DNA from: Hymenobacter taeanensis
GTDB taxonomy: Bacteria; Bacteroidota; Bacteroidia; Cytophagales; Hymenobacteraceae
Direction of reading: 5' to 3'
Length of the DNA: 64,000 bases
Assembly: GCF_013137895.1 (NCBI RefSeq)
Contig: NZ_CP053538.1
Span: 2,759,001-2,823,000, forward strand
A model generated the notes under the pieces. That model was not told the origin of the DNA, made no database searches, and worked only from the letters and a program-made list of their open reading frames with translations. Both the position numbers and the translations under genes were made by a program. The first letter of the stretch is position 1. Each line of letters starts with the position of its first letter. This document shows, in pieces, positions 1 to 64,000 of the stretch.

Positions 1-130
1 AGAGTGCCTGCAGCATGAGCTGCCGATCCGGTACGTAGGCCTGAGTATTCCCAACGATTTTATTGTGGGCTACGGGCTTGATTATGATGGCTTAGGCCGC
101 AACTACCCCGACGTGTATAAAGCAGTATAA
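1..130 (+). CDS. hpt: hypoxanthine phosphoribosyltransferase, C-terminal end
   Basis: Only the last 42 codons lie in the window; the gene begins upstream. The frame ends in a run containing GYGLDYDGLGRN followed by a short tail, the C-terminal signature of the hypoxanthine-guanine phosphoribosyltransferase family, which salvages hypoxanthine or guanine to IMP or GMP using PRPP. The next gene on the same strand is adk, also a purine nucleotide enzyme, 110 bases away. The family call rests on this short tail alone. Confidence 0.8.
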   Translation, partial: ECLQHELPIRYVGLSIPNDFIVGYGLDYDGLGRNYPDVYKAV

Positions 131-240
131 CGCGGTTCCTAGCTAAAATTCGCTGGGCTGCGTACAGCGGCTTACCTCCGCATTGCTTATCTTTCCTCAA
201 CCACCTGTTTTTCCCTTTCCTCGCGAAATACCCGCTTGCC

Positions 241-864
241 ATGCTGAATCTCGTGCTCTTCGGCCCTCCCGGTGCCGGTAAAGGAACGCAAAGCCAGAAG
301 CTCATTGCTCAATACAACCTGGTACATCTTTCCACCGGCGACCTGCTCCGTGCTCAAATTGCGCAGGGTACTGACCTAGGCCTACGGGCAAAAAAACTGA
401 TGGACGAAGGTCTGTTGGTGCCTGATGAAGTGGTAATCGGCATGATTGACCATGCGTTGAAAAATAACAAGCAGGCGGCCGGCTTCATCTTCGATGGCTT
501 CCCGCGGACAGTTCCTCAGGCCGAGAGCCTCGACCAACTGCTGGCCCAGCACAACACCAGTGTGTCATGCATGGTGGCGCTGGAAGTGGCCGAGGAGGAA
601 CTAGTAAAGCGGCTGTTGGAGCGCGGTAAAACCTCCGGCCGGCCCGATGACCAGGACGAAACCAAAATTCGTAAGCGGGTAACGGTATATAATACTGAAA
701 CGGCGCAGGTGGCTGGGTACTATGCTAAGCAGGGTAAATTTCACTCCCTAAACGGTATTGGCGCTATTGAAGACATATACGGTCAGATCTGTGGCATCCT
801 TAACAAGCACCAGCCGGCTACTGCTCAAGATAGCCGACAGGCAACCGACGAAGTAAAAGCGTAA
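241..864 (+). CDS. adk: adenylate kinase
   Basis: Cytoplasmic enzyme converting ATP and AMP to two ADP. The P-loop GPPGAGKGT is at residues 8-16, the AMP-site segment DGFPRT at 85-90, and the LID is the short type without zinc cysteines, with GRPDD at 133-137. The core is the usual size of about 190 residues; the 207-residue product adds a polar tail of about 15 residues with no recognised function. It begins at the first ATG that gives the complete N-terminal strand. It lies between hpt and obgE, a purine and GTPase housekeeping run. A TATCTTTC sequence at 188-195 resembles the Bacteroidota -7 box. Confidence 0.97.
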   Translation: MLNLVLFGPPGAGKGTQSQKLIAQYNLVHLSTGDLLRAQIAQGTDLGLRAKKLMDEGLLVPDEVVIGMIDHALKNNKQAAGFIFDGFPRTVPQAESLDQLLAQHNTSVSCMVALEVAEEELVKRLLERGKTSGRPDDQDETKIRKRVTVYNTETAQVAGYYAKQGKFHSLNGIGAIEDIYGQICGILNKHQPATAQDSRQATDEVKA

Positions 865-869
865 CTTTG
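862..869 (+). promoter_or_regulatory. possible -7 promoter box upstream of obgE
   Basis: TAACTTTG matches the Bacteroidota -7 pattern TAnnTTTG and overlaps the adk stop codon. No clear -33 box is seen, and a terminator-like hairpin lies between it and obgE, so the assignment is weak. Confidence 0.3.
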
Positions 870-905
870 CAGCTGCTACCCGCTTGGGTGGTGGCAGAAT
901 CCTCT

Positions 906-957
906 GTCATCCTGACTATTCCGCCGCAAGGGCGGAATAGTCAGGATGACTTTTTTT
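906..957 (+). terminator. perfect 20-bp hairpin with T tract after adk
   Basis: Arms 906-925 and 931-950 are perfectly complementary around a 5-base loop, and seven T follow. This has the form of an intrinsic terminator for hpt-adk. The outer arm (GTCATCCTGAC) is also the outer arm of the inverted repeat at 41614-41710, so it may be a repeat element acting as a terminator. Confidence 0.8.
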
Positions 958-973
958 AAGTACGCGCAGCAGC

Positions 974-1969
974 ATGGCTTCCAATAATTTCATTGACTAC
1001 GTTAAAATCAACTGTCGCTCGGGCAAGGGCGGAGCTGGTTCTCACCACTTCTTTCGGGCCAAAGGCCTGCCTAACGGCGGACCCGATGGGGGCGATGGCG
1101 GCCGTGGGGGGCATATTATTCTGGAAGGCAGCTCCCAGCTCTGGACGCTGCTACACCTGCAGTACCAGAAACACCTGATTGCTAAACCCGGCGAGAATGG
1201 TGGCGAAAACCTGCGCTCAGGTGCTCAGGGTGATGATATTATTATTCAGGTGCCATTGGGTACTGTTGCCCGTGACGCGGAAACCGGCGAGAAAAAGCTG
1301 GAAATAACCGAAGACGGCCAGCGCCTAATCCTGACGCCCGGTGGGCGGGGTGGCCTCGGCAACGACCACTTTAAGTCAGCTACCAACCAGGCCCCCAGCT
1401 ATGCCCAGCCCGGTGAGCCCGGTATTGATGAGTGGGTAATTCTGGAACTGAAACTGCTGGCCGACGTGGGGTTGGTAGGTTTCCCGAATGCTGGTAAAAG
1501 CACGCTGCTCTCAGTTGTATCGGCGGCCAAGCCCAAGATTGCCGATTACGCCTTTACCACGCTCACGCCCAATCTTGGGGTAGTGGCCTACCGCGACTAT
1601 AAGTCGTTTGTGATGGCCGATATTCCGGGTATCATCGAAGGCGCAGCAGAAGGCAAAGGCTTAGGTACACGCTTCTTGCGCCACATTGAGCGCAACTCCA
1701 TCCTGCTGTTTATGATCAGCTGCGACTCGCCGGACATTGCGGCAGAGTATCAGGTGCTGCTGAGTGAGTTACAGCAATTTAACCCCGAGCTGCTGGAGAA
1801 GAAGCGCCTGCTGGCCATTTCAAAATCCGACATGCTTGATGAAGAGTTGGAGGAAGAAATCCGTGGGACCCTGCCCACCGATTTGCCTTCTGTGTTCATC
1901 TCTAGCCTCACCAACAAAAATATCCAGAAGCTAAAGGATATGATTTGGGAGGCGCTGCACGCGGAGTAA
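974..1969 (+). CDS. obgE: GTPase ObgE/CgtA
   Basis: Ribosome-associated GTPase of the Obg family, involved in late 50S assembly and stress control. Residues 1 to about 160 form the glycine-rich Obg domain (many GGxGG turns). The G domain follows with G1 GFPNAGKST at 169-177, G3 DIPG at 216-219 and an SKSD G4 motif near the end. At 331 residues it stops after the G domain and lacks the C-terminal OCT domain seen in longer Obg proteins, which is common for the family. It starts 17 bases after the T tract of the preceding hairpin. Confidence 0.96.
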
Positions 1970-1972
1970 GCA

Positions 1973-2338
1973 TTATCTGCTACTAGTAAGCTTCAAGCGT
2001 GACAAAACCTGATAGACAATTTCAGGCTCTATTTGTGCATGGTAATTAAAATGCAGATAGAGAGTATTGTCGGTAACATTCAGACTTGTGAGGCGAGAAG
2101 TTTGCCAGGAGAGAAGCTTAGTCTCTGACCATTGCTGCGCAACAACTGCCACTGGCCTACCAGACACTACCGACCAAGTTGCTTTGCCGCCGCCAATGGT
2201 AGCTAAGTAAGCTTGTGTAGGGATAAGCCGTAGTATTTCAGCTAGTGAAGTGTTGTCAGGAACTATAAAACGGCAAATATGCGGCGCGTTGTCATCATCG
2301 CCGTTGGCGACACTGTCACGCGTTAAGCAGATAGTCAT
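1973..2338 (-). CDS. small conserved-looking protein of unknown function
   Basis: A 121-residue frame read from an internal ATG at 2338. The longer reading to 2485 would run toward the grpE 5' region, and its extra N-terminus does not look like protein. The product has ordered mixed composition (a TIGGGK turn, alternating strands near the end) and no signal peptide or membrane segment. Its stop is 3 bases from that of obgE on the other strand, so the two genes converge with almost no spacer. I do not recognise the family. It is more protein-like than the opposite-strand shadow frames nearby. Confidence 0.55.
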   Translation of the reverse strand: MTICLTRDSVANGDDDNAPHICRFIVPDNTSLAEILRLIPTQAYLATIGGGKATWSVVSGRPVAVVAQQWSETKLLSWQTSRLTSLNVTDNTLYLHFNYHAQIEPEIVYQVLSRLKLTSSR

Positions 2339-2529
2339 GATGAAGCAGATAAGTTGTGTCGAAAATACGAGGGTGAAGCAATAGCCCGCCACCTCGTCTG
2401 AACTAAACACCAGCTGTTCGTAGTTCTCGTGCCAAATTGACACAGAAGAGGGCTTTGGCAGGTTCCTTGCGCCCTGTGCTGTCACCTATGTCCTCAAGAT
2501 TCAACCCATTCCGACGATTTCAAGCGAAA

Positions 2530-3114
2530 ATGGCTGACGATAAAACACCACAATCAGAAGAAACTCAATTCGATCAAGCAGCTGACCACGTAACTGGTGA
2601 GCTGCCTCAGGAGCCTAATGCCCCCGAAATAGGGGAAGTAGAAGCCTCAGACGATACCGCTCAGGCTGCTAGCTCTGGCGTTGATGCCGAGTTGAGTGCC
2701 CTGAAGGACAAATACTTGCGCCTGGCCGCTGAGTTTGAGAACTATAAGCGCCGCACCACCAAGGAGCGCGCTGACTTGTTCAAGACGGCTAACCAGGAGC
2801 TAATGGTGGCTTTACTGCCCGTGCTCGATGACTTTGACCGGGCCCGCCATCACACCAAAGACACCGACGATGCCAGCGCCGTGCGCGAGAGCATTGATAT
2901 CATTTCTAATAAGCTCCAGAAAACCCTAAGCCAGAAGGGCCTTGTTCCGATGGAAGCTAAAGGGGGCGCATTCGATCCGGAGCTGCATGAAGCCATTACT
3001 CAGATTCCGGCCCCATCGGATGAGCTGAAGGGCAAGATTGTAGACGAGATTGAAAAGGGCTACTACCTCGGCGACAAGGTAATCCGCCACGCAAAGGTGG
3101 TATTGGGCCAATAA
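2530..3114 (+). CDS. grpE: nucleotide exchange factor GrpE
   Basis: Co-chaperone that releases ADP from DnaK. The 194-residue product has an acidic disordered N-terminus (residues 1-60), a long coiled coil containing KYLRLAAEFENYKRR, and a C-terminal beta domain with HEAI, GYYLGDKVIRHAKV. The start is the ATG at 2530. An upstream in-frame start at 2437 adds basic sequence untypical of GrpE. dnaJ follows 27 bases downstream in the same direction, so the two are probably one transcript; dnaK is not in the window. Confidence 0.96.
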   Translation: MADDKTPQSEETQFDQAADHVTGELPQEPNAPEIGEVEASDDTAQAASSGVDAELSALKDKYLRLAAEFENYKRRTTKERADLFKTANQELMVALLPVLDDFDRARHHTKDTDDASAVRESIDIISNKLQKTLSQKGLVPMEAKGGAFDPELHEAITQIPAPSDELKGKIVDEIEKGYYLGDKVIRHAKVVLGQ

Positions 3115-3141
3115 CAGTAAACGACGCGCATTTCTATTGCC

Positions 3142-4281
3142 ATGGCAACGAAGCGAGATTATTATGAGGTGCTGGGCGTAGCCAAAAACGCGTCGGGTGA
3201 TGAGATTAAGAAGGCCTACCGTAAGGTGGCCATCAAGTTTCACCCCGATAAAAACCCCGACGACCCCACGGCCGAAGACAAGTTCAAGGAGGCCGCTGAG
3301 GCCTACGAGGTATTGTCGGACCAGAACAAGCGCGCCCGGTATGACCAGTACGGCCATCAGGGCATGGGCGGCAACGGTGGTGGCCCGAACATGGAGGACA
3401 TCTTCTCCCAGTTCGGTGACATCTTCGGGGGCGGCGGCTTCGAGGGCTTCTTCGGCGGCGGTGGTCGTGGCCAGGGTGGCCGGCGTGTGCGCAAAGGGTC
3501 TAACCTACGCATCAAGCTAAAGCTTGATTTGGAGGAGGTAGCCAACGGCGTCGAGAAAAAGATTAAGGTGAAGCGCTACGTGGCCTGCAACACCTGCTCG
3601 GGCACAGGCGCTAAAAACGGCACTGACCTGCGCGACTGTGGCACCTGCCACGGCCAAGGCCAGGTAAAGCGCGTGGTGAACACCATGCTAGGCCAGATGG
3701 TGAGCACCGCTACGTGCCCCACTTGTAACGGCGAAGGCAAAGTAGTAACCAGCAAGTGCGTCGTTTGCCACGGCGAGGGCCGCCAGCTCCACGAAGAGGT
3801 TATCCCGATCAATATTCCGGCTGGGGTAGCAGAAGGCATGCAGCTTTCTATGAACGGCAAAGGCAACTACCCCGAGCGTGGTGGTGTGGCCGGTGACTTG
3901 CTCATTCAGATTGAGGAGGAGCCACACGAGTTGCTCAAGCGTGATGGCAACAACATCATGTTCGAGCAGTACATCTCGTTTGTGGACGCGGCCTTGGGTG
4001 CCAGCATTGAGGTGCCGACCATTGAGGGCAAAGTAAAGATCAAGGTTGACCCGGGTACCCAGCCCGGCAAGATCCTGCGCCTGCGCGGCAAGGGTATCAA
4101 GGACATTAATGGGTACGGCCGCGGCGACCAGCTCATTCATCTCAGCGTTTGGACGCCCAAGAGCGTAACGGGTGAAGAGCGGGAGCTGCTGGAGAAGCTG
4201 CGCAACGCCCAGAACTTTACTCCGAACCCCGGCAAGAACGAGAAAGGCTTCTTCGAGAAAGTGAAGGAGTACTTCCAGTAA
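3142..4281 (+). CDS. dnaJ: chaperone DnaJ
   Basis: Type I DnaJ of 379 residues. The J domain occupies residues 5-70 with HPD at 34-36, followed by a glycine/phenylalanine-rich linker (75-112). Four CxxCxGxG zinc-finger repeats span about 149-213, and the C-terminal substrate-binding domain follows. It delivers unfolded protein to DnaK and stimulates its ATPase. It forms a pair with grpE and ends just before a good terminator. Confidence 0.98.
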
Positions 4282-4602
4282 TCAAGGATATAGACGAATT
4301 CGTCGGATTTTCCGGATTCCGTTTACAGCAAAAAGCCCGCTTTCCTGAAGAGGAAGGCGGGCTCTTTGTTTCCGGGAAGTGGGTTGTAACGTGACAATCT
4401 GTGTTGCGATGAGCAGCAAAACAAATTATTACGACTTGACACACTACCACCTGCTAGCTATACACATAGCAGAGAGGATAAGTCAAGTCATAAAACCATT
4501 GTGGTCTTATGACCCCTAGGCCACTTCTGAAAGGTAGCCTAGAGCTTACTGTATCAAGGAGTGTAGAGCTGCCGCGTTGAGAGTAGTTCCAACGCGTTCA
4601 GG
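4282..4602. other. intergenic spacer between dnaJ and the receptor operon
   Basis: This 321-base stretch holds the dnaJ terminator and one CTAGGCCA octamer (4516-4523). A weak inverted repeat (4533-4540 with 4600-4607) reaches the stop codon of the convergent receptor gene and could help end that transcript. No coding frame is supported. Confidence 0.6.
4334..4372 (+). terminator. terminator of grpE-dnaJ
   Basis: Arms 4334-4346 and 4351-4363 pair over 13 positions with one wobble around the loop GAAG, followed by a T-rich stretch, 53 bases after the dnaJ stop. Confidence 0.85.
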
Positions 4603-7080
4603 CTACCACTTGACAGCCGCTGTCAGGAAGAAGCTGCGCGGATCGGAGGGTAGTATGCCGGGACCAGGGTAACCAGTGGCGCGGCGGGTGAAGTAGATGG
4701 TGTTGCTCAGGTTGTTGACGCTAGCTTCCAGTTTCAGCCAGCGCCGCTCCCATAAAAGGGAAGCATCCCAAATGTGATAAGCCGGAATTAGGCCTACCAC
4801 GGCGGAATTGGCATCGGGCAGGCGGTCTTGGGGGCTGTTAGGAGCATTAGTGGCCTCCGAAAACTGGTCCGATAGGTAGGTGAATTGAACGGAGGCCTTG
4901 AAGGGACCGAAACCGCCCTGCATGCCCGCCTTTAGATTTACGCTAGGCACAAACTCCACCTGCTTGCCTACTACCTGCTTATTCTGGCTGGCTGTATAGC
5001 GGCTGCGAATCAGGGCCACGTTGCCAAACGTTGACCAGCGCCAACGGTCTGACCCAGTGGCAAGGTTAAGGCGTTGCAGCATATCCACCTCCGCGTAAGA
5101 CTCCACGCCTAGAATTAGGGCTCGGCCAATGTTGCCGCGGAAGCGGAGGATACGGTCGTTTGCGTCGAAGGTCTGCACTTCCCCAATGCGATTATTATAG
5201 CGCAGGGCAAACAGGCTCAGGTCGTAAGTCAGCCACTGTTCCTGCTCGCCACGGAGACCTAGGTCGGCGGAGTAGCCACGCTCGTCGCGTAAGTTAGGGT
5301 CAATTACCAGTGAGTTGTTGGCAAGCTGCATGTCGCTGAAGGTAATGGAGCGGTAATTCTGCGAAATGTTGGCGTAGAACTCACGCTGTTCCACCGGCTT
5401 AAAGCTGGCACCCAGCCCTCCAATCACAAACCCACGGGGGCTGGTGCGCTGCTCCCGGTAGGTATTGCTGGCAATGATGTTGTTGGCCAGGTCGCGCTCC
5501 ACGCTGCCATAGCTGCCTTCAGCGCGAGTCCGGATGTACTCGTAGCGTAGGCCAGGGGTGAGAGAAAACTTCTCGCCGAAGTAAAAGATGTTTTCGGCAA
5601 AAAGCGCCGCGTTGTAGTTAGGAAAGCGATAGTCGGAGTAAGACGACTGGCTGCTCAGGCCCTCCGAAGGGTCAACGAAGCGGAAATCAGCTTTGCGGCC
5701 CGCCGGCCCAAAGCCCTGCACGTTATGGCTGTAGCCACGGTATAGGCGCGTGCCTACCAGCAGCACTCCGCTCTTGCTGTCGCCGAGGCCGTACCGATTT
5801 AGGTAGCGGGCCTCGAGACCTACGTTACGGAACTGACCCGAAATCAGGTCGCGCAGCTGCGTATCGTCGTCGGCGCGCTCCACGAAGTTAGGCCGGTAGC
5901 CCAGTGACTTACGCGAAGCTACCAGGGCGAAGGTGGTCAGGTTAATATTTGCGCGTGGATTGAGTTTCCAATCGGCCGACAGGTTAAACAGGTTCCAGTC
6001 AACATCAAACCAGTTGCGGGCCCGGTTCGACTGCCGCGCATCGCGCGCAAACTGCCGGTCGCTGAGGCCCCCTGGCTGCTGAGCCAGGTAATCCATGTGA
6101 GTAAACTGGCCCCCAAGCTTCAAGTTCTCCGTTAGCTGGTAGCGCACATCGGCATAGGCTGTTTTGCTGTCGAAGTGGGAGTTGAGACGCCACCCGTCGC
6201 CACGCTTGTACTGGGCGAAGCCGTAGTAGCTGAGCTTCTTTACCGTGCCGCTCACACTATTGAAAGAATTAAAGAAGCCGTAGGAGCCCACCGACTGGCG
6301 CGATACTACGCTTACGGTCTTGTCAGGCTCGGGCTGACGTAGCTCAAAGTTGAGCAAGCCACCGAACTGGGTGCCGTACTGCAGCGAGGCTGCCCCACGC
6401 ACCAGCTGAATACGCTTGATGGCCTCCGTGGGCGGGGTGTAGTAGCTTTCAGGGTAGCCTAGCGCATCGGCAGAAATGTCGTAGCCGTTCTGCCGGACGT
6501 TGAAGTTGGCTGTGCGGTTGGGGTCTAGGCCTCGTCCGCCAATGCTCAGCTGCAGCCCGCCCTGGTCGCTTTCCCAGATGTTTAGCCCCGCTACTCGCGA
6601 GTAAACCTGCCGGGCATTGTTGGTAGCTAGGTTGGCCACTAGGTTGTCGGGGATGATGACCTCCGACTTTTTAGCCGCGAAGATGGCGGTGCCTTCCACT
6701 TCGCGCAAGCGCGTTTGCCCGAACTTGGTCTGTTGGGCGGCCACTACCACCTCCCGGAGCTGACGCTCTCGGCGGGTTAGCTCAAAATCAACCTCGCCGC
6801 CCTCGGCAGACACTTTTACCTCAGTGCGTAGCGGCTCGTGGCCGATAGAGGAAAGTTGAAGCTGCAAGCGGCCGGGAGCCAAGCGGTTCAGGGTAAACAC
6901 GCCGGCGCTGTCGGTGCGGGCAATTTGGCGAGAGCCACGCACATATACCTCGCAGCCGCTAACGGGCTGGCCCTTACCCGCCTCACGTACGCGCCCCTGC
7001 AGGCTAACCTGCTGGGCTACTACGGCGGTACCTGTGAGCATACTAGCGACTAGCGCCGCGCTATAAACCGGTAATTTCAT
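4603..7080 (-). CDS. TonB-dependent receptor, FecA-like
   Basis: Outer-membrane receptor of 825 residues. A signal peptide of about 22 residues is followed by a carboxypeptidase-like beta domain (about 24-108), a plug domain with an IGGRGLDPNR segment and a VRGAASLQYG segment, and a 22-strand-type barrel ending in an aromatic-rich last strand. The plug and barrel resemble the ferric-citrate-type receptors, but the ligand cannot be read from sequence. I chose the ATG at 7080, which starts the signal peptide; it lies inside the last 20 bases of the preceding HTTM gene, implying coupled translation. It is the last gene of the DUF4856-imelysin-HTTM operon. Confidence 0.92.
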   Translation of the reverse strand: MKLPVYSAALVASMLTGTAVVAQQVSLQGRVREAGKGQPVSGCEVYVRGSRQIARTDSAGVFTLNRLAPGRLQLQLSSIGHEPLRTEVKVSAEGGEVDFELTRRERQLREVVVAAQQTKFGQTRLREVEGTAIFAAKKSEVIIPDNLVANLATNNARQVYSRVAGLNIWESDQGGLQLSIGGRGLDPNRTANFNVRQNGYDISADALGYPESYYTPPTEAIKRIQLVRGAASLQYGTQFGGLLNFELRQPEPDKTVSVVSRQSVGSYGFFNSFNSVSGTVKKLSYYGFAQYKRGDGWRLNSHFDSKTAYADVRYQLTENLKLGGQFTHMDYLAQQPGGLSDRQFARDARQSNRARNWFDVDWNLFNLSADWKLNPRANINLTTFALVASRKSLGYRPNFVERADDDTQLRDLISGQFRNVGLEARYLNRYGLGDSKSGVLLVGTRLYRGYSHNVQGFGPAGRKADFRFVDPSEGLSSQSSYSDYRFPNYNAALFAENIFYFGEKFSLTPGLRYEYIRTRAEGSYGSVERDLANNIIASNTYREQRTSPRGFVIGGLGASFKPVEQREFYANISQNYRSITFSDMQLANNSLVIDPNLRDERGYSADLGLRGEQEQWLTYDLSLFALRYNNRIGEVQTFDANDRILRFRGNIGRALILGVESYAEVDMLQRLNLATGSDRWRWSTFGNVALIRSRYTASQNKQVVGKQVEFVPSVNLKAGMQGGFGPFKASVQFTYLSDQFSEATNAPNSPQDRLPDANSAVVGLIPAYHIWDASLLWERRWLKLEASVNNLSNTIYFTRRATGYPGPGILPSDPRSFFLTAAVKW

Positions 7081-8428
7081 CGTCGAAGGGTAAAATCCAG
7101 GGCTTGGCCCGCAGGTCATCGTGGATGCGGGCCAAGTTCACGGAAGGGTCAATGAACGCCTTGCCCAGTCGCCCGTTCAGGCTGACGTAGGCATCGGCGT
7201 ACACTTGGGGAGCATACACACCTTGGCGTGCATAATAGTCGCGCAGGTAGTGAGCAAACTGCACAATCATGTCAGGCTGGGTGCTCATCATTTTTTCCTG
7301 CAGCACGCTCAGGTGTTCGTAATTGTTAACCAGCAAAGCCCGCTTAGTTTGGCTGTCGACCACCCTAAACTGCACCTGGCCCATCTTTTCCATCAGCATC
7401 ACCCGCCAGGAAAAACGGTAGCCTTCCTCCGTCCAGAACAGCTCATGAGGATACAGCAGGTAGCGGAACGGCAACAGCAACTGAACCAGGAAAAAGACGC
7501 CCAGTGCGCCGAGTAACAACTGCCGCTGCACAGGGTTGTAATGCAAGGGAACCACCGGCCGCTGAGGAGCGGAGTCACGGCGCAGCAGCCCCTGTAGGCG
7601 TTTCAGTACCCGCTCGTGCCACTCAGCTGGGAAGAAAATCAGCGCCGCCACCATCATCACGTATGGGAACATGCCAATGGGAAACAGGATGGCCGTCAGC
7701 ACATGGAACACCACTACGGTAACATAGGCCAGGGGCCGGGTGCGGCGGTTAAGCAGGAAGTACGGTATTGTCAGGTCATAGAGGGCGCCGAACCAGCTGA
7801 AAGCGTAAGCCACCCACAACTGGCCTAGCAAAGGCCCAATCAGGGGTAAATCATTCTTGGCCGGTAGCCAGATGCGTAGTGGCATAGCGTGCACCAGCCA
7901 GTCGGAGTTAAGTTTAGCTAGGCCAGCGTAGCAGTACACTATGCCCATGAGCAAGCGCAGAGCATCAACGGTCCAGCGCGGCACCTCGTTACGCCAGCGT
8001 TGCGGGTGCCGGTGGGCGTCGAAGGAGAAATAGCGTCCGGCTGGCAGCATGATGAGTAGCAACGCTACCAGACTCACGAAGTAGTAGTGGTTCAGGTAGG
8101 TGCTCTTGTCCATGAGTTCGATGTACGTGAAGCTCAGGAACAGCCCAATGCTGGCAGTGCGGTACCAGTAGCCCACGGCTACCAGCAGCGCACATAACCC
8201 ACACACTACAAACAGGCCATACGTGTACATGCCCAGCGGCCGCACCCACTCAAAGCCATAGTAGCTGAAGAAAAACTTCGGGCGCAGATACAACTCCGCA
8301 ATCCACCCTTTCGCCCAAAAACGCACTACGCTGGCCAGTACCAGCAGCCCGAAAGCCAACCGGAACGTAGCCAGCGGAGCCACTGGGGTAAGTGAAGAGA
8401 AGTAGCGCTGCAGGGAGCTACTAAGCAT
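7061..8428 (-). CDS. HTTM-domain integral membrane protein
   Basis: A 455-residue protein with about eight to ten hydrophobic segments in the first 330 residues and a soluble C-terminal domain. The N-terminal part (APLATFRLAFGLLV..., YYWYRTAS-like helices, a PAKNDLPLIGPLL segment) matches the HTTM (horizontally transferred transmembrane) family, related to vitamin-K-dependent gamma-glutamyl carboxylase. Whether it carboxylates anything is not shown. Its ATG overlaps the stop of the imelysin gene by one base (TAATG), and its end overlaps the receptor start, so the three are tightly coupled. Confidence 0.85.
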   Translation of the reverse strand: MLSSSLQRYFSSLTPVAPLATFRLAFGLLVLASVVRFWAKGWIAELYLRPKFFFSYYGFEWVRPLGMYTYGLFVVCGLCALLVAVGYWYRTASIGLFLSFTYIELMDKSTYLNHYYFVSLVALLLIMLPAGRYFSFDAHRHPQRWRNEVPRWTVDALRLLMGIVYCYAGLAKLNSDWLVHAMPLRIWLPAKNDLPLIGPLLGQLWVAYAFSWFGALYDLTIPYFLLNRRTRPLAYVTVVVFHVLTAILFPIGMFPYVMMVAALIFFPAEWHERVLKRLQGLLRRDSAPQRPVVPLHYNPVQRQLLLGALGVFFLVQLLLPFRYLLYPHELFWTEEGYRFSWRVMLMEKMGQVQFRVVDSQTKRALLVNNYEHLSVLQEKMMSTQPDMIVQFAHYLRDYYARQGVYAPQVYADAYVSLNGRLGKAFIDPSVNLARIHDDLRAKPWILPFDDEITGL

Positions 8429-9540
8429 TAGTCGCCGTCGTTATCGACATATGTAACCGTAATGCCCAGCGCTGAGGTCATATCAACCTTGATCATGCGC
8501 ACGGCCTTTTGCATCTCGTTGTAGGAAGCTACAGCGTCAGTATTGCGTGCGGTTAGGGTGGTGTACAGATCGGGGCCGAGGGAGCTGAGCCGCTGGTATG
8601 ACACGCCAAACTGGGTGCTAATGAAGCTGCTCAGGGATTGTCCCGTGCGGCTATCCTTGGCGCCTACGGCATCAAGGTAGCTCTTGAGAGAAGGCTGGCC
8701 AGCGCGGCCATTGAAGAACTGCTGCACCGCGGTATGCGCCGTGGTAGCCAATTGTAAAGGCAGTGCACCGCTCAGGTAGTACGCTTCCATCTTTTCGGGG
8801 TTGGGCGTGCCACTCATTGTGCCGGCCGGAATGCCCACTTTGCCAGCGCGCAGGTACCGCTCGAAGTATTGCGAGTAAGCATTAATAACCCGCGAGAGGG
8901 AAGAGCTAGCGTCGGTGCCGGTGTTGTTAATGAACGTCTCGCGGTAGGAGCCGTTCCACTGGGTGTATACCGTACCAAAGGTTTGCTCCATCTTGGCTAC
9001 TACATCTGTCAGGTACCGGCGATGATTCGCCGAGGTGGCGTACTGCTGCGCAATGGCCGCGTCGTTGGCGGCAATGCCGTTAAGCAGGTAGTCAAGCGCT
9101 GGAAAACCCTGCTGGGGAATAGCCGTTGCCAACTCAAAGTTGTACGTGCCGCGCGTGATGTTGCTGTTAATGCCAGCTGCGTCGGCGGGGTAGATGTTGA
9201 AGTGATTGCGCAGGCTTACCTGCTCAGCGGGGCCAAACTCGTAAAGCTCCACTTTTTGCCATTCCACATAGGCAGCCTGCCATGCTTGGCGAGCGGCCAC
9301 TAGCGTGGCCGCAGTAGGGGCGGCAGTAAAGGCTGATGTTTTGGCTTTCAGTGTCACCAGCTTGTCGTTGAGGCGCTGGTAACCTGGCTTCACCAAGCTA
9401 TCGGCCCACTGCGTGAGCAGCGCTTTACGATCAACAGAGGCGTCTGGGCTGGGCTGGTCGCCGCCCGAGTCTTTACCGCAGCTGATAATACCAAGCGCAG
9501 CAAACACGAGGGCCAGCGCAAATAATACAGACTTTTTCAT
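8428..9540 (-). CDS. imelysin-family lipoprotein
   Basis: A 370-residue envelope lipoprotein: hydrophobic N-terminus followed by the lipobox IISC. The rest is helical, with the imelysin/ICMP-fold pattern (WQKVELYEFGP, a long first helical bundle and a second copy). Imelysin-like proteins are tied to iron uptake. The usual GxHxxE metal motif appears here as GFPALDYLL, so the histidine and glutamate are not kept. The gene lies directly upstream of the HTTM and receptor genes and 93 bases downstream of the DUF4856 gene. Confidence 0.88.
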   Translation of the reverse strand: MKKSVLFALALVFAALGIISCGKDSGGDQPSPDASVDRKALLTQWADSLVKPGYQRLNDKLVTLKAKTSAFTAAPTAATLVAARQAWQAAYVEWQKVELYEFGPAEQVSLRNHFNIYPADAAGINSNITRGTYNFELATAIPQQGFPALDYLLNGIAANDAAIAQQYATSANHRRYLTDVVAKMEQTFGTVYTQWNGSYRETFINNTGTDASSSLSRVINAYSQYFERYLRAGKVGIPAGTMSGTPNPEKMEAYYLSGALPLQLATTAHTAVQQFFNGRAGQPSLKSYLDAVGAKDSRTGQSLSSFISTQFGVSYQRLSSLGPDLYTTLTARNTDAVASYNEMQKAVRMIKVDMTSALGITVTYVDNDGD

Positions 9541-9633
9541 CGGAAGAGGGGCACGGCGAAGGCCAACGGGAAAAGCAGCGTCGGCTGTCTCACCCGTTGG
9601 CCTAATGCCACTTGCACAAATAGGTTGAAATTA

Positions 9634-10782
9634 CTAGATGTTGAACTTGGCTTTGATGGCGTTGATGGCCACGTCAGCTTGGGCATTGGTCAGGCTCCAA
9701 GCACCCTGAGCGCCGCTCGTCAGGCCGTTGAGGATGTTGTCGGAGAAGGCTGCATCAGCACCGTACTTGCTGCAGAAGCGTAGCGAGTAGATGAAACCGA
9801 TACCCTCGCCCAGAGCGTGTGCCTTCACATCAAGCGCAGAAGCAGCTTTCCAGTTCGTCAGGTACGATACGGCCGCCAAGGCAATGGTTTTTTCCAGCTC
9901 GGTGCGGATAATGCCAGCCTGGGTTTTCACGCCGGCCGCATCGTTATTGACGATGGATGCACGGCCCTTCAGGAAGGCCAGGTACACGCCGGGAGAGGCC
10001 GGACCATTCTTCTCATTCAGGTAGCCAGCCAAGAAACGCTCCCGAGGAGTGGCGTTGATGTCGGTGGTCATGATGGCGTTGCTGGTGAGGTAGCCGTAGG
10101 CCAGGTCCCAGTTGTGCTCCAGCTCAGAGTAAGTTTTGCCGTCTACCACCTTGCTGTTATTGGCTGATAGTGCGTTGTCAGTCAGCAGCACGTTGTCGAT
10201 TTGGTCGAGCAACAAAGCGCCAAGAAGAGCTTTTTGAATGATCTGGTTAACCTCGAATCCGTTGGCATCAACCAGGTAACGACCCAGGCGACCAGCGTTG
10301 CCGGGCGTAGCAACGTTGTTTACTGACTGGCTGGCGGTGGCCAGCTGGGCTAGCTTGGTATCAATATAAGTGCGGACGGTTTCTGCGTTGTTCGCTGGGA
10401 ACGAAGCCGCTGTGGTGTTGCGGAGTTGCAGGCCCGAAGAGTTTAGGCCAGCACCCGTGAAGTAGCCACCAGTGTTGGCATAATATCCGCGCAGCTTAAC
10501 TACATCCAGCGTTTGGGGAGTAGCCGGAGCGGCTACAGCCACCAGTGACATGTACGAGTTCAGCTCCGAGAACATATCCAGCCGCTGGTTAGCAGTGGTC
10601 AGATCTACCGTTGACTGCCCGTTGGCATCCTTAAACGATTCGGTGTACTTAGATGAGCTAGTTAATGTGCTAGCATCCAGCTTAGTCCGCAAAGCTGGTG
10701 CTGACTCACTATCGTTTTTATCGCAGGAAGAAAAGCCAAAAGCCAGCGCAACTAGTGCCAGCGAAGCGTACTTGAATGTCAT
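9634..10782 (-). CDS. DUF4856 lipoprotein
   Basis: A 382-residue secreted lipoprotein with the lipobox FSSC at about residue 20. The remainder is predicted helical and matches by eye the DUF4856 family, known to sit next to imelysin and HTTM genes in Bacteroidota. Recognisable segments are YSELEHNWDLAYGYLT and the asparagine/alanine-rich C-terminal half. Its biochemical role is unknown; context suggests a surface or periplasmic partner in metal acquisition. It is the first gene of the operon and has a promoter-like box 31 bases upstream. Confidence 0.82.
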   Translation of the reverse strand: MTFKYASLALVALAFGFSSCDKNDSESAPALRTKLDASTLTSSSKYTESFKDANGQSTVDLTTANQRLDMFSELNSYMSLVAVAAPATPQTLDVVKLRGYYANTGGYFTGAGLNSSGLQLRNTTAASFPANNAETVRTYIDTKLAQLATASQSVNNVATPGNAGRLGRYLVDANGFEVNQIIQKALLGALLLDQIDNVLLTDNALSANNSKVVDGKTYSELEHNWDLAYGYLTSNAIMTTDINATPRERFLAGYLNEKNGPASPGVYLAFLKGRASIVNNDAAGVKTQAGIIRTELEKTIALAAVSYLTNWKAASALDVKAHALGEGIGFIYSLRFCSKYGADAAFSDNILNGLTSGAQGAWSLTNAQADVAINAIKAKFNI

Positions 10783-11059
10783 AAATACAACAGTAGGTAG
10801 GTGGACAGTAGCACAAAGATAAAACCTTATTTGGAATCATTGTAAATAGACTGGCTGTTATTTAGAATTTTTCTGAACAGTGTTAAGAAACGTAGCCTAG
10901 GCCTCTTGTTGAAGCAGGCTGATACACAGAGGAACTTCGTCCCAGCAAGTGTTCCTATAGCTAAGCAGCAAGGCTCCAAAATAATTTTGCGTTGAAGTGT
11001 AATGCCTGACCTAGCGCGCCGACTCATGTAGTGTACATTGCTTCCCTTGTCTCCTCGCT
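10783..11059. other. divergent promoter region, receptor operon and sigma factor
   Basis: Spacer of 277 bases between the minus-strand uptake operon and the plus-strand sigma factor. Only the -7 box at 10814-10821 is clear. A short minus-strand frame here has no protein-like features. Confidence 0.5.
10814..10821 (-). promoter_or_regulatory. -7 promoter box of the DUF4856 operon
   Basis: On the minus strand this reads TATCTTTG, a full match to the Bacteroidota TAnnTTTG box, 32 bases before the DUF4856 ATG. The -33 TTTG is only approximate. Confidence 0.6.
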
Positions 11060-11563
11060 GTGCCAACCCCCCTTTCTGCCGAGCCGTTTGTGGCCTATGT
11101 GAATGCCCACCAGCCGATGCTGCACCGCATCTGCCGGATGTACTGCGCCGATGCCGACGACCGCCAAGACTTATACCAGGAGATTGTGCTGCAGCTCTGG
11201 CGGGCGTATCCGCAGTATGAGGCGAGGGCGAAGTTCAGCACCTGGCTCTACCGCATTGCCCTGAACGTAGCCATCTCCGACCTGCGCCAGCGTAGCCGTA
11301 AACCAGTGGCCGAGCGCTTCGGCGACACGGTGCCGGACGTGGCTCCGCCGCCCGATGCGGGCCCCGATGCGGAAGACCTAGGCCAGTTATACCGCGCCAT
11401 TGAGCGGCTTTCGGATGTGGAAAAGGCCTTCGTGCTGCTGTATCTGGAGGAGCGCACTTACGAGGAAATGGCCGACATCCTGGGCATCACCCAAAACCAT
11501 GTGCGCGTGAAAATGCACCGCGTGCAAGACAAGCTTCGCCACCTACTAACTCAACCAGCCTAA
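11060..11563 (+). CDS. ECF-type RNA polymerase sigma factor
   Basis: A 167-residue sigma-70 family ECF factor. Region 2 is at about 15-85 (DRQDLYQEIVLQLW, then STWLYRIALNV) and region 4 at about 110-160 (a TYEEMADILGITQNHVRVKMHR helix-turn-helix). The start is GTG. The next gene, a membrane protein, starts on the last base of its stop codon, the usual arrangement of a sigma factor and its membrane anti-sigma factor. Although it diverges from a FecA-like operon, the partner is not a FecR-type protein, so control of that operon is not established. Confidence 0.93.
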   Translation: MPTPLSAEPFVAYVNAHQPMLHRICRMYCADADDRQDLYQEIVLQLWRAYPQYEARAKFSTWLYRIALNVAISDLRQRSRKPVAERFGDTVPDVAPPPDAGPDAEDLGQLYRAIERLSDVEKAFVLLYLEERTYEEMADILGITQNHVRVKMHRVQDKLRHLLTQPA

Positions 11564-12210
11564 TGGAACTCGATGATTTTCGCCGCCGCTGGCAGGAGCA
11601 GCCATCTGGCCCGGCACCTACTCCCGAAACCACTGAACAAAATTTACGCGCTATGTTAGCCCAACGCACCACCGGTCCTATTGCCCAGCTAAAGCAAAAT
11701 GTTCAGCGGGACATGAAGCTTAGCATTCCTATTCTGTTGCTGAATCTTTTCAACCTCCTCAACATCCTCAACCGGAAGTCTCTCACCACCGAATCGCGCC
11801 TCATGTTTGTGGGGCTGGTGGCGGCGCTGCTGGTGATGCTGGCGGCGTCTATGTACCGGCGCCTGCAGCTGGTGCGGCAAATGGAAGGCGGTAGCGCCGA
11901 CCTCTACAACCAACTGAAAACGACTTCCCAGAAGCTGCGTCAGGTGTTGCGAACAAGCTGGATGATGGGCATTGGAGTGCTGCTAGTGGTATGCGGGATG
12001 TTTTTGTACAAGACGCACGCAGAAATGCTAGCTTACTTGAGCCCCGGAGCCGAGCACTGGGGCCGGAACGTTACGGTGTTCATTTTGGGCTGCACCGGGT
12101 TTGCGGCTGTAGTAACGGCGCTGTTTGTTGTGGGCAAGGCCAAGCAGCAGCGCCGCTACGGCCGCTACCTCGACCAACTGGAAGGAGCCCTGCGTGAGTT
12201 AGAGGCTTAA
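11563..12210 (+). CDS. membrane protein, probable anti-sigma partner
   Basis: A 215-residue protein starting on the TAATG overlap with the sigma gene. A soluble N-terminal segment (1-50) is followed by two pairs of hydrophobic helices (about 52-66, 80-98, 130-147, 165-188) and a charged C-terminus. I find no zinc anti-sigma motif (HxxxCxxC). The function is inferred only from coupling to the sigma factor; the family is otherwise unrecognised. Confidence 0.7.
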   Translation: MELDDFRRRWQEQPSGPAPTPETTEQNLRAMLAQRTTGPIAQLKQNVQRDMKLSIPILLLNLFNLLNILNRKSLTTESRLMFVGLVAALLVMLAASMYRRLQLVRQMEGGSADLYNQLKTTSQKLRQVLRTSWMMGIGVLLVVCGMFLYKTHAEMLAYLSPGAEHWGRNVTVFILGCTGFAAVVTALFVVGKAKQQRRYGRYLDQLEGALRELEA

Positions 12211-12294
12211 AGCAGCCCGTTGGTTGAAATCCATCCTACAAGACATAGTAAAAATTCTACATTCGCTGCAGATCAACCATTACCCTTCTTCGCC

Positions 12295-13242
12295 GTGCAA
12301 TCAATTCTACAAGCTATCGACGTGCACAAGGCTTACGCAGCCCACGTTGCTCTTAATGGCGTGAGCCTGGATATTCCGGAAGGCAGCATTTTTGGGCTGC
12401 TAGGCCCAAACGGCGCCGGCAAAACCTCTCTCATCCGCATCATCACGCAAATTACGGGCGCCGACTCCGGCGAAATCCGGTTCCGAGGTGAACGGCTGAA
12501 CCCCAGCCACATTGCCCAGATTGGGTATTTGCCCGAGGAGCGAGGCCTCTACAAGAAAATGAAAGTGGGCGAGCAGCTGCTCTACCTGGCCCGTCTGCGG
12601 GGGCTGAGCCGCGCCGATGCTACCCAGCGCATTAAAGGGTGGCTGGAGCGTTTCGATATTAAAGCCTGGGCCGAGAAGAACGTAGAAGATCTGAGCAAAG
12701 GCATGCAGCAGAAGGTGCAGTTTGTGGCTACCGTGCTGCACGAGCCCAGCCTGATTATTCTGGACGAGCCCTTCTCCGGCTTCGACCCCATCAACGCCAA
12801 CCTCATCAAGGACGAAATCCTGAACCTTCGCGACAAGGGGGCCACCATCATTTTCTCTACGCACCGCATGGAGTCGGTGGAGGAGATGTGCGACAACATT
12901 GCCCTGATTAATCGCAGCCGCAAGGTGCTTGATGGGCCCGTGGGCGCCATTAAGGATCAGTTTAAAACCCACACCTATGAGGTAGAGGGCCAGGGCCGCC
13001 TGATGGTAATGCACCCCGATTTTGAGGTGCTGGAACACAAAGAGCGCGAAAACGGCCATTTCTACGACCGTATTCAGTTGCACGCCGGCACCACGCCTAA
13101 CGATTTGCTACGCTACCTCATCAGTCAGGTGGAGGTGCATGCGTTTCGCGAGCAGATTCCGAGCATCAACGAGATTTTCATTCGCCGTGTGCGCGAAACG
13201 ATGCCGGAAACCCTGGTGGAGGAGCTGGAAACCAGCCGCTAG
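12295..13242 (+). CDS. ABC transporter ATP-binding protein, NatA-like
   Basis: ATPase subunit of an ABC-2 type exporter, 315 residues from a GTG at 12295. A TTG-started reading from 12220 adds 25 residues before the conserved start of the domain and is less likely. Walker A GPNGAGKT is at 37-44, the signature LSKGMQ at 133-138, Walker B LIILDEP at 153-159 and the H-loop STHRM follows. The last 90 residues are the C-terminal extension seen in NatA-type proteins. The permease gene follows 69 bases downstream. Confidence 0.93.
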   Translation: MQSILQAIDVHKAYAAHVALNGVSLDIPEGSIFGLLGPNGAGKTSLIRIITQITGADSGEIRFRGERLNPSHIAQIGYLPEERGLYKKMKVGEQLLYLARLRGLSRADATQRIKGWLERFDIKAWAEKNVEDLSKGMQQKVQFVATVLHEPSLIILDEPFSGFDPINANLIKDEILNLRDKGATIIFSTHRMESVEEMCDNIALINRSRKVLDGPVGAIKDQFKTHTYEVEGQGRLMVMHPDFEVLEHKERENGHFYDRIQLHAGTTPNDLLRYLISQVEVHAFREQIPSINEIFIRRVRETMPETLVEELETSR

Positions 13243-13311
13243 TGGCCTAAGCCAGTAGTCGCTCCACTTTCTGCTCACGGCATATTCCTGACTTCTATTC
13301 TCTCTACTACT

Positions 13312-14706
13312 ATGGACTCTAAATTCTGGCTTGTTGCTCAACGCGAATATCTTACCCGGGTACGCAAGCGTAGCTTTCTGATTTTAACCCTGCTCGTGCC
13401 ATTGCTGATTGCGGGCTTCGGTTTCTTCGTGGCTAAAATTGCCATGTCAGACAACGACACCGTGGATGTGGTGCGCGTGCTTGATGCCAGCGGGCAAGGC
13501 GTAGGTAGCCGCCTTACTTCCATTAAACAACTCCAGTTTGTACCCGTGCAGGGCAACCTGGAAGATGCCAAAAAGACCTACCTCAAGTCTGATGATGCCG
13601 GGCTGCTGTACCTGCCCGCGGGCCTCTCGCCCCAAAATACCGGGGGCGTACAGCTATTTGCTAAAGGCAACGTAAGCCTGAAAAAGCAAGCCGCGGTAGA
13701 GTCGGCCCTTAACAAGACCTTTTCCGATCTGAAGATGCAGCAGTCGGGCCTCTCACAGGAGAAGCTGGATCAGCTCAAGTCGAACGTAGATGTTACCAGC
13801 ATCAACCTGGATGAAAGCGGGAAGGAGAAGAACAGCAACGCGCTGGCTACCTCGGGTATCTCATACGCGCTGGCTCTGCTGATTTACATGTTCATCTTTA
13901 TTTACGGCGTGCAGATTATGCGCGGGGTAGGTGAGGAGAAATCGAGCCGGATTATGGAGGTGATGCTGTCGTCGGTGAAGCCGTTTCAGCTGATGATGGG
14001 CAAAATCATTGGTATTGCCGCCGTAGGCCTCACGCAGTTTTTACTGTGGGGCATACTTTCCTGGGGTGCCTCCACCATTGTGGGTACTTACGTGCTGGAT
14101 AAAATGTCGACCAAGAAAACGGAGGTTGCTGCCGCTGGTGCTACCACCACCGAAGATGGTCGCACGGTGGCGGCTGGCTCATCGGCGGGAGCGGGAGCTA
14201 CTATGGCACCCGGGCAAGCGCCCGATGCGGCCACGGCCATAGGCAACCGGTTCAGCGTATTTAAGGTGCTGGGGGAGCTGCCCATTGGCACCATTCTCTT
14301 TGGCTTCGTGATTTACTTCCTGGGGGGGTACCTGCTTTACGGGGCGCTGTTTGGCGCCATTGGGGCCGCCGTAGACGACCAGACCGATACCCAGCAATTC
14401 ATGTTCCCGATTACGCTGCCCCTGATTCTGAGCTACATCATTGGCGTGAGCGTTATTCTGCGCAACCCCGATGGGCCCGTGGCTTTCTGGATGTCGATGA
14501 TACCATTTACCTCGCCCATTGCCATGGTTATCCGGCTGCCATTTGGGGTACCCATGTGGCAGCTGGCTCTCTCTATTGTGCTGCTGATAATTGGGTTTAT
14601 TGGCACGGTATGGGTAGCCGCCCGCATTTACCGCGTGGGCATCCTGATGTATGGTAAGAAGGTAACTTACGGAGAGCTCTCTAAGTGGATGTTCTACAAA
14701 GGCTAG
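13312..14706 (+). CDS. ABC-2 type permease, NatB-like
   Basis: A 464-residue inner-membrane permease. One membrane helix near the N-terminus (residues about 20-42), a periplasmic domain of about 140 residues, then five or more helices from about 180 to 455. The segment GVGEEKSSRIMEVMLSSVKP is the conserved cytoplasmic loop of NatB-type permeases. A low-complexity Ala/Gly/Thr stretch around residues 265-305 interrupts the membrane domain. It pairs with the upstream ATPase; the exported substrate (sodium or another compound) is not known. A terminator follows. Confidence 0.92.
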   Translation: MDSKFWLVAQREYLTRVRKRSFLILTLLVPLLIAGFGFFVAKIAMSDNDTVDVVRVLDASGQGVGSRLTSIKQLQFVPVQGNLEDAKKTYLKSDDAGLLYLPAGLSPQNTGGVQLFAKGNVSLKKQAAVESALNKTFSDLKMQQSGLSQEKLDQLKSNVDVTSINLDESGKEKNSNALATSGISYALALLIYMFIFIYGVQIMRGVGEEKSSRIMEVMLSSVKPFQLMMGKIIGIAAVGLTQFLLWGILSWGASTIVGTYVLDKMSTKKTEVAAAGATTTEDGRTVAAGSSAGAGATMAPGQAPDAATAIGNRFSVFKVLGELPIGTILFGFVIYFLGGYLLYGALFGAIGAAVDDQTDTQQFMFPITLPLILSYIIGVSVILRNPDGPVAFWMSMIPFTSPIAMVIRLPFGVPMWQLALSIVLLIIGFIGTVWVAARIYRVGILMYGKKVTYGELSKWMFYKG

Positions 14707-14741
14707 GCCACTTCAGGTGTAGCTTATAGCTGAACGTACCA

Positions 14742-14780
14742 AGCCCTGGTAGCTGTTATACTGCAGCTGCCAGGGCTTTG
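14742..14780 (+). terminator. terminator after the ABC exporter
   Basis: Arms 14742-14755 and 14764-14777 pair over 14 positions with one mismatch around an 8-base loop, 35 bases beyond the permease stop, followed by TTGTG. Confidence 0.75.
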
Positions 14781-14834
14781 TGCTTACTTGCGTTGGCAGT
14801 TTTGTAGTACCCATTGGCTTTGCCTTGTTTCCCG

Positions 14835-15713
14835 ATGACCAGAAAATTCCTGTTGCTTCCGCTGCTCCTGCTGCTGCTTAGCTTCACCATGAAGGACGAT
14901 AAACCCGCTTACCGCCTGTTTACGGCGGCTGGTAAACCAGTAACCTACGATAAGATGCTGAAGGAGCTGGCCGCCGCCGACGTGGTGTTCTTTGGCGAGC
15001 AGCACAACGACCCCATTGCCCACTGGCTGGAGCTGCAGCTCACGAAAGACTTGCTGCGCCTGAAGCAGGGGCAGGTGGTGCTGGGCCTGGAGATGTTTGA
15101 GCGCGATGTGCAGCCGCTTGTAGACCAATACACCACTGGTGAGCTAACCGACAAGGAGTTTGAGGAGCAGAGCCGCCCCTGGCCCAACTACGCTACCGAC
15201 TATAAGCCCCTGCTGCAGCTAGCCAAGCAGCAGAAGTTTCGGGTGGTGGGTACCAACGTGCCGCGCCGCTACGCCTCACAAGTGGCTAAGGGCAGCCTAA
15301 CCGTACTAAACGATTTGCCCACGGAGGAAAAGGTCTGGCTGATGCCGCTGCCGCTTACCGTTGACTATGAGCTGCCCGGCTACCAGAACATGGCCAAGAT
15401 GTTTGGAGGCGATGCGGCTCACGCCGCGGGTGTGCAAAACATCATCCAGGCCCAGGCGCTTAAAGATGCCACCATGGCCCACTTCCTGGCCCAGGCCCGC
15501 CCGGAAGGGCACCTCCTGCTGCACCTCAACGGCAGCTACCACTCTGATAACCACGACGGCATACTGGCCTACCTGCGGCAGCAAACCCCCAAGCTCCGCG
15601 TGCTCACTATCAGTACGGTGCTGCAGGAGCAGCTGGGCAAGCTGGAACAGGAAAATGAGCAAAAGGCTGATTTTGTGCTGGCAGTACCCCAGGACATGAC
15701 CCGCACGTATTAA
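14835..15713 (+). CDS. ChaN-like protein (haem-binding/Tiki superfamily)
   Basis: A 292-residue secreted protein starting at the ATG at 14835, which opens the signal peptide (long leucine run, no clear lipobox cysteine). The mature part has FGEQHNDP near residue 57, GLEMFERD and a late HLNGSYHSD segment, the signature of the ChaN family. Members bind haem or belong to the EreA/Tiki metallo-hydrolase group. Lack of a visible lipobox suggests a periplasmic rather than lipid-anchored form. It stands alone between two terminator or spacer regions. Confidence 0.85.
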   Translation: MTRKFLLLPLLLLLLSFTMKDDKPAYRLFTAAGKPVTYDKMLKELAAADVVFFGEQHNDPIAHWLELQLTKDLLRLKQGQVVLGLEMFERDVQPLVDQYTTGELTDKEFEEQSRPWPNYATDYKPLLQLAKQQKFRVVGTNVPRRYASQVAKGSLTVLNDLPTEEKVWLMPLPLTVDYELPGYQNMAKMFGGDAAHAAGVQNIIQAQALKDATMAHFLAQARPEGHLLLHLNGSYHSDNHDGILAYLRQQTPKLRVLTISTVLQEQLGKLEQENEQKADFVLAVPQDMTRTY

Positions 15714-15896
15714 GTGGGCACTTGCTGGCAGCGTGAGCAGAACGCATAATCGGAATTAGCCTCCAGGCCACTACCCGGAGGTATTTCTTTCCCCACGCTG
15801 ACAGCAACTCTTTTTTCAAGGAACTGCCTCGAACAGCCTGATCTGCTACTGTACCTAAACTACTGGCCTAGGCGTAAAAAGTGCCTACCATCAACC

Positions 15897-16550
15897 ATGA
15901 TCAACATGCTTTCGACGCAGAATTACACTGACCTTCCGGATAGCGAGAACCTGCAACGTATTTGCAAGGCAGTAGCCGCTCTGGATGCTATTGTTTCGCC
16001 AGAGCCTGAGTTCCGCTACTACACCTACAACCCCGCCTGGGATGAGCAGGAAGCTGTATTTGAAATGAATGATGGCGAAGGCGACCAAATGCTGGTGCTT
16101 TTCCGAGCCGGTGGGTGCGTGATTAATGGGTACGGCGAAGGCCTTGATGAGCCAGCGAAGGAGGCCGTAACGCGCGGGCTGCCGGCCATGTATCAGGAGT
16201 TCATCTTTGGGGAGCCCGTAAATTCCATTGGTACCACCTTCTGCCTCTGGACCACCGAACAGGGGGAATGGCAAACCGGCGAGCTGACCACCGACGAAGA
16301 TGGCTCCGAGGATATGCTGGGCATTTTCGATGGCGACCCACACACCTACGTAGACTGGGCCCAGGAGTATTACGAGCCTGAAACCCTGCCTGAATCGGGC
16401 ATCTCCGCAGAGGCCGTGCGGCGGGTGTACGCAGGCGAAACCCTCACCCGGGAACTCGTGCTGGCAATAACCAAGCACGTACCCAACTGGGAGCAGCTAA
16501 GCCAGGACCTGACCGATCTTCAGTACCCCTTTAACTTTAAGCAACAATAA
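15897..16550 (+). CDS. acidic cytoplasmic protein of unknown function
   Basis: A 217-residue, strongly acidic product without signal peptide or membrane segment. An alternative ATG four codons in gives the same protein. Distinct segments are FRYYTYNPAWD, QMLVLFRAGGCVINGYG, and FIFGEPVNSIGTTFCLW. The compact, aromatic-rich pattern and clear codon structure make it a real gene. I recall similar hypothetical proteins in Bacteroidota but no assigned role. It has no operon partner. Confidence 0.75.
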   Translation: MINMLSTQNYTDLPDSENLQRICKAVAALDAIVSPEPEFRYYTYNPAWDEQEAVFEMNDGEGDQMLVLFRAGGCVINGYGEGLDEPAKEAVTRGLPAMYQEFIFGEPVNSIGTTFCLWTTEQGEWQTGELTTDEDGSEDMLGIFDGDPHTYVDWAQEYYEPETLPESGISAEAVRRVYAGETLTRELVLAITKHVPNWEQLSQDLTDLQYPFNFKQQ

Positions 16551-17006
16551 CTCAGCTAGACTACCTGTGAACCGGGTGGCAATAGTAAAATAACAGCAAG
16601 CCATAATTTTTTGTAGTGTTTTTTAACTGATGCTTTGCCTGGGTTGATGGGCTGGCGGGTGGGCCTTACTGCCATATTAGGCTTTGGGCCGTGTGTGCAC
16701 TAAGTGTATTGCGGGAACTGTAAAAAGCCATTTGTGAGCTTCAGGGCGTGTTTTAGTGCTGGACTTAAGGATGCAAAGTGCGTATGTTAGGGTATTCTAA
16801 CCCGCCTTTCGTCTGCCTATCGTCTGAACTCTACCTCTGCTGCCCCGCTGTATTCAAGTAAGATGAGGTACCTCATCCGGGAGTAGTTGTAGTTTGGATT
16901 ACTGAAGCGAAAAGCGGCTGCCCTAAAAGGCGGCCGTTGTAGTTTCTGCCCGTGCCTATTGCCTTGCTCCGCTCCAGTTCTTTCCACCAATACCCACCAA
17001 AACACC
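16551..17006. other. intergenic spacer before the glucanase gene
   Basis: 456 bases with no supported gene, hairpin or repeat. Lower coding character and T-rich runs (16606-16630) suit a promoter or 5' leader region for the glucanase, but no TAnnTTTG box close to the start is convincing. Confidence 0.5.
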
Positions 17007-18470
17007 ATGAAAAAGTTCTTACTAACTACCCTGGGCGCAGCTGCCTTAGCACTGCTAAGCCATGGCAAGGCCGAAGCCCAAACCTACCAGCAGGTCTGGG
17101 CCGATGAGTTTACCAACGGCATCAGCTCCAGCTGGGTGTTTGAAACCGGCGGCGGCGGCTGGGGCAACAACGAGAAGCAGTATTACCAGCGCGCCAACGC
17201 TACCGTGGCCAATGGCATTCTGCAGATTACGGCCAAGAAGGAGAACGTAGGCGGCATGCCCTACACCTCCTCGCGCATGAAAACGCAGGGCCTCAAGGAG
17301 TTCAAATACGGCAAAATTGAAGCTCGCATGAAGCTTCCGTTGGGCCAGGGCCTGTGGCCAGCCTTCTGGATGCTGGGCTCCAACATCAACACAGTTAGCT
17401 GGCCCGCCTGCGGGGAAATTGACGTGATGGAGCACATCAACGCCGAGAACAAGGTGTATGGTACTGTGCACTGGGACAGCAACGGGCACGCGGAGTACGG
17501 CGGCAACATTATCACCACGCCCCAGGATTACCACGTGTACTCCATTGAGTGGACTGCCAGTGCCATTAAGTGGTTTGTTGATGGCACCAAGTATCACGAA
17601 ATCAACATCACCAACGGTACCGGCAGCACCGAGGAATTTCAGCGCCCCTTTTTCCTGCTCCTAAACCTGGCCGTAGCCGGCAACTGGCCTGGCCAGACGG
17701 TAGACGAAAGCAAGCTGCCCGCCACCATGTACGTTGACTATGTGCGGGTGTACCAGCTGACCTCAACTACCACGCCGCCGCCTACTACCTCATCTGTCAC
17801 TATTCAGGCCGAGGCCTACAGCTCCATGAACGGCGTGCAAACTGAAACCACTACCGATACAGGTGGCGGCCAGAATGTGGCCTACATTGACGCCGGCGAC
17901 TGGATGGCGTACAGCAACGTTAATTTCCCCACGTCGGGCGCCTACAACATTGAGTACCGTGTGGCCAGCCCCAGCGGTGGCACCTTATCATCAGACCTGA
18001 ATGCGGGCTCTATTCAGCTTGGCAACACTACCATTCCGGCTACCGGCGGCTGGCAGAACTGGACCACGGTTTCCAAGACGGTAAACGTAAATGCTGGTAC
18101 CTACAACTTCGGCGTATTTGCTCAAACCGGCGGCTGGAACATCAACTGGATCCGGATTACGAAGGCCACCTCTACCGCACTAACAGCCACGCAAGCATCG
18201 TCGGCCGTGGGTGCCGACGGTACTGCCAGTTCACGAGCGGCTGGTCTGCAGATCTATCCGAACCCGGTGGAAAACGGCAGCCTGCGCATTCAAACCGACG
18301 CGAACCTGATGGGCAGCCAGTACAAAATTGTTGATGGCGTTGGAAGAACCGTGAGCAGCGGACAGTTACAGGCGGAAAGCATTGATGTATCGGCCCTCAA
18401 AAAAGGTGTGTATCAACTAACCCTCACTACGGCCGACAACCAGAATTTCACGCAACGGTTCATCAAATAG
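17007..18470 (+). CDS. secreted GH16 beta-glucanase with CBM6 and T9SS tail
   Basis: A 487-residue extracellular enzyme. Signal peptide about 1-25; GH16 laminarinase-type domain about 26-250 with the catalytic GEIDVMEH (Glu137, Asp139, Glu142); a CBM6 carbohydrate-binding module about 264-388 with YIDAGDWMAY; and a type IX secretion sorting domain about 415-487 beginning IYPNPVENG. It likely cleaves beta-1,3 or mixed-linked glucans outside the cell. The start at 17007 opens the signal peptide; the frame runs upstream but adds no protein-like sequence. It is followed by a hairpin shared with the convergent glpK. Confidence 0.95.
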   Translation: MKKFLLTTLGAAALALLSHGKAEAQTYQQVWADEFTNGISSSWVFETGGGGWGNNEKQYYQRANATVANGILQITAKKENVGGMPYTSSRMKTQGLKEFKYGKIEARMKLPLGQGLWPAFWMLGSNINTVSWPACGEIDVMEHINAENKVYGTVHWDSNGHAEYGGNIITTPQDYHVYSIEWTASAIKWFVDGTKYHEINITNGTGSTEEFQRPFFLLLNLAVAGNWPGQTVDESKLPATMYVDYVRVYQLTSTTTPPPTTSSVTIQAEAYSSMNGVQTETTTDTGGGQNVAYIDAGDWMAYSNVNFPTSGAYNIEYRVASPSGGTLSSDLNAGSIQLGNTTIPATGGWQNWTTVSKTVNVNAGTYNFGVFAQTGGWNINWIRITKATSTALTATQASSAVGADGTASSRAAGLQIYPNPVENGSLRIQTDANLMGSQYKIVDGVGRTVSSGQLQAESIDVSALKKGVYQLTLTTADNQNFTQRFIK

Positions 18471-18502
18471 CGCTTTCTAGGCCTATACCTCAGAGCTGCT
18501 TG

Positions 18503-18536
18503 GTGGGCACTGTCAATGAATGTTGGCAGTGCCCAC
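18503..18536. terminator. bidirectional terminator between glucanase gene and glpK
   Basis: A 14-bp stem (18503-18516 with 18523-18536, one wobble) lies in the 72-base gap between two convergent stops. Confidence 0.75.
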
Positions 18537-18542
18537 TTGTGT

Positions 18543-20072
<1,530 letters not shown>

Positions 20073-20102
20073 GGGAAGTAGGGTAGAGGTGAGGTAGGGA
20101 TG

Positions 20103-20116
20103 GGAAATAGATAATT
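20103..20116 (-). promoter_or_regulatory. shared glp upstream box, copy 1
   Basis: Plus-strand GGAAATAGATAATT, read AATTATCTATTTCC toward glpK, 31 bases before its ATG. The identical 14 bases occur upstream of glpD. It may be a promoter core or regulator site for glycerol genes. Confidence 0.45.
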
Positions 20117-20211
20117 ATTGAAATGAAAACCAGCTTCTATCAAATAATGAAAAGACTGTCATGCTGAGCGGAGCCAAAGTATCACGTATGCTGACGTCGC
20201 CTTACTAGCTG

Positions 20212-20313
20212 TCATGCTGAGCGGAGCCGAAGCATCTCTACCGCTTCGTTGAGCCGTCGTTAGGCCAGTTGAGGTAGTCAGAGGTAGAGATGCTTCGGCT
20301 CCGCTCAGCATGA
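20212..20313. repeat. intergenic inverted repeat, family A
   Basis: Perfect 31-bp arms (20212-20242 and 20283-20313) carrying GCTGAGCGGAGCCGAAGCAT, separated by 40 bases containing a TAGGCCAGTTG core. A partial, diverged arm copy precedes it at about 20159-20186. It fills the glpD-glpK gap. Related elements are at 23548, 27866, 50573 and 58380. Confidence 0.9.
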
Positions 20314-20340
20314 GGGTCCACTGTACTCGTTCTAGGCCAC

Positions 20341-21963
20341 TCAAACGACTGCATTTTCTAACGTTGTTGGTTTCTCCTTTAGCACGTAATGCTGTGCTAC
20401 CCTCGTAAAACCAGCTACTTGCTGCTCCTGCCACTGTTGGTCTTTACCGAGTTCCTGAGCCAACAGGGCGGCTACTGTTGGGGCTATGCGCAGGGCGGCG
20501 CGAGCATCCAGGAACAGCACCCGGACGCGCCGGGCCAACACGTCTTCCACGGTGCGAGCCATTTCGTGGCGGGCAGCCCACACTACCTCGGCTTGCAGGA
20601 ATTCTAGTGCTTCATCCAGCTTCTGGCCTAGCTCGGGCCGCTCGGTTATGAGCTGCTGAAGGGCCGGTAGGTCGGAGCCGTACACGTAGAGGTGGCTGCT
20701 GCGGTCGGAAGTAGGCTGAGCGCCGTGGATGGAGAGGTAAGCGGTTTGACTGGGAGCGAGGGGGAGCTTACCGAGGGCAATGGCTTTGTCGACCGTATCC
20801 TGGGCCATGCGGCGGTAAGTTGTCCATTTGCCGCCCGTGATGGTGATGAGGCCGCCCGGTGAGACGAGGATTTTGTGGCTGCGCGAAATCTCCTTGGTCT
20901 TCTCGGAGCCGTCTTGCGGAGCAGCCAGGGGCCGCAAACCCGCAAAGATGCTCAGCGCATCGCTGCGCTGGGGGGCGCGGGTGAGGTACTGGGCGGCAGT
21001 GCGCAGAATGAAGTCGATTTCCTCTTCCAGGGCCTGGGGCTCCAGGCTGTGCTCCTGGAGTGGGGTATCGGTAGTGCCCAGCACCACGCGGCCGTGCCAG
21101 GGCACTGCAAACAGCACGCGACCATCTTCGGTCTTGGGAATCATCAGGGCATCATCGCCGGGCAGAAACGACTTCTCCACCACAATGTGCACGCCCTGGC
21201 TGGGCCGCACCAGCTTGCGGGCACCGGGCTGGTCCATCTGCAGAATATCATCTACGAAAACGCCGGTGGCATTCACCACGACTTTCGCTCGCAGTTCGTA
21301 CGTGGTGCCGGTTTCTTCGTCGGTAGCCGACACGCCTGCCACCTGGCCTAGCGCATCTTTCAGCAGCCCGTGCACCCCGAAGTGATTGAGCAACACGGCG
21401 CCCTGCTCAATGGCCGTTTGCGCCAGGTTGATGGCCAGGCGGGCATCATCAAACTGCCCATCGTGGTAGAGCACGCCGCCCCGCAGACCCTGCGGCTTGA
21501 TGTTACTCAGGCGCTGCAGGGTTTCGTCTTTGCTAAGGTGCACCGAGGCGCCCAGGCTTAGCTCGCCGGCCAGCAGATCATACATCTTCAGGCCCATAGT
21601 GTAGAATGGGCCGCCCCACCAGTCGTAGTTCGGAATGATAAAATCTTGGTTTTTGACGAGGTGCGGCGCGTTTTTCAGCAGGAGGCCACGCTCGTAAAGA
21701 GCCTCGCGCACCAGGCCTACGTCGCCTTGCGCGAGGTAACGGACGCCGCCGTGTACCAGCTTGGTGCTGCGGCTGCTGGTGCCCTTGGCGTAGTCGGCCT
21801 GCTCCAGCAGCAGCGTTTTATAGCCCCGGCTGGCGCCATCGAGGGCAATGCCTAGGCCAGTTGCGCCGCCGCCAATCACGAGCAAATCCCAGAGCGGGTG
21901 CTGGGTAAGCTGTTGTAGAAGGTGTTCGCGCTGGAAAAGTAGTTCGGGTGGGGTTTGCTGCAT
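20341..21963 (-). CDS. glpD: aerobic glycerol-3-phosphate dehydrogenase
   Basis: FAD-dependent, membrane-associated oxidation of glycerol 3-phosphate to dihydroxyacetone phosphate, feeding electrons to quinone. 540 residues. The FAD-binding VIGGGATGLG is at about 27-36, followed by GTSSRSTKLVHGG, RYLAQGDVGLV and a late ITGGKWTTYRRMA. It acts directly after GlpK. Its upstream region holds the second copy of the shared 14-base box. Confidence 0.97.
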   Translation of the reverse strand: MQQTPPELLFQREHLLQQLTQHPLWDLLVIGGGATGLGIALDGASRGYKTLLLEQADYAKGTSSRSTKLVHGGVRYLAQGDVGLVREALYERGLLLKNAPHLVKNQDFIIPNYDWWGGPFYTMGLKMYDLLAGELSLGASVHLSKDETLQRLSNIKPQGLRGGVLYHDGQFDDARLAINLAQTAIEQGAVLLNHFGVHGLLKDALGQVAGVSATDEETGTTYELRAKVVVNATGVFVDDILQMDQPGARKLVRPSQGVHIVVEKSFLPGDDALMIPKTEDGRVLFAVPWHGRVVLGTTDTPLQEHSLEPQALEEEIDFILRTAAQYLTRAPQRSDALSIFAGLRPLAAPQDGSEKTKEISRSHKILVSPGGLITITGGKWTTYRRMAQDTVDKAIALGKLPLAPSQTAYLSIHGAQPTSDRSSHLYVYGSDLPALQQLITERPELGQKLDEALEFLQAEVVWAARHEMARTVEDVLARRVRVLFLDARAALRIAPTVAALLAQELGKDQQWQEQQVAGFTRVAQHYVLKEKPTTLENAVV

Positions 21964-22024
21964 AGGGAGGTAGTAAACCTAGCTCAACGGCTCTGCTCAC
22001 TATCCTACATCAACGGATTGTCGC

Positions 22025-22038
22025 GGAAATAGATAATT
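22025..22038 (-). promoter_or_regulatory. shared glp upstream box, copy 2
   Basis: Identical GGAAATAGATAATT (plus strand), 62 bases before the glpD ATG. See the copy upstream of glpK. Confidence 0.45.
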
Positions 22039-22090
22039 TCAGCCATACTCGGCGGCTGGTAAGCCACAAAAAACCTTGAAGCGCGCTCCT

Positions 22091-22531
22091 ATGCTATTCC
22101 GCGAGGCCCAAGTGGCAGATATTCCGCAGCTCAGCGTAGTAAGGCTGTCGGTGCTGGAAAACCGATTGTCTAACCCGGCCCTGGTCACAACCCAGGACTA
22201 CGTCGACTACCTCACCCAGCGCGGCAAAGGCTGGGCGTGCGAGGAAAACGGGGGCATTGTGGGGTTTGGCATTGCGGATAGGCTAGGCCACAGCATCTGG
22301 GCGCTTTTTGTGCAGCCGGAGTTTGCCGGGCTTGGCATCGGCAAGCAGCTGCATGAGTTGATGTTAAACTGGTATTTCGCCCAAACCTCCGGAACCGTGT
22401 GGCTTAGCACAGCGCGCGGTACTCGCGCTGAAGAGTTCTACCGTCGTCAAGGCTGGCAGGATACGGGCCTCACCAAGAGCGGTGAGGTGCGCTTTGAAAT
22501 GACAGTGGGGGAGTGGAACCAGAAGGCGTAA
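22091..22531 (+). CDS. GNAT-family N-acetyltransferase
   Basis: A 146-residue acetyltransferase, read from the ATG at 22091; a TTG five codons upstream is possible. The acetyl-CoA binding motif A is LFVQPEFAGLGIGKQLHE, with the usual Q/RxxGxG/A pattern (residues about 76-90), followed by a typical RxxEFYRRQGW segment. The substrate is unknown. The next gene begins 3 bases after its stop, so they may be co-transcribed. Confidence 0.9.
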   Translation: MLFREAQVADIPQLSVVRLSVLENRLSNPALVTTQDYVDYLTQRGKGWACEENGGIVGFGIADRLGHSIWALFVQPEFAGLGIGKQLHELMLNWYFAQTSGTVWLSTARGTRAEEFYRRQGWQDTGLTKSGEVRFEMTVGEWNQKA

Positions 22532-22534
22532 ATA

Positions 22535-23506
22535 ATGAATGCTGACAAAAGAACCTTACAAAAGGTGATAGGGAGTTGGCTTGTAGTGAGCATATTGATT
22601 ACCCTGCCGGCTGTAGCTCAGCCGAGCTTCACGGTAGTTCCGCTAGGTGTAAAAGGTGGCCTACAGGAAAACAACCTCTCGGCCTATCTGGTGGCTCCAG
22701 CTGGCTCCGCTTCCTACATCTGCCTGGATGCCGGTACCGTGTACAGCGGCGTAGAGAAAGCCATCAGCAACAAGGTGTTCTCCGTGCCAGCTGGTGAGGT
22801 AGTACGCAACCAGATTAAGGCCTACCTTATTTCTCACGCCCACCTCGACCACGTCGCCGGAATGCTGATTGGTGCTCCCGATGATTCACCTAAGAGCATC
22901 TATGGCCTTCAGAGCTGCCTAACCACCATCCAAAACAACTACTTCAACTGGCAAGCCTGGCCGAACTTCGGTGATGGCGGCAACCCACCAGCCCTAAAGA
23001 AATACCAGTTGCGGGCGCTGGTACCCCAGCAGGAAACAGCCATTGCAAACACTGCGCTTCAGGTGCAGGCGTTTCCGCTCAGCCACGGCAAGCCCTACCA
23101 AAGCGCCGCGTTTCTGGTGCGCCACGGCAGTAGCTACCTGCTCTACCTCGGCGACACGGGCGCCGATGCCGTGGAGCAAAGCCAGAACCTGCGCACCGTA
23201 TGGCAGGCCGTGCAGCCGCTCATCAAGGCTCACCAGCTCAAGGCTATCTTCATCGAAGCTTCCTACCCCAATACGCAGCCGGAGAAGCAGCTATTCGGCC
23301 ACCTTACACCGGCGCTGTTGATGCAGGAAATGGACGCGCTAGGCCAGTTAACCGGCCCGGCCGCTTTGCGCGGACTGCCCGTCATCATCACCCACCTCAA
23401 GCCTTCGCCCGGCAACGAGGCTCTCATCAAAAAGCAGCTCACCGAAGCCAACAAGCTCCAACTGAAACTGGTGTTCCCGGAACAGGGAAGGCGGTTGGAG
23501 TTTTGA
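22535..23506 (+). CDS. secreted class II cyclic-nucleotide phosphodiesterase-like protein
   Basis: A 323-residue exported protein (signal peptide about 1-29) of the metallo-beta-lactamase fold. The metal motif HAHLDH is at 101-106, with LSHGKPY, YLGDTGADAV and a late ITHLKPS supplying further ligands. It resembles the class II 3',5'-cyclic-AMP phosphodiesterase family (CpdP/PDE1 type). Periplasmic location suggests it destroys cAMP or a related phosphodiester outside the cytoplasm. Substrate is inferred from family. Confidence 0.88.
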   Translation: MNADKRTLQKVIGSWLVVSILITLPAVAQPSFTVVPLGVKGGLQENNLSAYLVAPAGSASYICLDAGTVYSGVEKAISNKVFSVPAGEVVRNQIKAYLISHAHLDHVAGMLIGAPDDSPKSIYGLQSCLTTIQNNYFNWQAWPNFGDGGNPPALKKYQLRALVPQQETAIANTALQVQAFPLSHGKPYQSAAFLVRHGSSYLLYLGDTGADAVEQSQNLRTVWQAVQPLIKAHQLKAIFIEASYPNTQPEKQLFGHLTPALLMQEMDALGQLTGPAALRGLPVIITHLKPSPGNEALIKKQLTEANKLQLKLVFPEQGRRLEF

Positions 23507-23547
23507 GGTGGCTCATGAACCGTTGGATCTAGAAGAAACAATGGAAC

Positions 23548-23648
23548 GTCATGCTGAGCTTGTCGAAGCATCTCTACCGCTTCGTTGCTAGAAGCCGAGG
23601 CCAGTTGATTAGTCAGAGGTAGAGATGCTTCGGCAAGCTCTGCATGAC
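23548..23648. repeat. intergenic inverted repeat, family A
   Basis: 31-bp arms (23548-23578 and 23618-23648) with two mismatches, of the GTCATGCTGAGC/GAAGCATCTC type. A further partial arm follows at about 23675-23701. The loop again contains AGGCCAGTTGA. Confidence 0.85.
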
Positions 23649-23745
23649 AGATGGTTTGGCAACATCAGCACGCGAAGTATCTCTGCAAGCTCGACATGAC
23701 CGGTTCGTTTGACTTTCAGATGTATTTCTCTAGTAGCTTAGCTGC

Positions 23746-24609
23746 ATGCTTCTACCCAACTTCTCTAAAGTAGCGCTGAGCTACGGCCTGCTGCTCCTGC
23801 TAATTCTGGCCACTCCTGCCGCAAATGCACAAAGCCCGGCGCCAAAGCGTGAACCGTTTGTGCTAGGCCACATCGACCGTATCAAATCGGTGCAGCTGAA
23901 CGAGGACCGGGTACTGAACATCTACCTGCCCGACGGGTACGACGCCGACCCCAAGGTAAAGTACCCCGTGATTTACCTGCTGGATGGCTCCGCCGACGAA
24001 GACTTCATCCACATCGTAGGGCTGGTGCAGTACCTGACGTTTCCCTGGATTGATGCGCTGCCCAAGTCCATTGTGGTGGGCATTGCAACGGTGGATAGAC
24101 GGCGCGACTTTACCTTTCCCACTCACAATGCCAAGGACCTGAAGGACTACCCGACCACGGGTAAGTCAGCCGCGTTTATGCGGTTTCTGGAGAAGGACCT
24201 GCAGCCATATGTAGAGAAAACGTACCGCACCAATGGGCAGAAAACGCTCATAGGTCAGTCGTTGGGTGGATTGTTTGCCATGGAGGTGCTGCTGAAAAAG
24301 CCCACGTTGTTTAACACCTACATCATCGCCAGCCCCAGCCTGTGGTGGGATGATGAGTCGTTGGTAGCGCAGGCTCCCACGTTGCTGAAACAGACCTCCT
24401 CGGCTACTCCCGCCAACGTATTTGTCGCCCTCGGCAACGAAGGCCCCGAGATGAAGAAAGCTACGGAGTCGATGGTTTCACTGCTACGCGCCACTCCGGC
24501 CCGGGTAGGGCGCATTGAATACGTGCCGTTCCCCGAAGAAACGCATGCCACTATCCTGCACCGGGCGGTGTACAAAGGGTTTGAGACGCTGTATAAGAAG
24601 CAGAAATAA
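23746..24609 (+). CDS. secreted esterase-like alpha/beta hydrolase
   Basis: A 287-residue exported protein (signal peptide to about residue 28) of the Fes/IroE/EstA-like esterase family. Landmarks are YLLDGSADEDF, the nucleophile elbow GQSLGG at 170-175 (Ser172), an ASPSLWWDDE segment, and His in PEETHATI near the end. The family covers siderophore and carbohydrate esterases. Neighbouring GH97 and DUF1080 genes make a carbohydrate-linked substrate plausible. Confidence 0.85.
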   Translation: MLLPNFSKVALSYGLLLLLILATPAANAQSPAPKREPFVLGHIDRIKSVQLNEDRVLNIYLPDGYDADPKVKYPVIYLLDGSADEDFIHIVGLVQYLTFPWIDALPKSIVVGIATVDRRRDFTFPTHNAKDLKDYPTTGKSAAFMRFLEKDLQPYVEKTYRTNGQKTLIGQSLGGLFAMEVLLKKPTLFNTYIIASPSLWWDDESLVAQAPTLLKQTSSATPANVFVALGNEGPEMKKATESMVSLLRATPARVGRIEYVPFPEETHATILHRAVYKGFETLYKKQK

Positions 24610-24713
24610 TTGGGGAAGCGCGTTGGGTAACACACTACCACAAGCGGGCAACACTGGCCTAGCAGGCTTGGAAAGCGGCAACGTATCTTTCCTATTCCAT
24701 TCCTGCTCCGTTT

Positions 24714-26819
24714 ATGAAACGACTTTCCTTCCTGCTACTGGCTGGTTTCCTTGGTTTCTCTGCCCAGGCGCAAACCGTTCATTCGCCCAATAACAAGCTC
24801 ACCCTCAGCTTTCAGCTCAGCCCCAGCGGTGAGCCCACGTATCAGCTTCGCTTTGGAGCTAGGCCAGTCCTGAAGCCTAGTCGCTTAGGCATGTTATTGC
24901 AAGGCCAGCCGGCGCTGGATAAGGGCCTGACTATTGCGCAAGTCGATTCCAGCCAGCACGATGATACCTGGCAGCCGGTGTGGGGCGAGGTGAAAAACAT
25001 CCGGAACCGCTACAAAGAGCTGGCCGTGACGCTGCAGCAACCCGCCAGCAACGGCCGCCGCGTAGTGGTGCGTTTCCGGCTGTATGAGGATGGCCTGGGC
25101 TTCCGCTACGAGTTTCCGCAGCAGCCCGGCCTCACATACTTTGTGGTGCAGCAGGAGCTAACCGAGTTCAACCTGCCCGCCAACCACAAGGCCTTCTGGA
25201 TTCCCGGCGACTACGACTCCAACGAGTATACCTACAGCCATACCCGCCTGAGCGAGGTAAACACCACGCCCATTGAGCCCATTCAGGAGAAGGCGGCGCC
25301 CCAACGCATCCAAACGCCGCTCATGCTCAAGTCCGACGATGGACTGTACGTGAACATCCATGAGGCGGCCCTGGTGAACTATCCGGCCATGATGCTGAAC
25401 GTGGATACCAAGAGCTTCAGCCTAAGCAGCCAGTTGGTGCCCTCCGCTACCGGCGCAGCCGCCTATCTGCAAGCACCCGAGCATACACCCTGGCGCACCA
25501 TTGTGGTCAGCGACCAAGCTCCCGAGGTGCTGGCCAGTAAGCTTATCCTGAACTTGAACGAGCCTACCGCCTTCGCCACCACCAACTGGATTAAGCCCCA
25601 AAAATTTGTGGGCGTGTGGTGGGAAATGCACGTGAACCGCTCTAGCTGGAACTACGCCGATACCAGCAACATCAAGCTGGCCACCACCGACTGGAGCAAG
25701 CTCAAGCCCAACGGCCACCACGGCGCCAACACCGCCAACGTGAAGCGCTACATCGATTTCGCCGCTCAGCATGGCCTGGCCAGCGTGCTGGTAGAAGGCT
25801 GGAACGTGGGCTGGGAAGATTGGGCCAATAACTGGAAGGAGGAGGTCTTCGACTTTGTAACGCCCTACCCTGATTTCAACGTGCAGGAGCTACAGGCCTA
25901 TGCTGCCGGCAAAGGCGTGAAGCTGATGATGCACCACGAAACCAGCTCCTCCGTCACGAACTATGAGCGCCGCCAGGATGCCGCATACCGCTTTATGAAG
26001 CAGTACGGCTACAACGCCGTGAAAACCGGCTACGTGGGCCGCATCATCCCGCGCGGAGAGCACCACGACGGCCAGTGGATGGTGAATCACTATAACCGCA
26101 CCGCCCAGAAAACCGGTGAAAACCAGATCATGGTGGACATGCACGAGTCGGTACGCCCGACTGGCCTACACCGCACCTACCCTAACTGGCTGGCCTCGGA
26201 AGCGGCCCGTGGCAACGAGTTTAATGCTTGGAGCACCGGTAACCCACCCGAGCACGAAACCATTTTGCCCTTCACCCGCCTCATGGGCGGACCCATGGAC
26301 TATACCCCCGGCATCTTCCAGATCAAGCTGGAAGGCTGGAACCCCGAGCGTAACCAGGGCAAGCAGGTGCACACCACGCTGGCTAAGCAGCTGGCCCTTT
26401 ACATAACGATGTACAGCCCCGTGCAAATGGCCGCCGACCTGCCCGAAGCCTATGAGCAACACCTTGACGCGTTCCAGTTCATCAAGGATGTAGCCGTGGA
26501 CTGGGACGACACCCGCATCTTGGCCGCGGAACCCGGCGACTATATCACCACCGCCCGCAAAGCTAAGGGCAAGGAAGAGTGGTATCTCGGCGCCATCACC
26601 GACGAAAATGCTCGCACCCAAACCGTCAAGCTCAATTTCCTGAACCCCGGCCAGCGCTACGAAGCCACTATTTACGCTGATGGCAAAGGCGCCTCCTGGG
26701 ACCAAAACCCCCAGGCCTACCAAATCCGCAAGCAGAAGGTAAATAGCAAAACTACGCTGAGGCTGCAGTTGGCGCCCGGTGGCGGGGCGGCTATCAGCTT
26801 CAAGCCAGTGGGGAGGTAA
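24714..26819 (+). CDS. glycoside hydrolase family 97 protein
   Basis: A 701-residue periplasmic enzyme: signal peptide about 1-19, N-terminal beta-sandwich, central barrel from about 290, C-terminal beta domain. The barrel has WWEMHVNRSSW, VLVEGWNVGWEDW, MMHHETSSS, DMHESVRPTG and ARGNEFNAW. The glutamates in the last three segments fit the inverting (SusB-like alpha-glucosidase) branch; that assignment is by eye. It is followed 99 bases downstream by the DUF1080 gene. A TATCTTTC sequence at 24684-24691 may be its -7 box. Confidence 0.93.
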   Translation: MKRLSFLLLAGFLGFSAQAQTVHSPNNKLTLSFQLSPSGEPTYQLRFGARPVLKPSRLGMLLQGQPALDKGLTIAQVDSSQHDDTWQPVWGEVKNIRNRYKELAVTLQQPASNGRRVVVRFRLYEDGLGFRYEFPQQPGLTYFVVQQELTEFNLPANHKAFWIPGDYDSNEYTYSHTRLSEVNTTPIEPIQEKAAPQRIQTPLMLKSDDGLYVNIHEAALVNYPAMMLNVDTKSFSLSSQLVPSATGAAAYLQAPEHTPWRTIVVSDQAPEVLASKLILNLNEPTAFATTNWIKPQKFVGVWWEMHVNRSSWNYADTSNIKLATTDWSKLKPNGHHGANTANVKRYIDFAAQHGLASVLVEGWNVGWEDWANNWKEEVFDFVTPYPDFNVQELQAYAAGKGVKLMMHHETSSSVTNYERRQDAAYRFMKQYGYNAVKTGYVGRIIPRGEHHDGQWMVNHYNRTAQKTGENQIMVDMHESVRPTGLHRTYPNWLASEAARGNEFNAWSTGNPPEHETILPFTRLMGGPMDYTPGIFQIKLEGWNPERNQGKQVHTTLAKQLALYITMYSPVQMAADLPEAYEQHLDAFQFIKDVAVDWDDTRILAAEPGDYITTARKAKGKEEWYLGAITDENARTQTVKLNFLNPGQRYEATIYADGKGASWDQNPQAYQIRKQKVNSKTTLRLQLAPGGGAAISFKPVGR

Positions 26820-26918
26820 CGTAAAAGGTGGCTAGGCCTACTGCCCCGACTAAGGATTGCTCGAAATCAGTAGATTGGCTAGCTAATACACCTTGTTATC
26901 GTTCATCTGCTCCGAATA

Positions 26919-27800
26919 ATGAAAAATGCGCGCATCCTACTAGCCAGTGCCGTCCTGCTCCTGACTTCTACTGCCTCCACCGCACCAAAAGGATGGGAGC
27001 CGCTGCTCGACAAAAACCTCAGCAAGTGGCAGACCTACCAGAGCTACCGCCACCAGCTGGGCTATAAAGGGCAGCAGCCCACCGATGCTCAGGGTAAACT
27101 CCTGACTCCCATTGGCTACAACAAAAACGAGGCAAACGTTTTCTCGGTCATGATGCAGGCGGGAGAGCCGGTATTGCGCATCAGCGGCGAAATTTACGGC
27201 TGTGTGTTTACCAAGCAGGATTTCACCAACTACCACCTGAAGCTAAAAGTGAAATGGGGCACCAAAAAATGGGTCCCCCGCCTCGATGAGCCCTTGGATA
27301 GCGGCATTCTGTACAACAGCCAGGGCAAATGCGGCGTGGACTACTGGCGCAGCTGGATGCTAAGCCAGGAGTTTCAGGTATCAGAAGGGCAACGAGGTAA
27401 CGCTATGGGCGACTTCTGGTGCATTGCCAACTCCACTGCCAACATCAAAGCGGCATACAACAAGACCAAGGATACCCTACGCTACAACCCTAAGGCAGCT
27501 CCCGTAACGATGGGTCGCGGTGGGCCTGGGTTTTGCCAAGCATCTGGTAACTACGAAGTGCCTAACGGCCAATGGAATGAGCTGGAGCTCATTAACGTGA
27601 ACGGCCGCAGCATACATATTGTAAATGGGCATGTAGTGCTGGCAGTTGATAACTCCGGAGCCGTAGTCAACGGGCAGCGTCAGCCGCTTACGCACGGCAA
27701 AATTCAACTGCAAAGCGAAGCTGCTGAAGTGTTCTATAAAGACATACTGATTAAGCCGCTAGATGCAATGCCCACTCAGTATGCTACATATTTTAAATGA
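26919..27800 (+). CDS. DUF1080 secreted protein (3-keto-disaccharide hydrolase-type)
   Basis: A 293-residue exported protein. After a signal peptide of about 22 residues it has WEPLLDKNLSKWQTY, a DSGILYNSQGKCG segment and WNELELINVNGRSIHIVNG, the pattern of the DUF1080 jelly-roll family. Some members split 3-keto-glucosides; others are only structural. It follows GH97 and probably belongs to the same carbohydrate group. Confidence 0.85.
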   Translation: MKNARILLASAVLLLTSTASTAPKGWEPLLDKNLSKWQTYQSYRHQLGYKGQQPTDAQGKLLTPIGYNKNEANVFSVMMQAGEPVLRISGEIYGCVFTKQDFTNYHLKLKVKWGTKKWVPRLDEPLDSGILYNSQGKCGVDYWRSWMLSQEFQVSEGQRGNAMGDFWCIANSTANIKAAYNKTKDTLRYNPKAAPVTMGRGGPGFCQASGNYEVPNGQWNELELINVNGRSIHIVNGHVVLAVDNSGAVVNGQRQPLTHGKIQLQSEAAEVFYKDILIKPLDAMPTQYATYFK

Positions 27801-27865
27801 GTAGCAAAATAGGCGCAAGCTGCAGCTTGCGGCGCAGCGGTAAGTAAAGCTAGTTAGTCGAAGAG

Positions 27866-27925
27866 GGTTACGTTTGAACGCGAGATGCTGAGCGGAGCTG
27901 AAGCATCTCGCGTTCAAACGTAACC
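27866..27925. repeat. palindrome between convergent DUF1080 and acylase genes
   Basis: Perfect 24-bp arms (27866-27889 and 27902-27925) with a 12-base loop. The centre carries the family A core GATGCTGAGCGGAGCTGAAG, but the outer arms differ from other copies. It can also act as a terminator for both genes. Confidence 0.85.
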
Positions 27926-27943
27926 TTTAATCTTCCTAGGCCA

Positions 27944-30139
27944 CTATTGACCCGGCGAGTACGTCCGTTCTGCGTGCTGCTTCACGTCCTCGGGGTAGAA
28001 AAGCACATCCTTAAAGTTCTCCTCTGCATACAGGCCGGCCTGGTCGGTGAAGTGCGGGGAGGAAGGCTGGTTGTTATTGCCGCCGGCCAGCACCGAGCGA
28101 GCCTTTACCCGCGGACCAAATTCCACTACCGCAATGAAGCTGTTGCCTACGTAGCCGTAGCGTTTCTTGGTGCCGGGGAAGGTGCGAGAGCCAAACGCAG
28201 CCAACGAGCCCCAGGCCGAGGAGGTGAAGGCCACCGGCAGGCTGGGCTTCTGGTCGTCGTAGGTTTCCTGAATGTTGCCGGTAAGGCGTTGGAAGCGGTT
28301 AATATCACCCCAGGGCTTCTTCCAGGTGCCAAAGTCGCGGGTCAGCTCATCGAGCGTTTCCTGCAAGGCGGCTACCTTTTCCTGGGGCGTAGTGTTGGCA
28401 ATGGTGAACTTGATGAGGCTAATGTAGTCCAGCACCTGGTTGGCGGGTACGCGGGGGCGGGCCAAACGCAGGATTCTCTCGCCCCAGTAAGTAGCCAGCG
28501 TTTGCGCCACCGAGGTTTTGCTGTAACGTTTGTCCCAGGCCTGCAGCAGCTTCATGGCTTCTACTACCTCGCCTTGTGGCGGGTTGGTGCTATCCAGTAC
28601 GTACTGGAAATCCTTGGCTAGCGCCGGAATCAGCTCTTCAAAGCCAGCCAGGTAAGGGTCTTTGGCGGCAGCAATGAGTGTATCCAACGTAAATACCTTC
28701 TTGCGGCTGAGTACGCGCACAGCATTTATGCCGCGGTAGTTCTCGGCATCGGGGGCCATGTAGGTGGGGTAGTTGGCCTTGTTGGGGCTGCTGGGGCCCG
28801 ATACGGTGTAGGGCGTGGAGTTGCAGTTCTGGATAAAGCCGCTGGCGGGGTTCATTACCTGCACAATTTCCTCAGGCGTATGCAGGCCCTTCCAGTCAGT
28901 TTTGGGGTTGCTGCCATCTACCGGCTGGCTCCAGTCAAACTGCGGGTCGCGGCGAGGCATGAAGTTGCCGTGCCAGTAGGCAATGGTGCCCTTGCTGTCG
29001 GCAAACACGGTGTTGTTAGAAGCGTTACCGTTGAGCTTGAGGGTCTCCTTGAAGCTGGCGTAGTCGGTGGCTTTGGTGCGCAGGTACGACTGCTCCAGCG
29101 CCTCCAGCGGCATATCCATCATGCGTACCGTCACCCACTTGTCATCGGCCTGCTGACCTACCACGGGGCCATGGTGGGTGCGGTAGGTGGTAAACTCCTT
29201 CCGCACCAGTTTGCCGCCCTGCAGATAGGGAATAGACACGGTAGTGACCTGCACGGGGCGAAGCTTCTTACCGTAGCGGTAGTAGTACTTGCCATCCTTC
29301 TGCTCAATGGTTTCCAGGTACTCATCCATGGAGTCGGCCTGGCTGGAGGTGTGCATCCAGCCGCAGTTCTGGTTGAAGCCCTGGTACACAAAAAACTGGC
29401 CCCAGGTCACGGCCCCATACGCATTGAGGCCGGCCTCGCTGGTCACCTGCACCTCGGGGCGGAAATAGAAGGAGGTATGGGGGTTGATGAGCAGCAGGGC
29501 GTGGCTGCTGGCGCTTTTGGCCGGGGCAATGGCAAACCCATTGGAGCCCACCGGTTCCCGCTCTGCCTTCTCAAAATCGGGCCGCTGCCAGGAGGTGGAT
29601 TTACGGTTGGCGTAGAAGTTCTTCAGGCGCTCCAGGGGCACCACGCTGATGTTTCCGCCAATGCTGCCCTCACTGAACATGAGCGGCATCCAGGGCTGGA
29701 AGCGGCGCAGCAGCCGGGGCTTAACCGTAGGGTGGGTGTAGAGGTAGTAGTTAGTGCCATCGGCGAAGGCGTCCAAGAGCTGCTTCATCCAGCTGGGGCT
29801 CTTCTTATAGATGCTGATGGCCTGGGTGCTATCCATAAATAGGCGCGCCCGCAAGTCGTGGTAAATAGCCGACTCACCCTCCACTTCCGCCAGCCGCCCA
29901 ATAGCATCAAGGTAGTTGGTCTCTACCCTCGGGAAGTCATCCTCGCACTGCGCGTAAAGCAGGCCAAATACGGCATCGGCGTCGGTTTTGCCCTGCACGT
30001 GCGGCACCCCCCAGTTGTCGCGGGTGATGGTTACCTGCTTGGCTTGCTGCTGCCAACGAGCAATTTCCGTGGGGGTAAAGGCTTGGGCCTGGGCACCCAC
30101 GGCAATGAGCAATAGGCCTAGAGGTAGAAAAGTGCGCAT
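27944..30139 (-). CDS. penicillin-acylase-family amidase
   Basis: A 731-residue exported Ntn-hydrolase precursor. I start it at the ATG at 30139, which opens the signal peptide (about 18 residues); the longer frame to 30172 adds a non-hydrophobic leader. The alpha chain has TRDNWGVPHV; the expected autocleavage site is before Ser199 in VGSNGFAIAP, giving a beta chain with the Ser nucleophile. HTSSQADSMDEY and NGNASNNTVFADSKGTIAYWHGN follow the family. Possible substrates are acyl-homoserine lactones or N-acyl amides; this cannot be read here. Confidence 0.9.
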   Translation of the reverse strand: MRTFLPLGLLLIAVGAQAQAFTPTEIARWQQQAKQVTITRDNWGVPHVQGKTDADAVFGLLYAQCEDDFPRVETNYLDAIGRLAEVEGESAIYHDLRARLFMDSTQAISIYKKSPSWMKQLLDAFADGTNYYLYTHPTVKPRLLRRFQPWMPLMFSEGSIGGNISVVPLERLKNFYANRKSTSWQRPDFEKAEREPVGSNGFAIAPAKSASSHALLLINPHTSFYFRPEVQVTSEAGLNAYGAVTWGQFFVYQGFNQNCGWMHTSSQADSMDEYLETIEQKDGKYYYRYGKKLRPVQVTTVSIPYLQGGKLVRKEFTTYRTHHGPVVGQQADDKWVTVRMMDMPLEALEQSYLRTKATDYASFKETLKLNGNASNNTVFADSKGTIAYWHGNFMPRRDPQFDWSQPVDGSNPKTDWKGLHTPEEIVQVMNPASGFIQNCNSTPYTVSGPSSPNKANYPTYMAPDAENYRGINAVRVLSRKKVFTLDTLIAAAKDPYLAGFEELIPALAKDFQYVLDSTNPPQGEVVEAMKLLQAWDKRYSKTSVAQTLATYWGERILRLARPRVPANQVLDYISLIKFTIANTTPQEKVAALQETLDELTRDFGTWKKPWGDINRFQRLTGNIQETYDDQKPSLPVAFTSSAWGSLAAFGSRTFPGTKKRYGYVGNSFIAVVEFGPRVKARSVLAGGNNNQPSSPHFTDQAGLYAEENFKDVLFYPEDVKQHAERTYSPGQ

Positions 30140-30327
30140 GATGGAAGGAAGTTGGGTGGAAACCGGTGCCATTCTGAGCGTGCTACATGGTAAGCTGGTT
30201 AAGGCAATCAGCGGAGGAGCCTCAACGGTTAACTCAACTTTTCTGGTACCTACAACACGACAGATGGTTGGGCTGAAACGCTAACTTACGGCCAATATCT
30301 TCCATTGCCCTTATCTGTAAAAGTATC

Positions 30328-30654
30328 ATGGTAGAAGTGAGTAAAGAAGGCGACATCGTCTTGTTCCAGGTAAAAGGGTTGCATAAGCTCTGGTCCTTTA
30401 AAAGCCAGTTGCAGATTCCGGTAGGCCACATCAAAAGCATTCGGCAAGACCCGGAAGTATTAAAAGGGTGGTGGAAGGGATTCCGGATGCCTGGCACCCA
30501 CATCCCTGGTATTATTGCGGCGGGTACTTTCCTGCAGCATAACAAGCGCATCTTCTGGGACGTGCATAACGCCGAAAACGCCCTCATCATTGAGCTGGAG
30601 CACGATGAGTACGACGAGCTTATCATCGAGGTAGAAAACGCGGCCGCCGTGTAA
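30328..30654 (+). CDS. small conserved-type protein of unknown function
   Basis: A 108-residue soluble protein with an N-terminal beta-rich part (GDIVLFQVKGLHKLWSF), the segment WWKGFRMPGTHIPG and an acidic C-terminus ending EVENAAAV. It has no signal peptide. The fold pattern recalls small PH-like domains in hypothetical proteins, but this is only an impression. It ends before a bidirectional terminator. Confidence 0.7.
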   Translation: MVEVSKEGDIVLFQVKGLHKLWSFKSQLQIPVGHIKSIRQDPEVLKGWWKGFRMPGTHIPGIIAAGTFLQHNKRIFWDVHNAENALIIELEHDEYDELIIEVENAAAV

Positions 30655-30708
30655 GAACTGCTAAGTCCAGCCAAAGCCTAACCATTAGGTACAGACAGCC
30701 AGAAACAA

Positions 30709-30738
30709 AAAAGCCCTGACCGCTAGGCCAGGGCTTTT
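30709..30738. terminator. bidirectional terminator
   Basis: Arms 30709-30718 and 30729-30738 pair over 10 bases, with A run on one side and T run on the other. It lies between convergent genes. Its loop contains a CTAGGCCA octamer. Confidence 0.85.
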
Positions 30739-30787
30739 AGTATTAGAAGGCTTTCCGGGTAAGGGGCGGCCAGTAACTTCTGAAAAA

Positions 30788-31141
30788 TTAAGCTGAGAAC
30801 GAAGAGCCGCAGCCGCAGGTGCTCTTGGCCTGAGGGTTGTTGAAAACAAAACCGCGGGCGTTCAGGCCATCCTGGAAGTCAACTTCCATGCCCATAACGT
30901 ACATGGCGTGCTTCTTATCCATGATCAGCTTTACGCCGTCCAGGTCGAAAGTTTCGTCCTGATCTTTGGCTTTGTCGAAACCGAGCAGGTAGCTCATGCC
31001 AGAGCAGCCACCGCCCTGTACACCCACGCGCAAGCCGTATTCAGCGGGCACGTTTTTCTCAGTTAAGATATTCCGGACCTCCACCAAGGCGCGCGAGGTG
31101 AGGGTGATGGGAGCAAGTTTCGTGGAGACGGCCGTTGCCAT
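30788..31141 (-). CDS. IscA/ErpA-type iron-sulfur carrier
   Basis: A 117-residue A-type Fe-S carrier that delivers clusters to apoproteins. The three conserved cysteines are in GGGCSGM (about residue 50) and the C-terminal STCGCGSSF. It starts at the ATG at 31141; a longer reading adds a non-conserved leader that would include the promoter box. No other isc or suf gene is in the window, so isc or erpA naming is left open. Confidence 0.92.
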   Translation of the reverse strand: MATAVSTKLAPITLTSRALVEVRNILTEKNVPAEYGLRVGVQGGGCSGMSYLLGFDKAKDQDETFDLDGVKLIMDKKHAMYVMGMEVDFQDGLNARGFVFNNPQAKSTCGCGSSFSA

Positions 31142-31171
31142 AGTGTGTTCGTCGTTAGAGAAGTAAGGCGA

Positions 31172-31179
31172 CAAAGATA
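31172..31179 (-). promoter_or_regulatory. -7 promoter box of the IscA-type gene
   Basis: Reads TATCTTTG on the minus strand, a full TAnnTTTG match, 30 bases before the ATG at 31141. It supports that start over the longer one. Confidence 0.6.
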
Positions 31180-31437
31180 CGAAGACGGCGGCAGTAGCCA
31201 CATGCATCGCTCAGAGCGTGCCGGGTACTACCGGAGTACGTACTTCGTTTGCTACCTTAACAACAAACCGGGGCCTACGGTTCACCATCTATATTTGTGC
31301 AGCCCTAGGCCACTATTCAGCGTATTGAGCAATGCCTAGGCAGCAACTTCTGCTAGGGTATGCTCACTGTACTCTGGTAAAATCTGGCTAGGCCAGTCAC
31401 GAAATTCTTTCTGCCTTTTCTATTTCTTTATCCCCTC

Positions 31438-31974
31438 ATGGATACTACCGCGTACTTTTTTGATCTGCTAAAAATCATTTTGCCAGCCCTTATTGTGGCG
31501 GGTACCATTTATTTCCTTTTTCAGCAGTTTCTCGAAAAAGAGCAGCAACGCCGCTTGGTTGAGCTGCGCATGGAAGCCAGCAAAACCACTCTACCCTTAC
31601 GGTTGCAGGCCCTGGAGCGCGTAACCATGCTGCTAGAGCGTATTACCCCCAGCAACCTGCTGGTACGCGTGAGCAGCGCTGGTATTCCGGCCGTTGATTA
31701 CCATCGCTTACTGCTCCAGGAAATTCGGGCGGAGGTAGAGCATAACCTCAGCCAGCAGCTCTATATGCAGCCCGAAACCTGGGCCTACGTCAAACAAGGG
31801 CAGGAAAACGTGGTGAATCTTATTAACACGCAATTCCGCAGCCTGCCAAATGCCAAAGAGGCCCGTGGCCCGGAGCTGGCTAAGCGCATCCTCGAAAGCC
31901 TGATGACCGATGAGGCCGACCCTACTGCGCAGGCCCTCTTGGCAGTAAAGCGCGAGGCCGTGGCCATGTTTTAG
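31438..31974 (+). CDS. membrane-anchored protein of unknown function
   Basis: A 178-residue protein with one N-terminal membrane helix (about 10-28), then a charged coiled-coil segment (EKEQQRRLVELRMEASK) and a helical soluble domain. Landmarks are LPLRLQALERVTMLLERI and a PETWAYVKQGQENVV segment. I do not recognise a named function. Codon structure and clean start make it a real gene. It is divergent from the IscA-type gene, and a possible promoter box TATATTTG is at 31290-31297. Confidence 0.75.
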   Translation: MDTTAYFFDLLKIILPALIVAGTIYFLFQQFLEKEQQRRLVELRMEASKTTLPLRLQALERVTMLLERITPSNLLVRVSSAGIPAVDYHRLLLQEIRAEVEHNLSQQLYMQPETWAYVKQGQENVVNLINTQFRSLPNAKEARGPELAKRILESLMTDEADPTAQALLAVKREAVAMF

Positions 31975-31998
31975 CCTGCATAAAAAGTAGGTATAAGT

Positions 31999-32096
31999 AA
32001 CGCGAAAGTCCGTTTCGCGACGAGTGCAGCGAGTTTCTCCGGATGATCATACCCCCGGATACTCGCTCCGCTTGTCGCAAAACGGATTTTCGCGCT
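31999..32096. repeat. long imperfect inverted repeat between convergent genes
   Basis: Arms of about 43 bases (31999-32042 and 32055-32096) pair with several mismatches; they share CGCGAAA and ATCCGTTT-type blocks and GAGCGAGT. The sequence is unlike families A and B. It can fold as a terminator for both flanking genes. A TGGCCTAGGCCA pair of octamers follows at once (32099-32110). Confidence 0.75.
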
Positions 32097-32119
32097 ACTG
32101 GCCTAGGCCACTCAGTGTC

Positions 32120-32647
32120 TTACCGGCTACCCAGGGGTGCGGTAGGGCGGGAGCGAAGGTCTTGCTTCATCTCCTGCTCCTTCAGCTTTTTGCAGGTGAT
32201 GAGAATGAGGGCGTCGCCGCTCATGGCGTTTTCGTCGTAGCTCATGTGCACCCGTTTGGCATTCCAGGCGTAGCGTTGGGCAAAGCGGTTGTTTTGCACG
32301 CCGGGGCCAGCTTGCTCCTGCAGGGCTTCCAGCACACGCTGGCTATTGGTCTGGCCATAGGTTTTTAGCATAACCACAGCTAGCTTGCCCTGGTAAAAGC
32401 CATACGTGATATCGGTTACCTCGCCGTTGCCGAGCTTCTTTTGCTCGCCGGTGCGCCGGTAGTACTGGGTCTTTCCGGCTTTCTCTGCCAGCACCATGTC
32501 TTTATAGCTAGAAACGGAGGTTTCAAAGCGGGCACCCTGAAATCCATAAGTGTCATCGAGGGTCTGAGGACCAGGTTCGCTGCTTTGGGCCAAAGCGGTT
32601 GCTACGGGCAGCGTGAGTAAGCAAATAACGGCGGAAAGAGATTTCAT
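32120..32647 (-). CDS. exported protein of unknown function
   Basis: A 175-residue protein with a signal peptide of about 20 residues and a small mature domain (GKTQYYRRTGEQKKL, ITYGFYQGKLAVVML, a charged C-terminus). Another ATG two codons upstream (32653) is equally possible. No lipobox. Function unknown. Confidence 0.7.
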   Translation of the reverse strand: MKSLSAVICLLTLPVATALAQSSEPGPQTLDDTYGFQGARFETSVSSYKDMVLAEKAGKTQYYRRTGEQKKLGNGEVTDITYGFYQGKLAVVMLKTYGQTNSQRVLEALQEQAGPGVQNNRFAQRYAWNAKRVHMSYDENAMSGDALILITCKKLKEQEMKQDLRSRPTAPLGSR

Positions 32648-32737
32648 AAGCATGCAAAAGACGGCCCTACTGCGAGCCGGAAACAGATAAGGCAGTATCC
32701 CGTTGGAATACCATAATGCAAATAAAGTATAATAAAT

Positions 32738-32770
32738 GAGCCCGGAAGACCATTTCTGGCTTCCGGGCTC
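32738..32770 (-). terminator. terminator after bshA
   Basis: Perfect 11-bp arms (32738-32748 and 32760-32770) with an 11-base loop, 22 bases beyond the bshA stop; AT-rich sequence follows on the minus strand. Confidence 0.75.
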
Positions 32771-32791
32771 AACATAGAGTGTGTTCTTACC

Positions 32792-33931
32792 TTATACGGC
32801 TGCCAGTTGCGCGTCAATAGCCCGCTGGTAGCAAGCCTCATAGCGAGGTACAATGTTATCAACGGCAAATTCCTCGGCCCGGGCCCGGGCTGCTTCTTTG
32901 AAGCGCGGCAGGTTGTCGTCTTCGAGAACGTAAAGCGAGTTTTTTACCATATCGGCTACGTCGCCCACGTTGCTAACCATGCCCGTAACCCCGTGCACAT
33001 TCAGCTCCGGAATGCCACCCGCGTTGGTGCTAATGACGGGCACCTCGCACGACATAGCCTCCAGCGCCGCTAGGCCAAAGCTTTCTTTCTCTGAGGGCAT
33101 CAGGAACAAGTCAGCAATACTCAATACCTCTTCCACGGCTTCTAGCTTACCCAAGAAGCGCACATCGTTGCTGAGCAGGCCTAAGTCACGGCAAATCTTC
33201 TCGATGCGGGGCCGGTCAGGGCCGTCGCCTACTAGCAGGAGCTTGGCTGGGATTTGCTTGCGCACCCCGTCGAAAATATGCACCACATCCTCCACCCGCT
33301 TTACTGAGCGGAAGTTACTGGTATGCACAAGTAGCTTTTCGCCATCGGGAGCTATAGCTGCCTTGAAGTGGCTCTTGTTCTGCTTCTTGAAGCGCTCTAG
33401 GTTGATAAAGTTGGGAATAACCTCAATGTCCTTCTCAATGGCGAAGTACTCATAGGTCTCGCGGCGCAAATCGGCCGAAACGGCCGTTACGCCATCCGAC
33501 TGGTTGATGCTGAAGGTAACTACCGGCTCGTAGCTCGCGTCTTTGCCTACTAGCGTGATATCGGTGCCGTGCAGTGTGGTAATGACGGGTACCCGAATGC
33601 CTTTGGTTATGAGAATTTGCTTGGCCATGTACGCCGCTGAGGCGTGTGGAATGGCGTAGTGCACGTGCAATACATCAAGCTTCTCATTCTGCACAATGTC
33701 TACCATTTTGCTGGCCAGGGCCAACTCATACGGCGGAAACTGAAACAGCGGATACGGCGGGATGTACACCTCATGGTAAAAGAGGTTCTCGTTGAAGAAG
33801 TCGAGACGTACGGGCTGACTGTAAGTGATAAAGTGCACGCGGTGCCCTTTGAGGGCCAGCGCCTTGCCTAGTTCAGTTGCCACGACGCCGGAGCCGCCAA
33901 AAGTAGGGTAACAGACAATGCCGATATTCAT
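32792..33931 (-). CDS. bshA: N-acetyl-alpha-D-glucosaminyl L-malate synthase BshA
   Basis: First enzyme of bacillithiol synthesis: joins GlcNAc from UDP-GlcNAc to L-malate. 379 residues, a GT4-type glycosyltransferase. N-terminal GIVCYPTFGGSGVVATELG, then LHVHYAIPHASAAY, TTLHGTDITLVG, and the C-terminal EKESFGLAALEAMSCEVPVI are characteristic of BshA. The low-molecular-weight thiol in this organism is therefore likely bacillithiol, as in other Bacteroidota. bshB and bshC are not in the window. Confidence 0.94.
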   Translation of the reverse strand: MNIGIVCYPTFGGSGVVATELGKALALKGHRVHFITYSQPVRLDFFNENLFYHEVYIPPYPLFQFPPYELALASKMVDIVQNEKLDVLHVHYAIPHASAAYMAKQILITKGIRVPVITTLHGTDITLVGKDASYEPVVTFSINQSDGVTAVSADLRRETYEYFAIEKDIEVIPNFINLERFKKQNKSHFKAAIAPDGEKLLVHTSNFRSVKRVEDVVHIFDGVRKQIPAKLLLVGDGPDRPRIEKICRDLGLLSNDVRFLGKLEAVEEVLSIADLFLMPSEKESFGLAALEAMSCEVPVISTNAGGIPELNVHGVTGMVSNVGDVADMVKNSLYVLEDDNLPRFKEAARARAEEFAVDNIVPRYEACYQRAIDAQLAAV

Positions 33932-34110
33932 GGGGAGCTTCAGCTAGCGCCCTACCGCGGTGGGTATAGGCGAAGAGGGGAGTGTGAATGTGAAAGGGGA
34001 ATTACCTCAACGTGCAACGGACACAGCCGAAGCCGAACCGTTGCGGCCGCTAACAGGAAGCTCCGCATTAATATTTGGTTACGTACCGCTTGCCAAAAGG
34101 TGAGCGGCAC

Positions 34111-34156
34111 AAAAAAACCGGCGGCAAGTCATCCCGCTTGGATGCCTTGCCGCCGG
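34111..34156 (-). terminator. terminator of the GH3/beta-lactamase fusion gene
   Basis: 11-bp arms (34118-34128 and 34146-34156), followed on the minus strand by seven T. It lies 36 bases past the stop codon. Confidence 0.85.
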
Positions 34157-34191
34157 GGCAGATCAGAGAAGCAAAAGAGTCTGACAACAGA

Positions 34192-37143
34192 TCATGTTTT
34201 CTGCAACGACTTGTAAATCACGTCGTGAATACGGGTCCGGATGTTGAACTGACGCAGCTTGTTGTTGCCTGCATCAGGGTACACACGGTTAGAAAGAAAG
34301 ATGTAGAGGATTTTGTTTTCGGGGTCCATCCACACGCAGGTTCCCGTGAAGCCGGTGTGCCCAAAAGTGCTGGCCGGCGAGAGGTTGCTGGTTGGTCCTT
34401 CCGGCTTCGATGGGTCGCCCCGGTCCCAGCCCAGGCCGCGGCGGCTGCCGGCTTCCTTGCTAGTCGCAAACTCCGATACCACCGGGCTCTGAAAGAACTT
34501 CTTGCCACCGTAGCGGCCATTCTGCAGGTTCATCTGCATCAGAATGGCCAGATCATTGGCATTCGAAAACAGGCCCGCGTGGCCCCCAATGCCCCCGAGC
34601 ATGGCAGCCGTTTGATCGTGCACGCTGCCCTGAAGCAGCGTGTGGCGGTAGTAAGTGTCGTTCTCAGTAGGTGCAATGCACGACTTCGGGAATTTATCCA
34701 GCGGGTTGTACGTCATGGTGCCCAACCCGAGCGGCTGGTAGAAATTCTTTTGCAGAAAAGCGTCAATGGGCTCCTGGAGCAGCTTCTCAGCTAAGCGCTT
34801 CAGCATGATAAAGCTCAGGTCGCTGTACTCCACAGGGTACTTGCCTTTTACTTTAGGCAACAGACTAGAGCGCTGCACCCACACCCAAACGGAGTCGTCG
34901 GCGGTTTTCAGGCTGAACAGATCGGGGGTTACTTCACGAGGGAAGTCTGGGGAGGCGGTGCTGGCGTAGAACGTGGGTTTTGGGCCGGTCTTGGTTACCG
35001 TTTTCTCCCAAGTGGCAATGCCAGGCTTGAGGCCCGCCTGGTGCATAAGCACCTCTCGCACCGTCATTTCGCGCTTGTTGGTGCTTTTTAGCTCCGGCAA
35101 GTACGAGGATACCCGCTCATCCAGGCTAAGTTTGCCTTGGTCTTTCAGGTACATAATAGCCTGCAGGGTGCCCGCCACCTTGGTCACGGAAGCCAGATCA
35201 TAAAGGGTGCTGCTGTTTACCGGCTGCGACTTATCGTAGGTGCAGTAGCCGTAGCTCTTATCAAAGACCACCATGCCGTCTTTGGCTACCAGAACCTGGC
35301 AGCCAGGCGCGGCCGCATAGGCCACTGATTCCAGCGCTACGTTATCAATCTGAGCCAGCACGCGCGAGTCTAGGCCAGCGGCTTCAGGAGTGCCATAGCG
35401 CAGGCGCTTGTAGTCGGGAGTAGGTAGGCCCAGGCCCGCCTTCAGCGTTTCCGATACCGTAACAGGCAAGCGGCCCTTAGCGGGTAGGGCGCCAAATAGT
35501 ATTTGCGGCATCACCAGCTGCGAGGCGTAGTTATCCTCGTAGCCGCACACCAGTGTCCGGGCATCGGCCAGGTTCTTCAGAGCGTATGCGTTGCCGAAGG
35601 CTACCACCACCGTTTTAAGATTCGGGTTAGCCTGCAATGCTTTCAGGAACTTCAGCGCCCCATCCCCAATACCGTAGTTGTGGGCGGGCGTGTTGTTCAT
35701 GTTGTGCAAGCTCACCACCACCACGTTGTAGGGGGTAAGCCGCGTGAGCAAGCGGGCAAACGACGAGTCGGGGGCGTAGCGGTTGGGTACCGCGTACACG
35801 GGGCCGCTCTGGTACTTGCCCATAATCTCCTTGTACGTTGGCGCGTCAGACCCGATGGTCACCGAGGCAATACGCAGTGTATCCAGGCGCAGGAAGGGGA
35901 GGAGGTCGTCGTCGTTTTTAACTATAGTAGTGGCGTGCTCATAAATCTGCTGCTGCACCATGCGGCTAACCGGCCGGTTCAGGTTGGTCATCAGATTAGG
36001 CACATCAACAGGCTGGTATCGGTTAAGCCCCGCCCAATACTTGGCGCGCAAGATTTTGCGCACCCGCGCATCTACGTCGGCTTGGTCTAGCTTGCCAGCG
36101 GCCAGAATGTCCTTGATCTTCTGAATGGCCATGGGTACATCCTCCGAAAACAGGAGCACATCATTGCCGGCCGCCAAGGCCAGGGCATCCAGCTCGCCCG
36201 GTTTGTAGAGGTTAGATACGCTTTTCATGTTCAGCGCATCCGTAAACACCAGGCCGCGGTAAGCCATTTTTTCTTTCAGCAGGCCTGTCACCAGATTCTT
36301 GGAGATGGTAGCCGATAGCGTCCGGACGGTGTCGAAAAGGGGCATGTAAAGGTGGCCTACCATCACGCCCATCACACCCGCCTCAAACGACTTCTGAAAG
36401 GGGTACAGGTCTACGTTGGTCAGGCGGGCCATGTCGGAGTTGATGACCGGCAGGGCCACGTGCGAGTCAACATCGGTGTCGCCGTGGCCGGGGAAGTGCT
36501 TTACTACGGCCATAATGCCGTGGTCCTGCAGCCCCCGGATGTAGGCCACTCCGCGCTTGGCTACCTGCTCCTTGTTTTCGCCAAAAGAGCGGTTGCCAAT
36601 AACCGGGTTGCTGGGGTTGGAGTTGACGTCGATAACGGGCGAGAAGCTCACGTGTACGCCCAGGGTTTTCATCTTCAGGGCAATTTCGCGGCCCATCTGA
36701 TACACGTACTGGTCGTCGTCCATGGCGCCCAGGGTCATGCCTTTGGCGAAGTGCATGGAGCTGTCGAGGCGCATATCCAGGCCCCACTCGGCGTCCATGG
36801 CTACCAGCAGGGGAACCTTGGCGCTGGCCTGGTAGCGGTTGGTAAGAATGGCCTGCCGGCGCGGCCCGCCCTGCAGAAACATCACCCCACCAATGTTATA
36901 GTTCTTTACCAGGAAGTCGATGTACTGGGTGTGCTTGCGGTCCTTGTTAGAGTACGCGGCTACCATAAACAGCTGCCCCAGGCGCTGGTCGGGCGTCAGG
37001 GAGCTGAATACACTATCGACCCAATTTTGCTCCGCCACCGACATGGGACGCACCTCTTCTACCCGGGGAGCGGAGGAGGAGATGATCAGACCCGTGATGG
37101 CCAGGAGGAGCAAGAAGAGTCCAATCCTAAAGTCTTTGAGCAT
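34192..37143 (-). CDS. GH3 beta-N-acetylhexosaminidase fused to a beta-lactamase-type domain
   Basis: A 983-residue envelope protein. An N-terminal hydrophobic segment (about 7-24) is followed by a GH3 catalytic domain (about 40-370) with the NagZ-type loop KHFPGHGD at 215-222 leading to Asp226 and His228, and the nucleophile Asp302 in VFTDALNM. A second GH3 C-terminal domain spans about 400-570. A serine beta-lactamase/DD-peptidase domain (about 590-975) has SVTK at 652-655, a YSDLSF segment and GHTGFTGT. This suggests two activities on peptidoglycan or its fragments: amino sugar removal and peptide or ester cleavage. Confidence 0.93.
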   Translation of the reverse strand: MLKDFRIGLFLLLLAITGLIISSSAPRVEEVRPMSVAEQNWVDSVFSSLTPDQRLGQLFMVAAYSNKDRKHTQYIDFLVKNYNIGGVMFLQGGPRRQAILTNRYQASAKVPLLVAMDAEWGLDMRLDSSMHFAKGMTLGAMDDDQYVYQMGREIALKMKTLGVHVSFSPVIDVNSNPSNPVIGNRSFGENKEQVAKRGVAYIRGLQDHGIMAVVKHFPGHGDTDVDSHVALPVINSDMARLTNVDLYPFQKSFEAGVMGVMVGHLYMPLFDTVRTLSATISKNLVTGLLKEKMAYRGLVFTDALNMKSVSNLYKPGELDALALAAGNDVLLFSEDVPMAIQKIKDILAAGKLDQADVDARVRKILRAKYWAGLNRYQPVDVPNLMTNLNRPVSRMVQQQIYEHATTIVKNDDDLLPFLRLDTLRIASVTIGSDAPTYKEIMGKYQSGPVYAVPNRYAPDSSFARLLTRLTPYNVVVVSLHNMNNTPAHNYGIGDGALKFLKALQANPNLKTVVVAFGNAYALKNLADARTLVCGYEDNYASQLVMPQILFGALPAKGRLPVTVSETLKAGLGLPTPDYKRLRYGTPEAAGLDSRVLAQIDNVALESVAYAAAPGCQVLVAKDGMVVFDKSYGYCTYDKSQPVNSSTLYDLASVTKVAGTLQAIMYLKDQGKLSLDERVSSYLPELKSTNKREMTVREVLMHQAGLKPGIATWEKTVTKTGPKPTFYASTASPDFPREVTPDLFSLKTADDSVWVWVQRSSLLPKVKGKYPVEYSDLSFIMLKRLAEKLLQEPIDAFLQKNFYQPLGLGTMTYNPLDKFPKSCIAPTENDTYYRHTLLQGSVHDQTAAMLGGIGGHAGLFSNANDLAILMQMNLQNGRYGGKKFFQSPVVSEFATSKEAGSRRGLGWDRGDPSKPEGPTSNLSPASTFGHTGFTGTCVWMDPENKILYIFLSNRVYPDAGNNKLRQFNIRTRIHDVIYKSLQKT

Positions 37144-37447
37144 CGGCTCCCGTAGTTCGTGCTGAGGTTAATGTAAGGTGAAAAGCGAGGCAAAAGCCCT
37201 ACTTTTGCCTCCTCGTAGAAGCGTGTGAGGAGCTGGATTTGGTTAGGCCAAGAGCCCTTTTTGTTGGCCCTCGCACTTTGCCTTTTCAAGCCCCTAACGT
37301 ATGCGCGGAAGAATCCGTCTCATGCAGCACACACAAAAGTTGGCCGCAAACTTACGGATATTTTCCCGACGCCGGTTGTTATCAGGCGGATAGCTGTCAT
37401 TTTCAGGCCAGCGCTTCACCTCTTTTTTCTTCTGATTTTAGTTGTTT
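37144..37447. other. divergent spacer between the GH3 fusion and mutL
   Basis: 304 bases containing no supported gene. It must hold promoters for both directions, but I see no strong TAnnTTTG box. Confidence 0.45.
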
Positions 37448-39520
37448 ATGGCGGATATTATTCAGCTGCTTCCCGAATATTTAGCCAACCAGATTGCCGC
37501 CGGCGAAGTAGTGCAGCGCCCGGCCTCAGCAGTGAAGGAGCTGCTGGAAAATGCCGTGGATGCCGGGGCTACCCAAGTGCAGCTTATTGTTAAAGAAGCC
37601 GGCAAGCAGCTGGTGCAGGTAGTAGACAATGGCACCGGCATGTCGGCTACGGATGCGCGCATGAGCCTGGAGCGCCATGCCACCAGTAAAATCCGCACCA
37701 CCGATGACCTGTTTCGTATTCGCACCCTGGGTTTCCGGGGCGAGGCGCTGGCCAGTATTGCGGCCGTGGCCCAGGTAGAGCTGCGCACCAAGCAGCGCGG
37801 CCAGGATACCGGCAGCCTGCTGCTGGTAGAAGGCTCCCAGATTACCAGCCAGCAGCCCGTGGCCTGCCCCGATGGCACGAGCATCAGCGTGAAGAACTTG
37901 TTCTTTAACGTGCCCGCTCGCCGTAACTTCCTCAAGAGCAATGCGGTGGAAATGCGCCATATTCTAGATGAGTTTCAGCACGTGGCCCTGGCAAATCCGC
38001 AGATTAGCTTCTCGCTGTTTCAGAATGATCTGGAGGTGTTTAACCTGCCGGCCGGCAAGCTGAGCCAGCGCATTGTAGCCTTGCTGGGTAATGGCTACAA
38101 AGAGCAGCTGGCGCAGGTAGAGGAGGTAACGCCCTTTATCTCGGTGAAGGGCTACATCGGTAAGCCGGAGTCGGCGAAGAAGAGCCGCGGCGACCAGTTT
38201 TTCTTCGTGAACAACCGCTTTATCCGCTCGGCTTACCTCAACCATGCCGTACTGACGGCCTACGAGGGCCTGCTGCCCAAAGACACGCACCCGTTCTACG
38301 TGCTGTTCCTGGAGCTCGACCCCAAGACTATTGACATCAACGTGCACCCCACCAAAACGGAAATCAAGTTCGAGGACGAGAAGACTGTATACGCCATTGT
38401 GCGGGCCGCCGTGAAACAGAGTTTAGGCCTGCACAACATGGCTCCATCGCTGGACTTTGACGGCGACGTAAACTTTGCGCCCATTCAGCCCCTGCGCCTG
38501 TCGGGTAATGAGCAGAACCCCTTTGCCGGCGACTTTAAGCCCGATGCGCTGGCCTCGGCCGCAGCCCGCGCCGCCAGCACCCCCAGTAAGAATGAGTCGA
38601 AGTCGGGACGCGCTGATGCGTATGAGCGCCAGCTGCCGCCCCGCCCCACCGACCAGGCCAAGCGGGAGCTGGAAGAGTTCTATAAGAGCCTACAGCAAGT
38701 GAAGGTGCCCGATGTGGAGCGTGAGGCCACTGCTATTGGGGTACCGGTGCCTTCGGCGGCGGCCATTGCGGCCGCGCGCCAGGCAGAGGAAGCCGCCCAG
38801 CAGACGGCGCCGGAGTTGCCCAGCAACGTAACGAATGGCCTAGCTGGATCTGAGGAGCCAGTAGGCCAGGGTGCGGCGCCCTTCGTGCTGCCCGCGCCAT
38901 CGGCGGCCACCCCGGAGCTGCCTTTGCGCGAGGCTTCCGCAACCGCCGCGCCTGGTAATAAGGTGCTGCAACTGCACCAGCAGTATCTGATGGTGCCGGT
39001 AAAATCGGGGGTAATGCTGATTGACCAGGTAGCTGCCCGCGAGCGAATTCTGTTTGAGCAGTACGCGCAGGCCCTGGAGCGCGAAACCAGTGCTTCGCAG
39101 ACGTTGCTGTTTCCGCGCACGGTTACATTTACGCCCCAGGACTTTGCCATTCTGCGGGAAGTGGAAGAGCCGTTGAAAGCCTTAGGTTTCCGCTTCTCCG
39201 ATTTTGGTAAGTACACTATTGCGGTGGAAGGCATCCCGGCCGATGTGCCGGCCCGCGACGAGAAAGAGTTGTTGGAAGGTCTCATTGAACAGTTTCGCAC
39301 GCACGCTGGGCCAGTGAAGCTGGACCGGCGTGAGCAGATGGCCCGCGCCCTGGCCCGGCGGGTAGCTACCAGTGCTGCCGGTAGCCGTCTCTCTGACTTT
39401 GAGATGACGGCGCTGGTAGATAAGCTCTTTGCCTGCTCCGTGCCCAACTACACGCCCGATGGCCGCCGCACGCTGGTGCTGCTGGAGCTCAGCGAGCTAC
39501 AGGCCTTCTTCACCCGCTAA
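37448..39520 (+). CDS. mutL: DNA mismatch repair protein MutL
   Basis: Mismatch repair ATPase of 690 residues, coupling MutS to downstream excision. The N-terminal GHKL ATPase is intact: ENAVDAGA, DNGTGM, and GFRGEALASI, followed by NVPARRNFL. A Pro/Ala/Glu-rich linker spans about 365-500. In the C-terminal domain the endonuclease motif expected as DQHA-x2-E reads DQVAARE at 526-532: the metal-binding His is Val528. The last part has TPDGRR in place of a CPHGRP motif. The start is the ATG at 37448, not the TTG two codons earlier. Confidence 0.96.
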   Translation: MADIIQLLPEYLANQIAAGEVVQRPASAVKELLENAVDAGATQVQLIVKEAGKQLVQVVDNGTGMSATDARMSLERHATSKIRTTDDLFRIRTLGFRGEALASIAAVAQVELRTKQRGQDTGSLLLVEGSQITSQQPVACPDGTSISVKNLFFNVPARRNFLKSNAVEMRHILDEFQHVALANPQISFSLFQNDLEVFNLPAGKLSQRIVALLGNGYKEQLAQVEEVTPFISVKGYIGKPESAKKSRGDQFFFVNNRFIRSAYLNHAVLTAYEGLLPKDTHPFYVLFLELDPKTIDINVHPTKTEIKFEDEKTVYAIVRAAVKQSLGLHNMAPSLDFDGDVNFAPIQPLRLSGNEQNPFAGDFKPDALASAAARAASTPSKNESKSGRADAYERQLPPRPTDQAKRELEEFYKSLQQVKVPDVEREATAIGVPVPSAAAIAAARQAEEAAQQTAPELPSNVTNGLAGSEEPVGQGAAPFVLPAPSAATPELPLREASATAAPGNKVLQLHQQYLMVPVKSGVMLIDQVAARERILFEQYAQALERETSASQTLLFPRTVTFTPQDFAILREVEEPLKALGFRFSDFGKYTIAVEGIPADVPARDEKELLEGLIEQFRTHAGPVKLDRREQMARALARRVATSAAGSRLSDFEMTALVDKLFACSVPNYTPDGRRTLVLLELSELQAFFTR

Positions 39521-39708
39521 GTGGCCTAGCACCTACTGTGTGAGCTTCAGCCCGTAGCTTCTCCAGTTTTGGCTTTGGGGAGCTATGGGCAGAAGCTCGT
39601 GCTATGAGGCGGCCAAAAGTCCGTTTCAGCCGTACTCAGCAGGAACAGCGGAAGAGGTTTACTTTCTACTGCTGCTTTGTTACCTCTACCAGCGCAACTT
39701 CGCCCTAC

Positions 39709-40491
39709 ATGTTTCAACTAACTCCTACGGTTCGCAACCTGCTCATCGCTAATGTGGTGGTGTTCTTCGCTGCGATGCAACTTAACCCGCTCGCCTTTTT
39801 AGCGCTGTACCCTATTGGCTCTCCGCTATTTCAGCCCTGGCAGTTCCTGACATATATGTTTATGCACGCTAACCTCGGGCATATCTTCTCTAACATGCTG
39901 GGCTTGGTAGTATTTGGCCCCATGCTAGAGCAGCGCTGGGGAGCAAAGCGTTTCTTGACGTACTGGCTGATTTGTGGCCTAGGTGCCGGTATACTCTACA
40001 ATGGTTTGCGCACGTATGAGGTGCGCCAAATGCGCCAAGATATAGAGGCGTTTCGGGCCGACCCCACGGATGTGAATCTGATGGATTTTGTAGACCATAA
40101 CGCATCAGACTACCGCGACCAATATGCGGCTGTGGTGCGTCAGCTACACGCTACTCCTGATGACCAAGGGCTGATCAGGAGTGCGTTGGAGAGCATGGAC
40201 TACGTTTACCAACGCAGCATAAACGGACCTATGGTGGGCGCATCGGGGGCATTGTTTGGGTTAATGCTGGCCTTCGCTTTCTATTTCCCTAATACGCCGC
40301 TGATCATATTCCCACTTCCCTTCCCTATTAAAGCCAAATACCTAGTTGTTTTGTACGGCTTGTACGAACTCTATACTGGCGTGCACCAAGCGCCCGGCGA
40401 CAATGTGGCGCACTTTGCTCACCTCGGAGGATTGTTAGTAGGTTTGATAGTGTTGCTGTTCTGGCAGCGCAACCGCACTCGCATGTACTGA
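39709..40491 (+). CDS. rhomboid family intramembrane serine protease
   Basis: A 260-residue six-helix membrane protease, started at the ATG at 39709; the longer frame from 39604 adds a non-conserved basic leader. The catalytic serine is Ser179 in VGASGALFG, and the histidine is His238 in FAHLGG. The conserved HANLGHIFSNM loop precedes helix 2. An unusually long soluble insertion of about 60 residues (about 108-170, charged) lies between helices 3 and 4. A second rhomboid gene follows 192 bases downstream. Confidence 0.92.
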   Translation: MFQLTPTVRNLLIANVVVFFAAMQLNPLAFLALYPIGSPLFQPWQFLTYMFMHANLGHIFSNMLGLVVFGPMLEQRWGAKRFLTYWLICGLGAGILYNGLRTYEVRQMRQDIEAFRADPTDVNLMDFVDHNASDYRDQYAAVVRQLHATPDDQGLIRSALESMDYVYQRSINGPMVGASGALFGLMLAFAFYFPNTPLIIFPLPFPIKAKYLVVLYGLYELYTGVHQAPGDNVAHFAHLGGLLVGLIVLLFWQRNRTRMY

Positions 40492-40683
40492 GCCAGGCTA
40501 AGTAACCGCTCAACATCAAAAACCTAGTGCTATACTTGCCAGTCTTACCGCCAGCTTGGCAGCAAAATACCACCTGTGGAAAGGTTGCCTGAAAATTGCG
40601 ACACCTGCCTGCATCATCCGGAGCAGTGGGCCGTTATCTATTGGTCTGGCTGATTTTTCCGTTCTACCCCTGTTTGTCCACCT

Positions 40684-41583
40684 ATGAGTATTGCCAATGA
40701 CATTCGCACTGCCTTCAGCCGCCGCGATAATGCGTTAAACCAGCTGCTGCTGATTAACGTGCTGGTGTTTGTAGGGCTGGTGCTGATTGAGGCCATAATG
40801 CGTTTGACGGGTACTTACCTCGAGTATTACCCCAACGTCATTCGGCAGTTTCAGCTGCCCGCCGACTTATCCTCGCTGTTGCGCCACCCCTGGACGCTGC
40901 TCACCTACGCCTTCACGCACGAAGGCTTCTTTCATATCCTGTTCAACCTACTGAACCTGTACTGGTTTGGTGCCCTGGTGCGCGAATACCTCGGCGACCG
41001 GCGCTTAGTGAGCTTGTACATTTTAGGCGCACTAGCCGGCGCGGCCTTTTTTCTGCTGAGCTTCAACCTCATTCCGGCCCTGCGCATATATCCTAATGTC
41101 TCGTTGCTGGGCGCGTCGGCATCGGTTACTGCTATTATTATGGCGGCGGCTACGTTGCTGCCCGAGTACACCTTCAACTTGCTTTTGATTGGGCCGGTAC
41201 GCATTAAGTACATTGCCGCTGTAGTTATTCTGCTCTCCATCATCGCCATCAACCAGGGCAACCCCGGCGGCGGTATTGCCCACATCGGGGGGGCGCTGAT
41301 AGGCTTTCTGTTCATCAAGCAGCTGCAGGCGGGCCGCGACCTGGGCCGCCCAGTGCAGGCCGTGGGCGAGTTTGTAGGTGGCCTACTGAGTGGCCGGCCT
41401 CGCCTGCGTGTAACGCACCGCAACACGGCTGCGCCTGCTGCTGCCGCGCCAGTTAAGAAAGGCACTCTGCCTAAACCTGAGCAGGATGAAATTGACGTGA
41501 TTCTAGACAAAATTTCCCGCTCCGGCTACGAAAGCCTCTCCAAGGACGAAAAGCAGAAGTTGTTCCGAGCTAGTCAGAAATAG
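40684..41583 (+). CDS. rhomboid family protease with charged C-terminal tail
   Basis: A 299-residue membrane protease. Catalytic Ser145 in LLGASASV and His200 in GIAHIGG; EGFFHILFNLLNLYWFG is the conserved helix-2 start. After the last helix there is a cytoplasmic linker and a C-terminal segment (QDEIDVILDKISRSGYESL, then KDEKQKLF) like the small helical tail seen on Bacteroidota rhomboids. It is the second of two adjacent, non-identical rhomboids. Confidence 0.93.
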   Translation: MSIANDIRTAFSRRDNALNQLLLINVLVFVGLVLIEAIMRLTGTYLEYYPNVIRQFQLPADLSSLLRHPWTLLTYAFTHEGFFHILFNLLNLYWFGALVREYLGDRRLVSLYILGALAGAAFFLLSFNLIPALRIYPNVSLLGASASVTAIIMAAATLLPEYTFNLLLIGPVRIKYIAAVVILLSIIAINQGNPGGGIAHIGGALIGFLFIKQLQAGRDLGRPVQAVGEFVGGLLSGRPRLRVTHRNTAAPAAAAPVKKGTLPKPEQDEIDVILDKISRSGYESLSKDEKQKLFRASQK

Positions 41584-41613
41584 TGACCTTATAAATAACA
41601 TAGTATTACAAGC

Positions 41614-41710
41614 ACGTCATCCTGACGTAGGAAGGATCTTCTCACGCTAGCACGAGGCATTAGGCCAACCGTTCTCGCGTGGCAAGATCCTTCCTACGTC
41701 AGGATGACGT
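41614..41710. repeat. intergenic inverted repeat, family B
   Basis: Perfect 27-bp arms (41614-41640 and 41684-41710) of the type GTCATCCTGACGTAGGAAGG, with the loop containing TTAGGCCAAC and an inner partly paired CTCACGC/GCGTGG. Related copies are at 906-950 (outer arm) and 61453-61520 (inner part). Confidence 0.9.
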
Positions 41711-41775
41711 GTTATTATGATTGTTGATATATATCCGTGCTAGCCTAATGTGGCCTGGCGCTCAAGAAATAAAAA

Positions 41776-41807
41776 ACCGGCCGCCCCACGCAAGTGAGAC
41801 GGCCGGT
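41776..41807 (-). terminator. terminator of mdh
   Basis: 8-bp GC arms (41776-41783 and 41800-41807) with six T following on the minus strand, 27 bases beyond the stop. Confidence 0.75.
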
Positions 41808-41833
41808 CGAGAGCCTTCAGAAGAACAGGAAAC

Positions 41834-42775
41834 CTAAGCGTTTGCCTTGCTCATGTTGTCGAGGGCGTCCATAACTTCTTTCACGTGGCCGCGGGAGGTT
41901 TCCAGAAGGGCTTTCTCCTCATCGTTCAGCTGCAGCTCAATAACTTTCTCGATGCCGTTTTTGCCGAGGATAACTGGAGCGCCGAGGTATACACCGTTGA
42001 TGCCGTACTCGCCCTGCAACTCAATGCACACGGGAAACACGCGGCGCTGGTCGCGCACAATGGCTTCTACCATTTGGGCAGCAGCTGCGCCTGGGGCGTA
42101 CCACGCTGAGGTGCCCATCAGTTTCACCAGCTCACCGCCACCAACGGCCGTGCGCTGCACAATAGCGTCAAGCTCTTCTTTGCCGATGAGCTCAGTTACG
42201 GGAATACCGCCCACGGTGGTGTAGCGGGGGAGGGGCACCATGGTGTCGCCGTGGCCACCCATGAGTACGGCCTGAATGTCTTTGGGGCTTACGTTGAGCG
42301 CCTCAGCCAGGAACGCGCGGTAACGAGCCGTGTCGAGGATGCCAGCCATGCCAAACACCTTCTCGCGGGGCAGGCCCGAGGTGAGGTGAGCCTGATAGGT
42401 CATCACGTCCAGCGGGTTCGAAACCACAATGATGATGGCGTTAGGCGAGTATTTTACCACCTGCTCGGTTACCGTTTTCACGATGCCCGCGTTGGTTGAA
42501 ATCAGGTCGTCGCGGCTCATGCCGGGCTTGCGGGGCAGGCCCGAGGTAATAACTACCACGTCGGAGCCAGCGGTGCGGCTATAGTCGCCGGTTACACCTA
42601 CGGTGCGGGAATCATACCCAATTACGGGAGCCTTCTGCCAGATATCGAGGGCCTTGCCTTCGGCGAAGCCTTCCTTGATGTCTACCAGTACAATCTCATT
42701 AGCAATTTCGCGGGTGGCTAGTACATCAGCGCAGGTTGCGCCTACGTTGCCAGCTCCAACTACGGTAACTTTCAT
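41834..42775 (-). CDS. mdh: malate dehydrogenase
   Basis: NAD-dependent malate/oxaloacetate interconversion in the TCA cycle. 313 residues starting at the ATG at 42775. The frame continues upstream to 42970 but that part is not protein-like. The nucleotide loop GAGNVGAT is at about 7-14. The substrate loop has GLPRKPGMSRDDL with the arginines typical of malate (not lactate) specificity, and the catalytic histidine is in GGHGDTMVPL. Confidence 0.97.
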   Translation of the reverse strand: MKVTVVGAGNVGATCADVLATREIANEIVLVDIKEGFAEGKALDIWQKAPVIGYDSRTVGVTGDYSRTAGSDVVVITSGLPRKPGMSRDDLISTNAGIVKTVTEQVVKYSPNAIIIVVSNPLDVMTYQAHLTSGLPREKVFGMAGILDTARYRAFLAEALNVSPKDIQAVLMGGHGDTMVPLPRYTTVGGIPVTELIGKEELDAIVQRTAVGGGELVKLMGTSAWYAPGAAAAQMVEAIVRDQRRVFPVCIELQGEYGINGVYLGAPVILGKNGIEKVIELQLNDEEKALLETSRGHVKEVMDALDNMSKANA

Positions 42776-43443
42776 TGGGATGGAATATGGTGTGAGATGT
42801 GGGTTAGGCCGTAAAGCTAACCCAAAACCAGTTCTGGTAAACCCAGATCCAGCGAAAGTTCGCCTTCGGCTCGTAACCTGCTCTTTAGAAAGCGAAAAAA
42901 ATACTGGCCTAGGAGGGGCAGCCATCGTAATCCGTAGCGTTGTTTGCCCATTTATTGGCCGCTGGCGCACCGTGCCTCACATACCCTATATAATACGGCC
43001 CGCGTGGCCTGCACCCCACAGGCTCAGGGAAGCTCTGAGCCAGTGGTTGATACTACCTGCCGCATGGGGGCTAAGTAACTATGCATTCGTTTTACTGCTA
43101 TTAAGGTGCGTGTTGCTGCTTTGACAGCATAAGATACGGGACTACAAACGCCCCCGAAATACTGGCAGGGAGTAGCGGCAACAGTGAGGGGCATAAATAG
43201 CTTCAAGCTGATCTATTCCCTGCGTGTAACACAGGTGCCTGATCTGTTGCCAGTACTTACTGGCCACTACTTGCTATACCCCAAAATCAGATATATTGTA
43301 TGAATGTAAGTTGCTGAAAATTAGACATTTCAAATTTGGTTGCGGCCCTGATAGGCCTAGCGTAGGCAGGGGTTTGGACGTAACAATTCAGTAAACAAAG
43401 CGGCATATTGGGGTAATAAGGCGACTCTACCTTTGCCGCCACT
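42776..43443. other. intergenic region between mdh and the second receptor
   Basis: 668 bases with one TGGCCTAG octamer (42905-42912) and the receptor promoter at the right end. No frame here is protein-like on either strand. A weak inverted repeat GGCAACAG/CTGTTGCC (about 43173-43180 with 43245-43252) is the only other structure seen. The space is long for this gene-dense window. Confidence 0.5.
43428..43435 (+). promoter_or_regulatory. -7 promoter box of the second TonB receptor
   Basis: TACCTTTG, 8 bases before the ATG at 43444; a TTG lies about 17 bases upstream. Transcription would begin at or very near the start codon. Confidence 0.6.
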
Positions 43444-46299
43444 ATGCAGGACACAATTACCAAAATCACACTCGTTTTTTTGCTGTTTTTCGGAGCCCTG
43501 TCGTCGGCTGTCGCACAGGGTACGGGCAGCATAAAAGGAACCATCACCGATGCCCAAACCCAAGAGGGTATTATAGGCGGCACGGTACATCTGGACAACA
43601 CAGGAATTGGCGGCCCCACCGATGTGGATGGCCGCTTTTCGTTGGAGAAAGTGCCAGTGGGCGAGTACACGCTTATCGTGTCATCGGTGTCGTACAAAAC
43701 GGCCTCTATTCAAAAGGTAGCCGTTAAAGCCGGCCAAGCTACTACCGTTAACTACAAGCTGGAATCAGATCAGCAGCAGCTAAACGAAGTGGTAGTAACT
43801 GGTGTGCGCCGCACCAACACTGAGGTATCAGTAATTTCGGAAATCAAGCAGGCTAACGTAGTGGTTAGCGGGGTTTCCTCAGAACAAATTGTGAAAACCC
43901 AGGACCGCGACGCGGCCGAAGTGGTCCGTCGTATTCCGGGCGTAACCATCGTGGATAATCGCTTTATCCAGATTCGGGGCCTCAGTGACCGGTACAACGC
44001 GGTGTGGCTGAATGATGTAGCGGCACCCAGCTCAGAAACCGACCGCAAGTCCTTCTCCTTTGATATTGTGCCCAGCTCCCTGCTTGATCGGGTGCTGGTC
44101 TTCAAAGATCCCTCACCGGAATTGCCCGGCGACTTCGCGGGGGGCCTAGTAAAGGTATACCTGCGCAAGCCCGCTCAGAACGAGCGTCTATTCACGGCCA
44201 ACTATTCCTCGGGCTACCGCAACGGTACCACAGGCAAAGACTTCTTCACCGATAAAACCCAGGCCGGCGATGCCTTTGGCTTTGGGGCGGTGAAGCGCCA
44301 GCTGCCCGGCGGCTTCCCTGAGCTGAGCACCGCCTACCAGCAGTACGAGCGGGACTTCTATGCCAAGCAAATCGAGAACACTTTCCCGATTTATAAGCTG
44401 AAGGCCATGCCCGATATCCGCTTCAATGCGGCCTACATGGACCAGATCAACGTCAAGGACCTGGCTATAGGTAGCATCACGTCGGTGAACTACACCAATA
44501 CCTTCACCAGCTTCAACATCAACCGCAACCTGTATGATGGGGTTGGTCAGCGCACTGATCAGATCAAGGATGAGCAGTCGTCGAACAACGTGCGGCTTGG
44601 TGCCATCCAGAACTTTAACATGGTGCTAGGCAACGGCGACCGGCTGGAGTTCCGCAACCTGTTTAACCAGCAGTCGCGCAACCAGGTAACCACCCGCCGG
44701 AGCTACGATGACGATGGTCGCCCAACGCGCAACAGCTACCAGCTAGGCTACCAGGGCCGCACTACGTACACTGGCCAGCTTGCCGGCCAGCATTCTTTCA
44801 ACGAAGATAAAACCAGCTTTGACTGGGTAGCCGGCTACGGATACTCTAACCGCAACGAGCCCGACCTGCGGCGGGCATCCTACCAATCTCTGCCAGCAGT
44901 TAACGAAGGTGGTAAGCCCACGGAAACCATTCTGACGCCCGGTACCGGCCAGGTAGACGTGAACAATGCTGGCCGCTTGTACCAGAAGCTTACGGAGCGC
45001 AACTACACTATCAACGCGAACCTGAAGCACCAGGTGCAAGTGGGGGAGCGGGCCGTAGAAATTGGAGCTGGCACCTACCTGGAGTACCGCAAGCGCGATT
45101 TCCATGCCCGGGCCTTTGGCTACTCTCTGAACGCGAATGGCCTGCAGGGGCTGCGTAATGAGGCTGTAGGCAACATCTTCGATCCGCAGAACATTGGCAG
45201 CGACGGATTCCGCCTCACGGAAGACCTTAACTCTACGTACCGCTACAACGCCAGCAACGAGCTGGAAGCCGGCTACCTCTCTTTCAACATTCCCCTGACG
45301 GAAAAGCTGAAACTGGTGACGGGTGCCCGCTACGAGCGCAATGTGCAGTCGATTTCAACGGGCATCAACGGCCAGCCCGTGCAGCAGGACGTGACGACCA
45401 ACTTTGTGCTGCCCTCTGCCAACTTCAGCTACAACTTTAACGAGAAGAACCTGGTGCGCGCCTCCTACGGCCGCAGCCTTAACCGCCCCGAGTTCCGCGA
45501 AGCCGCGCCGTTCTTCTACTATGACTTCGACTTCAACGTGCTCAACTACGGTTCGCTGTACCTGAACCCGGAGACGCCGCTGAAGGTCGCGACTATCGAT
45601 AACCTGGACGTACGCTATGAGCTGTACCCCTCCAGCGGGGAGCTGATTCACATCGGCGCGTTCTACAAGAAGTTTACGAACCCCATCGAAAACACGGTGG
45701 TGCTGACCACTAACCTGGCCTACACCTTCGCCAATGCCCCTAGCGCCTACGCCTACGGGGTAGAGCTGGACCTGAAGAAGAGCCTGAGTTTCCTGGATGA
45801 TGCCTTCGGCACTACTGGCCTGCGCAACATCTCGGCCGTGTTCAATGCCTCCCTCATCAAGAGCCAAGTGCAGCTCGGCGACAAGTTTGTGGCCTGGGAC
45901 AACAAGCGCGCTCTGCAGGGTCAGTCGCCTTACGTGTTCAACGGCGGCCTCTACTACAACACGCCCAGCAACAGCTGGCAGGTAACGGCTCTCTACAACG
46001 TGTTTGGCCCCCGCATCCTGTTCGCGGGTAGCGTCGACTACCCCGATGTGGTAGAAATGCCCCGCCACACGGTAGACCTGTCCCTGACGAAAACGGTGAG
46101 CCCCCGCCTGACGCTGAACGCCGGTATTCAGGATGTGCTGAACCAGAAAGTGAACCTGGTGCAGGACTTCAACCGCGACAAGAAGTACGAATCAAAAGTT
46201 GACCCCTCGCTGAGCAACTACCGCCGGGGCACTTACTACACCGTGGGAATGCGCTTCAACCTGGAGCCCCGCGCCCGTCAGCTCACCCCGCTACCCTAA
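43444..46299 (+). CDS. TonB-dependent receptor with carboxypeptidase-like domain
   Basis: A 951-residue outer-membrane receptor. Signal peptide about 1-24; carboxypeptidase-like regulatory domain about 27-112 (GSIKGTITDAQTQEGIIG, DVDGRFSLEKVPVGEY); plug with a QLNEVVVTGV TonB-box-like start and IRGLSDRYNAVWLND; then a long barrel. The segment DPSPELPGDFAGGLVKVYL in the plug end is typical. It pairs with the surface lipoprotein gene 57 bases downstream, an arrangement recalling SusC/SusD but with a beta-helix-type partner. The cargo is unknown. Confidence 0.92.
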   Translation: MQDTITKITLVFLLFFGALSSAVAQGTGSIKGTITDAQTQEGIIGGTVHLDNTGIGGPTDVDGRFSLEKVPVGEYTLIVSSVSYKTASIQKVAVKAGQATTVNYKLESDQQQLNEVVVTGVRRTNTEVSVISEIKQANVVVSGVSSEQIVKTQDRDAAEVVRRIPGVTIVDNRFIQIRGLSDRYNAVWLNDVAAPSSETDRKSFSFDIVPSSLLDRVLVFKDPSPELPGDFAGGLVKVYLRKPAQNERLFTANYSSGYRNGTTGKDFFTDKTQAGDAFGFGAVKRQLPGGFPELSTAYQQYERDFYAKQIENTFPIYKLKAMPDIRFNAAYMDQINVKDLAIGSITSVNYTNTFTSFNINRNLYDGVGQRTDQIKDEQSSNNVRLGAIQNFNMVLGNGDRLEFRNLFNQQSRNQVTTRRSYDDDGRPTRNSYQLGYQGRTTYTGQLAGQHSFNEDKTSFDWVAGYGYSNRNEPDLRRASYQSLPAVNEGGKPTETILTPGTGQVDVNNAGRLYQKLTERNYTINANLKHQVQVGERAVEIGAGTYLEYRKRDFHARAFGYSLNANGLQGLRNEAVGNIFDPQNIGSDGFRLTEDLNSTYRYNASNELEAGYLSFNIPLTEKLKLVTGARYERNVQSISTGINGQPVQQDVTTNFVLPSANFSYNFNEKNLVRASYGRSLNRPEFREAAPFFYYDFDFNVLNYGSLYLNPETPLKVATIDNLDVRYELYPSSGELIHIGAFYKKFTNPIENTVVLTTNLAYTFANAPSAYAYGVELDLKKSLSFLDDAFGTTGLRNISAVFNASLIKSQVQLGDKFVAWDNKRALQGQSPYVFNGGLYYNTPSNSWQVTALYNVFGPRILFAGSVDYPDVVEMPRHTVDLSLTKTVSPRLTLNAGIQDVLNQKVNLVQDFNRDKKYESKVDPSLSNYRRGTYYTVGMRFNLEPRARQLTPLP

Positions 46300-46356
46300 C
46301 TCTTCGCCTTCCTTTCCAACTCCTTTCCTAGTCTGCTTTTCGTTTCACCCTTTCGT

Positions 46357-47883
46357 ATGAAAAAGAATACCCTTTCCCTCGCCCTGGCAGCCACTCTGCT
46401 GGCCGGACTGGCATCGTGCAGCAAGGAAGACACCACGCCCGCCCCCAACATTGTTGGTAGCGGCGGCACTACGCCCACTACGCCTACCACCCCCTCCACC
46501 GGGCAGGTAGTAACGGTAGGAGGCAGCGGCGAATCGTCTATCACCACAAACACTACGTGGTCGGCGAGCAACAAGTACTTGCTGAAAGGCTTCGTGTACG
46601 TGAAGTCGGGCGCTACCCTGACTATTGAAGCGGGTACCATTATCAAAGGCGACAAAGACACCAAAGGCACCCTGATTGTGGAGCCCGGTGCCAAGATCGT
46701 AGCCATTGGTACTGCTGAGAAGCCCATTGTATTTACCTCTAACCAGCCCAGAGGCTCACGCAACTATGGCGACTGGGGTGGACTCATTATTGCGGGCAAT
46801 GCCCCGGTAAACAGCATGACGGCCACTTCTAAGCCCCAGATTGAGGGCGGGCCTTCTACCAAGTATGGGGGCGATGTGGCCAATGACAACTCTGGCACCC
46901 TGCAATACGTGCGCATTGAGTTTGGTGGGGTAGCATTCTCGCCCGATAACGAAGTAAATGGCCTGACCCTGGCTGCCGTAGGAAGCGGTACTACCATCGA
47001 CCACATTCAGGTTTCTTACAGTGGTGATGATTCCTACGAATGGTTTGGGGGCACGGTAAACGCCAAGTATCTGGTGTCGCACCGCACCTTCGACGACGAT
47101 TTCGATACCGATAACGGCTTCTCGGGTAAAATTCAGTTTGCCGTGTCGCTGCGCGACCCACTGCAGGCTGACCAGTCGGGCTCCAAGGCCTTCGAGTCGG
47201 ATAACGACAGCAAATCAACCACGGCGCAGCCCCAGACTTCAGCCGTGTTCTCAAACGTAACGGCCGTTGGTCCCGTGGTTAACACCAGCGGGGGTAACTA
47301 TAGCTCGCAATACACGGCAGGGGCCCACATTCGCCGCAATTCCAGCATCAGCATTCTGAATTCGGTTATCATGGGCTACCCCACCAACGTGCTCATTGAT
47401 AACTCCCAGACGGCCGGCAACGCTGCCAGCGGTAACCTGCACTTCAAGAACAACATTGTGGCGGGCAGCTTGGTGGGCTCCAACTCTGCCGGTGGGCAGC
47501 GCAGCCTACTATACATTGCCGGCAGCGGTGGCGCGGGTAGCCTGACTACCAACACCGTTATGGCCTCCGACTCGTCGGCCTGGGGTAGCGCGGTAGGCCC
47601 CCTGACCTGGCTGAAAGCCAACGGCAACAAGCGCTTCGCCACGTCAGACAACGTGCAGCTTCTGAACCCGTTTAGCCTGACCTCACCGAGCTTCATTCCA
47701 CGGAGCGCTTCGCCCATTGTGGCAACCACAGGCGGTATCGCTCCCGACTTTACGGATAGCAAGGTGACGGATTCCTTCTTCACGAAAGTGGCCTACGTTG
47801 GTGCCTTCTCCGGTTCCGGTGCTTCCGCCGATAACTGGCTGGCTTCCTGGACGAACTTCGATCCGCAGCAAACCGACTACTAG
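46357..47883 (+). CDS. surface-type lipoprotein, beta-helix repeats
   Basis: A 508-residue lipoprotein: lipobox LASC at about residue 21, then a Thr/Pro-rich linker (about 28-50). The long beta-rich domain has the pattern ...KSGATLTIEAGTII and GTLIVEPGAKI, then a GDWGGLIIAG rung and a DDSYEWFGG segment. This is a right-handed parallel beta-helix-like family found beside TonB receptors in Bacteroidota. It probably binds the receptor's cargo at the cell surface; no catalytic residues are evident. Confidence 0.85.
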   Translation: MKKNTLSLALAATLLAGLASCSKEDTTPAPNIVGSGGTTPTTPTTPSTGQVVTVGGSGESSITTNTTWSASNKYLLKGFVYVKSGATLTIEAGTIIKGDKDTKGTLIVEPGAKIVAIGTAEKPIVFTSNQPRGSRNYGDWGGLIIAGNAPVNSMTATSKPQIEGGPSTKYGGDVANDNSGTLQYVRIEFGGVAFSPDNEVNGLTLAAVGSGTTIDHIQVSYSGDDSYEWFGGTVNAKYLVSHRTFDDDFDTDNGFSGKIQFAVSLRDPLQADQSGSKAFESDNDSKSTTAQPQTSAVFSNVTAVGPVVNTSGGNYSSQYTAGAHIRRNSSISILNSVIMGYPTNVLIDNSQTAGNAASGNLHFKNNIVAGSLVGSNSAGGQRSLLYIAGSGGAGSLTTNTVMASDSSAWGSAVGPLTWLKANGNKRFATSDNVQLLNPFSLTSPSFIPRSASPIVATTGGIAPDFTDSKVTDSFFTKVAYVGAFSGSGASADNWLASWTNFDPQQTDY

Positions 47884-47913
47884 GTCATCTGCGCCTGTAC
47901 AGAAGCAATGAGC

Positions 47914-47947
47914 AAAGCCCAGGCTACCACATAGCCTGGGCTTTTGC
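47914..47947 (+). terminator. terminator of the receptor-lipoprotein operon
   Basis: Perfect 13-bp arms (47914-47926 and 47932-47944) with a 5-base loop, ending in TTTTGC, 31 bases after the stop. Confidence 0.85.
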
Positions 47948-48025
47948 GTTAAGCAGGCGGGGCAAGCGGCCGATCCTGTACCGGAGAAGTTCGTATTCTG
48001 GGTAGCCTACTTTGCTCATGCCCCT

Positions 48026-49108
48026 ATGAAGTTGTCTGTTGCGCGTTACGTTCCCCGCACCCGTCGAGCCGTCAGAAGTCTGGTTAAGCTGCATGATGCG
48101 CCGTGGCGCTGGAAAGTAGGGCTGGAGGCCAGCTTAGCCATTGGCCTACCCGTGGCGGTGTTTACGCTGGCTGGCAACCAAGCATGGGGTCTGCAGGCCG
48201 CTTTAGGAAGTTTCACCGCTTTGTACGGCGCCTCGCTTAGTCGCCAAAACCGCGCCCTGTTGTTGCCGTTTGTGGCAGCTGGGCTGGTGCTGGCGGCGGC
48301 CCTGGGTATTGCCTGTGCTGGCAATGAATGGCTGCCCGTAGCGTGCTTGGTGCTGGTAAGTGCGCTTGCCTCAACACTGGTATTGGGTTTTCGGCTGGGG
48401 CCGCCCGGCCCCATGATGTTTGTGCTGGTGGCAGCCGTGAGTGGCCACATTGCCGCGCCTGCTGCGCTGGATGGCGCCGGCCAGCCTGGCCTACGGCTGC
48501 TGGGACTAGTGGCCGCAGGGGCCGGATTGGCCTATTTTGTGGTAGTGATGCCGCTACTGATACCGGGGCGGCGTTATTCAGCATCGGTGGGGTTAGGCGT
48601 ACTACTGCCGCGGTTAAGCTTTGACAGGGATACTGCTGCTGTTGCCTTACGGGTGGTAGTGGCTGTATTAATAGCCAGCTTAGTGGCTAGGCCATTGGGC
48701 GCGCACCGAGTATACTGGGTGGTGCTATCGGCGGTGGCGGTGCTGCAGTCCAGCCCCTCGCGGCAGCTTACTGGCCTGCGGGCGGTACATCGGGTAGTGG
48801 GCACGCTGTTAGGGATAGGCCTGTTTGAGCTGCTTTCACTGTTGCACCCAATAGGTTTGGGGCTAGTGGCCGCGCTCATGCTGCTGCAAGGCGCCACTGA
48901 AGTTGTGGTAGCCCGAAACTACGCCTTTGCGCTGCTCTTTATCACGCCCATAGCCCTGTTAAACGCCACTGCCGGCCATGCCGGCAATACGCTGGTTACA
49001 GTAGAAGGCAGGGTGCTGGATACGTTGCTAGGAGCAGGTATTGCCTTGGTACTGTTCTGGTTTAGTGAGTTGCTATTGCGCCCACGCCATGATAGAACTG
49101 CTGCATAG
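48026..49108 (+). CDS. FUSC-family membrane protein
   Basis: A 360-residue inner-membrane protein with two blocks of helices (about 30-180 and 205-350). The second block (YWVVLSAVAVLQSSPSRQLTGLRAVHRVVGTLLGI) has the FUSC/YccS signature, including the HR-x2-GT motif. Relatives export aromatic acids or are of unknown role. The usual cytoplasmic domain is absent, so this is a short form. It has no transport partner nearby. Confidence 0.87.
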   Translation: MKLSVARYVPRTRRAVRSLVKLHDAPWRWKVGLEASLAIGLPVAVFTLAGNQAWGLQAALGSFTALYGASLSRQNRALLLPFVAAGLVLAAALGIACAGNEWLPVACLVLVSALASTLVLGFRLGPPGPMMFVLVAAVSGHIAAPAALDGAGQPGLRLLGLVAAGAGLAYFVVVMPLLIPGRRYSASVGLGVLLPRLSFDRDTAAVALRVVVAVLIASLVARPLGAHRVYWVVLSAVAVLQSSPSRQLTGLRAVHRVVGTLLGIGLFELLSLLHPIGLGLVAALMLLQGATEVVVARNYAFALLFITPIALLNATAGHAGNTLVTVEGRVLDTLLGAGIALVLFWFSELLLRPRHDRTAA

Positions 49109-49133
49109 AAGGGAGATGCTATTTAGGGCTCGT

Positions 49134-49200
49134 GATTAAGTAGCAATAAGGGTGTCAGGCAGCGGCAAAATCAGCCTGACACCCTTATTGCTACTTAATC
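49134..49200. terminator. perfect 27-bp hairpin between convergent genes
   Basis: Arms 49134-49160 and 49174-49200 match perfectly over 27 bases around a 13-base loop. It sits between the FUSC gene and tilS stops. There is no flanking T tract, and the arms resemble none of the other repeats, so a bidirectional terminator or a single repeat element are both possible. Confidence 0.8.
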
Positions 49201-49216
49201 AAACAGGCTTTGGCCA

Positions 49217-50545
49217 CTACATTCGCTTTACTACCAGCACGCGCTCCGTTTCTTCGGTCACTTTGAACCGCTCGTCGGGGCGGAAGCCAATAACCCAGGC
49301 AATTTTGCCGTCGGCGGAGCAGAGCACCTGCACGTTGTCTTTAAGATTGAGCGGTACTTTCTGGTCGATGAGGAAATCGGAGAGCTTCTTCTTGCCCTTC
49401 ATACCGATGGGCATAAACCAGTCGCCTTCCTGCCAGGCCCGCACAATGAGGGGGAACTTCAGCGCGTCCGCATCAAGGGCGGCTACGGCTTTACCGCGCG
49501 GGATGTCGAAGCCCTCTGCCACCTCGTGTAGCTCCGTGCGCAGGTGCAGGCCATCAATCTTGAGGGCTTCCTGGCCTAGCGCCAGCTGATGCGTGCCAAA
49601 CTTCGTGAGGTTTTTGCGGGTGATGACCAGCTGCTCCCGGTCTTTCACCAGCCGGTGCGTCGGCGACTCAAAGCGGCGGCCCGGCTCAGCCCCGAAGCTT
49701 TGCACAATGTCTTTGGTCACGATGTAGGAGAAACCGAAGGGGCGCAGTAGCTCGTGCAGCACCAGCGTGGTAGCGGCCGTTTTCTGCAGCATCCGGATAT
49801 CCAGGTAGGTGGCATCGGCTTCTTCGCGCTGGGCCTCGGCGGCGGTATCTTCTACGTAGCGGCGCACAATTTCCTCGGCCCCGCCCACGCGCTCGGCAGT
49901 AATCTGCAGGGTCTGGTCGAGGTTGGGGTTGATGTCGCGCAGGACCGGCAGCACCTCCAGGCGCAGGCGGTTGCGCTGGTACACGGGGCTGTCGTTACTG
50001 GCGTCTTCGCGCCACATCAGGTGGTGCTCCACCAAGTAGTCGTAGAGCTCCATTTTACCGATGGGCAGCAAGGGGCGCACGAGGTAGCCGTTCTTGGGCC
50101 GGATGCCATGCAGGCCCGCTAGGCCAGTACCGTGCGTGAGGTTAAGCAGCATGGTCTCGGCGGCGTCGCGCTGGTGGTGGGCGGTGGCTATGTAGGCCAG
50201 TCCCTGGGTCTGGCGCAGGCGCTCAAACCATTCGTAGCGCAGGGCGCGGGCGGCCATCTGCGTCGAGATGCCTTCCTGCTCGGCAAACTGCTTGGTCTGG
50301 AAGAACTCAGCGAAGTAGGGCACGTCGTACTTCTTGGCCAGCTTGCGCACAAACTGCTCATCGGCGTCGGCCTCTTCGCCGCGCAGCCCGAAGTGGCAGT
50401 GCGCCATGGCAAACGACTGGCCCAGCCGGTGCAGCACATCGGCCAGCACCACTGAGTCCATGCCCCCGCTCACAGCTACCAGCAAGGTATCAGTAGGGGA
50501 GAAGAGGTCTTGTTCTTGTATGAAGTGTTGAATGCGGTCGAGCAT
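49217..50545 (-). CDS. tilS: tRNA(Ile)-lysidine synthase
   Basis: Modifies C34 of the CAU-anticodon isoleucine tRNA to lysidine with ATP and lysine. 442 residues from the ATG at 50545; the frame runs upstream into a repeat element, which is not coding. The PP-loop SGGMDS is at 26-31, followed by AHCHFGLRGEEADADEQF, TAHHQRDAAETMLLN and GLHGIRPKNG. The C-terminal lysidine domain has WQEGDWFMPIGMKG and KKLSDFLIDQKVP. The gene is essential in most bacteria. Confidence 0.96.
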   Translation of the reverse strand: MLDRIQHFIQEQDLFSPTDTLLVAVSGGMDSVVLADVLHRLGQSFAMAHCHFGLRGEEADADEQFVRKLAKKYDVPYFAEFFQTKQFAEQEGISTQMAARALRYEWFERLRQTQGLAYIATAHHQRDAAETMLLNLTHGTGLAGLHGIRPKNGYLVRPLLPIGKMELYDYLVEHHLMWREDASNDSPVYQRNRLRLEVLPVLRDINPNLDQTLQITAERVGGAEEIVRRYVEDTAAEAQREEADATYLDIRMLQKTAATTLVLHELLRPFGFSYIVTKDIVQSFGAEPGRRFESPTHRLVKDREQLVITRKNLTKFGTHQLALGQEALKIDGLHLRTELHEVAEGFDIPRGKAVAALDADALKFPLIVRAWQEGDWFMPIGMKGKKKLSDFLIDQKVPLNLKDNVQVLCSADGKIAWVIGFRPDERFKVTEETERVLVVKRM

Positions 50546-50572
50546 GGAAGGTATTTTCAAGCGAACGAAGGA

Positions 50573-50678
50573 CGTCATGCTGAGCGCAGCCGAAGCATCG
50601 CTACCTGTGGCTAACTCTACTGGCCTAGGCCTATTGCAATGAAGCGGTAGCGATGCTTCGGCTCCGCTCAGCATGACG
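50573..50678. repeat. intergenic inverted repeat, family A
   Basis: 33-base arms (50573-50605 and 50646-50678) with one mismatch, carrying GCCGAAGCATCGCTACC in place of the usual CATCTCTACC. The loop contains TGGCCTAGGCC. It lies between divergent tilS and the lptA-like gene. Confidence 0.9.
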
Positions 50679-50753
50679 GGCGGATTACTGCCATGATAAC
50701 TGGCCTAGATCCGTACTATTTCACAAAGAAAACCGTTACCGACGGGCCTTCTG

Positions 50754-50761
50754 TACCTTTG
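50754..50761 (+). promoter_or_regulatory. -7 promoter box of the lptA-like gene
   Basis: TACCTTTG, 7 bases before the ATG at 50769. The -33 part is not clear. The message would have almost no 5' leader. Confidence 0.55.
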
Positions 50762-50768
50762 CCCCGAA

Positions 50769-52442
50769 ATGTCATTCCCGAAGTCACTTTTTTTGTTGTT
50801 TTTCGCGCTGTTGCCGTTTCTGGCAGCGGCCCAGCAGCGCCCCGGTTCGCGGCCCGCGCCGGTTCCGAAGGGGCAGCCTATTGAACTGATTGGAGCCAAC
50901 CAGTTGCAAGGCGGCAGCTTTAATGGGGTTCAGATTCGCAAACTGCTCGGCAACGTGAGCCTGAAGCAGGGCACTACGCTGCTTTACTGCGACTCAGCCT
51001 ATCAGTACACGGAACGCAATGCTCTGGAGGCGTTCAGTAATGTGCGCATCATTCAAAACGACACCATTACTATTACCGGCGACCGGGGCTTTTATGATGG
51101 CGACACCCGCAAGGCCCGCATGACCGGCAACGTGACGCTGCGCGACCCGCGCATGACGCTCACGACTCAGCTCCTCGACTACGACCTTAACCGTAACCTG
51201 GCCTACTACAGTACCGGCGGCCACCTTCAAGACCCCGAGAACACCCTGGATAGTCAGTTCGGCTACTACAACACGGCCTCCAAGATATTCAGCTTCAAGC
51301 GCGACGTGAAGCTGATTACCAAGGAGAATACCATTGACACCGATACGCTGCAGTACAACACTATTACCAAGGTGGCCTACTTCTTCGGCCCCACGCGCAT
51401 CAAGGGCCCCCAGGGTAACCTCTATGCTGAGAACGGTAACTACAACACCGTAACCAAGGTCTCAAACTTCGCTCGCAACGCTAAAATAGAAACGCCCAAC
51501 TACCTGCTGGGTGGCGACAAGCTGTTCTACGACGAAGCCCGGCAGTATGGCGTGGCCACCGGCAACGTCTCAATGACCGCCAAAAAGGATAACATCGTCA
51601 TTCGCGGCGATGTGGGCCGTTACTGGCGGGGGCAGGGGAGGGCCAAGATCTATGGCGCTCCGGTAATGCGCAACATCAACGACAAGGATACGCTATACCT
51701 GGCCGCCGATACGCTGGTGAGTTTAGAAGGAAAGCCCCCCCTGAACAAGGCCGGGGTAATCTATGCCTACCGGAAAGTCCGCATCTTCCGCTCCGACTTG
51801 CAGGGCCGCTGTGACTCGCTGACCTACGACCGGCAGGATTCCATCATCTATCTGAGCCACGACCCGGTGCTCTGGAATAATAACAACCAGCTCACCGCCG
51901 ACAGCATGGAGATTCAGCAGCGGAAAGGCAAGATTGACCAGATGCGCCTATATGGGCACGCCTTCACCATTGGCCAGGATACCTTGCTAAACTTCAACCA
52001 GGTGAAGGGCCGCAATATGGTAGCCTACTTCGGAGAGAAGGCCATAAAAAAAATTGACGTGCTTGGCAACGCCGAGAGCCTCTATTATGCTCTTGATGGT
52101 GACACGGCCATATCGGGCGTCAACCGGGCCCTTTCCGCAACCATGGCCATGCGCTTCGCCGACAGCAAGCTGCAGACCATTACCTTTCTCACCAACCCCG
52201 ATGCCAGCTTTATTCCTCCGAATGAGTTGAAAGCTGAGGATAGCAAGCTGACTGGCTTTCGGTGGCGACCTACGGAACGCCCCACCCGTCGGCAAACGTT
52301 AGGAAAACACTTTGCCGCCTCGCCCAAGAAAAAGGCGCCAACCAAGAAAGCTCCAGCTAAGAAAAAAACACCTGCTGCTCCGCCTAAAAAACAGCCTAAA
52401 ACTACCGCTCCCGCCCCCAAAGCGGTTACGCTTAAAAAGTAG
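50769..52442 (+). CDS. LptA/OstA-like protein with basic C-terminal tail
   Basis: A 557-residue exported protein. Signal peptide about 1-21, then repeated OstA-type beta-jellyroll units through residue about 490: GVQIRKLLGNVSLKQGTTLLYCDSA, FYDGDTRKARMTGNVTLRDP, LFYDEARQYGVATGNVSM. Such domains form the periplasmic lipopolysaccharide bridge in Lpt transport. The last 50 residues (about 508-557) are almost only Lys, Pro, Ala and Thr, a long basic tail unusual in LptA. It is the first gene of a block leading into bamD. Confidence 0.88.
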   Translation: MSFPKSLFLLFFALLPFLAAAQQRPGSRPAPVPKGQPIELIGANQLQGGSFNGVQIRKLLGNVSLKQGTTLLYCDSAYQYTERNALEAFSNVRIIQNDTITITGDRGFYDGDTRKARMTGNVTLRDPRMTLTTQLLDYDLNRNLAYYSTGGHLQDPENTLDSQFGYYNTASKIFSFKRDVKLITKENTIDTDTLQYNTITKVAYFFGPTRIKGPQGNLYAENGNYNTVTKVSNFARNAKIETPNYLLGGDKLFYDEARQYGVATGNVSMTAKKDNIVIRGDVGRYWRGQGRAKIYGAPVMRNINDKDTLYLAADTLVSLEGKPPLNKAGVIYAYRKVRIFRSDLQGRCDSLTYDRQDSIIYLSHDPVLWNNNNQLTADSMEIQQRKGKIDQMRLYGHAFTIGQDTLLNFNQVKGRNMVAYFGEKAIKKIDVLGNAESLYYALDGDTAISGVNRALSATMAMRFADSKLQTITFLTNPDASFIPPNELKAEDSKLTGFRWRPTERPTRRQTLGKHFAASPKKKAPTKKAPAKKKTPAAPPKKQPKTTAPAPKAVTLKK

Positions 52443-52519
52443 ATGAACAAATAGCGGTTGTATCTGGGGCTAGCTTTAGTGGCCCGCTCCCGGCTATCTG
52501 TGAATTAAGACCATTTCGT

Positions 52520-52527
52520 TACCTTTG
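52520..52527 (+). promoter_or_regulatory. promoter of bamD
   Basis: TACCTTTG, 8 bases before the bamD ATG, with TCTG 19 bases upstream as a near match to the -33 TTTG. It is the best complete Bacteroidota-type promoter I see in the window. Confidence 0.65.
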
Positions 52528-52535
52528 CGCCCCTT

Positions 52536-53363
52536 ATGCTCTCTTTTCGCCCTACCTTCTTTGTTCTGTTATTGAGCACGTTGCTGCTCGGCTCCTGCAC
52601 GGGCTACCAAAAGCTGCTCAAGAGCGGCGACGTGAACAAGAAGTATGAAGCCGCCATTCAGTATTACGATAAAGGCGACTACTTCAAGGCGGGCACCTTG
52701 CTCGAAGAGCTAATTCCGCTGTTGAAGGGCCGCCCTGAGGCCGAGAAAGCGCAATTTTACTTCGCCAATACCAACTTCAAGCAGCGCAACTATACGCTGG
52801 CCGCTTACTACTTCAAAACATTCTACGAGACGTACCCGAACTCGCCCCTCACCGAGGAGGCCATGTTTCTGCACGCTAAGTCGTTGTTTCGCGACTCTCC
52901 GGAGTTTCAGCTAGACCAGACCAACACCTTTACGGCGCTGGAAGGCATTCAGGAATTCCTGAACCGCTACCCCGAGAGCCAGTTCCGCCAGGAAACGGAA
53001 AGCATGTCGCAGGAGCTGCAGAAAAAGCTGGAAAGCAAAGCATTCCTCAGCGCCCGCCTCTACTACGATTTGCGCTACTACCAGTCGGCCGTAACGGCCT
53101 TCACGGGCTTTCAGCAGCAGTTTCCTGCCTCGGCCCTGAATGAGCAGGCTGCGTTTCTCAAGCTTAGTGCACAGTTTGATCTGGCTACGGAGAGCGTACC
53201 AGAAAAGCAGCGTGAGCGGTACCTGGAGGCTATTGCCTTCTACCAGAGCTTCATTGATACCTATCCGCAAAGCAAAAACCTCAAAGACGCTGAGCGGATG
53301 TACGATACGGCCCGCGCCGAAGTAGACAAGCTGAAGACTGCTGAAACTACCGCGGCCAAGTAA
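52536..53363 (+). CDS. bamD: outer membrane assembly lipoprotein BamD
   Basis: A 275-residue lipoprotein of the BAM complex, which inserts barrel proteins such as the TonB receptors in this window. The lipobox LGSC is near residue 21, followed by five TPR-like helix pairs (AIQYYDKGDYFKAGTLLEEL, AQFYFANTNFKQRNYTLAAYYFKTF, IAFYQSFIDTYPQSKNLKDAE). It is followed by rpoZ, the usual order in Bacteroidota. Confidence 0.94.
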   Translation: MLSFRPTFFVLLLSTLLLGSCTGYQKLLKSGDVNKKYEAAIQYYDKGDYFKAGTLLEELIPLLKGRPEAEKAQFYFANTNFKQRNYTLAAYYFKTFYETYPNSPLTEEAMFLHAKSLFRDSPEFQLDQTNTFTALEGIQEFLNRYPESQFRQETESMSQELQKKLESKAFLSARLYYDLRYYQSAVTAFTGFQQQFPASALNEQAAFLKLSAQFDLATESVPEKQRERYLEAIAFYQSFIDTYPQSKNLKDAERMYDTARAEVDKLKTAETTAAK

Positions 53364-53478
53364 ATGCGCTGCCCTTAGCGAATTGATAGATAGCCTCTGC
53401 TAACCCGTCAGCTCACCAAAAAATCAGCACATTAGCATTCCTACATCAACAATCAGCACATCAGAAGATCAAAGTCAT

Positions 53479-53829
53479 ATGAAAACTCCTAACAACGTTT
53501 CTGCTTCCATCGTGACCCGCAACATGTCGGAACTCGCCAACGATACCGGCAACGTATACGAGAGCATCGCCATCATCTCGAAGCGCGCCAACCAACTGGC
53601 CGTAAAGCTGAAAGAAGAGCTGAATGGCAAGCTGGCTGAGTTTGCCACTACCGTTGACAACTTGGAAGAAGTATTCGAGAACCGCGAGCAAATCGAGATT
53701 TCGAAGCACTACGAGCGCCTGCCTAAGCCTACTAACCTGGCTATTGAGGAGTTCCTGGAGGGCAAAGTGATGTACCGCACCGAAGAGGAAGTGCCACAGT
53801 TGCCAGAGGCTGCTCGTCGGGCTGAGTAA
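53479..53829 (+). CDS. rpoZ: RNA polymerase omega subunit
   Basis: A 116-residue RpoZ/RPB6-type protein that supports beta-prime folding in RNA polymerase. It has NVYESIAIISKRANQLAVKLKEELN (the omega core helix) and a C-terminal KPTNLAIEEFLEGKVMYR. The position between bamD and coaC agrees with the assignment. Confidence 0.92.
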   Translation: MKTPNNVSASIVTRNMSELANDTGNVYESIAIISKRANQLAVKLKEELNGKLAEFATTVDNLEEVFENREQIEISKHYERLPKPTNLAIEEFLEGKVMYRTEEEVPQLPEAARRAE

Positions 53830-53855
53830 TCTGCACGGTTTCTAGACAAGCACAT

Positions 53856-54434
53856 ATGTCGTCGCTGCACGGGCGTAAGATTTTGCTGGGCGTTTGCGGA
53901 AGCATTGCGGCCTACAAATCGGCGTTGCTGGTGCGGCTCCTGGTGAAGGCCGGGGCAGAGGTACAGGTACTCCTGACACCCTCGGCCCCGGCCTTTGTCA
54001 CGCCCTTAACACTGGGTACGCTCTCCAAAAACCCTGTTTTGCAGGGTTTTCTGAAGGATGAACGGGCGGGGGAGTGGCACAACCATGTGCACCTGGGCCT
54101 CTGGGCCGATGCCCTGGTAATTGCGCCCGCCTCGGCTAATACGCTAGGCCACCTGGCCAACGGCCTCTGCGATACGCTGCTCGATGCGGTGTATCTATCG
54201 GCCCGCTGCCCGGTGTTTCTGGCTCCCGCCATGGACCTTGACATGTACCAGCACCCCGCCACCCAGGCTAACCTGGCCCGCCTGCGCCAGTACGGCAATA
54301 CCGTCTGGGATTCACCTTCGGGGGAGTTGGCCAGTGGCCTGGCGGGCCCTGGCCGCATGCTGGAACCGGAGGAGATACAGGCAGCACTGGAGCAGTTTTT
54401 TAATGCGGCACCTGGCCTGTCAGCAACATATTAA
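53856..54434 (+). CDS. coaC: phosphopantothenoylcysteine decarboxylase (CoaC part)
   Basis: FMN-dependent decarboxylation of 4'-phosphopantothenoylcysteine in coenzyme A synthesis. A 192-residue flavoprotein: LGVCGSIAAYKSALLVRLL, HNHVHLGLWADALVIAPASANT (active-site His and PASANT), and APAMDLDMY. The last residues (LEPEEIQAALEQFF) correspond to the helix that precedes the ligase part in fused CoaBC. The ligase, coaB, is a separate gene 527 bases downstream, beyond an unrelated lipoprotein gene. Both halves look intact. Confidence 0.92.
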   Translation: MSSLHGRKILLGVCGSIAAYKSALLVRLLVKAGAEVQVLLTPSAPAFVTPLTLGTLSKNPVLQGFLKDERAGEWHNHVHLGLWADALVIAPASANTLGHLANGLCDTLLDAVYLSARCPVFLAPAMDLDMYQHPATQANLARLRQYGNTVWDSPSGELASGLAGPGRMLEPEEIQAALEQFFNAAPGLSATY

Positions 54435-54440
54435 GCAAGA

Positions 54441-54884
54441 ATGTGGCGAATTATACGCGCAGAATGCTGGTTGCTAATCAGCATCATGATGTTGGTGAGT
54501 TGTGAAACGCAGACAAATGGGCAGGACAGAAGTGCTACTATAACCAAACTGGAGGCCTTTCGGAAAAAGAAAAAGTTCGTCGATGACACGCACCCGCGCT
54601 TATCCCATGCGACCCTGCGGCCGGCGCTAAACCGTAAGCTTAACCGGGTAGCCAATGATTTTGAGCGCCTCGTGCAGCAGCCAACTGTTACGCCTCAAGA
54701 GTACCAGGCAGCCATAGCTACTGGCCTACGCCAGTTTGATGACCTTTATTTAGATCTAGATACAGAAGACCGAGAGTGGATCTGTTTGTATTTCGAGGAA
54801 CTGATGGATATTGTTGGTTTGGAGAGCTCAGGTGGGCACTTGAACAAGTTTATGTACGGCCTTAATCTGCCGGATAGACCGTAG
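54441..54884 (+). CDS. small lipoprotein inserted between coaC and coaB
   Basis: A 147-residue protein: hydrophobic start, lipobox MLVSC at about residue 21, then a charged helical domain (ITKLEAFRKKKKFVDD, LNRKLNRVANDFERLV, TGLRQFDDLYLDLDTEDRE). Codon structure is good. It starts 6 bases after coaC and ends 77 bases before the coaB ATG. It splits an operon that is normally continuous. I do not recognise the function; some small Bacteroidota helical lipoproteins look similar. Confidence 0.75.
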   Translation: MWRIIRAECWLLISIMMLVSCETQTNGQDRSATITKLEAFRKKKKFVDDTHPRLSHATLRPALNRKLNRVANDFERLVQQPTVTPQEYQAAIATGLRQFDDLYLDLDTEDREWICLYFEELMDIVGLESSGGHLNKFMYGLNLPDRP

Positions 54885-54961
54885 AAATCCGAGGCAAGAG
54901 AACAGACTGTATGACGGATGCAGAGTCGCACCGTAACTCCTCTTATTCCATAATCACCACC

Positions 54962-55612
54962 ATGCACGTCCTCATCACTGCCGGCCCCACCTATGAACCC
55001 CTTGACCCCGTTCGGTTCATCGGCAACCATAGCACCGGCAAAATGGGCTACGCGCTGGCCGAAGCCTTTGCCGCCGAAGGAGCGGAAGTAACACTGGTGA
55101 GCGGGCCCACCAGTTTGCCTGATCCTGCTGATGCGCGTATTACCACCCAGCGCGTGCAAACCGCCGACGAAATGTACGCCGCTGCCGCTGCCGTAGCGCC
55201 TGCGGCAGATATTTGGGTATTTGCTGCGGCCGTGGCCGACTATAAGCCGCGGCAGATGGCTGAAAACAAGATTAAGAAGGACGGCGACACGCTCACATTG
55301 GAGCTGGTGAAGAACGTGGATATTGCCGGTACGCTAGGCCACACCAAACGCCCTGAACAATATTCCGTGGGTTTTGCGTTGGAGACGAATAACGAGCAGG
55401 CCTACGCCCTCGACAAGCTCCGGCGCAAGAACTTCGACTTGGTAGTGCTGAACTCCCTGCGCGACGCCGGAGCGGGTTTCCGCCATGATACCAACAAGGT
55501 GACGCTGCTGGAAGCCGGAGGGCAAATGACTATCTTTGAGTTAAAGCCCAAAGTTGCCGTGGCCCGCGACATTGTTGAGACTGTTCTTGCCCGCTACTCC
55601 CATCATGCGTAA
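54962..55612 (+). CDS. coaB: phosphopantothenate-cysteine ligase (CoaB part)
   Basis: Joins cysteine to 4'-phosphopantothenate with CTP, the step before CoaC. 216 residues starting at the ATG at 54962, which gives MHVLITAGPTYEPLDPVRF; the longer frame from 54911 adds a polar leader. GNHSTGKMGYALAEA, FAAAVADYKPRQMAENKIKK and the C-terminal FELKPKVAVARDIVE are typical. It ends overlapping the next gene start by 8 bases. Confidence 0.93.
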   Translation: MHVLITAGPTYEPLDPVRFIGNHSTGKMGYALAEAFAAEGAEVTLVSGPTSLPDPADARITTQRVQTADEMYAAAAAVAPAADIWVFAAAVADYKPRQMAENKIKKDGDTLTLELVKNVDIAGTLGHTKRPEQYSVGFALETNNEQAYALDKLRRKNFDLVVLNSLRDAGAGFRHDTNKVTLLEAGGQMTIFELKPKVAVARDIVETVLARYSHHA

Positions 55613-56525
55613 ATTCTCTCTGCTGCTCCTTTTGCTACCGTTGCTGCTGGCTGCGCCGGCCCACGCCCAGGAACTCCTGGCCGAGGTGCGCGTTACGACG
55701 GAAAATGTGACCATTGCCGACCGCCAACTGGTGCAGCAGATGCAGAACGACATGCAGACGTTTCTGAACACGCGCTCCTTTACCCGGCAGACCTACCGCC
55801 CCCAGGAAAAAATCCGGTGTCGCTTCTTCGTGGGCATTACCGAGATTCCGCAGAACGGTACTTACCGCGCTACGGTGCGGGTGCTGAGCACGCGCCCGGT
55901 GTATGGTACCGGCTATGAAACCAATCTGCTGAGCTTCGCTGATAAAGGCTGGGTGTTTAACTATACGCCGCAGAACCCGATAGACTATTCCGAAAATACG
56001 TTTGTGGGTAATCTGTCGTCGCTGCTAACGTTTTATGCCTTTACCATTATTGGCATGGACCAAGACAGCTTTTCGCCCCTGGGGGGCTCTGCCTACTACG
56101 ACCGGGCCCGCACCATACTCACGAATGCCGCTTCGCAGAACTCGACGAATGAACAGGATGCTGGCTGGAAGGATACTGAGTCGGGCAACCGGTACTGGCT
56201 GCTGAACAACCTGCAGGATCCGCAGCTGGAAGCCTTTCGGAGTGGTATGTACGCCTACTACCGGCAGGGTATGGACATCTTCATTACCAAGCCTGAAGAA
56301 GCCCGCGCCAACATTGCTACGGCCCTGCAGGGAGTGCAGCAGGCCGTGCAGCGTAGGCCCGGTACTTTGCTGGCCCGAGCCTTTTTCACCACGAAATCCG
56401 ACGAAATAGCCAACGTATTTCGCAGCAGCCCCGATCAGCAGCAGAAGGTACAGGTAGCCACCTTGCTGTCAGAGGTTGATCCTACCAACTCGGCTAAGTA
56501 CCAGGCTATTATGCAGCAGCGGTAG
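55605..56525 (+). CDS. DUF4835 (PorD-like) exported protein
   Basis: A 306-residue exported protein with a signal peptide of about 22 residues. Landmarks are TENVTIADRQLVQQMQ, FVGITEIPQNGTYRATV, RPVYGTGYETNLLSFADK and NTFVGNLSSLLTFYAFTIIGMD. This is the DUF4835 family, called PorD in some T9SS descriptions. The GH16 enzyme elsewhere in the window carries a T9SS tail, so the secretion system is present. The ATG overlaps the coaB end (ATGCGTAA). Confidence 0.85.
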   Translation: MRKFSLLLLLLPLLLAAPAHAQELLAEVRVTTENVTIADRQLVQQMQNDMQTFLNTRSFTRQTYRPQEKIRCRFFVGITEIPQNGTYRATVRVLSTRPVYGTGYETNLLSFADKGWVFNYTPQNPIDYSENTFVGNLSSLLTFYAFTIIGMDQDSFSPLGGSAYYDRARTILTNAASQNSTNEQDAGWKDTESGNRYWLLNNLQDPQLEAFRSGMYAYYRQGMDIFITKPEEARANIATALQGVQQAVQRRPGTLLARAFFTTKSDEIANVFRSSPDQQQKVQVATLLSEVDPTNSAKYQAIMQQR

Positions 56526-56677
56526 AGGTATAAAAAATTCATTTGCGAATTTAATTGGTAAATGGCTAAATGAGTTAGTAGCTTTGGGAAGCTACTACGC
56601 CTGCTTTATCTGGGCTGGTGTGGTAGCTTTTCTCTTTGTCAGCTACGGCCGCTTGCCCGGCCCTCATTTGGTTTGCT

Positions 56678-58351
56678 ATGCTGGTTGACCTTCGCATTCG
56701 CAATTATGCCCTGATTGAGCAGCTGGAGCTGCGACCCTCGGCTCTACTCAATATCATTACCGGCGAAACCGGCGCGGGTAAGTCCATAATGCTCGGCGCC
56801 ATTGGCCTGCTACTCGGCAACCGCGCCGACTCGCGCATGCTTTTTGACACGGAAAAGAAGTGCGTGATTGAGGGCCAGTTTGATATTTCCAGCTACCAGC
56901 TCCAGGATATCTTTGAGTCGGAAGACCTTGATTACGATACCCAGTGTATTCTGCGCCGTGAGATAAGCCCGGCCGGTAAGTCACGGGCCTTCGTGAATGA
57001 CACGCCCGTAACGCTGGAAACGCTGCGGAACATCGGGGCCAACCTGATGGACATCCACTCCCAGCACGACACCCTACTGCTCGGCGACGCAGTGTTTCAG
57101 CTAAACCTCCTGGACCTGTACGCTGGCCTGGTCCCCACCCGCGCGCAGTACAGCAACGCCTACCGCCAGTACCGTAAGCTGGAAGCCGATCTGAAAACCT
57201 TAGAAGACCAGGTAGCCCAGGCCAATAAGGAGCTCGATTACCACACGTTTCTGCTTAGTGAGCTGGAAGATGCGCGCCTCGACAACGAAAATCAGGAAGA
57301 AGTTGAGCAGGAGGTAAAGCAGCTGGAGCACGCCGAGGAAATCAAGTACAAGCTCACCCAGGCCATGCAAAGCCTAACGGAAAGCGAATACTGCGTAACC
57401 AGCGGCCTGAAAGAAACCGCCACGCTGCTAGGCCAGGTAGCTGCCTATTCCGACTCGTTCAAAGAACTGAAGCAGCGCCTGGATAGCTGCCTGATCGAGA
57501 TTCATGACATTTCGGATGAAATAGAAGCCGCCGAGCGTCGCACCGAAGGTGACCCCGCCCGCATTGATGAGCTGCAAGGCCGCCTTAATGTGCTCTACAG
57601 CCTGCAGCGCAAACACCAGGTGCGCGATGTAGTGGCGCTGCTGGCCGTACGCTCAGATCTGCGCGACAAAGTAGGCTCCGTGCTGAACCTGGACAAGCAG
57701 ATTTCCCGTCTCCGCCGCGACGCTGAAGCTGCATTGGCTACCGTAACCAAGCAGGCTGCCCGCTTGTCGGAGGCGCGCCGCAAGGTGTTCCCCAAGTTCG
57801 AGAAAGAGCTGGTAGGCCTATTGTCCGAGCTGGGCATGCCGCACTCGCGCATTGTGGTGCAGCACCAGGCCGGTGCCCCCGCCGCCAGCGGTATTGATAT
57901 CATCAGCATCCTGTTCACGGCCAATAAAGGTGCTCAGCCCCAAACGTTGAGCAAGTCAGCCTCGGGCGGGGAGTTCTCGCGCCTCATGCTATGCATAAAG
58001 TACATGCTGGCCGACAAAACAGCCCTGCCAACCATCGTGTTCGACGAAATTGATACTGGTATCAGCGGAGAAATTGCCGTGAAAGTAGGCCGTATGATGC
58101 AGCAAATGGCTAAGAAGCACCAGCTCATTGCCATCAGTCACCTGCCTCAGATGGCCGCCGCCGGCGACGCGCACTACTTCGTGTACAAGGAAGACCGCGC
58201 CGACCGTACCGTGAGCCGCATCCGGACTCTGGATCTGAATGAGCGCATCCAGGAAATTGCCCAGATGATTTCAGGCGCCAACCCCAGCCCAAATGCCTTC
58301 CAAAGTGCCCGCGAATTGCTGGCCATGCGCGGGGAAGAACTGGTGGGGTAG
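56678..58351 (+). CDS. recN: DNA repair protein RecN
   Basis: SMC-like ATPase in double-strand break repair, 557 residues from the ATG at 56678. Walker A GETGAGKS at about 29-36; a long central coiled coil (about 150-360); C-terminal signature SASGGEFSRLMLCIKY and Walker B PTIVFDEIDTGISGE. Length is normal. Confidence 0.97.
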   Translation: MLVDLRIRNYALIEQLELRPSALLNIITGETGAGKSIMLGAIGLLLGNRADSRMLFDTEKKCVIEGQFDISSYQLQDIFESEDLDYDTQCILRREISPAGKSRAFVNDTPVTLETLRNIGANLMDIHSQHDTLLLGDAVFQLNLLDLYAGLVPTRAQYSNAYRQYRKLEADLKTLEDQVAQANKELDYHTFLLSELEDARLDNENQEEVEQEVKQLEHAEEIKYKLTQAMQSLTESEYCVTSGLKETATLLGQVAAYSDSFKELKQRLDSCLIEIHDISDEIEAAERRTEGDPARIDELQGRLNVLYSLQRKHQVRDVVALLAVRSDLRDKVGSVLNLDKQISRLRRDAEAALATVTKQAARLSEARRKVFPKFEKELVGLLSELGMPHSRIVVQHQAGAPAASGIDIISILFTANKGAQPQTLSKSASGGEFSRLMLCIKYMLADKTALPTIVFDEIDTGISGEIAVKVGRMMQQMAKKHQLIAISHLPQMAAAGDAHYFVYKEDRADRTVSRIRTLDLNERIQEIAQMISGANPSPNAFQSARELLAMRGEELVG

Positions 58352-58379
58352 AAATACCGAGAACAAAAGAGAAACAGAA

Positions 58380-58470
58380 CGTCATGCTGAGCTAGTCGAA
58401 GCATCTCTACCGAGGCTAATTAATCAAGTTGGCCCGCAGTAGAGGCGCTTCGAAGGCGCTTAGCATGACG
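58380..58470. repeat. intergenic inverted repeat, family A, diverged
   Basis: Arms about 58380-58411 and 58439-58470, imperfect, with GTCATGCTGAGC and AGCATGACG ends and GAAGCATCTCTACC/GTAGAGGCGCTTC inner parts. It lies between recN and fabI. Confidence 0.75.
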
Positions 58471-58527
58471 TTCTTTATTTTTTTCGCCTCTTTTGTAATC
58501 CAAACCCTAATCAATTCCACTCGCCAT

Positions 58528-59349
58528 ATGTCCAACAACCTACTTGCTGGTAAGATCGGCATCATTTCTGGTGCCCTGAATGAAGAATCTATTGCCTGGA
58601 AGGTAGCCCTGAAGGCCCACGCCGAAGGCGCCCGCTTTGTGCTGACCAACGCCCCCCTCGCTATGCGCATGGGCGAAATCAATAAGCTCTCGGAGCAATG
58701 CAACGCGCCCATTATCCCGGCCGATGCTACCTCTATGGAGGACCTAGAAAAGCTGTTCAGCGGCGCCCAGGAGCAATTGGGCGGTAAAATCGACTTCGTG
58801 CTACACAGCATTGGCATGAGCGCCAACATCCGCAAGGGCAAGCACTACGGCGAGCTGAACTACGAGTGGTACCAGAAAACGCTGGATGTATCGGCTATGT
58901 CGCTGCACCGCATGCTGGCCGTGGCCGAAAAGCAGGATGCTTTCAATGAGTGGGGCTCAGTAGTAGCGTTGTCGTACATCGCCGCCCAGCGGGCCTTCCT
59001 TGATTATACCGATATGTCGCAGGCCAAAGCCATGCTCGAGAGCATTGCCCGCAGCTACGGCCAGCGCCTCGGCAAGCTGAAAAAAGTGCGCGTAAACACG
59101 GTTTCGCAGTCGCCCACCAAAACCACCGCTGGCACCGGCATCAGTGGCTTCGATGCGTTCTACGAGTACGCCGACCGTCTGTCGCCGCTGGGCAACGCCC
59201 CCGCTGAGGCCTGCGCCGACTACTGCATCTCACTGTTTTCGGACCTGACCCGCTACGTGACCATGCAGAACCTCATGCACGATGGTGGCTTCAGCACCAC
59301 CGGCATCTCGGAGGAAATTGTAGAGCTCATCACCAACAGCAAGGCCTAG
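58528..59349 (+). CDS. fabI: enoyl-ACP reductase FabI
   Basis: Last reduction step of type II fatty acid synthesis. 273 residues from the ATG at 58528; an upstream in-frame ATG inside the repeat element is not the start. It has GIISGALNEESIAWK (cofactor loop), SIGMSANIRKG, SYIAAQRAFLDYTDMSQAK with the catalytic Tyr-x6-Lys, and a C-terminal MHDGGFSTTGI. The short-chain-type Ser-Tyr-Lys arrangement is intact. Confidence 0.96.
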   Translation: MSNNLLAGKIGIISGALNEESIAWKVALKAHAEGARFVLTNAPLAMRMGEINKLSEQCNAPIIPADATSMEDLEKLFSGAQEQLGGKIDFVLHSIGMSANIRKGKHYGELNYEWYQKTLDVSAMSLHRMLAVAEKQDAFNEWGSVVALSYIAAQRAFLDYTDMSQAKAMLESIARSYGQRLGKLKKVRVNTVSQSPTKTTAGTGISGFDAFYEYADRLSPLGNAPAEACADYCISLFSDLTRYVTMQNLMHDGGFSTTGISEEIVELITNSKA

Positions 59350-59373
59350 GCCAGTCGTTAGTATGAAAAATGA

Positions 59374-59402
59374 AGCCCGGCCAGGAATGGTCGGGCTTTT
59401 TT
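59374..59402 (+). terminator. terminator of fabI
   Basis: 10-bp GC stem (59374-59383 with 59388-59397, one wobble) around GGAA, ending in a T run at 59395-59400. Confidence 0.9.
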
Positions 59403-59403
59403 G

Positions 59404-59742
59404 TGGTCGGATGGTGGCCTCAATGATGCTGTTATTTACAACGTACCGGCACAGGACCTGAACTACACAACCTCTCGCGTGTACCCACGCTACCCCAAAG
59501 TGGGTTTGTAATGACCAAGTTTCGTCGGACCGGTACAGCTGCGCCAGCAGCAGGGCTGCCCAGCGTTGCAACCGCAGCAGCTGGTGACTGCCCATTCTAC
59601 TGCAGGTAGTGGCCTGGTGTACTGGAAACGCGCTTTCGGGTGGGAGGGCAAGAAGGTGAGTTACCTGTATCCGGTAGCTTGCAGTTTTTATTTACCCGGC
59701 TGGCAGGTATCAAGCAAGGCACATGCCTACAGGTTTAACTGA
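59404..59742 (+). pseudogene. possible remnant of an unrecognised gene
   Basis: One frame from 59404 reads WSDGGLNDAVIYNVP... to YPRYPKVGL, then two stops (TAA TGA at 59509-59514), then 75 more open codons in the same frame, rich in Trp, Tyr and Val, to a stop at 59740. No good start codon precedes it because the fabI terminator is immediately upstream. This pattern fits the decayed end of a gene, but it could be chance. Family unknown. Confidence 0.25.
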
Positions 59743-59899
59743 AGCTTAGGAAGCAAGAATAGAGCTGAATGACAACGTTCCCGGCAACGTTTCCGACGAA
59801 ATTGCTTCGGGTCTGCGGCCAAGCGCCGCAGCTTTTCGCTAGTATGGCTCTCTTTTCTGCGTCAGCCTCTAGCTGTGCCATCCTGCTTAAACTCCCACT

Positions 59900-60874
59900 A
59901 TGCCTCGTATTCTGCTTTCTCTGGTTTTGAGCCTGCTGCTCCTGCTCACTCTTCCGGGCTACGCTCAGGTAGCTGCGGCCGGCGCCCCCATCCTTGTCGC
60001 GCAAGATGGTAGCGGGCAGTTTAAAACCCTGCAAGAGGCTGTGAATGCCGTGCCCAATCAGTCTCAACAGCAGGTAATCATCCGGGTGAAGCCGGGCGTA
60101 TACAAGGAAAAGCTGGTGGTGCCGGCGCTCAAAACGCATATCTCTCTACTTGGCGACAACGCTGCTACCACCATCATTACCTTCGACGACCATACCGGCA
60201 AAGGCGACATTAATACCTATACCTCACACTCCGTCCTGATTCAGGGCAACGACTTCCGGGCGGAGAATATCACCTTCCAGAATACGGCCGGCCGGGGCGC
60301 CGGCCAGGCCGTGGCCCTGCACGTGGAGGCTGACCGCTGCGTATTCCGTAACTGCCGCATACTGGGCGACCAGGACACGCTCTTCCTGGCCAGTAACCAC
60401 ACCCGCCAGTATTTCCATGACTGCTACATCGAGGGCACTACTGACTTCATTTTCGGGGCTGCAACGGCCGTTTTCGACCGTTGTAACATCTACAGCAAGA
60501 AGAACTCCCATATCACGGCGGCCTCTACGCCGCAGGAGCAGGCCTACGGCTTCGTGTTCCTGAATTGCCGCCTGCTGGCCGACACTAGCCAGGCGAACAA
60601 TGTCTCGTTGGGGCGACCCTGGCGGCCGTATGCTAAGGTGGCTTACCTAAATACCTACATGGGCTCCCACATCAGGCCGGCTGGTTGGGACAACTGGAAG
60701 AAGCCGGAAAATGAGAAAACGGCTTCGTATGTGGAATACCGCTCATCGGGCCCCGGCGCCACGGTGGGGCAGCGGGTGAGCTGGTCGCGGCAGCTTACGG
60801 CTAAAGAGGCTAAGCAATACACGATCAAGCACATTTTTGCCAGCCAGCAGCCCTGGAGTCCGGAGAAGAAATAG
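59900..60874 (+). CDS. pectinesterase (CE8)
   Basis: A 324-residue exported carbohydrate esterase that removes methyl groups from pectin. Signal peptide about 1-22, then right-handed beta-helix with GQAVAL (Gln), LGDQDTLF (catalytic Asp), GTTDFIFG (second Asp) and LGRPWRPYA (Arg), all family residues present. It has no T9SS tail and likely remains periplasmic. No pectate lyase is in the window. Confidence 0.95.
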   Translation: MPRILLSLVLSLLLLLTLPGYAQVAAAGAPILVAQDGSGQFKTLQEAVNAVPNQSQQQVIIRVKPGVYKEKLVVPALKTHISLLGDNAATTIITFDDHTGKGDINTYTSHSVLIQGNDFRAENITFQNTAGRGAGQAVALHVEADRCVFRNCRILGDQDTLFLASNHTRQYFHDCYIEGTTDFIFGAATAVFDRCNIYSKKNSHITAASTPQEQAYGFVFLNCRLLADTSQANNVSLGRPWRPYAKVAYLNTYMGSHIRPAGWDNWKKPENEKTASYVEYRSSGPGATVGQRVSWSRQLTAKEAKQYTIKHIFASQQPWSPEKK

Positions 60875-61015
60875 CGGAGGTGGCCTGGCAGCTTAGGGTG
60901 GGTAGCCAGTGCCGCCCTTGGTGATGCTGCCCTGCAATAACTTATCCGGGAGAGGTACCGTTGATAGAAGGCACTTTATTCTGTGCTCATTATCCACCCT
61001 GAATTTCTCCCGCAT

Positions 61016-61432
61016 ATGCAGGCGCAACATTCCTTGGAACGAGTGCTGGACACCCAGCAAAAAAAGCTCGCTTTCTTTCAAAACCTGGTACTGATTGCTG
61101 CCGCCGATGGGCAGTTAGACAAGGCCGAAAGTCAGTTTCTGCTGCAGATTGGTAACCGCTTGGGGCTCAAGTCAGAGGAGGTGCAGCCCATTGCTGACAA
61201 CCTGGCCGTGCTGAGCTTCATTGTGCCCACCGAGGGCCTCCAGCGTACCATGGAGCTGCAAACCCTGGTGCAGATGATGCTACAAGACGGCAACATTGAT
61301 GCCCGCGAATACGGCCTCTGCATGGAATATGCGAACCGCATCGGGTACAGCAAGGATATCCTCGATGACATGGTCAGCCAGCTGGCGGGTGGCAAACCGT
61401 CGGGCAACCGCAACCCACCTACCGTCAGCTAA
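61016..61432 (+). CDS. TerB-like protein
   Basis: A 138-residue helical protein. LVLIAAADGQLDKAESQFLLQIG and MMLQDGNIDAREYGLCMEY show the paired acidic helices of the TerB/DjlA N-terminal domain. It has no signal peptide. An earlier in-frame start at 60983 is possible. Function unknown; family members can bind metal. Confidence 0.75.
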   Translation: MQAQHSLERVLDTQQKKLAFFQNLVLIAAADGQLDKAESQFLLQIGNRLGLKSEEVQPIADNLAVLSFIVPTEGLQRTMELQTLVQMMLQDGNIDAREYGLCMEYANRIGYSKDILDDMVSQLAGGKPSGNRNPPTVS

Positions 61433-61452
61433 GCGGGTAGTACGCAGCTTAT

Positions 61453-61520
61453 AGAAGGATCTTGTCACGCGGGAGGCAACGGGTGTAGGCCAGCTTTTTC
61501 CGCGTGGCAAGATCCTTTCT
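61453..61520. repeat. intergenic inverted repeat, family B, short form
   Basis: Arms 61453-61472 and 61500-61520 match with one base slip and one mismatch, using AGGATCTTGTCACGCGG, the inner part of the 41614 repeat. The loop has GTAGGCCAGC. Confidence 0.8.
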
Positions 61521-61618
61521 TCAGGTAAGCTAATGTGAGGATAGAGATAGTAACCCTATTATCTGCCTCAGATTATCTCTCCTGTCAGGGGGGGCAGTCT
61601 GGGCTAGTTTGAGGAGCT

Positions 61619-62299
61619 TTACCGACCTTGTACGCCGGGGTAGAGCGTGGGCACAGGGTCACTCTGCACGTACTCTTTGGTGCGCACGTTCATAAGGGTT
61701 AAGCGGCCGGAGTAACCAGCGCCTTGGTCGAGGTTCCAAACGTTGGCGCGCTGGCATGGGGTGGGGCTGGTAGGCCAGGTGGGCGTGTGTCCAATAAAGC
61801 ACTCTGAGTAGTGAGGAGCCTGCTGCCCGTAGCGCCACAGCGCTCGGTTCCAAATCAGGTCATAAGGGTCTTGTTGGGCAATAGGCTCGTTGGGCTCGTA
61901 GCCGCCGTGCACGAAGAGGTTACCGTTCTTATCCTCATAATAGGGCAGCTGTTTAGAGAAAAACGACTGGAAATGCTGCCGGATCTGGCCCTGGAGGCCG
62001 CGCAGGTAGCCGTCAACCGTAGCCTGTCCTCCTTGCCGGAGCCAGATTTTGTTGCTTGGTTCATGCGGTGCTTCGGCGGCCATCCACTCCGCCAGCCACC
62101 AGTCATGGTTGCCCTGCAGCCAGATGCTCTTCGGAATACTTAGCAGTAGGTTAACACACTCCGGCGTGTCAGGCCAGCCATCGGCCACGTCACCTAGCTG
62201 AACCAGGCGGTCGAGGCCCGGCCGGAAGGGACTGCGCTCCAACACCTGCAGGAGTGCCCGGTAAGCCCCATGAATGTCTCCTAATACATACGTGTCCAT
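61619..62299 (-). CDS. calcineurin-type serine/threonine phosphatase
   Basis: A 226-residue metallophosphatase. Motifs in order are GDIHG, LGDVADG, GNHDW, FVHGGY and IGHTPTW, the metal-binding set of the PrpA/PphA-like group. The ATG at 62299 is at the family start. Likely cytoplasmic, acting on phosphoproteins or small phosphates; substrate unknown. Confidence 0.93.
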   Translation of the reverse strand: MDTYVLGDIHGAYRALLQVLERSPFRPGLDRLVQLGDVADGWPDTPECVNLLLSIPKSIWLQGNHDWWLAEWMAAEAPHEPSNKIWLRQGGQATVDGYLRGLQGQIRQHFQSFFSKQLPYYEDKNGNLFVHGGYEPNEPIAQQDPYDLIWNRALWRYGQQAPHYSECFIGHTPTWPTSPTPCQRANVWNLDQGAGYSGRLTLMNVRTKEYVQSDPVPTLYPGVQGR

Positions 62300-62418
62300 G
62301 ACTACTTCTTACGGCACTGCCGCCACAGAAGCTACAGTAGCGCTTGCGGGCTACTCCACATCCAGACGAGCTTAGGGCTCTCAGGGGCAAGCAAAAGCGT
62401 ACTAATACTACACCACCA

Positions 62419-63051
62419 ATGAAAATTGAAGACGCATACAATGAGTGGGCGGGTAGCTACGACACGGGCACCAACCGAACCCGCGACCTGGAGGCACAGG
62501 CTATCCGGGCCACTATTCCGCCGGGGCCCTACGCCGAGGTGATTGAGCTGGGCTGCGGCACTGGTAAAAACACCGAGTGGCTCGCTACCCAAGCCGGTCA
62601 CCTCACGGCGGTAGACCTATCGAAGGAGATGATGGACCGCGCCCGCCAGAAGCTGCCGCACCCGCACATCAACTTTCAGCCCGCTGATATTACCCAGCCG
62701 TGGTTCTTTGCCTCACGCCCCGCCGATCTGCTGGTGTGTAGCCTGATTCTGGAGCACATTGAGCACCTCGATGCCGTGTTTGCCCAAGCTCAGCAAGCCC
62801 TACGGGTGGGCGGATTGTTTTACGTGGGCGAGCTGCACCCCTTCAAGCAATACCAAGGCACTAAGGCGCATTTTGAGCGTGCCGGCGGCTCACTTTGTGA
62901 GCTGGAGTGCCACGTTCACCACATTTCTGACTACACCGAAGCCGCCCGCCAGCATGGGTTACGGTGTGCGCGCCTGCAGGAATGGTTTGATACCCACGAC
63001 CGTACCGGCATGCCGCGCATTATCTCCTTCCTGTTTCAGCGGGAAGACTGA
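62419..63051 (+). CDS. SAM-dependent methyltransferase
   Basis: A 210-residue class I methyltransferase. Motif I VIELGCGTGKNTEWL is near residues 40-54, then LTAVDLSKEMMDRAR, and DLLVCSLILEHIEHLD. The start is the ATG at 62419, shortly before AYNEWAGSYD. It is divergent from the phosphatase gene. The substrate cannot be inferred. Confidence 0.92.
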   Translation: MKIEDAYNEWAGSYDTGTNRTRDLEAQAIRATIPPGPYAEVIELGCGTGKNTEWLATQAGHLTAVDLSKEMMDRARQKLPHPHINFQPADITQPWFFASRPADLLVCSLILEHIEHLDAVFAQAQQALRVGGLFYVGELHPFKQYQGTKAHFERAGGSLCELECHVHHISDYTEAARQHGLRCARLQEWFDTHDRTGMPRIISFLFQRED

Positions 63052-63278
63052 GCAGGCCGCCTCGAAAGGCACTGTGGGTTTAGCTTAGTAGAAAGCGTAG
63101 GATCATAAAAGCTTTGTGGGCTGATTCTGTGCTTCGTTGCGTAGGTGGTTTCTCACCCATCTGGGCAAGCGTCTAGCTGAAACTCTAAGCACTTGTGCGA
63201 CAATCAGATAATTGACCCTTCTACCGTTAGCTACGCCTGTTGCGCTGCTCCATGAAAGCGAGGTGGCCTAGCGCGGTA
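63052..63278. other. spacer before the terminal lipoprotein gene
   Basis: 227 bases with a TGGCCTAG octamer (63264-63271) and no supported gene, hairpin or repeat. Confidence 0.5.
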
Positions 63279-64000
63279 TTATTGCTTGTGTAAGGCTAAT
63301 TCATTGGTCTGAACCACCACAGTGTCGCCGGGGGCGAGGGAGCTGCGCAAGTTGGGGTTCAGGCTATTCCAATCGAAGCCAGTGGCTATCCAGCACCAGC
63401 GCCCATTGCTGCCAGATTTGCCCAGCCAGCTGAACAACGACAGCACGGGCTGGCCTTTCCGGATGGTAAGCATCCGGAGGGGCCGCAGCCGACACATCTG
63501 CCCGAAACCGCTTGCCTGTGACACATTGAAGCACTTCCTGGCAGGCCGGTGTTGCCGAATCTTATCGGGAAGCTCATTGCACGGATTAGCGTTGTATCCC
63601 GAGGGCGAAGTATAGATTGATACTGAATCTAGGTCAGATAATAGGTAGTACTCCCGGGCGCGAGTTGTCACTTCCATCTCTGTCATGTGGTCGTCGGCGC
63701 CGGGTGGTACCACCGAAGCCAGCGTTACGCGGTTGTTCTCGCGGAAATGTAGCTCTAGTGAAGCCCCTGTTATTGTACTATCCCGCCGCAGGAATGTAGT
63801 AGAGGCCCCGTTTAGGCGGCGCAGGAAACGCGTAATAGTGGTCTGGTTGGTAATGATGCCGGTGCTCGTGTGCAGCTGCATCGTGCCGGCCTTAATGGTA
63901 GATTCGGTGCGGTACTGACCCATCAGCATCGGAATGGTATCATCATCCTTAGAGCAGGCACCAAGCAACAAAAGAGTAGCTAATAACGAGGTAGAGATTA
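63279..64000 (-). CDS. lipoprotein of unknown function, 5' end beyond window
   Basis: The frame stays open to the window edge. Reading on from 63971 adds ISTSLLATLLL before LGACSKD, a signal peptide ending in a lipobox, so the start codon lies outside the window. The mature part of about 230 residues has a small beta-rich domain and a C-terminal segment with several cysteines. Family not recognised. Confidence 0.7.
   Translation of the reverse strand, partial: ISTSLLATLLLLGACSKDDDTIPMLMGQYRTESTIKAGTMQLHTSTGIITNQTTITRFLRRLNGASTTFLRRDSTITGASLELHFRENNRVTLASVVPPGADDHMTEMEVTTRAREYYLLSDLDSVSIYTSPSGYNANPCNELPDKIRQHRPARKCFNVSQASGFGQMCRLRPLRMLTIRKGQPVLSLFSWLGKSGSNGRWCWIATGFDWNSLNPNLRSSLAPGDTVVVQTNELALHKQ

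Follow-up and report, generated by a model that had tools for sequence, protein, structure and literature searches.

A highly iterated octamer in Hymenobacter resembles a genome-wide mark for DNA recognition, shared by the closest relatives and replaced in others

Copies of the octamer in a 64-kb window

The octamer CTAGGCCA occurs in 39 exact copies, counting both strands, in the window, the whole 64-kb stretch of Hymenobacter DNA analysed here. The first-pass annotation had counted at least 38 exact copies between 4516 and 63271; there are exactly 38 in that interval, plus one at 3688..3695 (+) within a gene that we take from its sequence to be dnaJ. Other copies lie within genes for an FGGY kinase (18685..18692, -) and TilS (49572..49579, - and 50119..50126, +), and within an ORF that is presumably RecN-like, judging by its N terminus (57428..57435, +). 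Copies within further genes are found on the plus strand at 11378..11385, 21852..21859, 22283..22290, 23339..23346, 23863..23870, 24859..24866, 33070..33077 (not kept in the three relatives compared), 35370..35377 and 54144..54151, and on the minus strand at 20624..20631, 21344..21351, 38836..38843 and 42905..42912.

Spacer copies reside at 4516..4523 (+), 15864..15871 (-), 24655..24662 (-), 30723..30730 (+), 31305..31312 (+), 31388..31395 (+) and 50701..50708 (-), and directly past gene ends at 20332..20339 (+), 27936..27943 (+), 39522..39529 (-) and 63264..63271 (-). In two copies the TAG is itself a stop codon, that of ORF 13312-14706 (14703..14710, +) and that of ORF 58429-59349 (59346..59353, +). 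Our simple gene finder scores some window copies as spacer though ORFs cover them: 7821..7828 (-) and 7918..7925 (+) in ORF 7061-8428, 39975..39982 (-) in ORF 39604-40491, 48687..48694 (+) in ORF 48026-49108, and 55334..55341 (+) in ORF 54911-55612. The copies at 32099..32106 (-) and 32103..32110 (+) are inverted and overlap one another as TGGCCTAGGCCA, and a copy close to the 5' end of ORF 49217-50674 (50621..50628, -) lies in a dispersed repeat. The copies at 4516, 7821, 7918, 30723, 32099, 32103 and 50621 are without alignment to the three relatives. A search of the window with Rfam gave no match at gathering cut-offs.

Abundance and shape of the element

Dinucleotide shuffles of the window contained 3.56 copies on average and never more than 9. 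The third-order Markov expectation is 2.4, so the earlier estimate of about two expected copies was correct. The first-pass annotation would have been refuted by enrichment limited to the window or by genome-wide numbers near a third-order Markov expectation, and neither is the case: the whole 4.88 Mb genome holds 2,587 copies (1,296 + 1,291 on the two strands), whereas the reversed word is found 60 times (22 + 38), making it ∼43-fold rarer. A 1.264 Mb sample, made up of the window and 60 stretches of 20 kb from the same genome, contains 657 copies as compared to 72, 69 and 48 expected under Markov models of first, second and third order. Models of fourth and fifth order soak up much of the motif itself and predict 117 and 271. 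The enrichment had been called striking on the ground that bacteria usually avoid CTAG; CTAG remains under-represented in the sample (observed/expected 0.74), indicating that the enrichment is a property of CTAGGCCA and not of CTAG.

The element is non-palindromic, with a consensus of approximately STAGGCCAST around the core CTAGGCCA. Position 9 is C (0.49) or G (0.46), and T makes up 0.59 of position 10 in the 1.264 Mb sample, in agreement with the extension described in the first-pass annotation (G or C, then often T), and past position 10 no strong base preference is visible. With expectations calculated after masking, G is also tolerated as first base (GTAGGCCA, 491 observed vs 75 expected) and T as base 8 (CTAGGCCT, 243 vs 43). 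The remaining one-mismatch forms are, in sum, weakly raised (1,479 vs 1,219); a suspected depletion of one-mismatch forms of the core shrank once motif copies were masked.

Placement of copies along the chromosome

The motif had been described as sitting in genes and spacers alike, and this holds: 355 of the 657 copies in the sample fall in called genes and the rest outside, with a spacer density 2.6 times the coding density according to the simple gene finder. Convergent spacers have the greatest density (1.59/kb) and the divergent ones, which bear promoters, the smallest (0.81/kb), and copies peak directly after stop codons, where a TAG stop can belong to the motif. Orientation relative to transcription exhibits no clear preference, either for coding copies (184 same, 171 opposite) or in tandem spacers (93 same, 74 opposite). 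There is likewise no replication-strand bias (322 leading, 335 lagging, for an origin and a terminus located from GC skew alone). Apart from 21 overlapping inverted pairs TGGCCTAGGCCA in 1.26 Mb, copies rarely make hairpin pairs, and among inverted spacings the enrichment is limited to the 4-base-offset overlap.

Copies are spread evenly. Across 59 stretches of 20 kb, leaving out the window and L118, the single stretch with zero copies, the variance/mean ratio is 0.68 (lower-tail p 0.03); with L118 included (60 stretches), copies per 20 kb average 10.3 with a variance of 8.7. One region of 54.9 kb is free of CTAGGCCA and carries a BrxL gene together with mobile-type genes; this region is an acquired island.

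Conservation and origin of sites

In genes and spacers alike, the core stays intact as the neighbouring DNA diverges. At aligned window sites, CTAGGCCA is intact in 26/31, 27/31 and 20/25 cases in three relatives that are ∼15% diverged, as compared to 21-29% for shifted controls, and this conservation is seen both for sites scored coding and for sites scored spacer. The kept footprint covers positions 1-8, with identities of 0.94-1.00 vs 0.68-0.91 outside in the smaller of two sets and 0.90-0.96 vs 0.68-0.85 in the larger. Position 10 (T) stands out in the smaller set (0.94) but not in the larger (0.85). Between relatives we counted 74 single changes, T2 to C being the commonest (n = 19). The changes are spread over all eight positions, indicating that the word is maintained and does not reflect one mutation type.

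Sites are gained mainly via point substitution and not by insertion, since most are gap-free against their orthologs (803 of 899 comparisons at CTAGGCCA sites). Nine of the 899 were exact, vs 16.5% in controls.

Words in other members of the genus

More than 2,000 copies of CTAGGCCA are found in just 4 of 120 Hymenobacter genomes, the window's own and three others (G000, G024, G026 and G119), at one core per 1.2-1.9 kb. These four cluster in a tree of adk, obg and dnaJ (three proteins, unrooted). Other Hymenobacter lineages carry different words in place of CTAGGCCA. A second word, CCTACCCC, occurs in 1,521-5,122 copies in 12 of the 120 genomes, and the four genomes richest in it (4,591-5,122 copies, ∼1 per 1.1-1.2 kb) match the density of CTAGGCCA; in the CTAGGCCA-rich genomes it is at background. 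Sampled loci of further lineages contain words of the types CCTAGGG/T or GCTAGCC. The cores of some dialect words, CCTAGG and GCTAGC, are palindromic, whereas CTAGGCCA and CCTACCCC are not. CTACCCC-type words appear at separate places of the same unrooted three-protein tree, and the 20-kb loci examined reveal no strong word in many species. At the few sites available, the other dialect words exceed controls by a small margin, and one pair also kept the plain control word CAGCAG, which does not establish their conservation. GTAG/CTAC is common in Hymenobacter loci and the window (observed/expected 1.43-2.43). The words GGGGCCC (L042, L051, L054 and L057) and AAAAAGCCCC (L039, L043 and L048) were considered as dialects and judged to be G+C-driven or terminator-like. 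Outside the genus, the word CCCTAAACGC is present in a Rufibacter locus (L075).

Discussion

To our knowledge, highly iterated words that occur as dialects have been described chiefly in Neisseriaceae, Pasteurellaceae and cyanobacteria. We found no earlier report of this word in the part of the Hymenobacter and Bacteroidetes literature that was covered, which includes few subscription journals. CTAGGCCA resembles a recognition mark on DNA that spans the genome, shared by the closest relatives and replaced in others.

In its pattern of occurrence CTAGGCCA behaves most like the dialects of DNA uptake sequences (DUS), from which a mechanism may be proposed. A sequence-specific DNA-binding protein would read the word as a self mark, and uptake or homologous recombination would favor DNA with the local word. 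Alleles bearing the word would then displace those without it by molecular drive, and if the specificity of the reader shifted, the genome would slowly gain a new dialect. We give such a process a probability of roughly 0.4. The density, strand balance, sharp footprint, second dialect, motif-free island and the presence of ComEC all count in its favor, as do the dialects of the Neisseriaceae and the preference for own DNA in transformation of Riemerella columbina, a member of the same phylum reported to do so by an unidentified signal (PMC7965970). The weak increase of one-mismatch forms counts against it, since such forms should become more common under a strong drive by uptake, and so does the small excess of the other dialect words over controls.

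The likeness to the Neisseriaceae includes a non-palindromic word of ∼10 bp, thousands of copies on both strands, and, less clearly, lineage-specific dialects. The dialects of the Neisseriaceae track phylogeny and share a 3-base core (PMC3630211). In Hymenobacter the CTAGGCCA carriers group together, while the CTACCCC-type words are scattered in the tree. The shared core is CTG in the Neisseriaceae, and CTA is found in all Hymenobacter dialect words named, which is a resemblance only. Unlike the Neisseriaceae dialects, the Hymenobacter words are more dissimilar to each other, many species have no strong word in 20-kb loci, and a role in uptake is putative. The uptake signal sequence of the Pasteurellaceae is a short iterated word described as building up via uptake bias (PMC1939737). 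Its consensus spans 29 bp and includes AT-rich flanks, whereas the Hymenobacter word shows no strong base preference past position 10.

A type IV pilus protein is unlikely to be the reader, as it is in Neisseria, because the type II/IV pilus ATPase family PF00437 had no match in any of 16 Hymenobacter genomes tested; 14/14 control genomes gave a match, 13 of them over the cut-off. With this known receptor route missing, pilus-based uptake was set aside and a standard uptake sequence becomes less likely. All 16 genomes encode ComEC, the channel for uptake across the inner membrane, whose presence thus does not explain why some species alone have the motif. The part of the literature covered contained no account of natural transformation in Hymenobacter.

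Selection at the level of the cell could instead maintain the word because an abundant protein of nucleoid organisation, segregation or repair, with no role in uptake, binds it; the first-pass annotation had raised repair and DNA organisation among its suggestions. The even spread, the strong per-site conservation and the absence of strand bias fit such a protein, but selection would have to act on thousands of single sites, some of them within genes, and a quick change of word inside one genus would be unusual for a nucleoid protein; we regard this explanation as rather doubtful. The first-pass annotation had likened the word to HIP1 of cyanobacteria. The likeness stands for a highly iterated, genome-wide element of genes and spacers; a density near 1/kb and the substitution of other words in some relatives are also as in Elhai 2015 (PMC4390886), which characterises HIPs by a link to methylation. 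Under this explanation an orphan DNA methyltransferase would act on the word, which would accumulate by methylation-linked mismatch repair or another function of methylation, and the palindromic cores of some dialect words would suit it. Neither CTAGGCCA nor CCTACCCC is a palindrome, however, and none of five methyltransferase families searched occurs in every one of the four genomes rich in the motif: matches in G000/G024/G026/G119 number 0/1/0/4 for PF00145 (the four resemble two split genes), 0/0/1/0 for PF01555, 0/3/1/1 for PF02384, 2/2/3/0 for PF07669 and 0/0/0/0 for PF02086. Where CCTACCCC reaches 1,500 copies or more (12 genomes), PF00145 is found in six, PF01555 in seven and neither in two. 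This argues against a cyanobacterial HIP; the element is not a strict HIP1, and we consider the methyltransferase explanation improbable.

In favor of a Chi-like hotspot of recombination read by a RecBCD or AddAB-type enzyme, the word is short, over-represented, chromosome-wide and missing from an acquired island. Chi sites are oriented with replication, and the Hymenobacter word does not look like Chi in having no replication-strand bias on GC-skew placement; given also the palindromic cores of some dialect words and their variation within the genus, this is very improbable. Spacer enrichment and the peak just past stop codons would suit an operator, terminator or mRNA signal, but we find such a role highly improbable: the density is higher in convergent than in promoter-bearing divergent spacers, orientation shows no clear sense or antisense preference, and more than half of the copies lie in called genes. 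Terminator-like hairpin pairs were dismissed on the restriction of enrichment to the 4-base overlap. Least probable of all is a by-product of codon usage or mutation bias. GTAG/CTAC is common in the genus, but spacer copies are kept too, the footprint is confined to the motif, the reversed word is far rarer, and CTAGGCCA is lacking from the majority of other Hymenobacter species.

The genus provides a clear case within Bacteroidota of two mutually exclusive words at whole-genome scale, which makes it possible to test by comparison the origin, spread and switching of such words. The DNA-contacting residues of the reader should change with the dialect, which offers a route to finding the reader protein. 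Perhaps, though we hold this as doubtful, Hymenobacter possesses a form of DNA self-recognition with evolving word dialects, working without type IV pili through a putative DNA reader, and with an influence on recombination and on the barriers between species in Bacteroidota. If CTAGGCCA is an uptake mark, it may bear on the preference for self DNA in this phylum.

An iterated ten-base element in the Hymenobacter taeanensis genome

The window contains 39 copies of the octamer CTAGGCCA, where shuffled sequence gives a mean of 3.56 and a third-order Markov model predicts 2.4. The complete genome (4,879,662 bp) carries 1,296 copies on the forward and 1,291 on the reverse strand, while the word read backwards has 22 and 38 copies. 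In a 1.264-Mb sample of the window plus 60 stretches of 20 kb taken round the chromosome (4,500 bases masked), the word appears 657 times, where Markov models of order 1, 2 and 3 predict 72, 69 and 48; models of order 4 and 5, which themselves take up much of the motif, predict 117 and 271. The enrichment reported in the first-pass annotation is thus neither restricted to the window nor close to a third-order expectation.

The flanks of 655 copies, together with one-mismatch counts compared with masked expectations, yield the consensus S-T-A-G-G-C-C-A(or T)-S-T. Base 1 is C (657) or G (491; A 57, T 49) and base 8 is A (657) or T (243). The extension proposed earlier, G or C and then often T, is borne out, with C at 0.49 or G at 0.46 at base 9 and T at 0.59 at base 10; beyond the 10-base span the highest base frequency is 0.47, for the G immediately before base 1. 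The element STAGGCCAST failed the palindrome test. Two copies overlap as an inverted pair, TGGCCTAGGCCA, 21 times across 1.26 Mb, with a single instance inside the window (32099/32103). The tetramer GATC is far rarer than expected (164 vs 332 in the window; ratio 0.50 in 1.26 Mb).

Placement of the copies

A simple gene finder called 865 genes in the own-genome sample (75.5% coding, probably an undercount). Copies lie in both genes and spacers, as first described (355 coding, 302 spacer), and are 2.6 times as dense in spacers as in coding sequence. The window has 19 coding and 20 spacer copies by this gene finder, the spacer share being an upper estimate because 5 of the 20 fall inside long ORFs. 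Density peaks directly past stop codons, and the TAG of the motif can itself be a stop codon; convergent, tandem and divergent spacers carry 1.59, 1.04 and 0.81 copies per kb. Orientation relative to transcription shows no clear preference: of the copies in genes 184 are sense and 171 antisense, and of those in tandem spacers 93 are sense and 74 antisense. There is no replication-strand bias, the leading and lagging strands carrying 322 and 335 with origin and terminus placed by cumulative GC skew. The 60 stretches contain 10.3 copies on average with a variance of 8.7, and leaving out the sole empty stretch gives a variance/mean of 0.68 (lower-tail p 0.03).

No copy is present across 54.9 kb surrounding that empty stretch (G000:C1:3045329-3100231; stretches L218, L219, L118 and L220). 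A stretch of such length, if specified in advance, would be empty with a Poisson probability of ~4e-13; this region was chosen because L118 was empty. It encodes a DnaB-type helicase, BrxL, AAA and Hsp70-like proteins, an AbiE pair, an impB/mucB-type polymerase, a PD-(D/E)XK protein and mobile-type genes, and judging from this content it is probably an acquired mobile or defence island. Absence of the word from such an island fits with a mark that builds up slowly in resident DNA. In the motif-rich relative G026, contigs C2, C3 and C4 carry 16, 19 and 2 copies in their first 20 kb; four short contigs (4.5-5.4 kb) carry 0, 3, 0 and 0, and a contig of 1,074 bases, whose sequence reads as masked, holds none.

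The window encodes TonB-dependent receptors and a type IX sorting domain, as well as proteins that we take from their sequences to be adk, obg and dnaJ; the closest loci by adk are those of H. wooponensis (97%) and H. fodinae (96%). Together these assign the window to Hymenobacter in the phylum Bacteroidota. A dispersed repeat of ~100 bp lies at 20211-20313, 23544-23648 and ~50575-50677, the third copy overlapping the 5' end of ORF 49217-50674 (TilS). Two query copies gave 67 blastn hits, self hits and both strands included, in 16 of 61 own-genome sequences, and among the matches listed there are many copies in each of the three aligned relatives.

Conservation and origin of the sites

The window was aligned to syntenic DNA of H. 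wooponensis, H. fodinae and G026 (85.1, 84.3 and 83.7% identity where aligned). Exact CTAGGCCA is retained at 26/31, 27/31 and 20/25 sites respectively, with 8, 8 and 14 of the 39 left out as not aligned over their full length. Controls, the same positions moved 15-30 bases in steps of three and so not mutually independent, are retained at 105/358, 81/359 and 62/300 (Fisher p ~3e-9, 8e-13 and 3e-9). Retention is 15/18, 16/18 and 13/17 at coding-scored sites and 11/13, 11/13 and 7/8 at spacer-scored sites. Over 77 comparisons, positions 1-8 show identities of 0.94-1.00, position 9 0.82, position 10 0.94 and the flanks 0.68-0.91; CTAG not within CTAGGC is less well kept than the bases around it (0.62 for its T and A).

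When these four genomes are compared pairwise in both directions (all 12 pairs, with sites counted repeatedly), 368/522 copies are retained vs 664/2,994 controls. Here positions 1-8 show identities of 0.90-0.96, position 9 0.84, position 10 0.85 and the flanks 0.68-0.85; the footprint thus holds firmly at positions 1-8 but is uncertain at position 10. Of the 154 sites not retained, 74 differ by a single change (all eight positions are affected; 19 are T2 to C), 64 differ by several and 16 are gapped. In 899 comparisons with 72 loci from outside the clade, the sites lie opposite ordinary orthologous DNA; 96 comparisons are gapped (10.7% vs 6.3% in controls) and 9 are exact (1.0% vs 16.5%). The sites therefore arose mainly by base substitution.

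Distribution in the genus and other words

More than 2,000 copies occur in four of 120 genus genomes: G000, the window's own (2,587), G024 (4,554), G026 (4,306) and G119 (4,381). The next-highest genomes have 544, 540 and 531, and the majority fewer than 200. G024 and G119 have counts identical to those of the source genomes of the H. fodinae and H. wooponensis loci. A FastTree tree of adk, obg and dnaJ (75 of 82 candidate taxa, the rest too gappy; unrooted, the outgroup being among the dropped taxa) groups the window with G026 and loci L001 and L002, adjoining L023 and L025.

A k-mer scan of other 20-kb loci revealed further iterated words: CCTAGGT (L049, L068), CCTAGGG (L053, L068), GCTAGCC (L072) and CTACCCC and/or CCTACCC (L005, L007, L010, L019, L023, L025, L052). 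The last type appears in separate parts of the tree and is therefore not confined to one clade. In samples of ~120 kb per species (both-strand counts, order-2 expectation), CCCTAGG occurs 198 times in polaris (17 expected), ACCTAGG 110 times in setariae (18), CTACCCCC 107 times in ginkgonis (4) and CCCTACCC 80 times in citatus (4.5). A second genome-wide word, CCTACCCC, has 1,521-5,122 copies in 12 of the 120 genomes (117-221 reversed) and 1,019 and 1,047 in two more. It is at background in the four CTAGGCCA-rich genomes (257, 330, 201 and 279) and CTAGGCCA numbers 56-209 in the 12, so the two words are mutually exclusive; they attain similar densities in their rich genomes.

Four side observations concern particular loci. 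GTAGGCC is raised in Hymenobacter loci L035 and L044 (14 and 8, each vs 2.2) without CTAGGCC enrichment. In Rufibacter immobilis (L075), overlapping 10-mers GCCCCTAAAC, CCCCTAAACG and CCCTAAACGC each occur 8 times in 20 kb (0.0 expected) and may represent another iterated word, in this case beyond Hymenobacter. Strongly iterated AAAAAGCCCC words in L039, L043 and L048 are perhaps conserved terminator hairpins, and 14 copies of a GAATAGTGA-type word within one 20-kb locus of H. psychrophilus (L027) perhaps a tandem array.

Conservation of the other dialect words is not established by the 20-kb pairs. CCTAGG, with every site counted on both strands, is retained at 34/50 vs 38% in controls one way and 34/58 vs 46% the other. 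CCTACCC is retained at 9/14 and 9/12 (vs 38%) in a first pair, 5/13 (vs 27%) and 4/10 (vs 33%) in a second and 4/10 (vs 40%) in a third, and CTACCCC at 6/10 (42%), 6/11 (30%), 13/18 (39%), 12/20 (44%) and 6/16 (34%). For the control word CAGCAG, retention in the first four comparisons was close to or under that of local controls (6/16, 6/28, 8/18, 8/26; 8/18 slightly above its 37%), and in L005/L007 it exceeded the 38% control (28/44 and 29/51). Between loci with different dialects, words are retained at about control level or lower (e.g. CCTAGG 10/30 vs 30%; CTACCCC 1/14 vs 20% and 2/14 vs 14%).

Candidate mechanisms

The likeness to cyanobacterial HIP1 put forward in the first-pass annotation extends to density and word replacement, as in HIP1 and the alternate HIPs (Elhai 2015, PMC4390886). 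It fails at the palindrome test and at the methyltransferase test across five Pfam families. Matches in G000, G024, G026 and G119 number 0, 1, 0 and 4 for PF00145 (the four resemble two split genes), 0, 0, 1 and 0 for PF01555, 0, 3, 1 and 1 for PF02384, 2, 2, 3 and 0 for PF07669 (one of G024's two below cut-off) and none for PF02086. None of the five families searched is common to the four; the motif can therefore do without a methylase of these types. A methylation-based HIP is in our view quite improbable. A chromosome-organising or repair site ranks in probability between this and the uptake-like mechanism considered below.

In how it works, the word most resembles, among known systems, the uptake-sequence dialects such as the DUS dialects of Neisseriaceae (Frye 2013, PMC3630211); the USS of Pasteurellaceae (PMC1939737) is another close system. 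The word is non-palindromic, has counterparts in related lineages at similar density, is missing from the probably acquired island and is maintained at the word level. In contrast to those systems, no match to PF00437, the ATPase family of type II/IV pili, was found in any of 16 Hymenobacter genomes (control genomes: 14/14 match, 13 over cut-off). ComEC (PF03772) occurs once per genome in all 16. Own-DNA preference in transformation is the subject of a report on Riemerella columbina (PMC7965970), further background is in PMC2843746, and among the matches listed for Hymenobacter or Bacteroidetes no report describes such a motif, which is not proof of none. We tentatively favor an uptake-like mechanism, at a probability of roughly 0.4.

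These patterns suggest recognition of the word in duplex DNA by a DNA-binding protein, regardless of strand or gene. With an uptake-like mechanism, a putative reader protein would recognize the word, uptake or recombination would be biased in connection with it, a drive would act on the word, and dialects may switch from one word to another.
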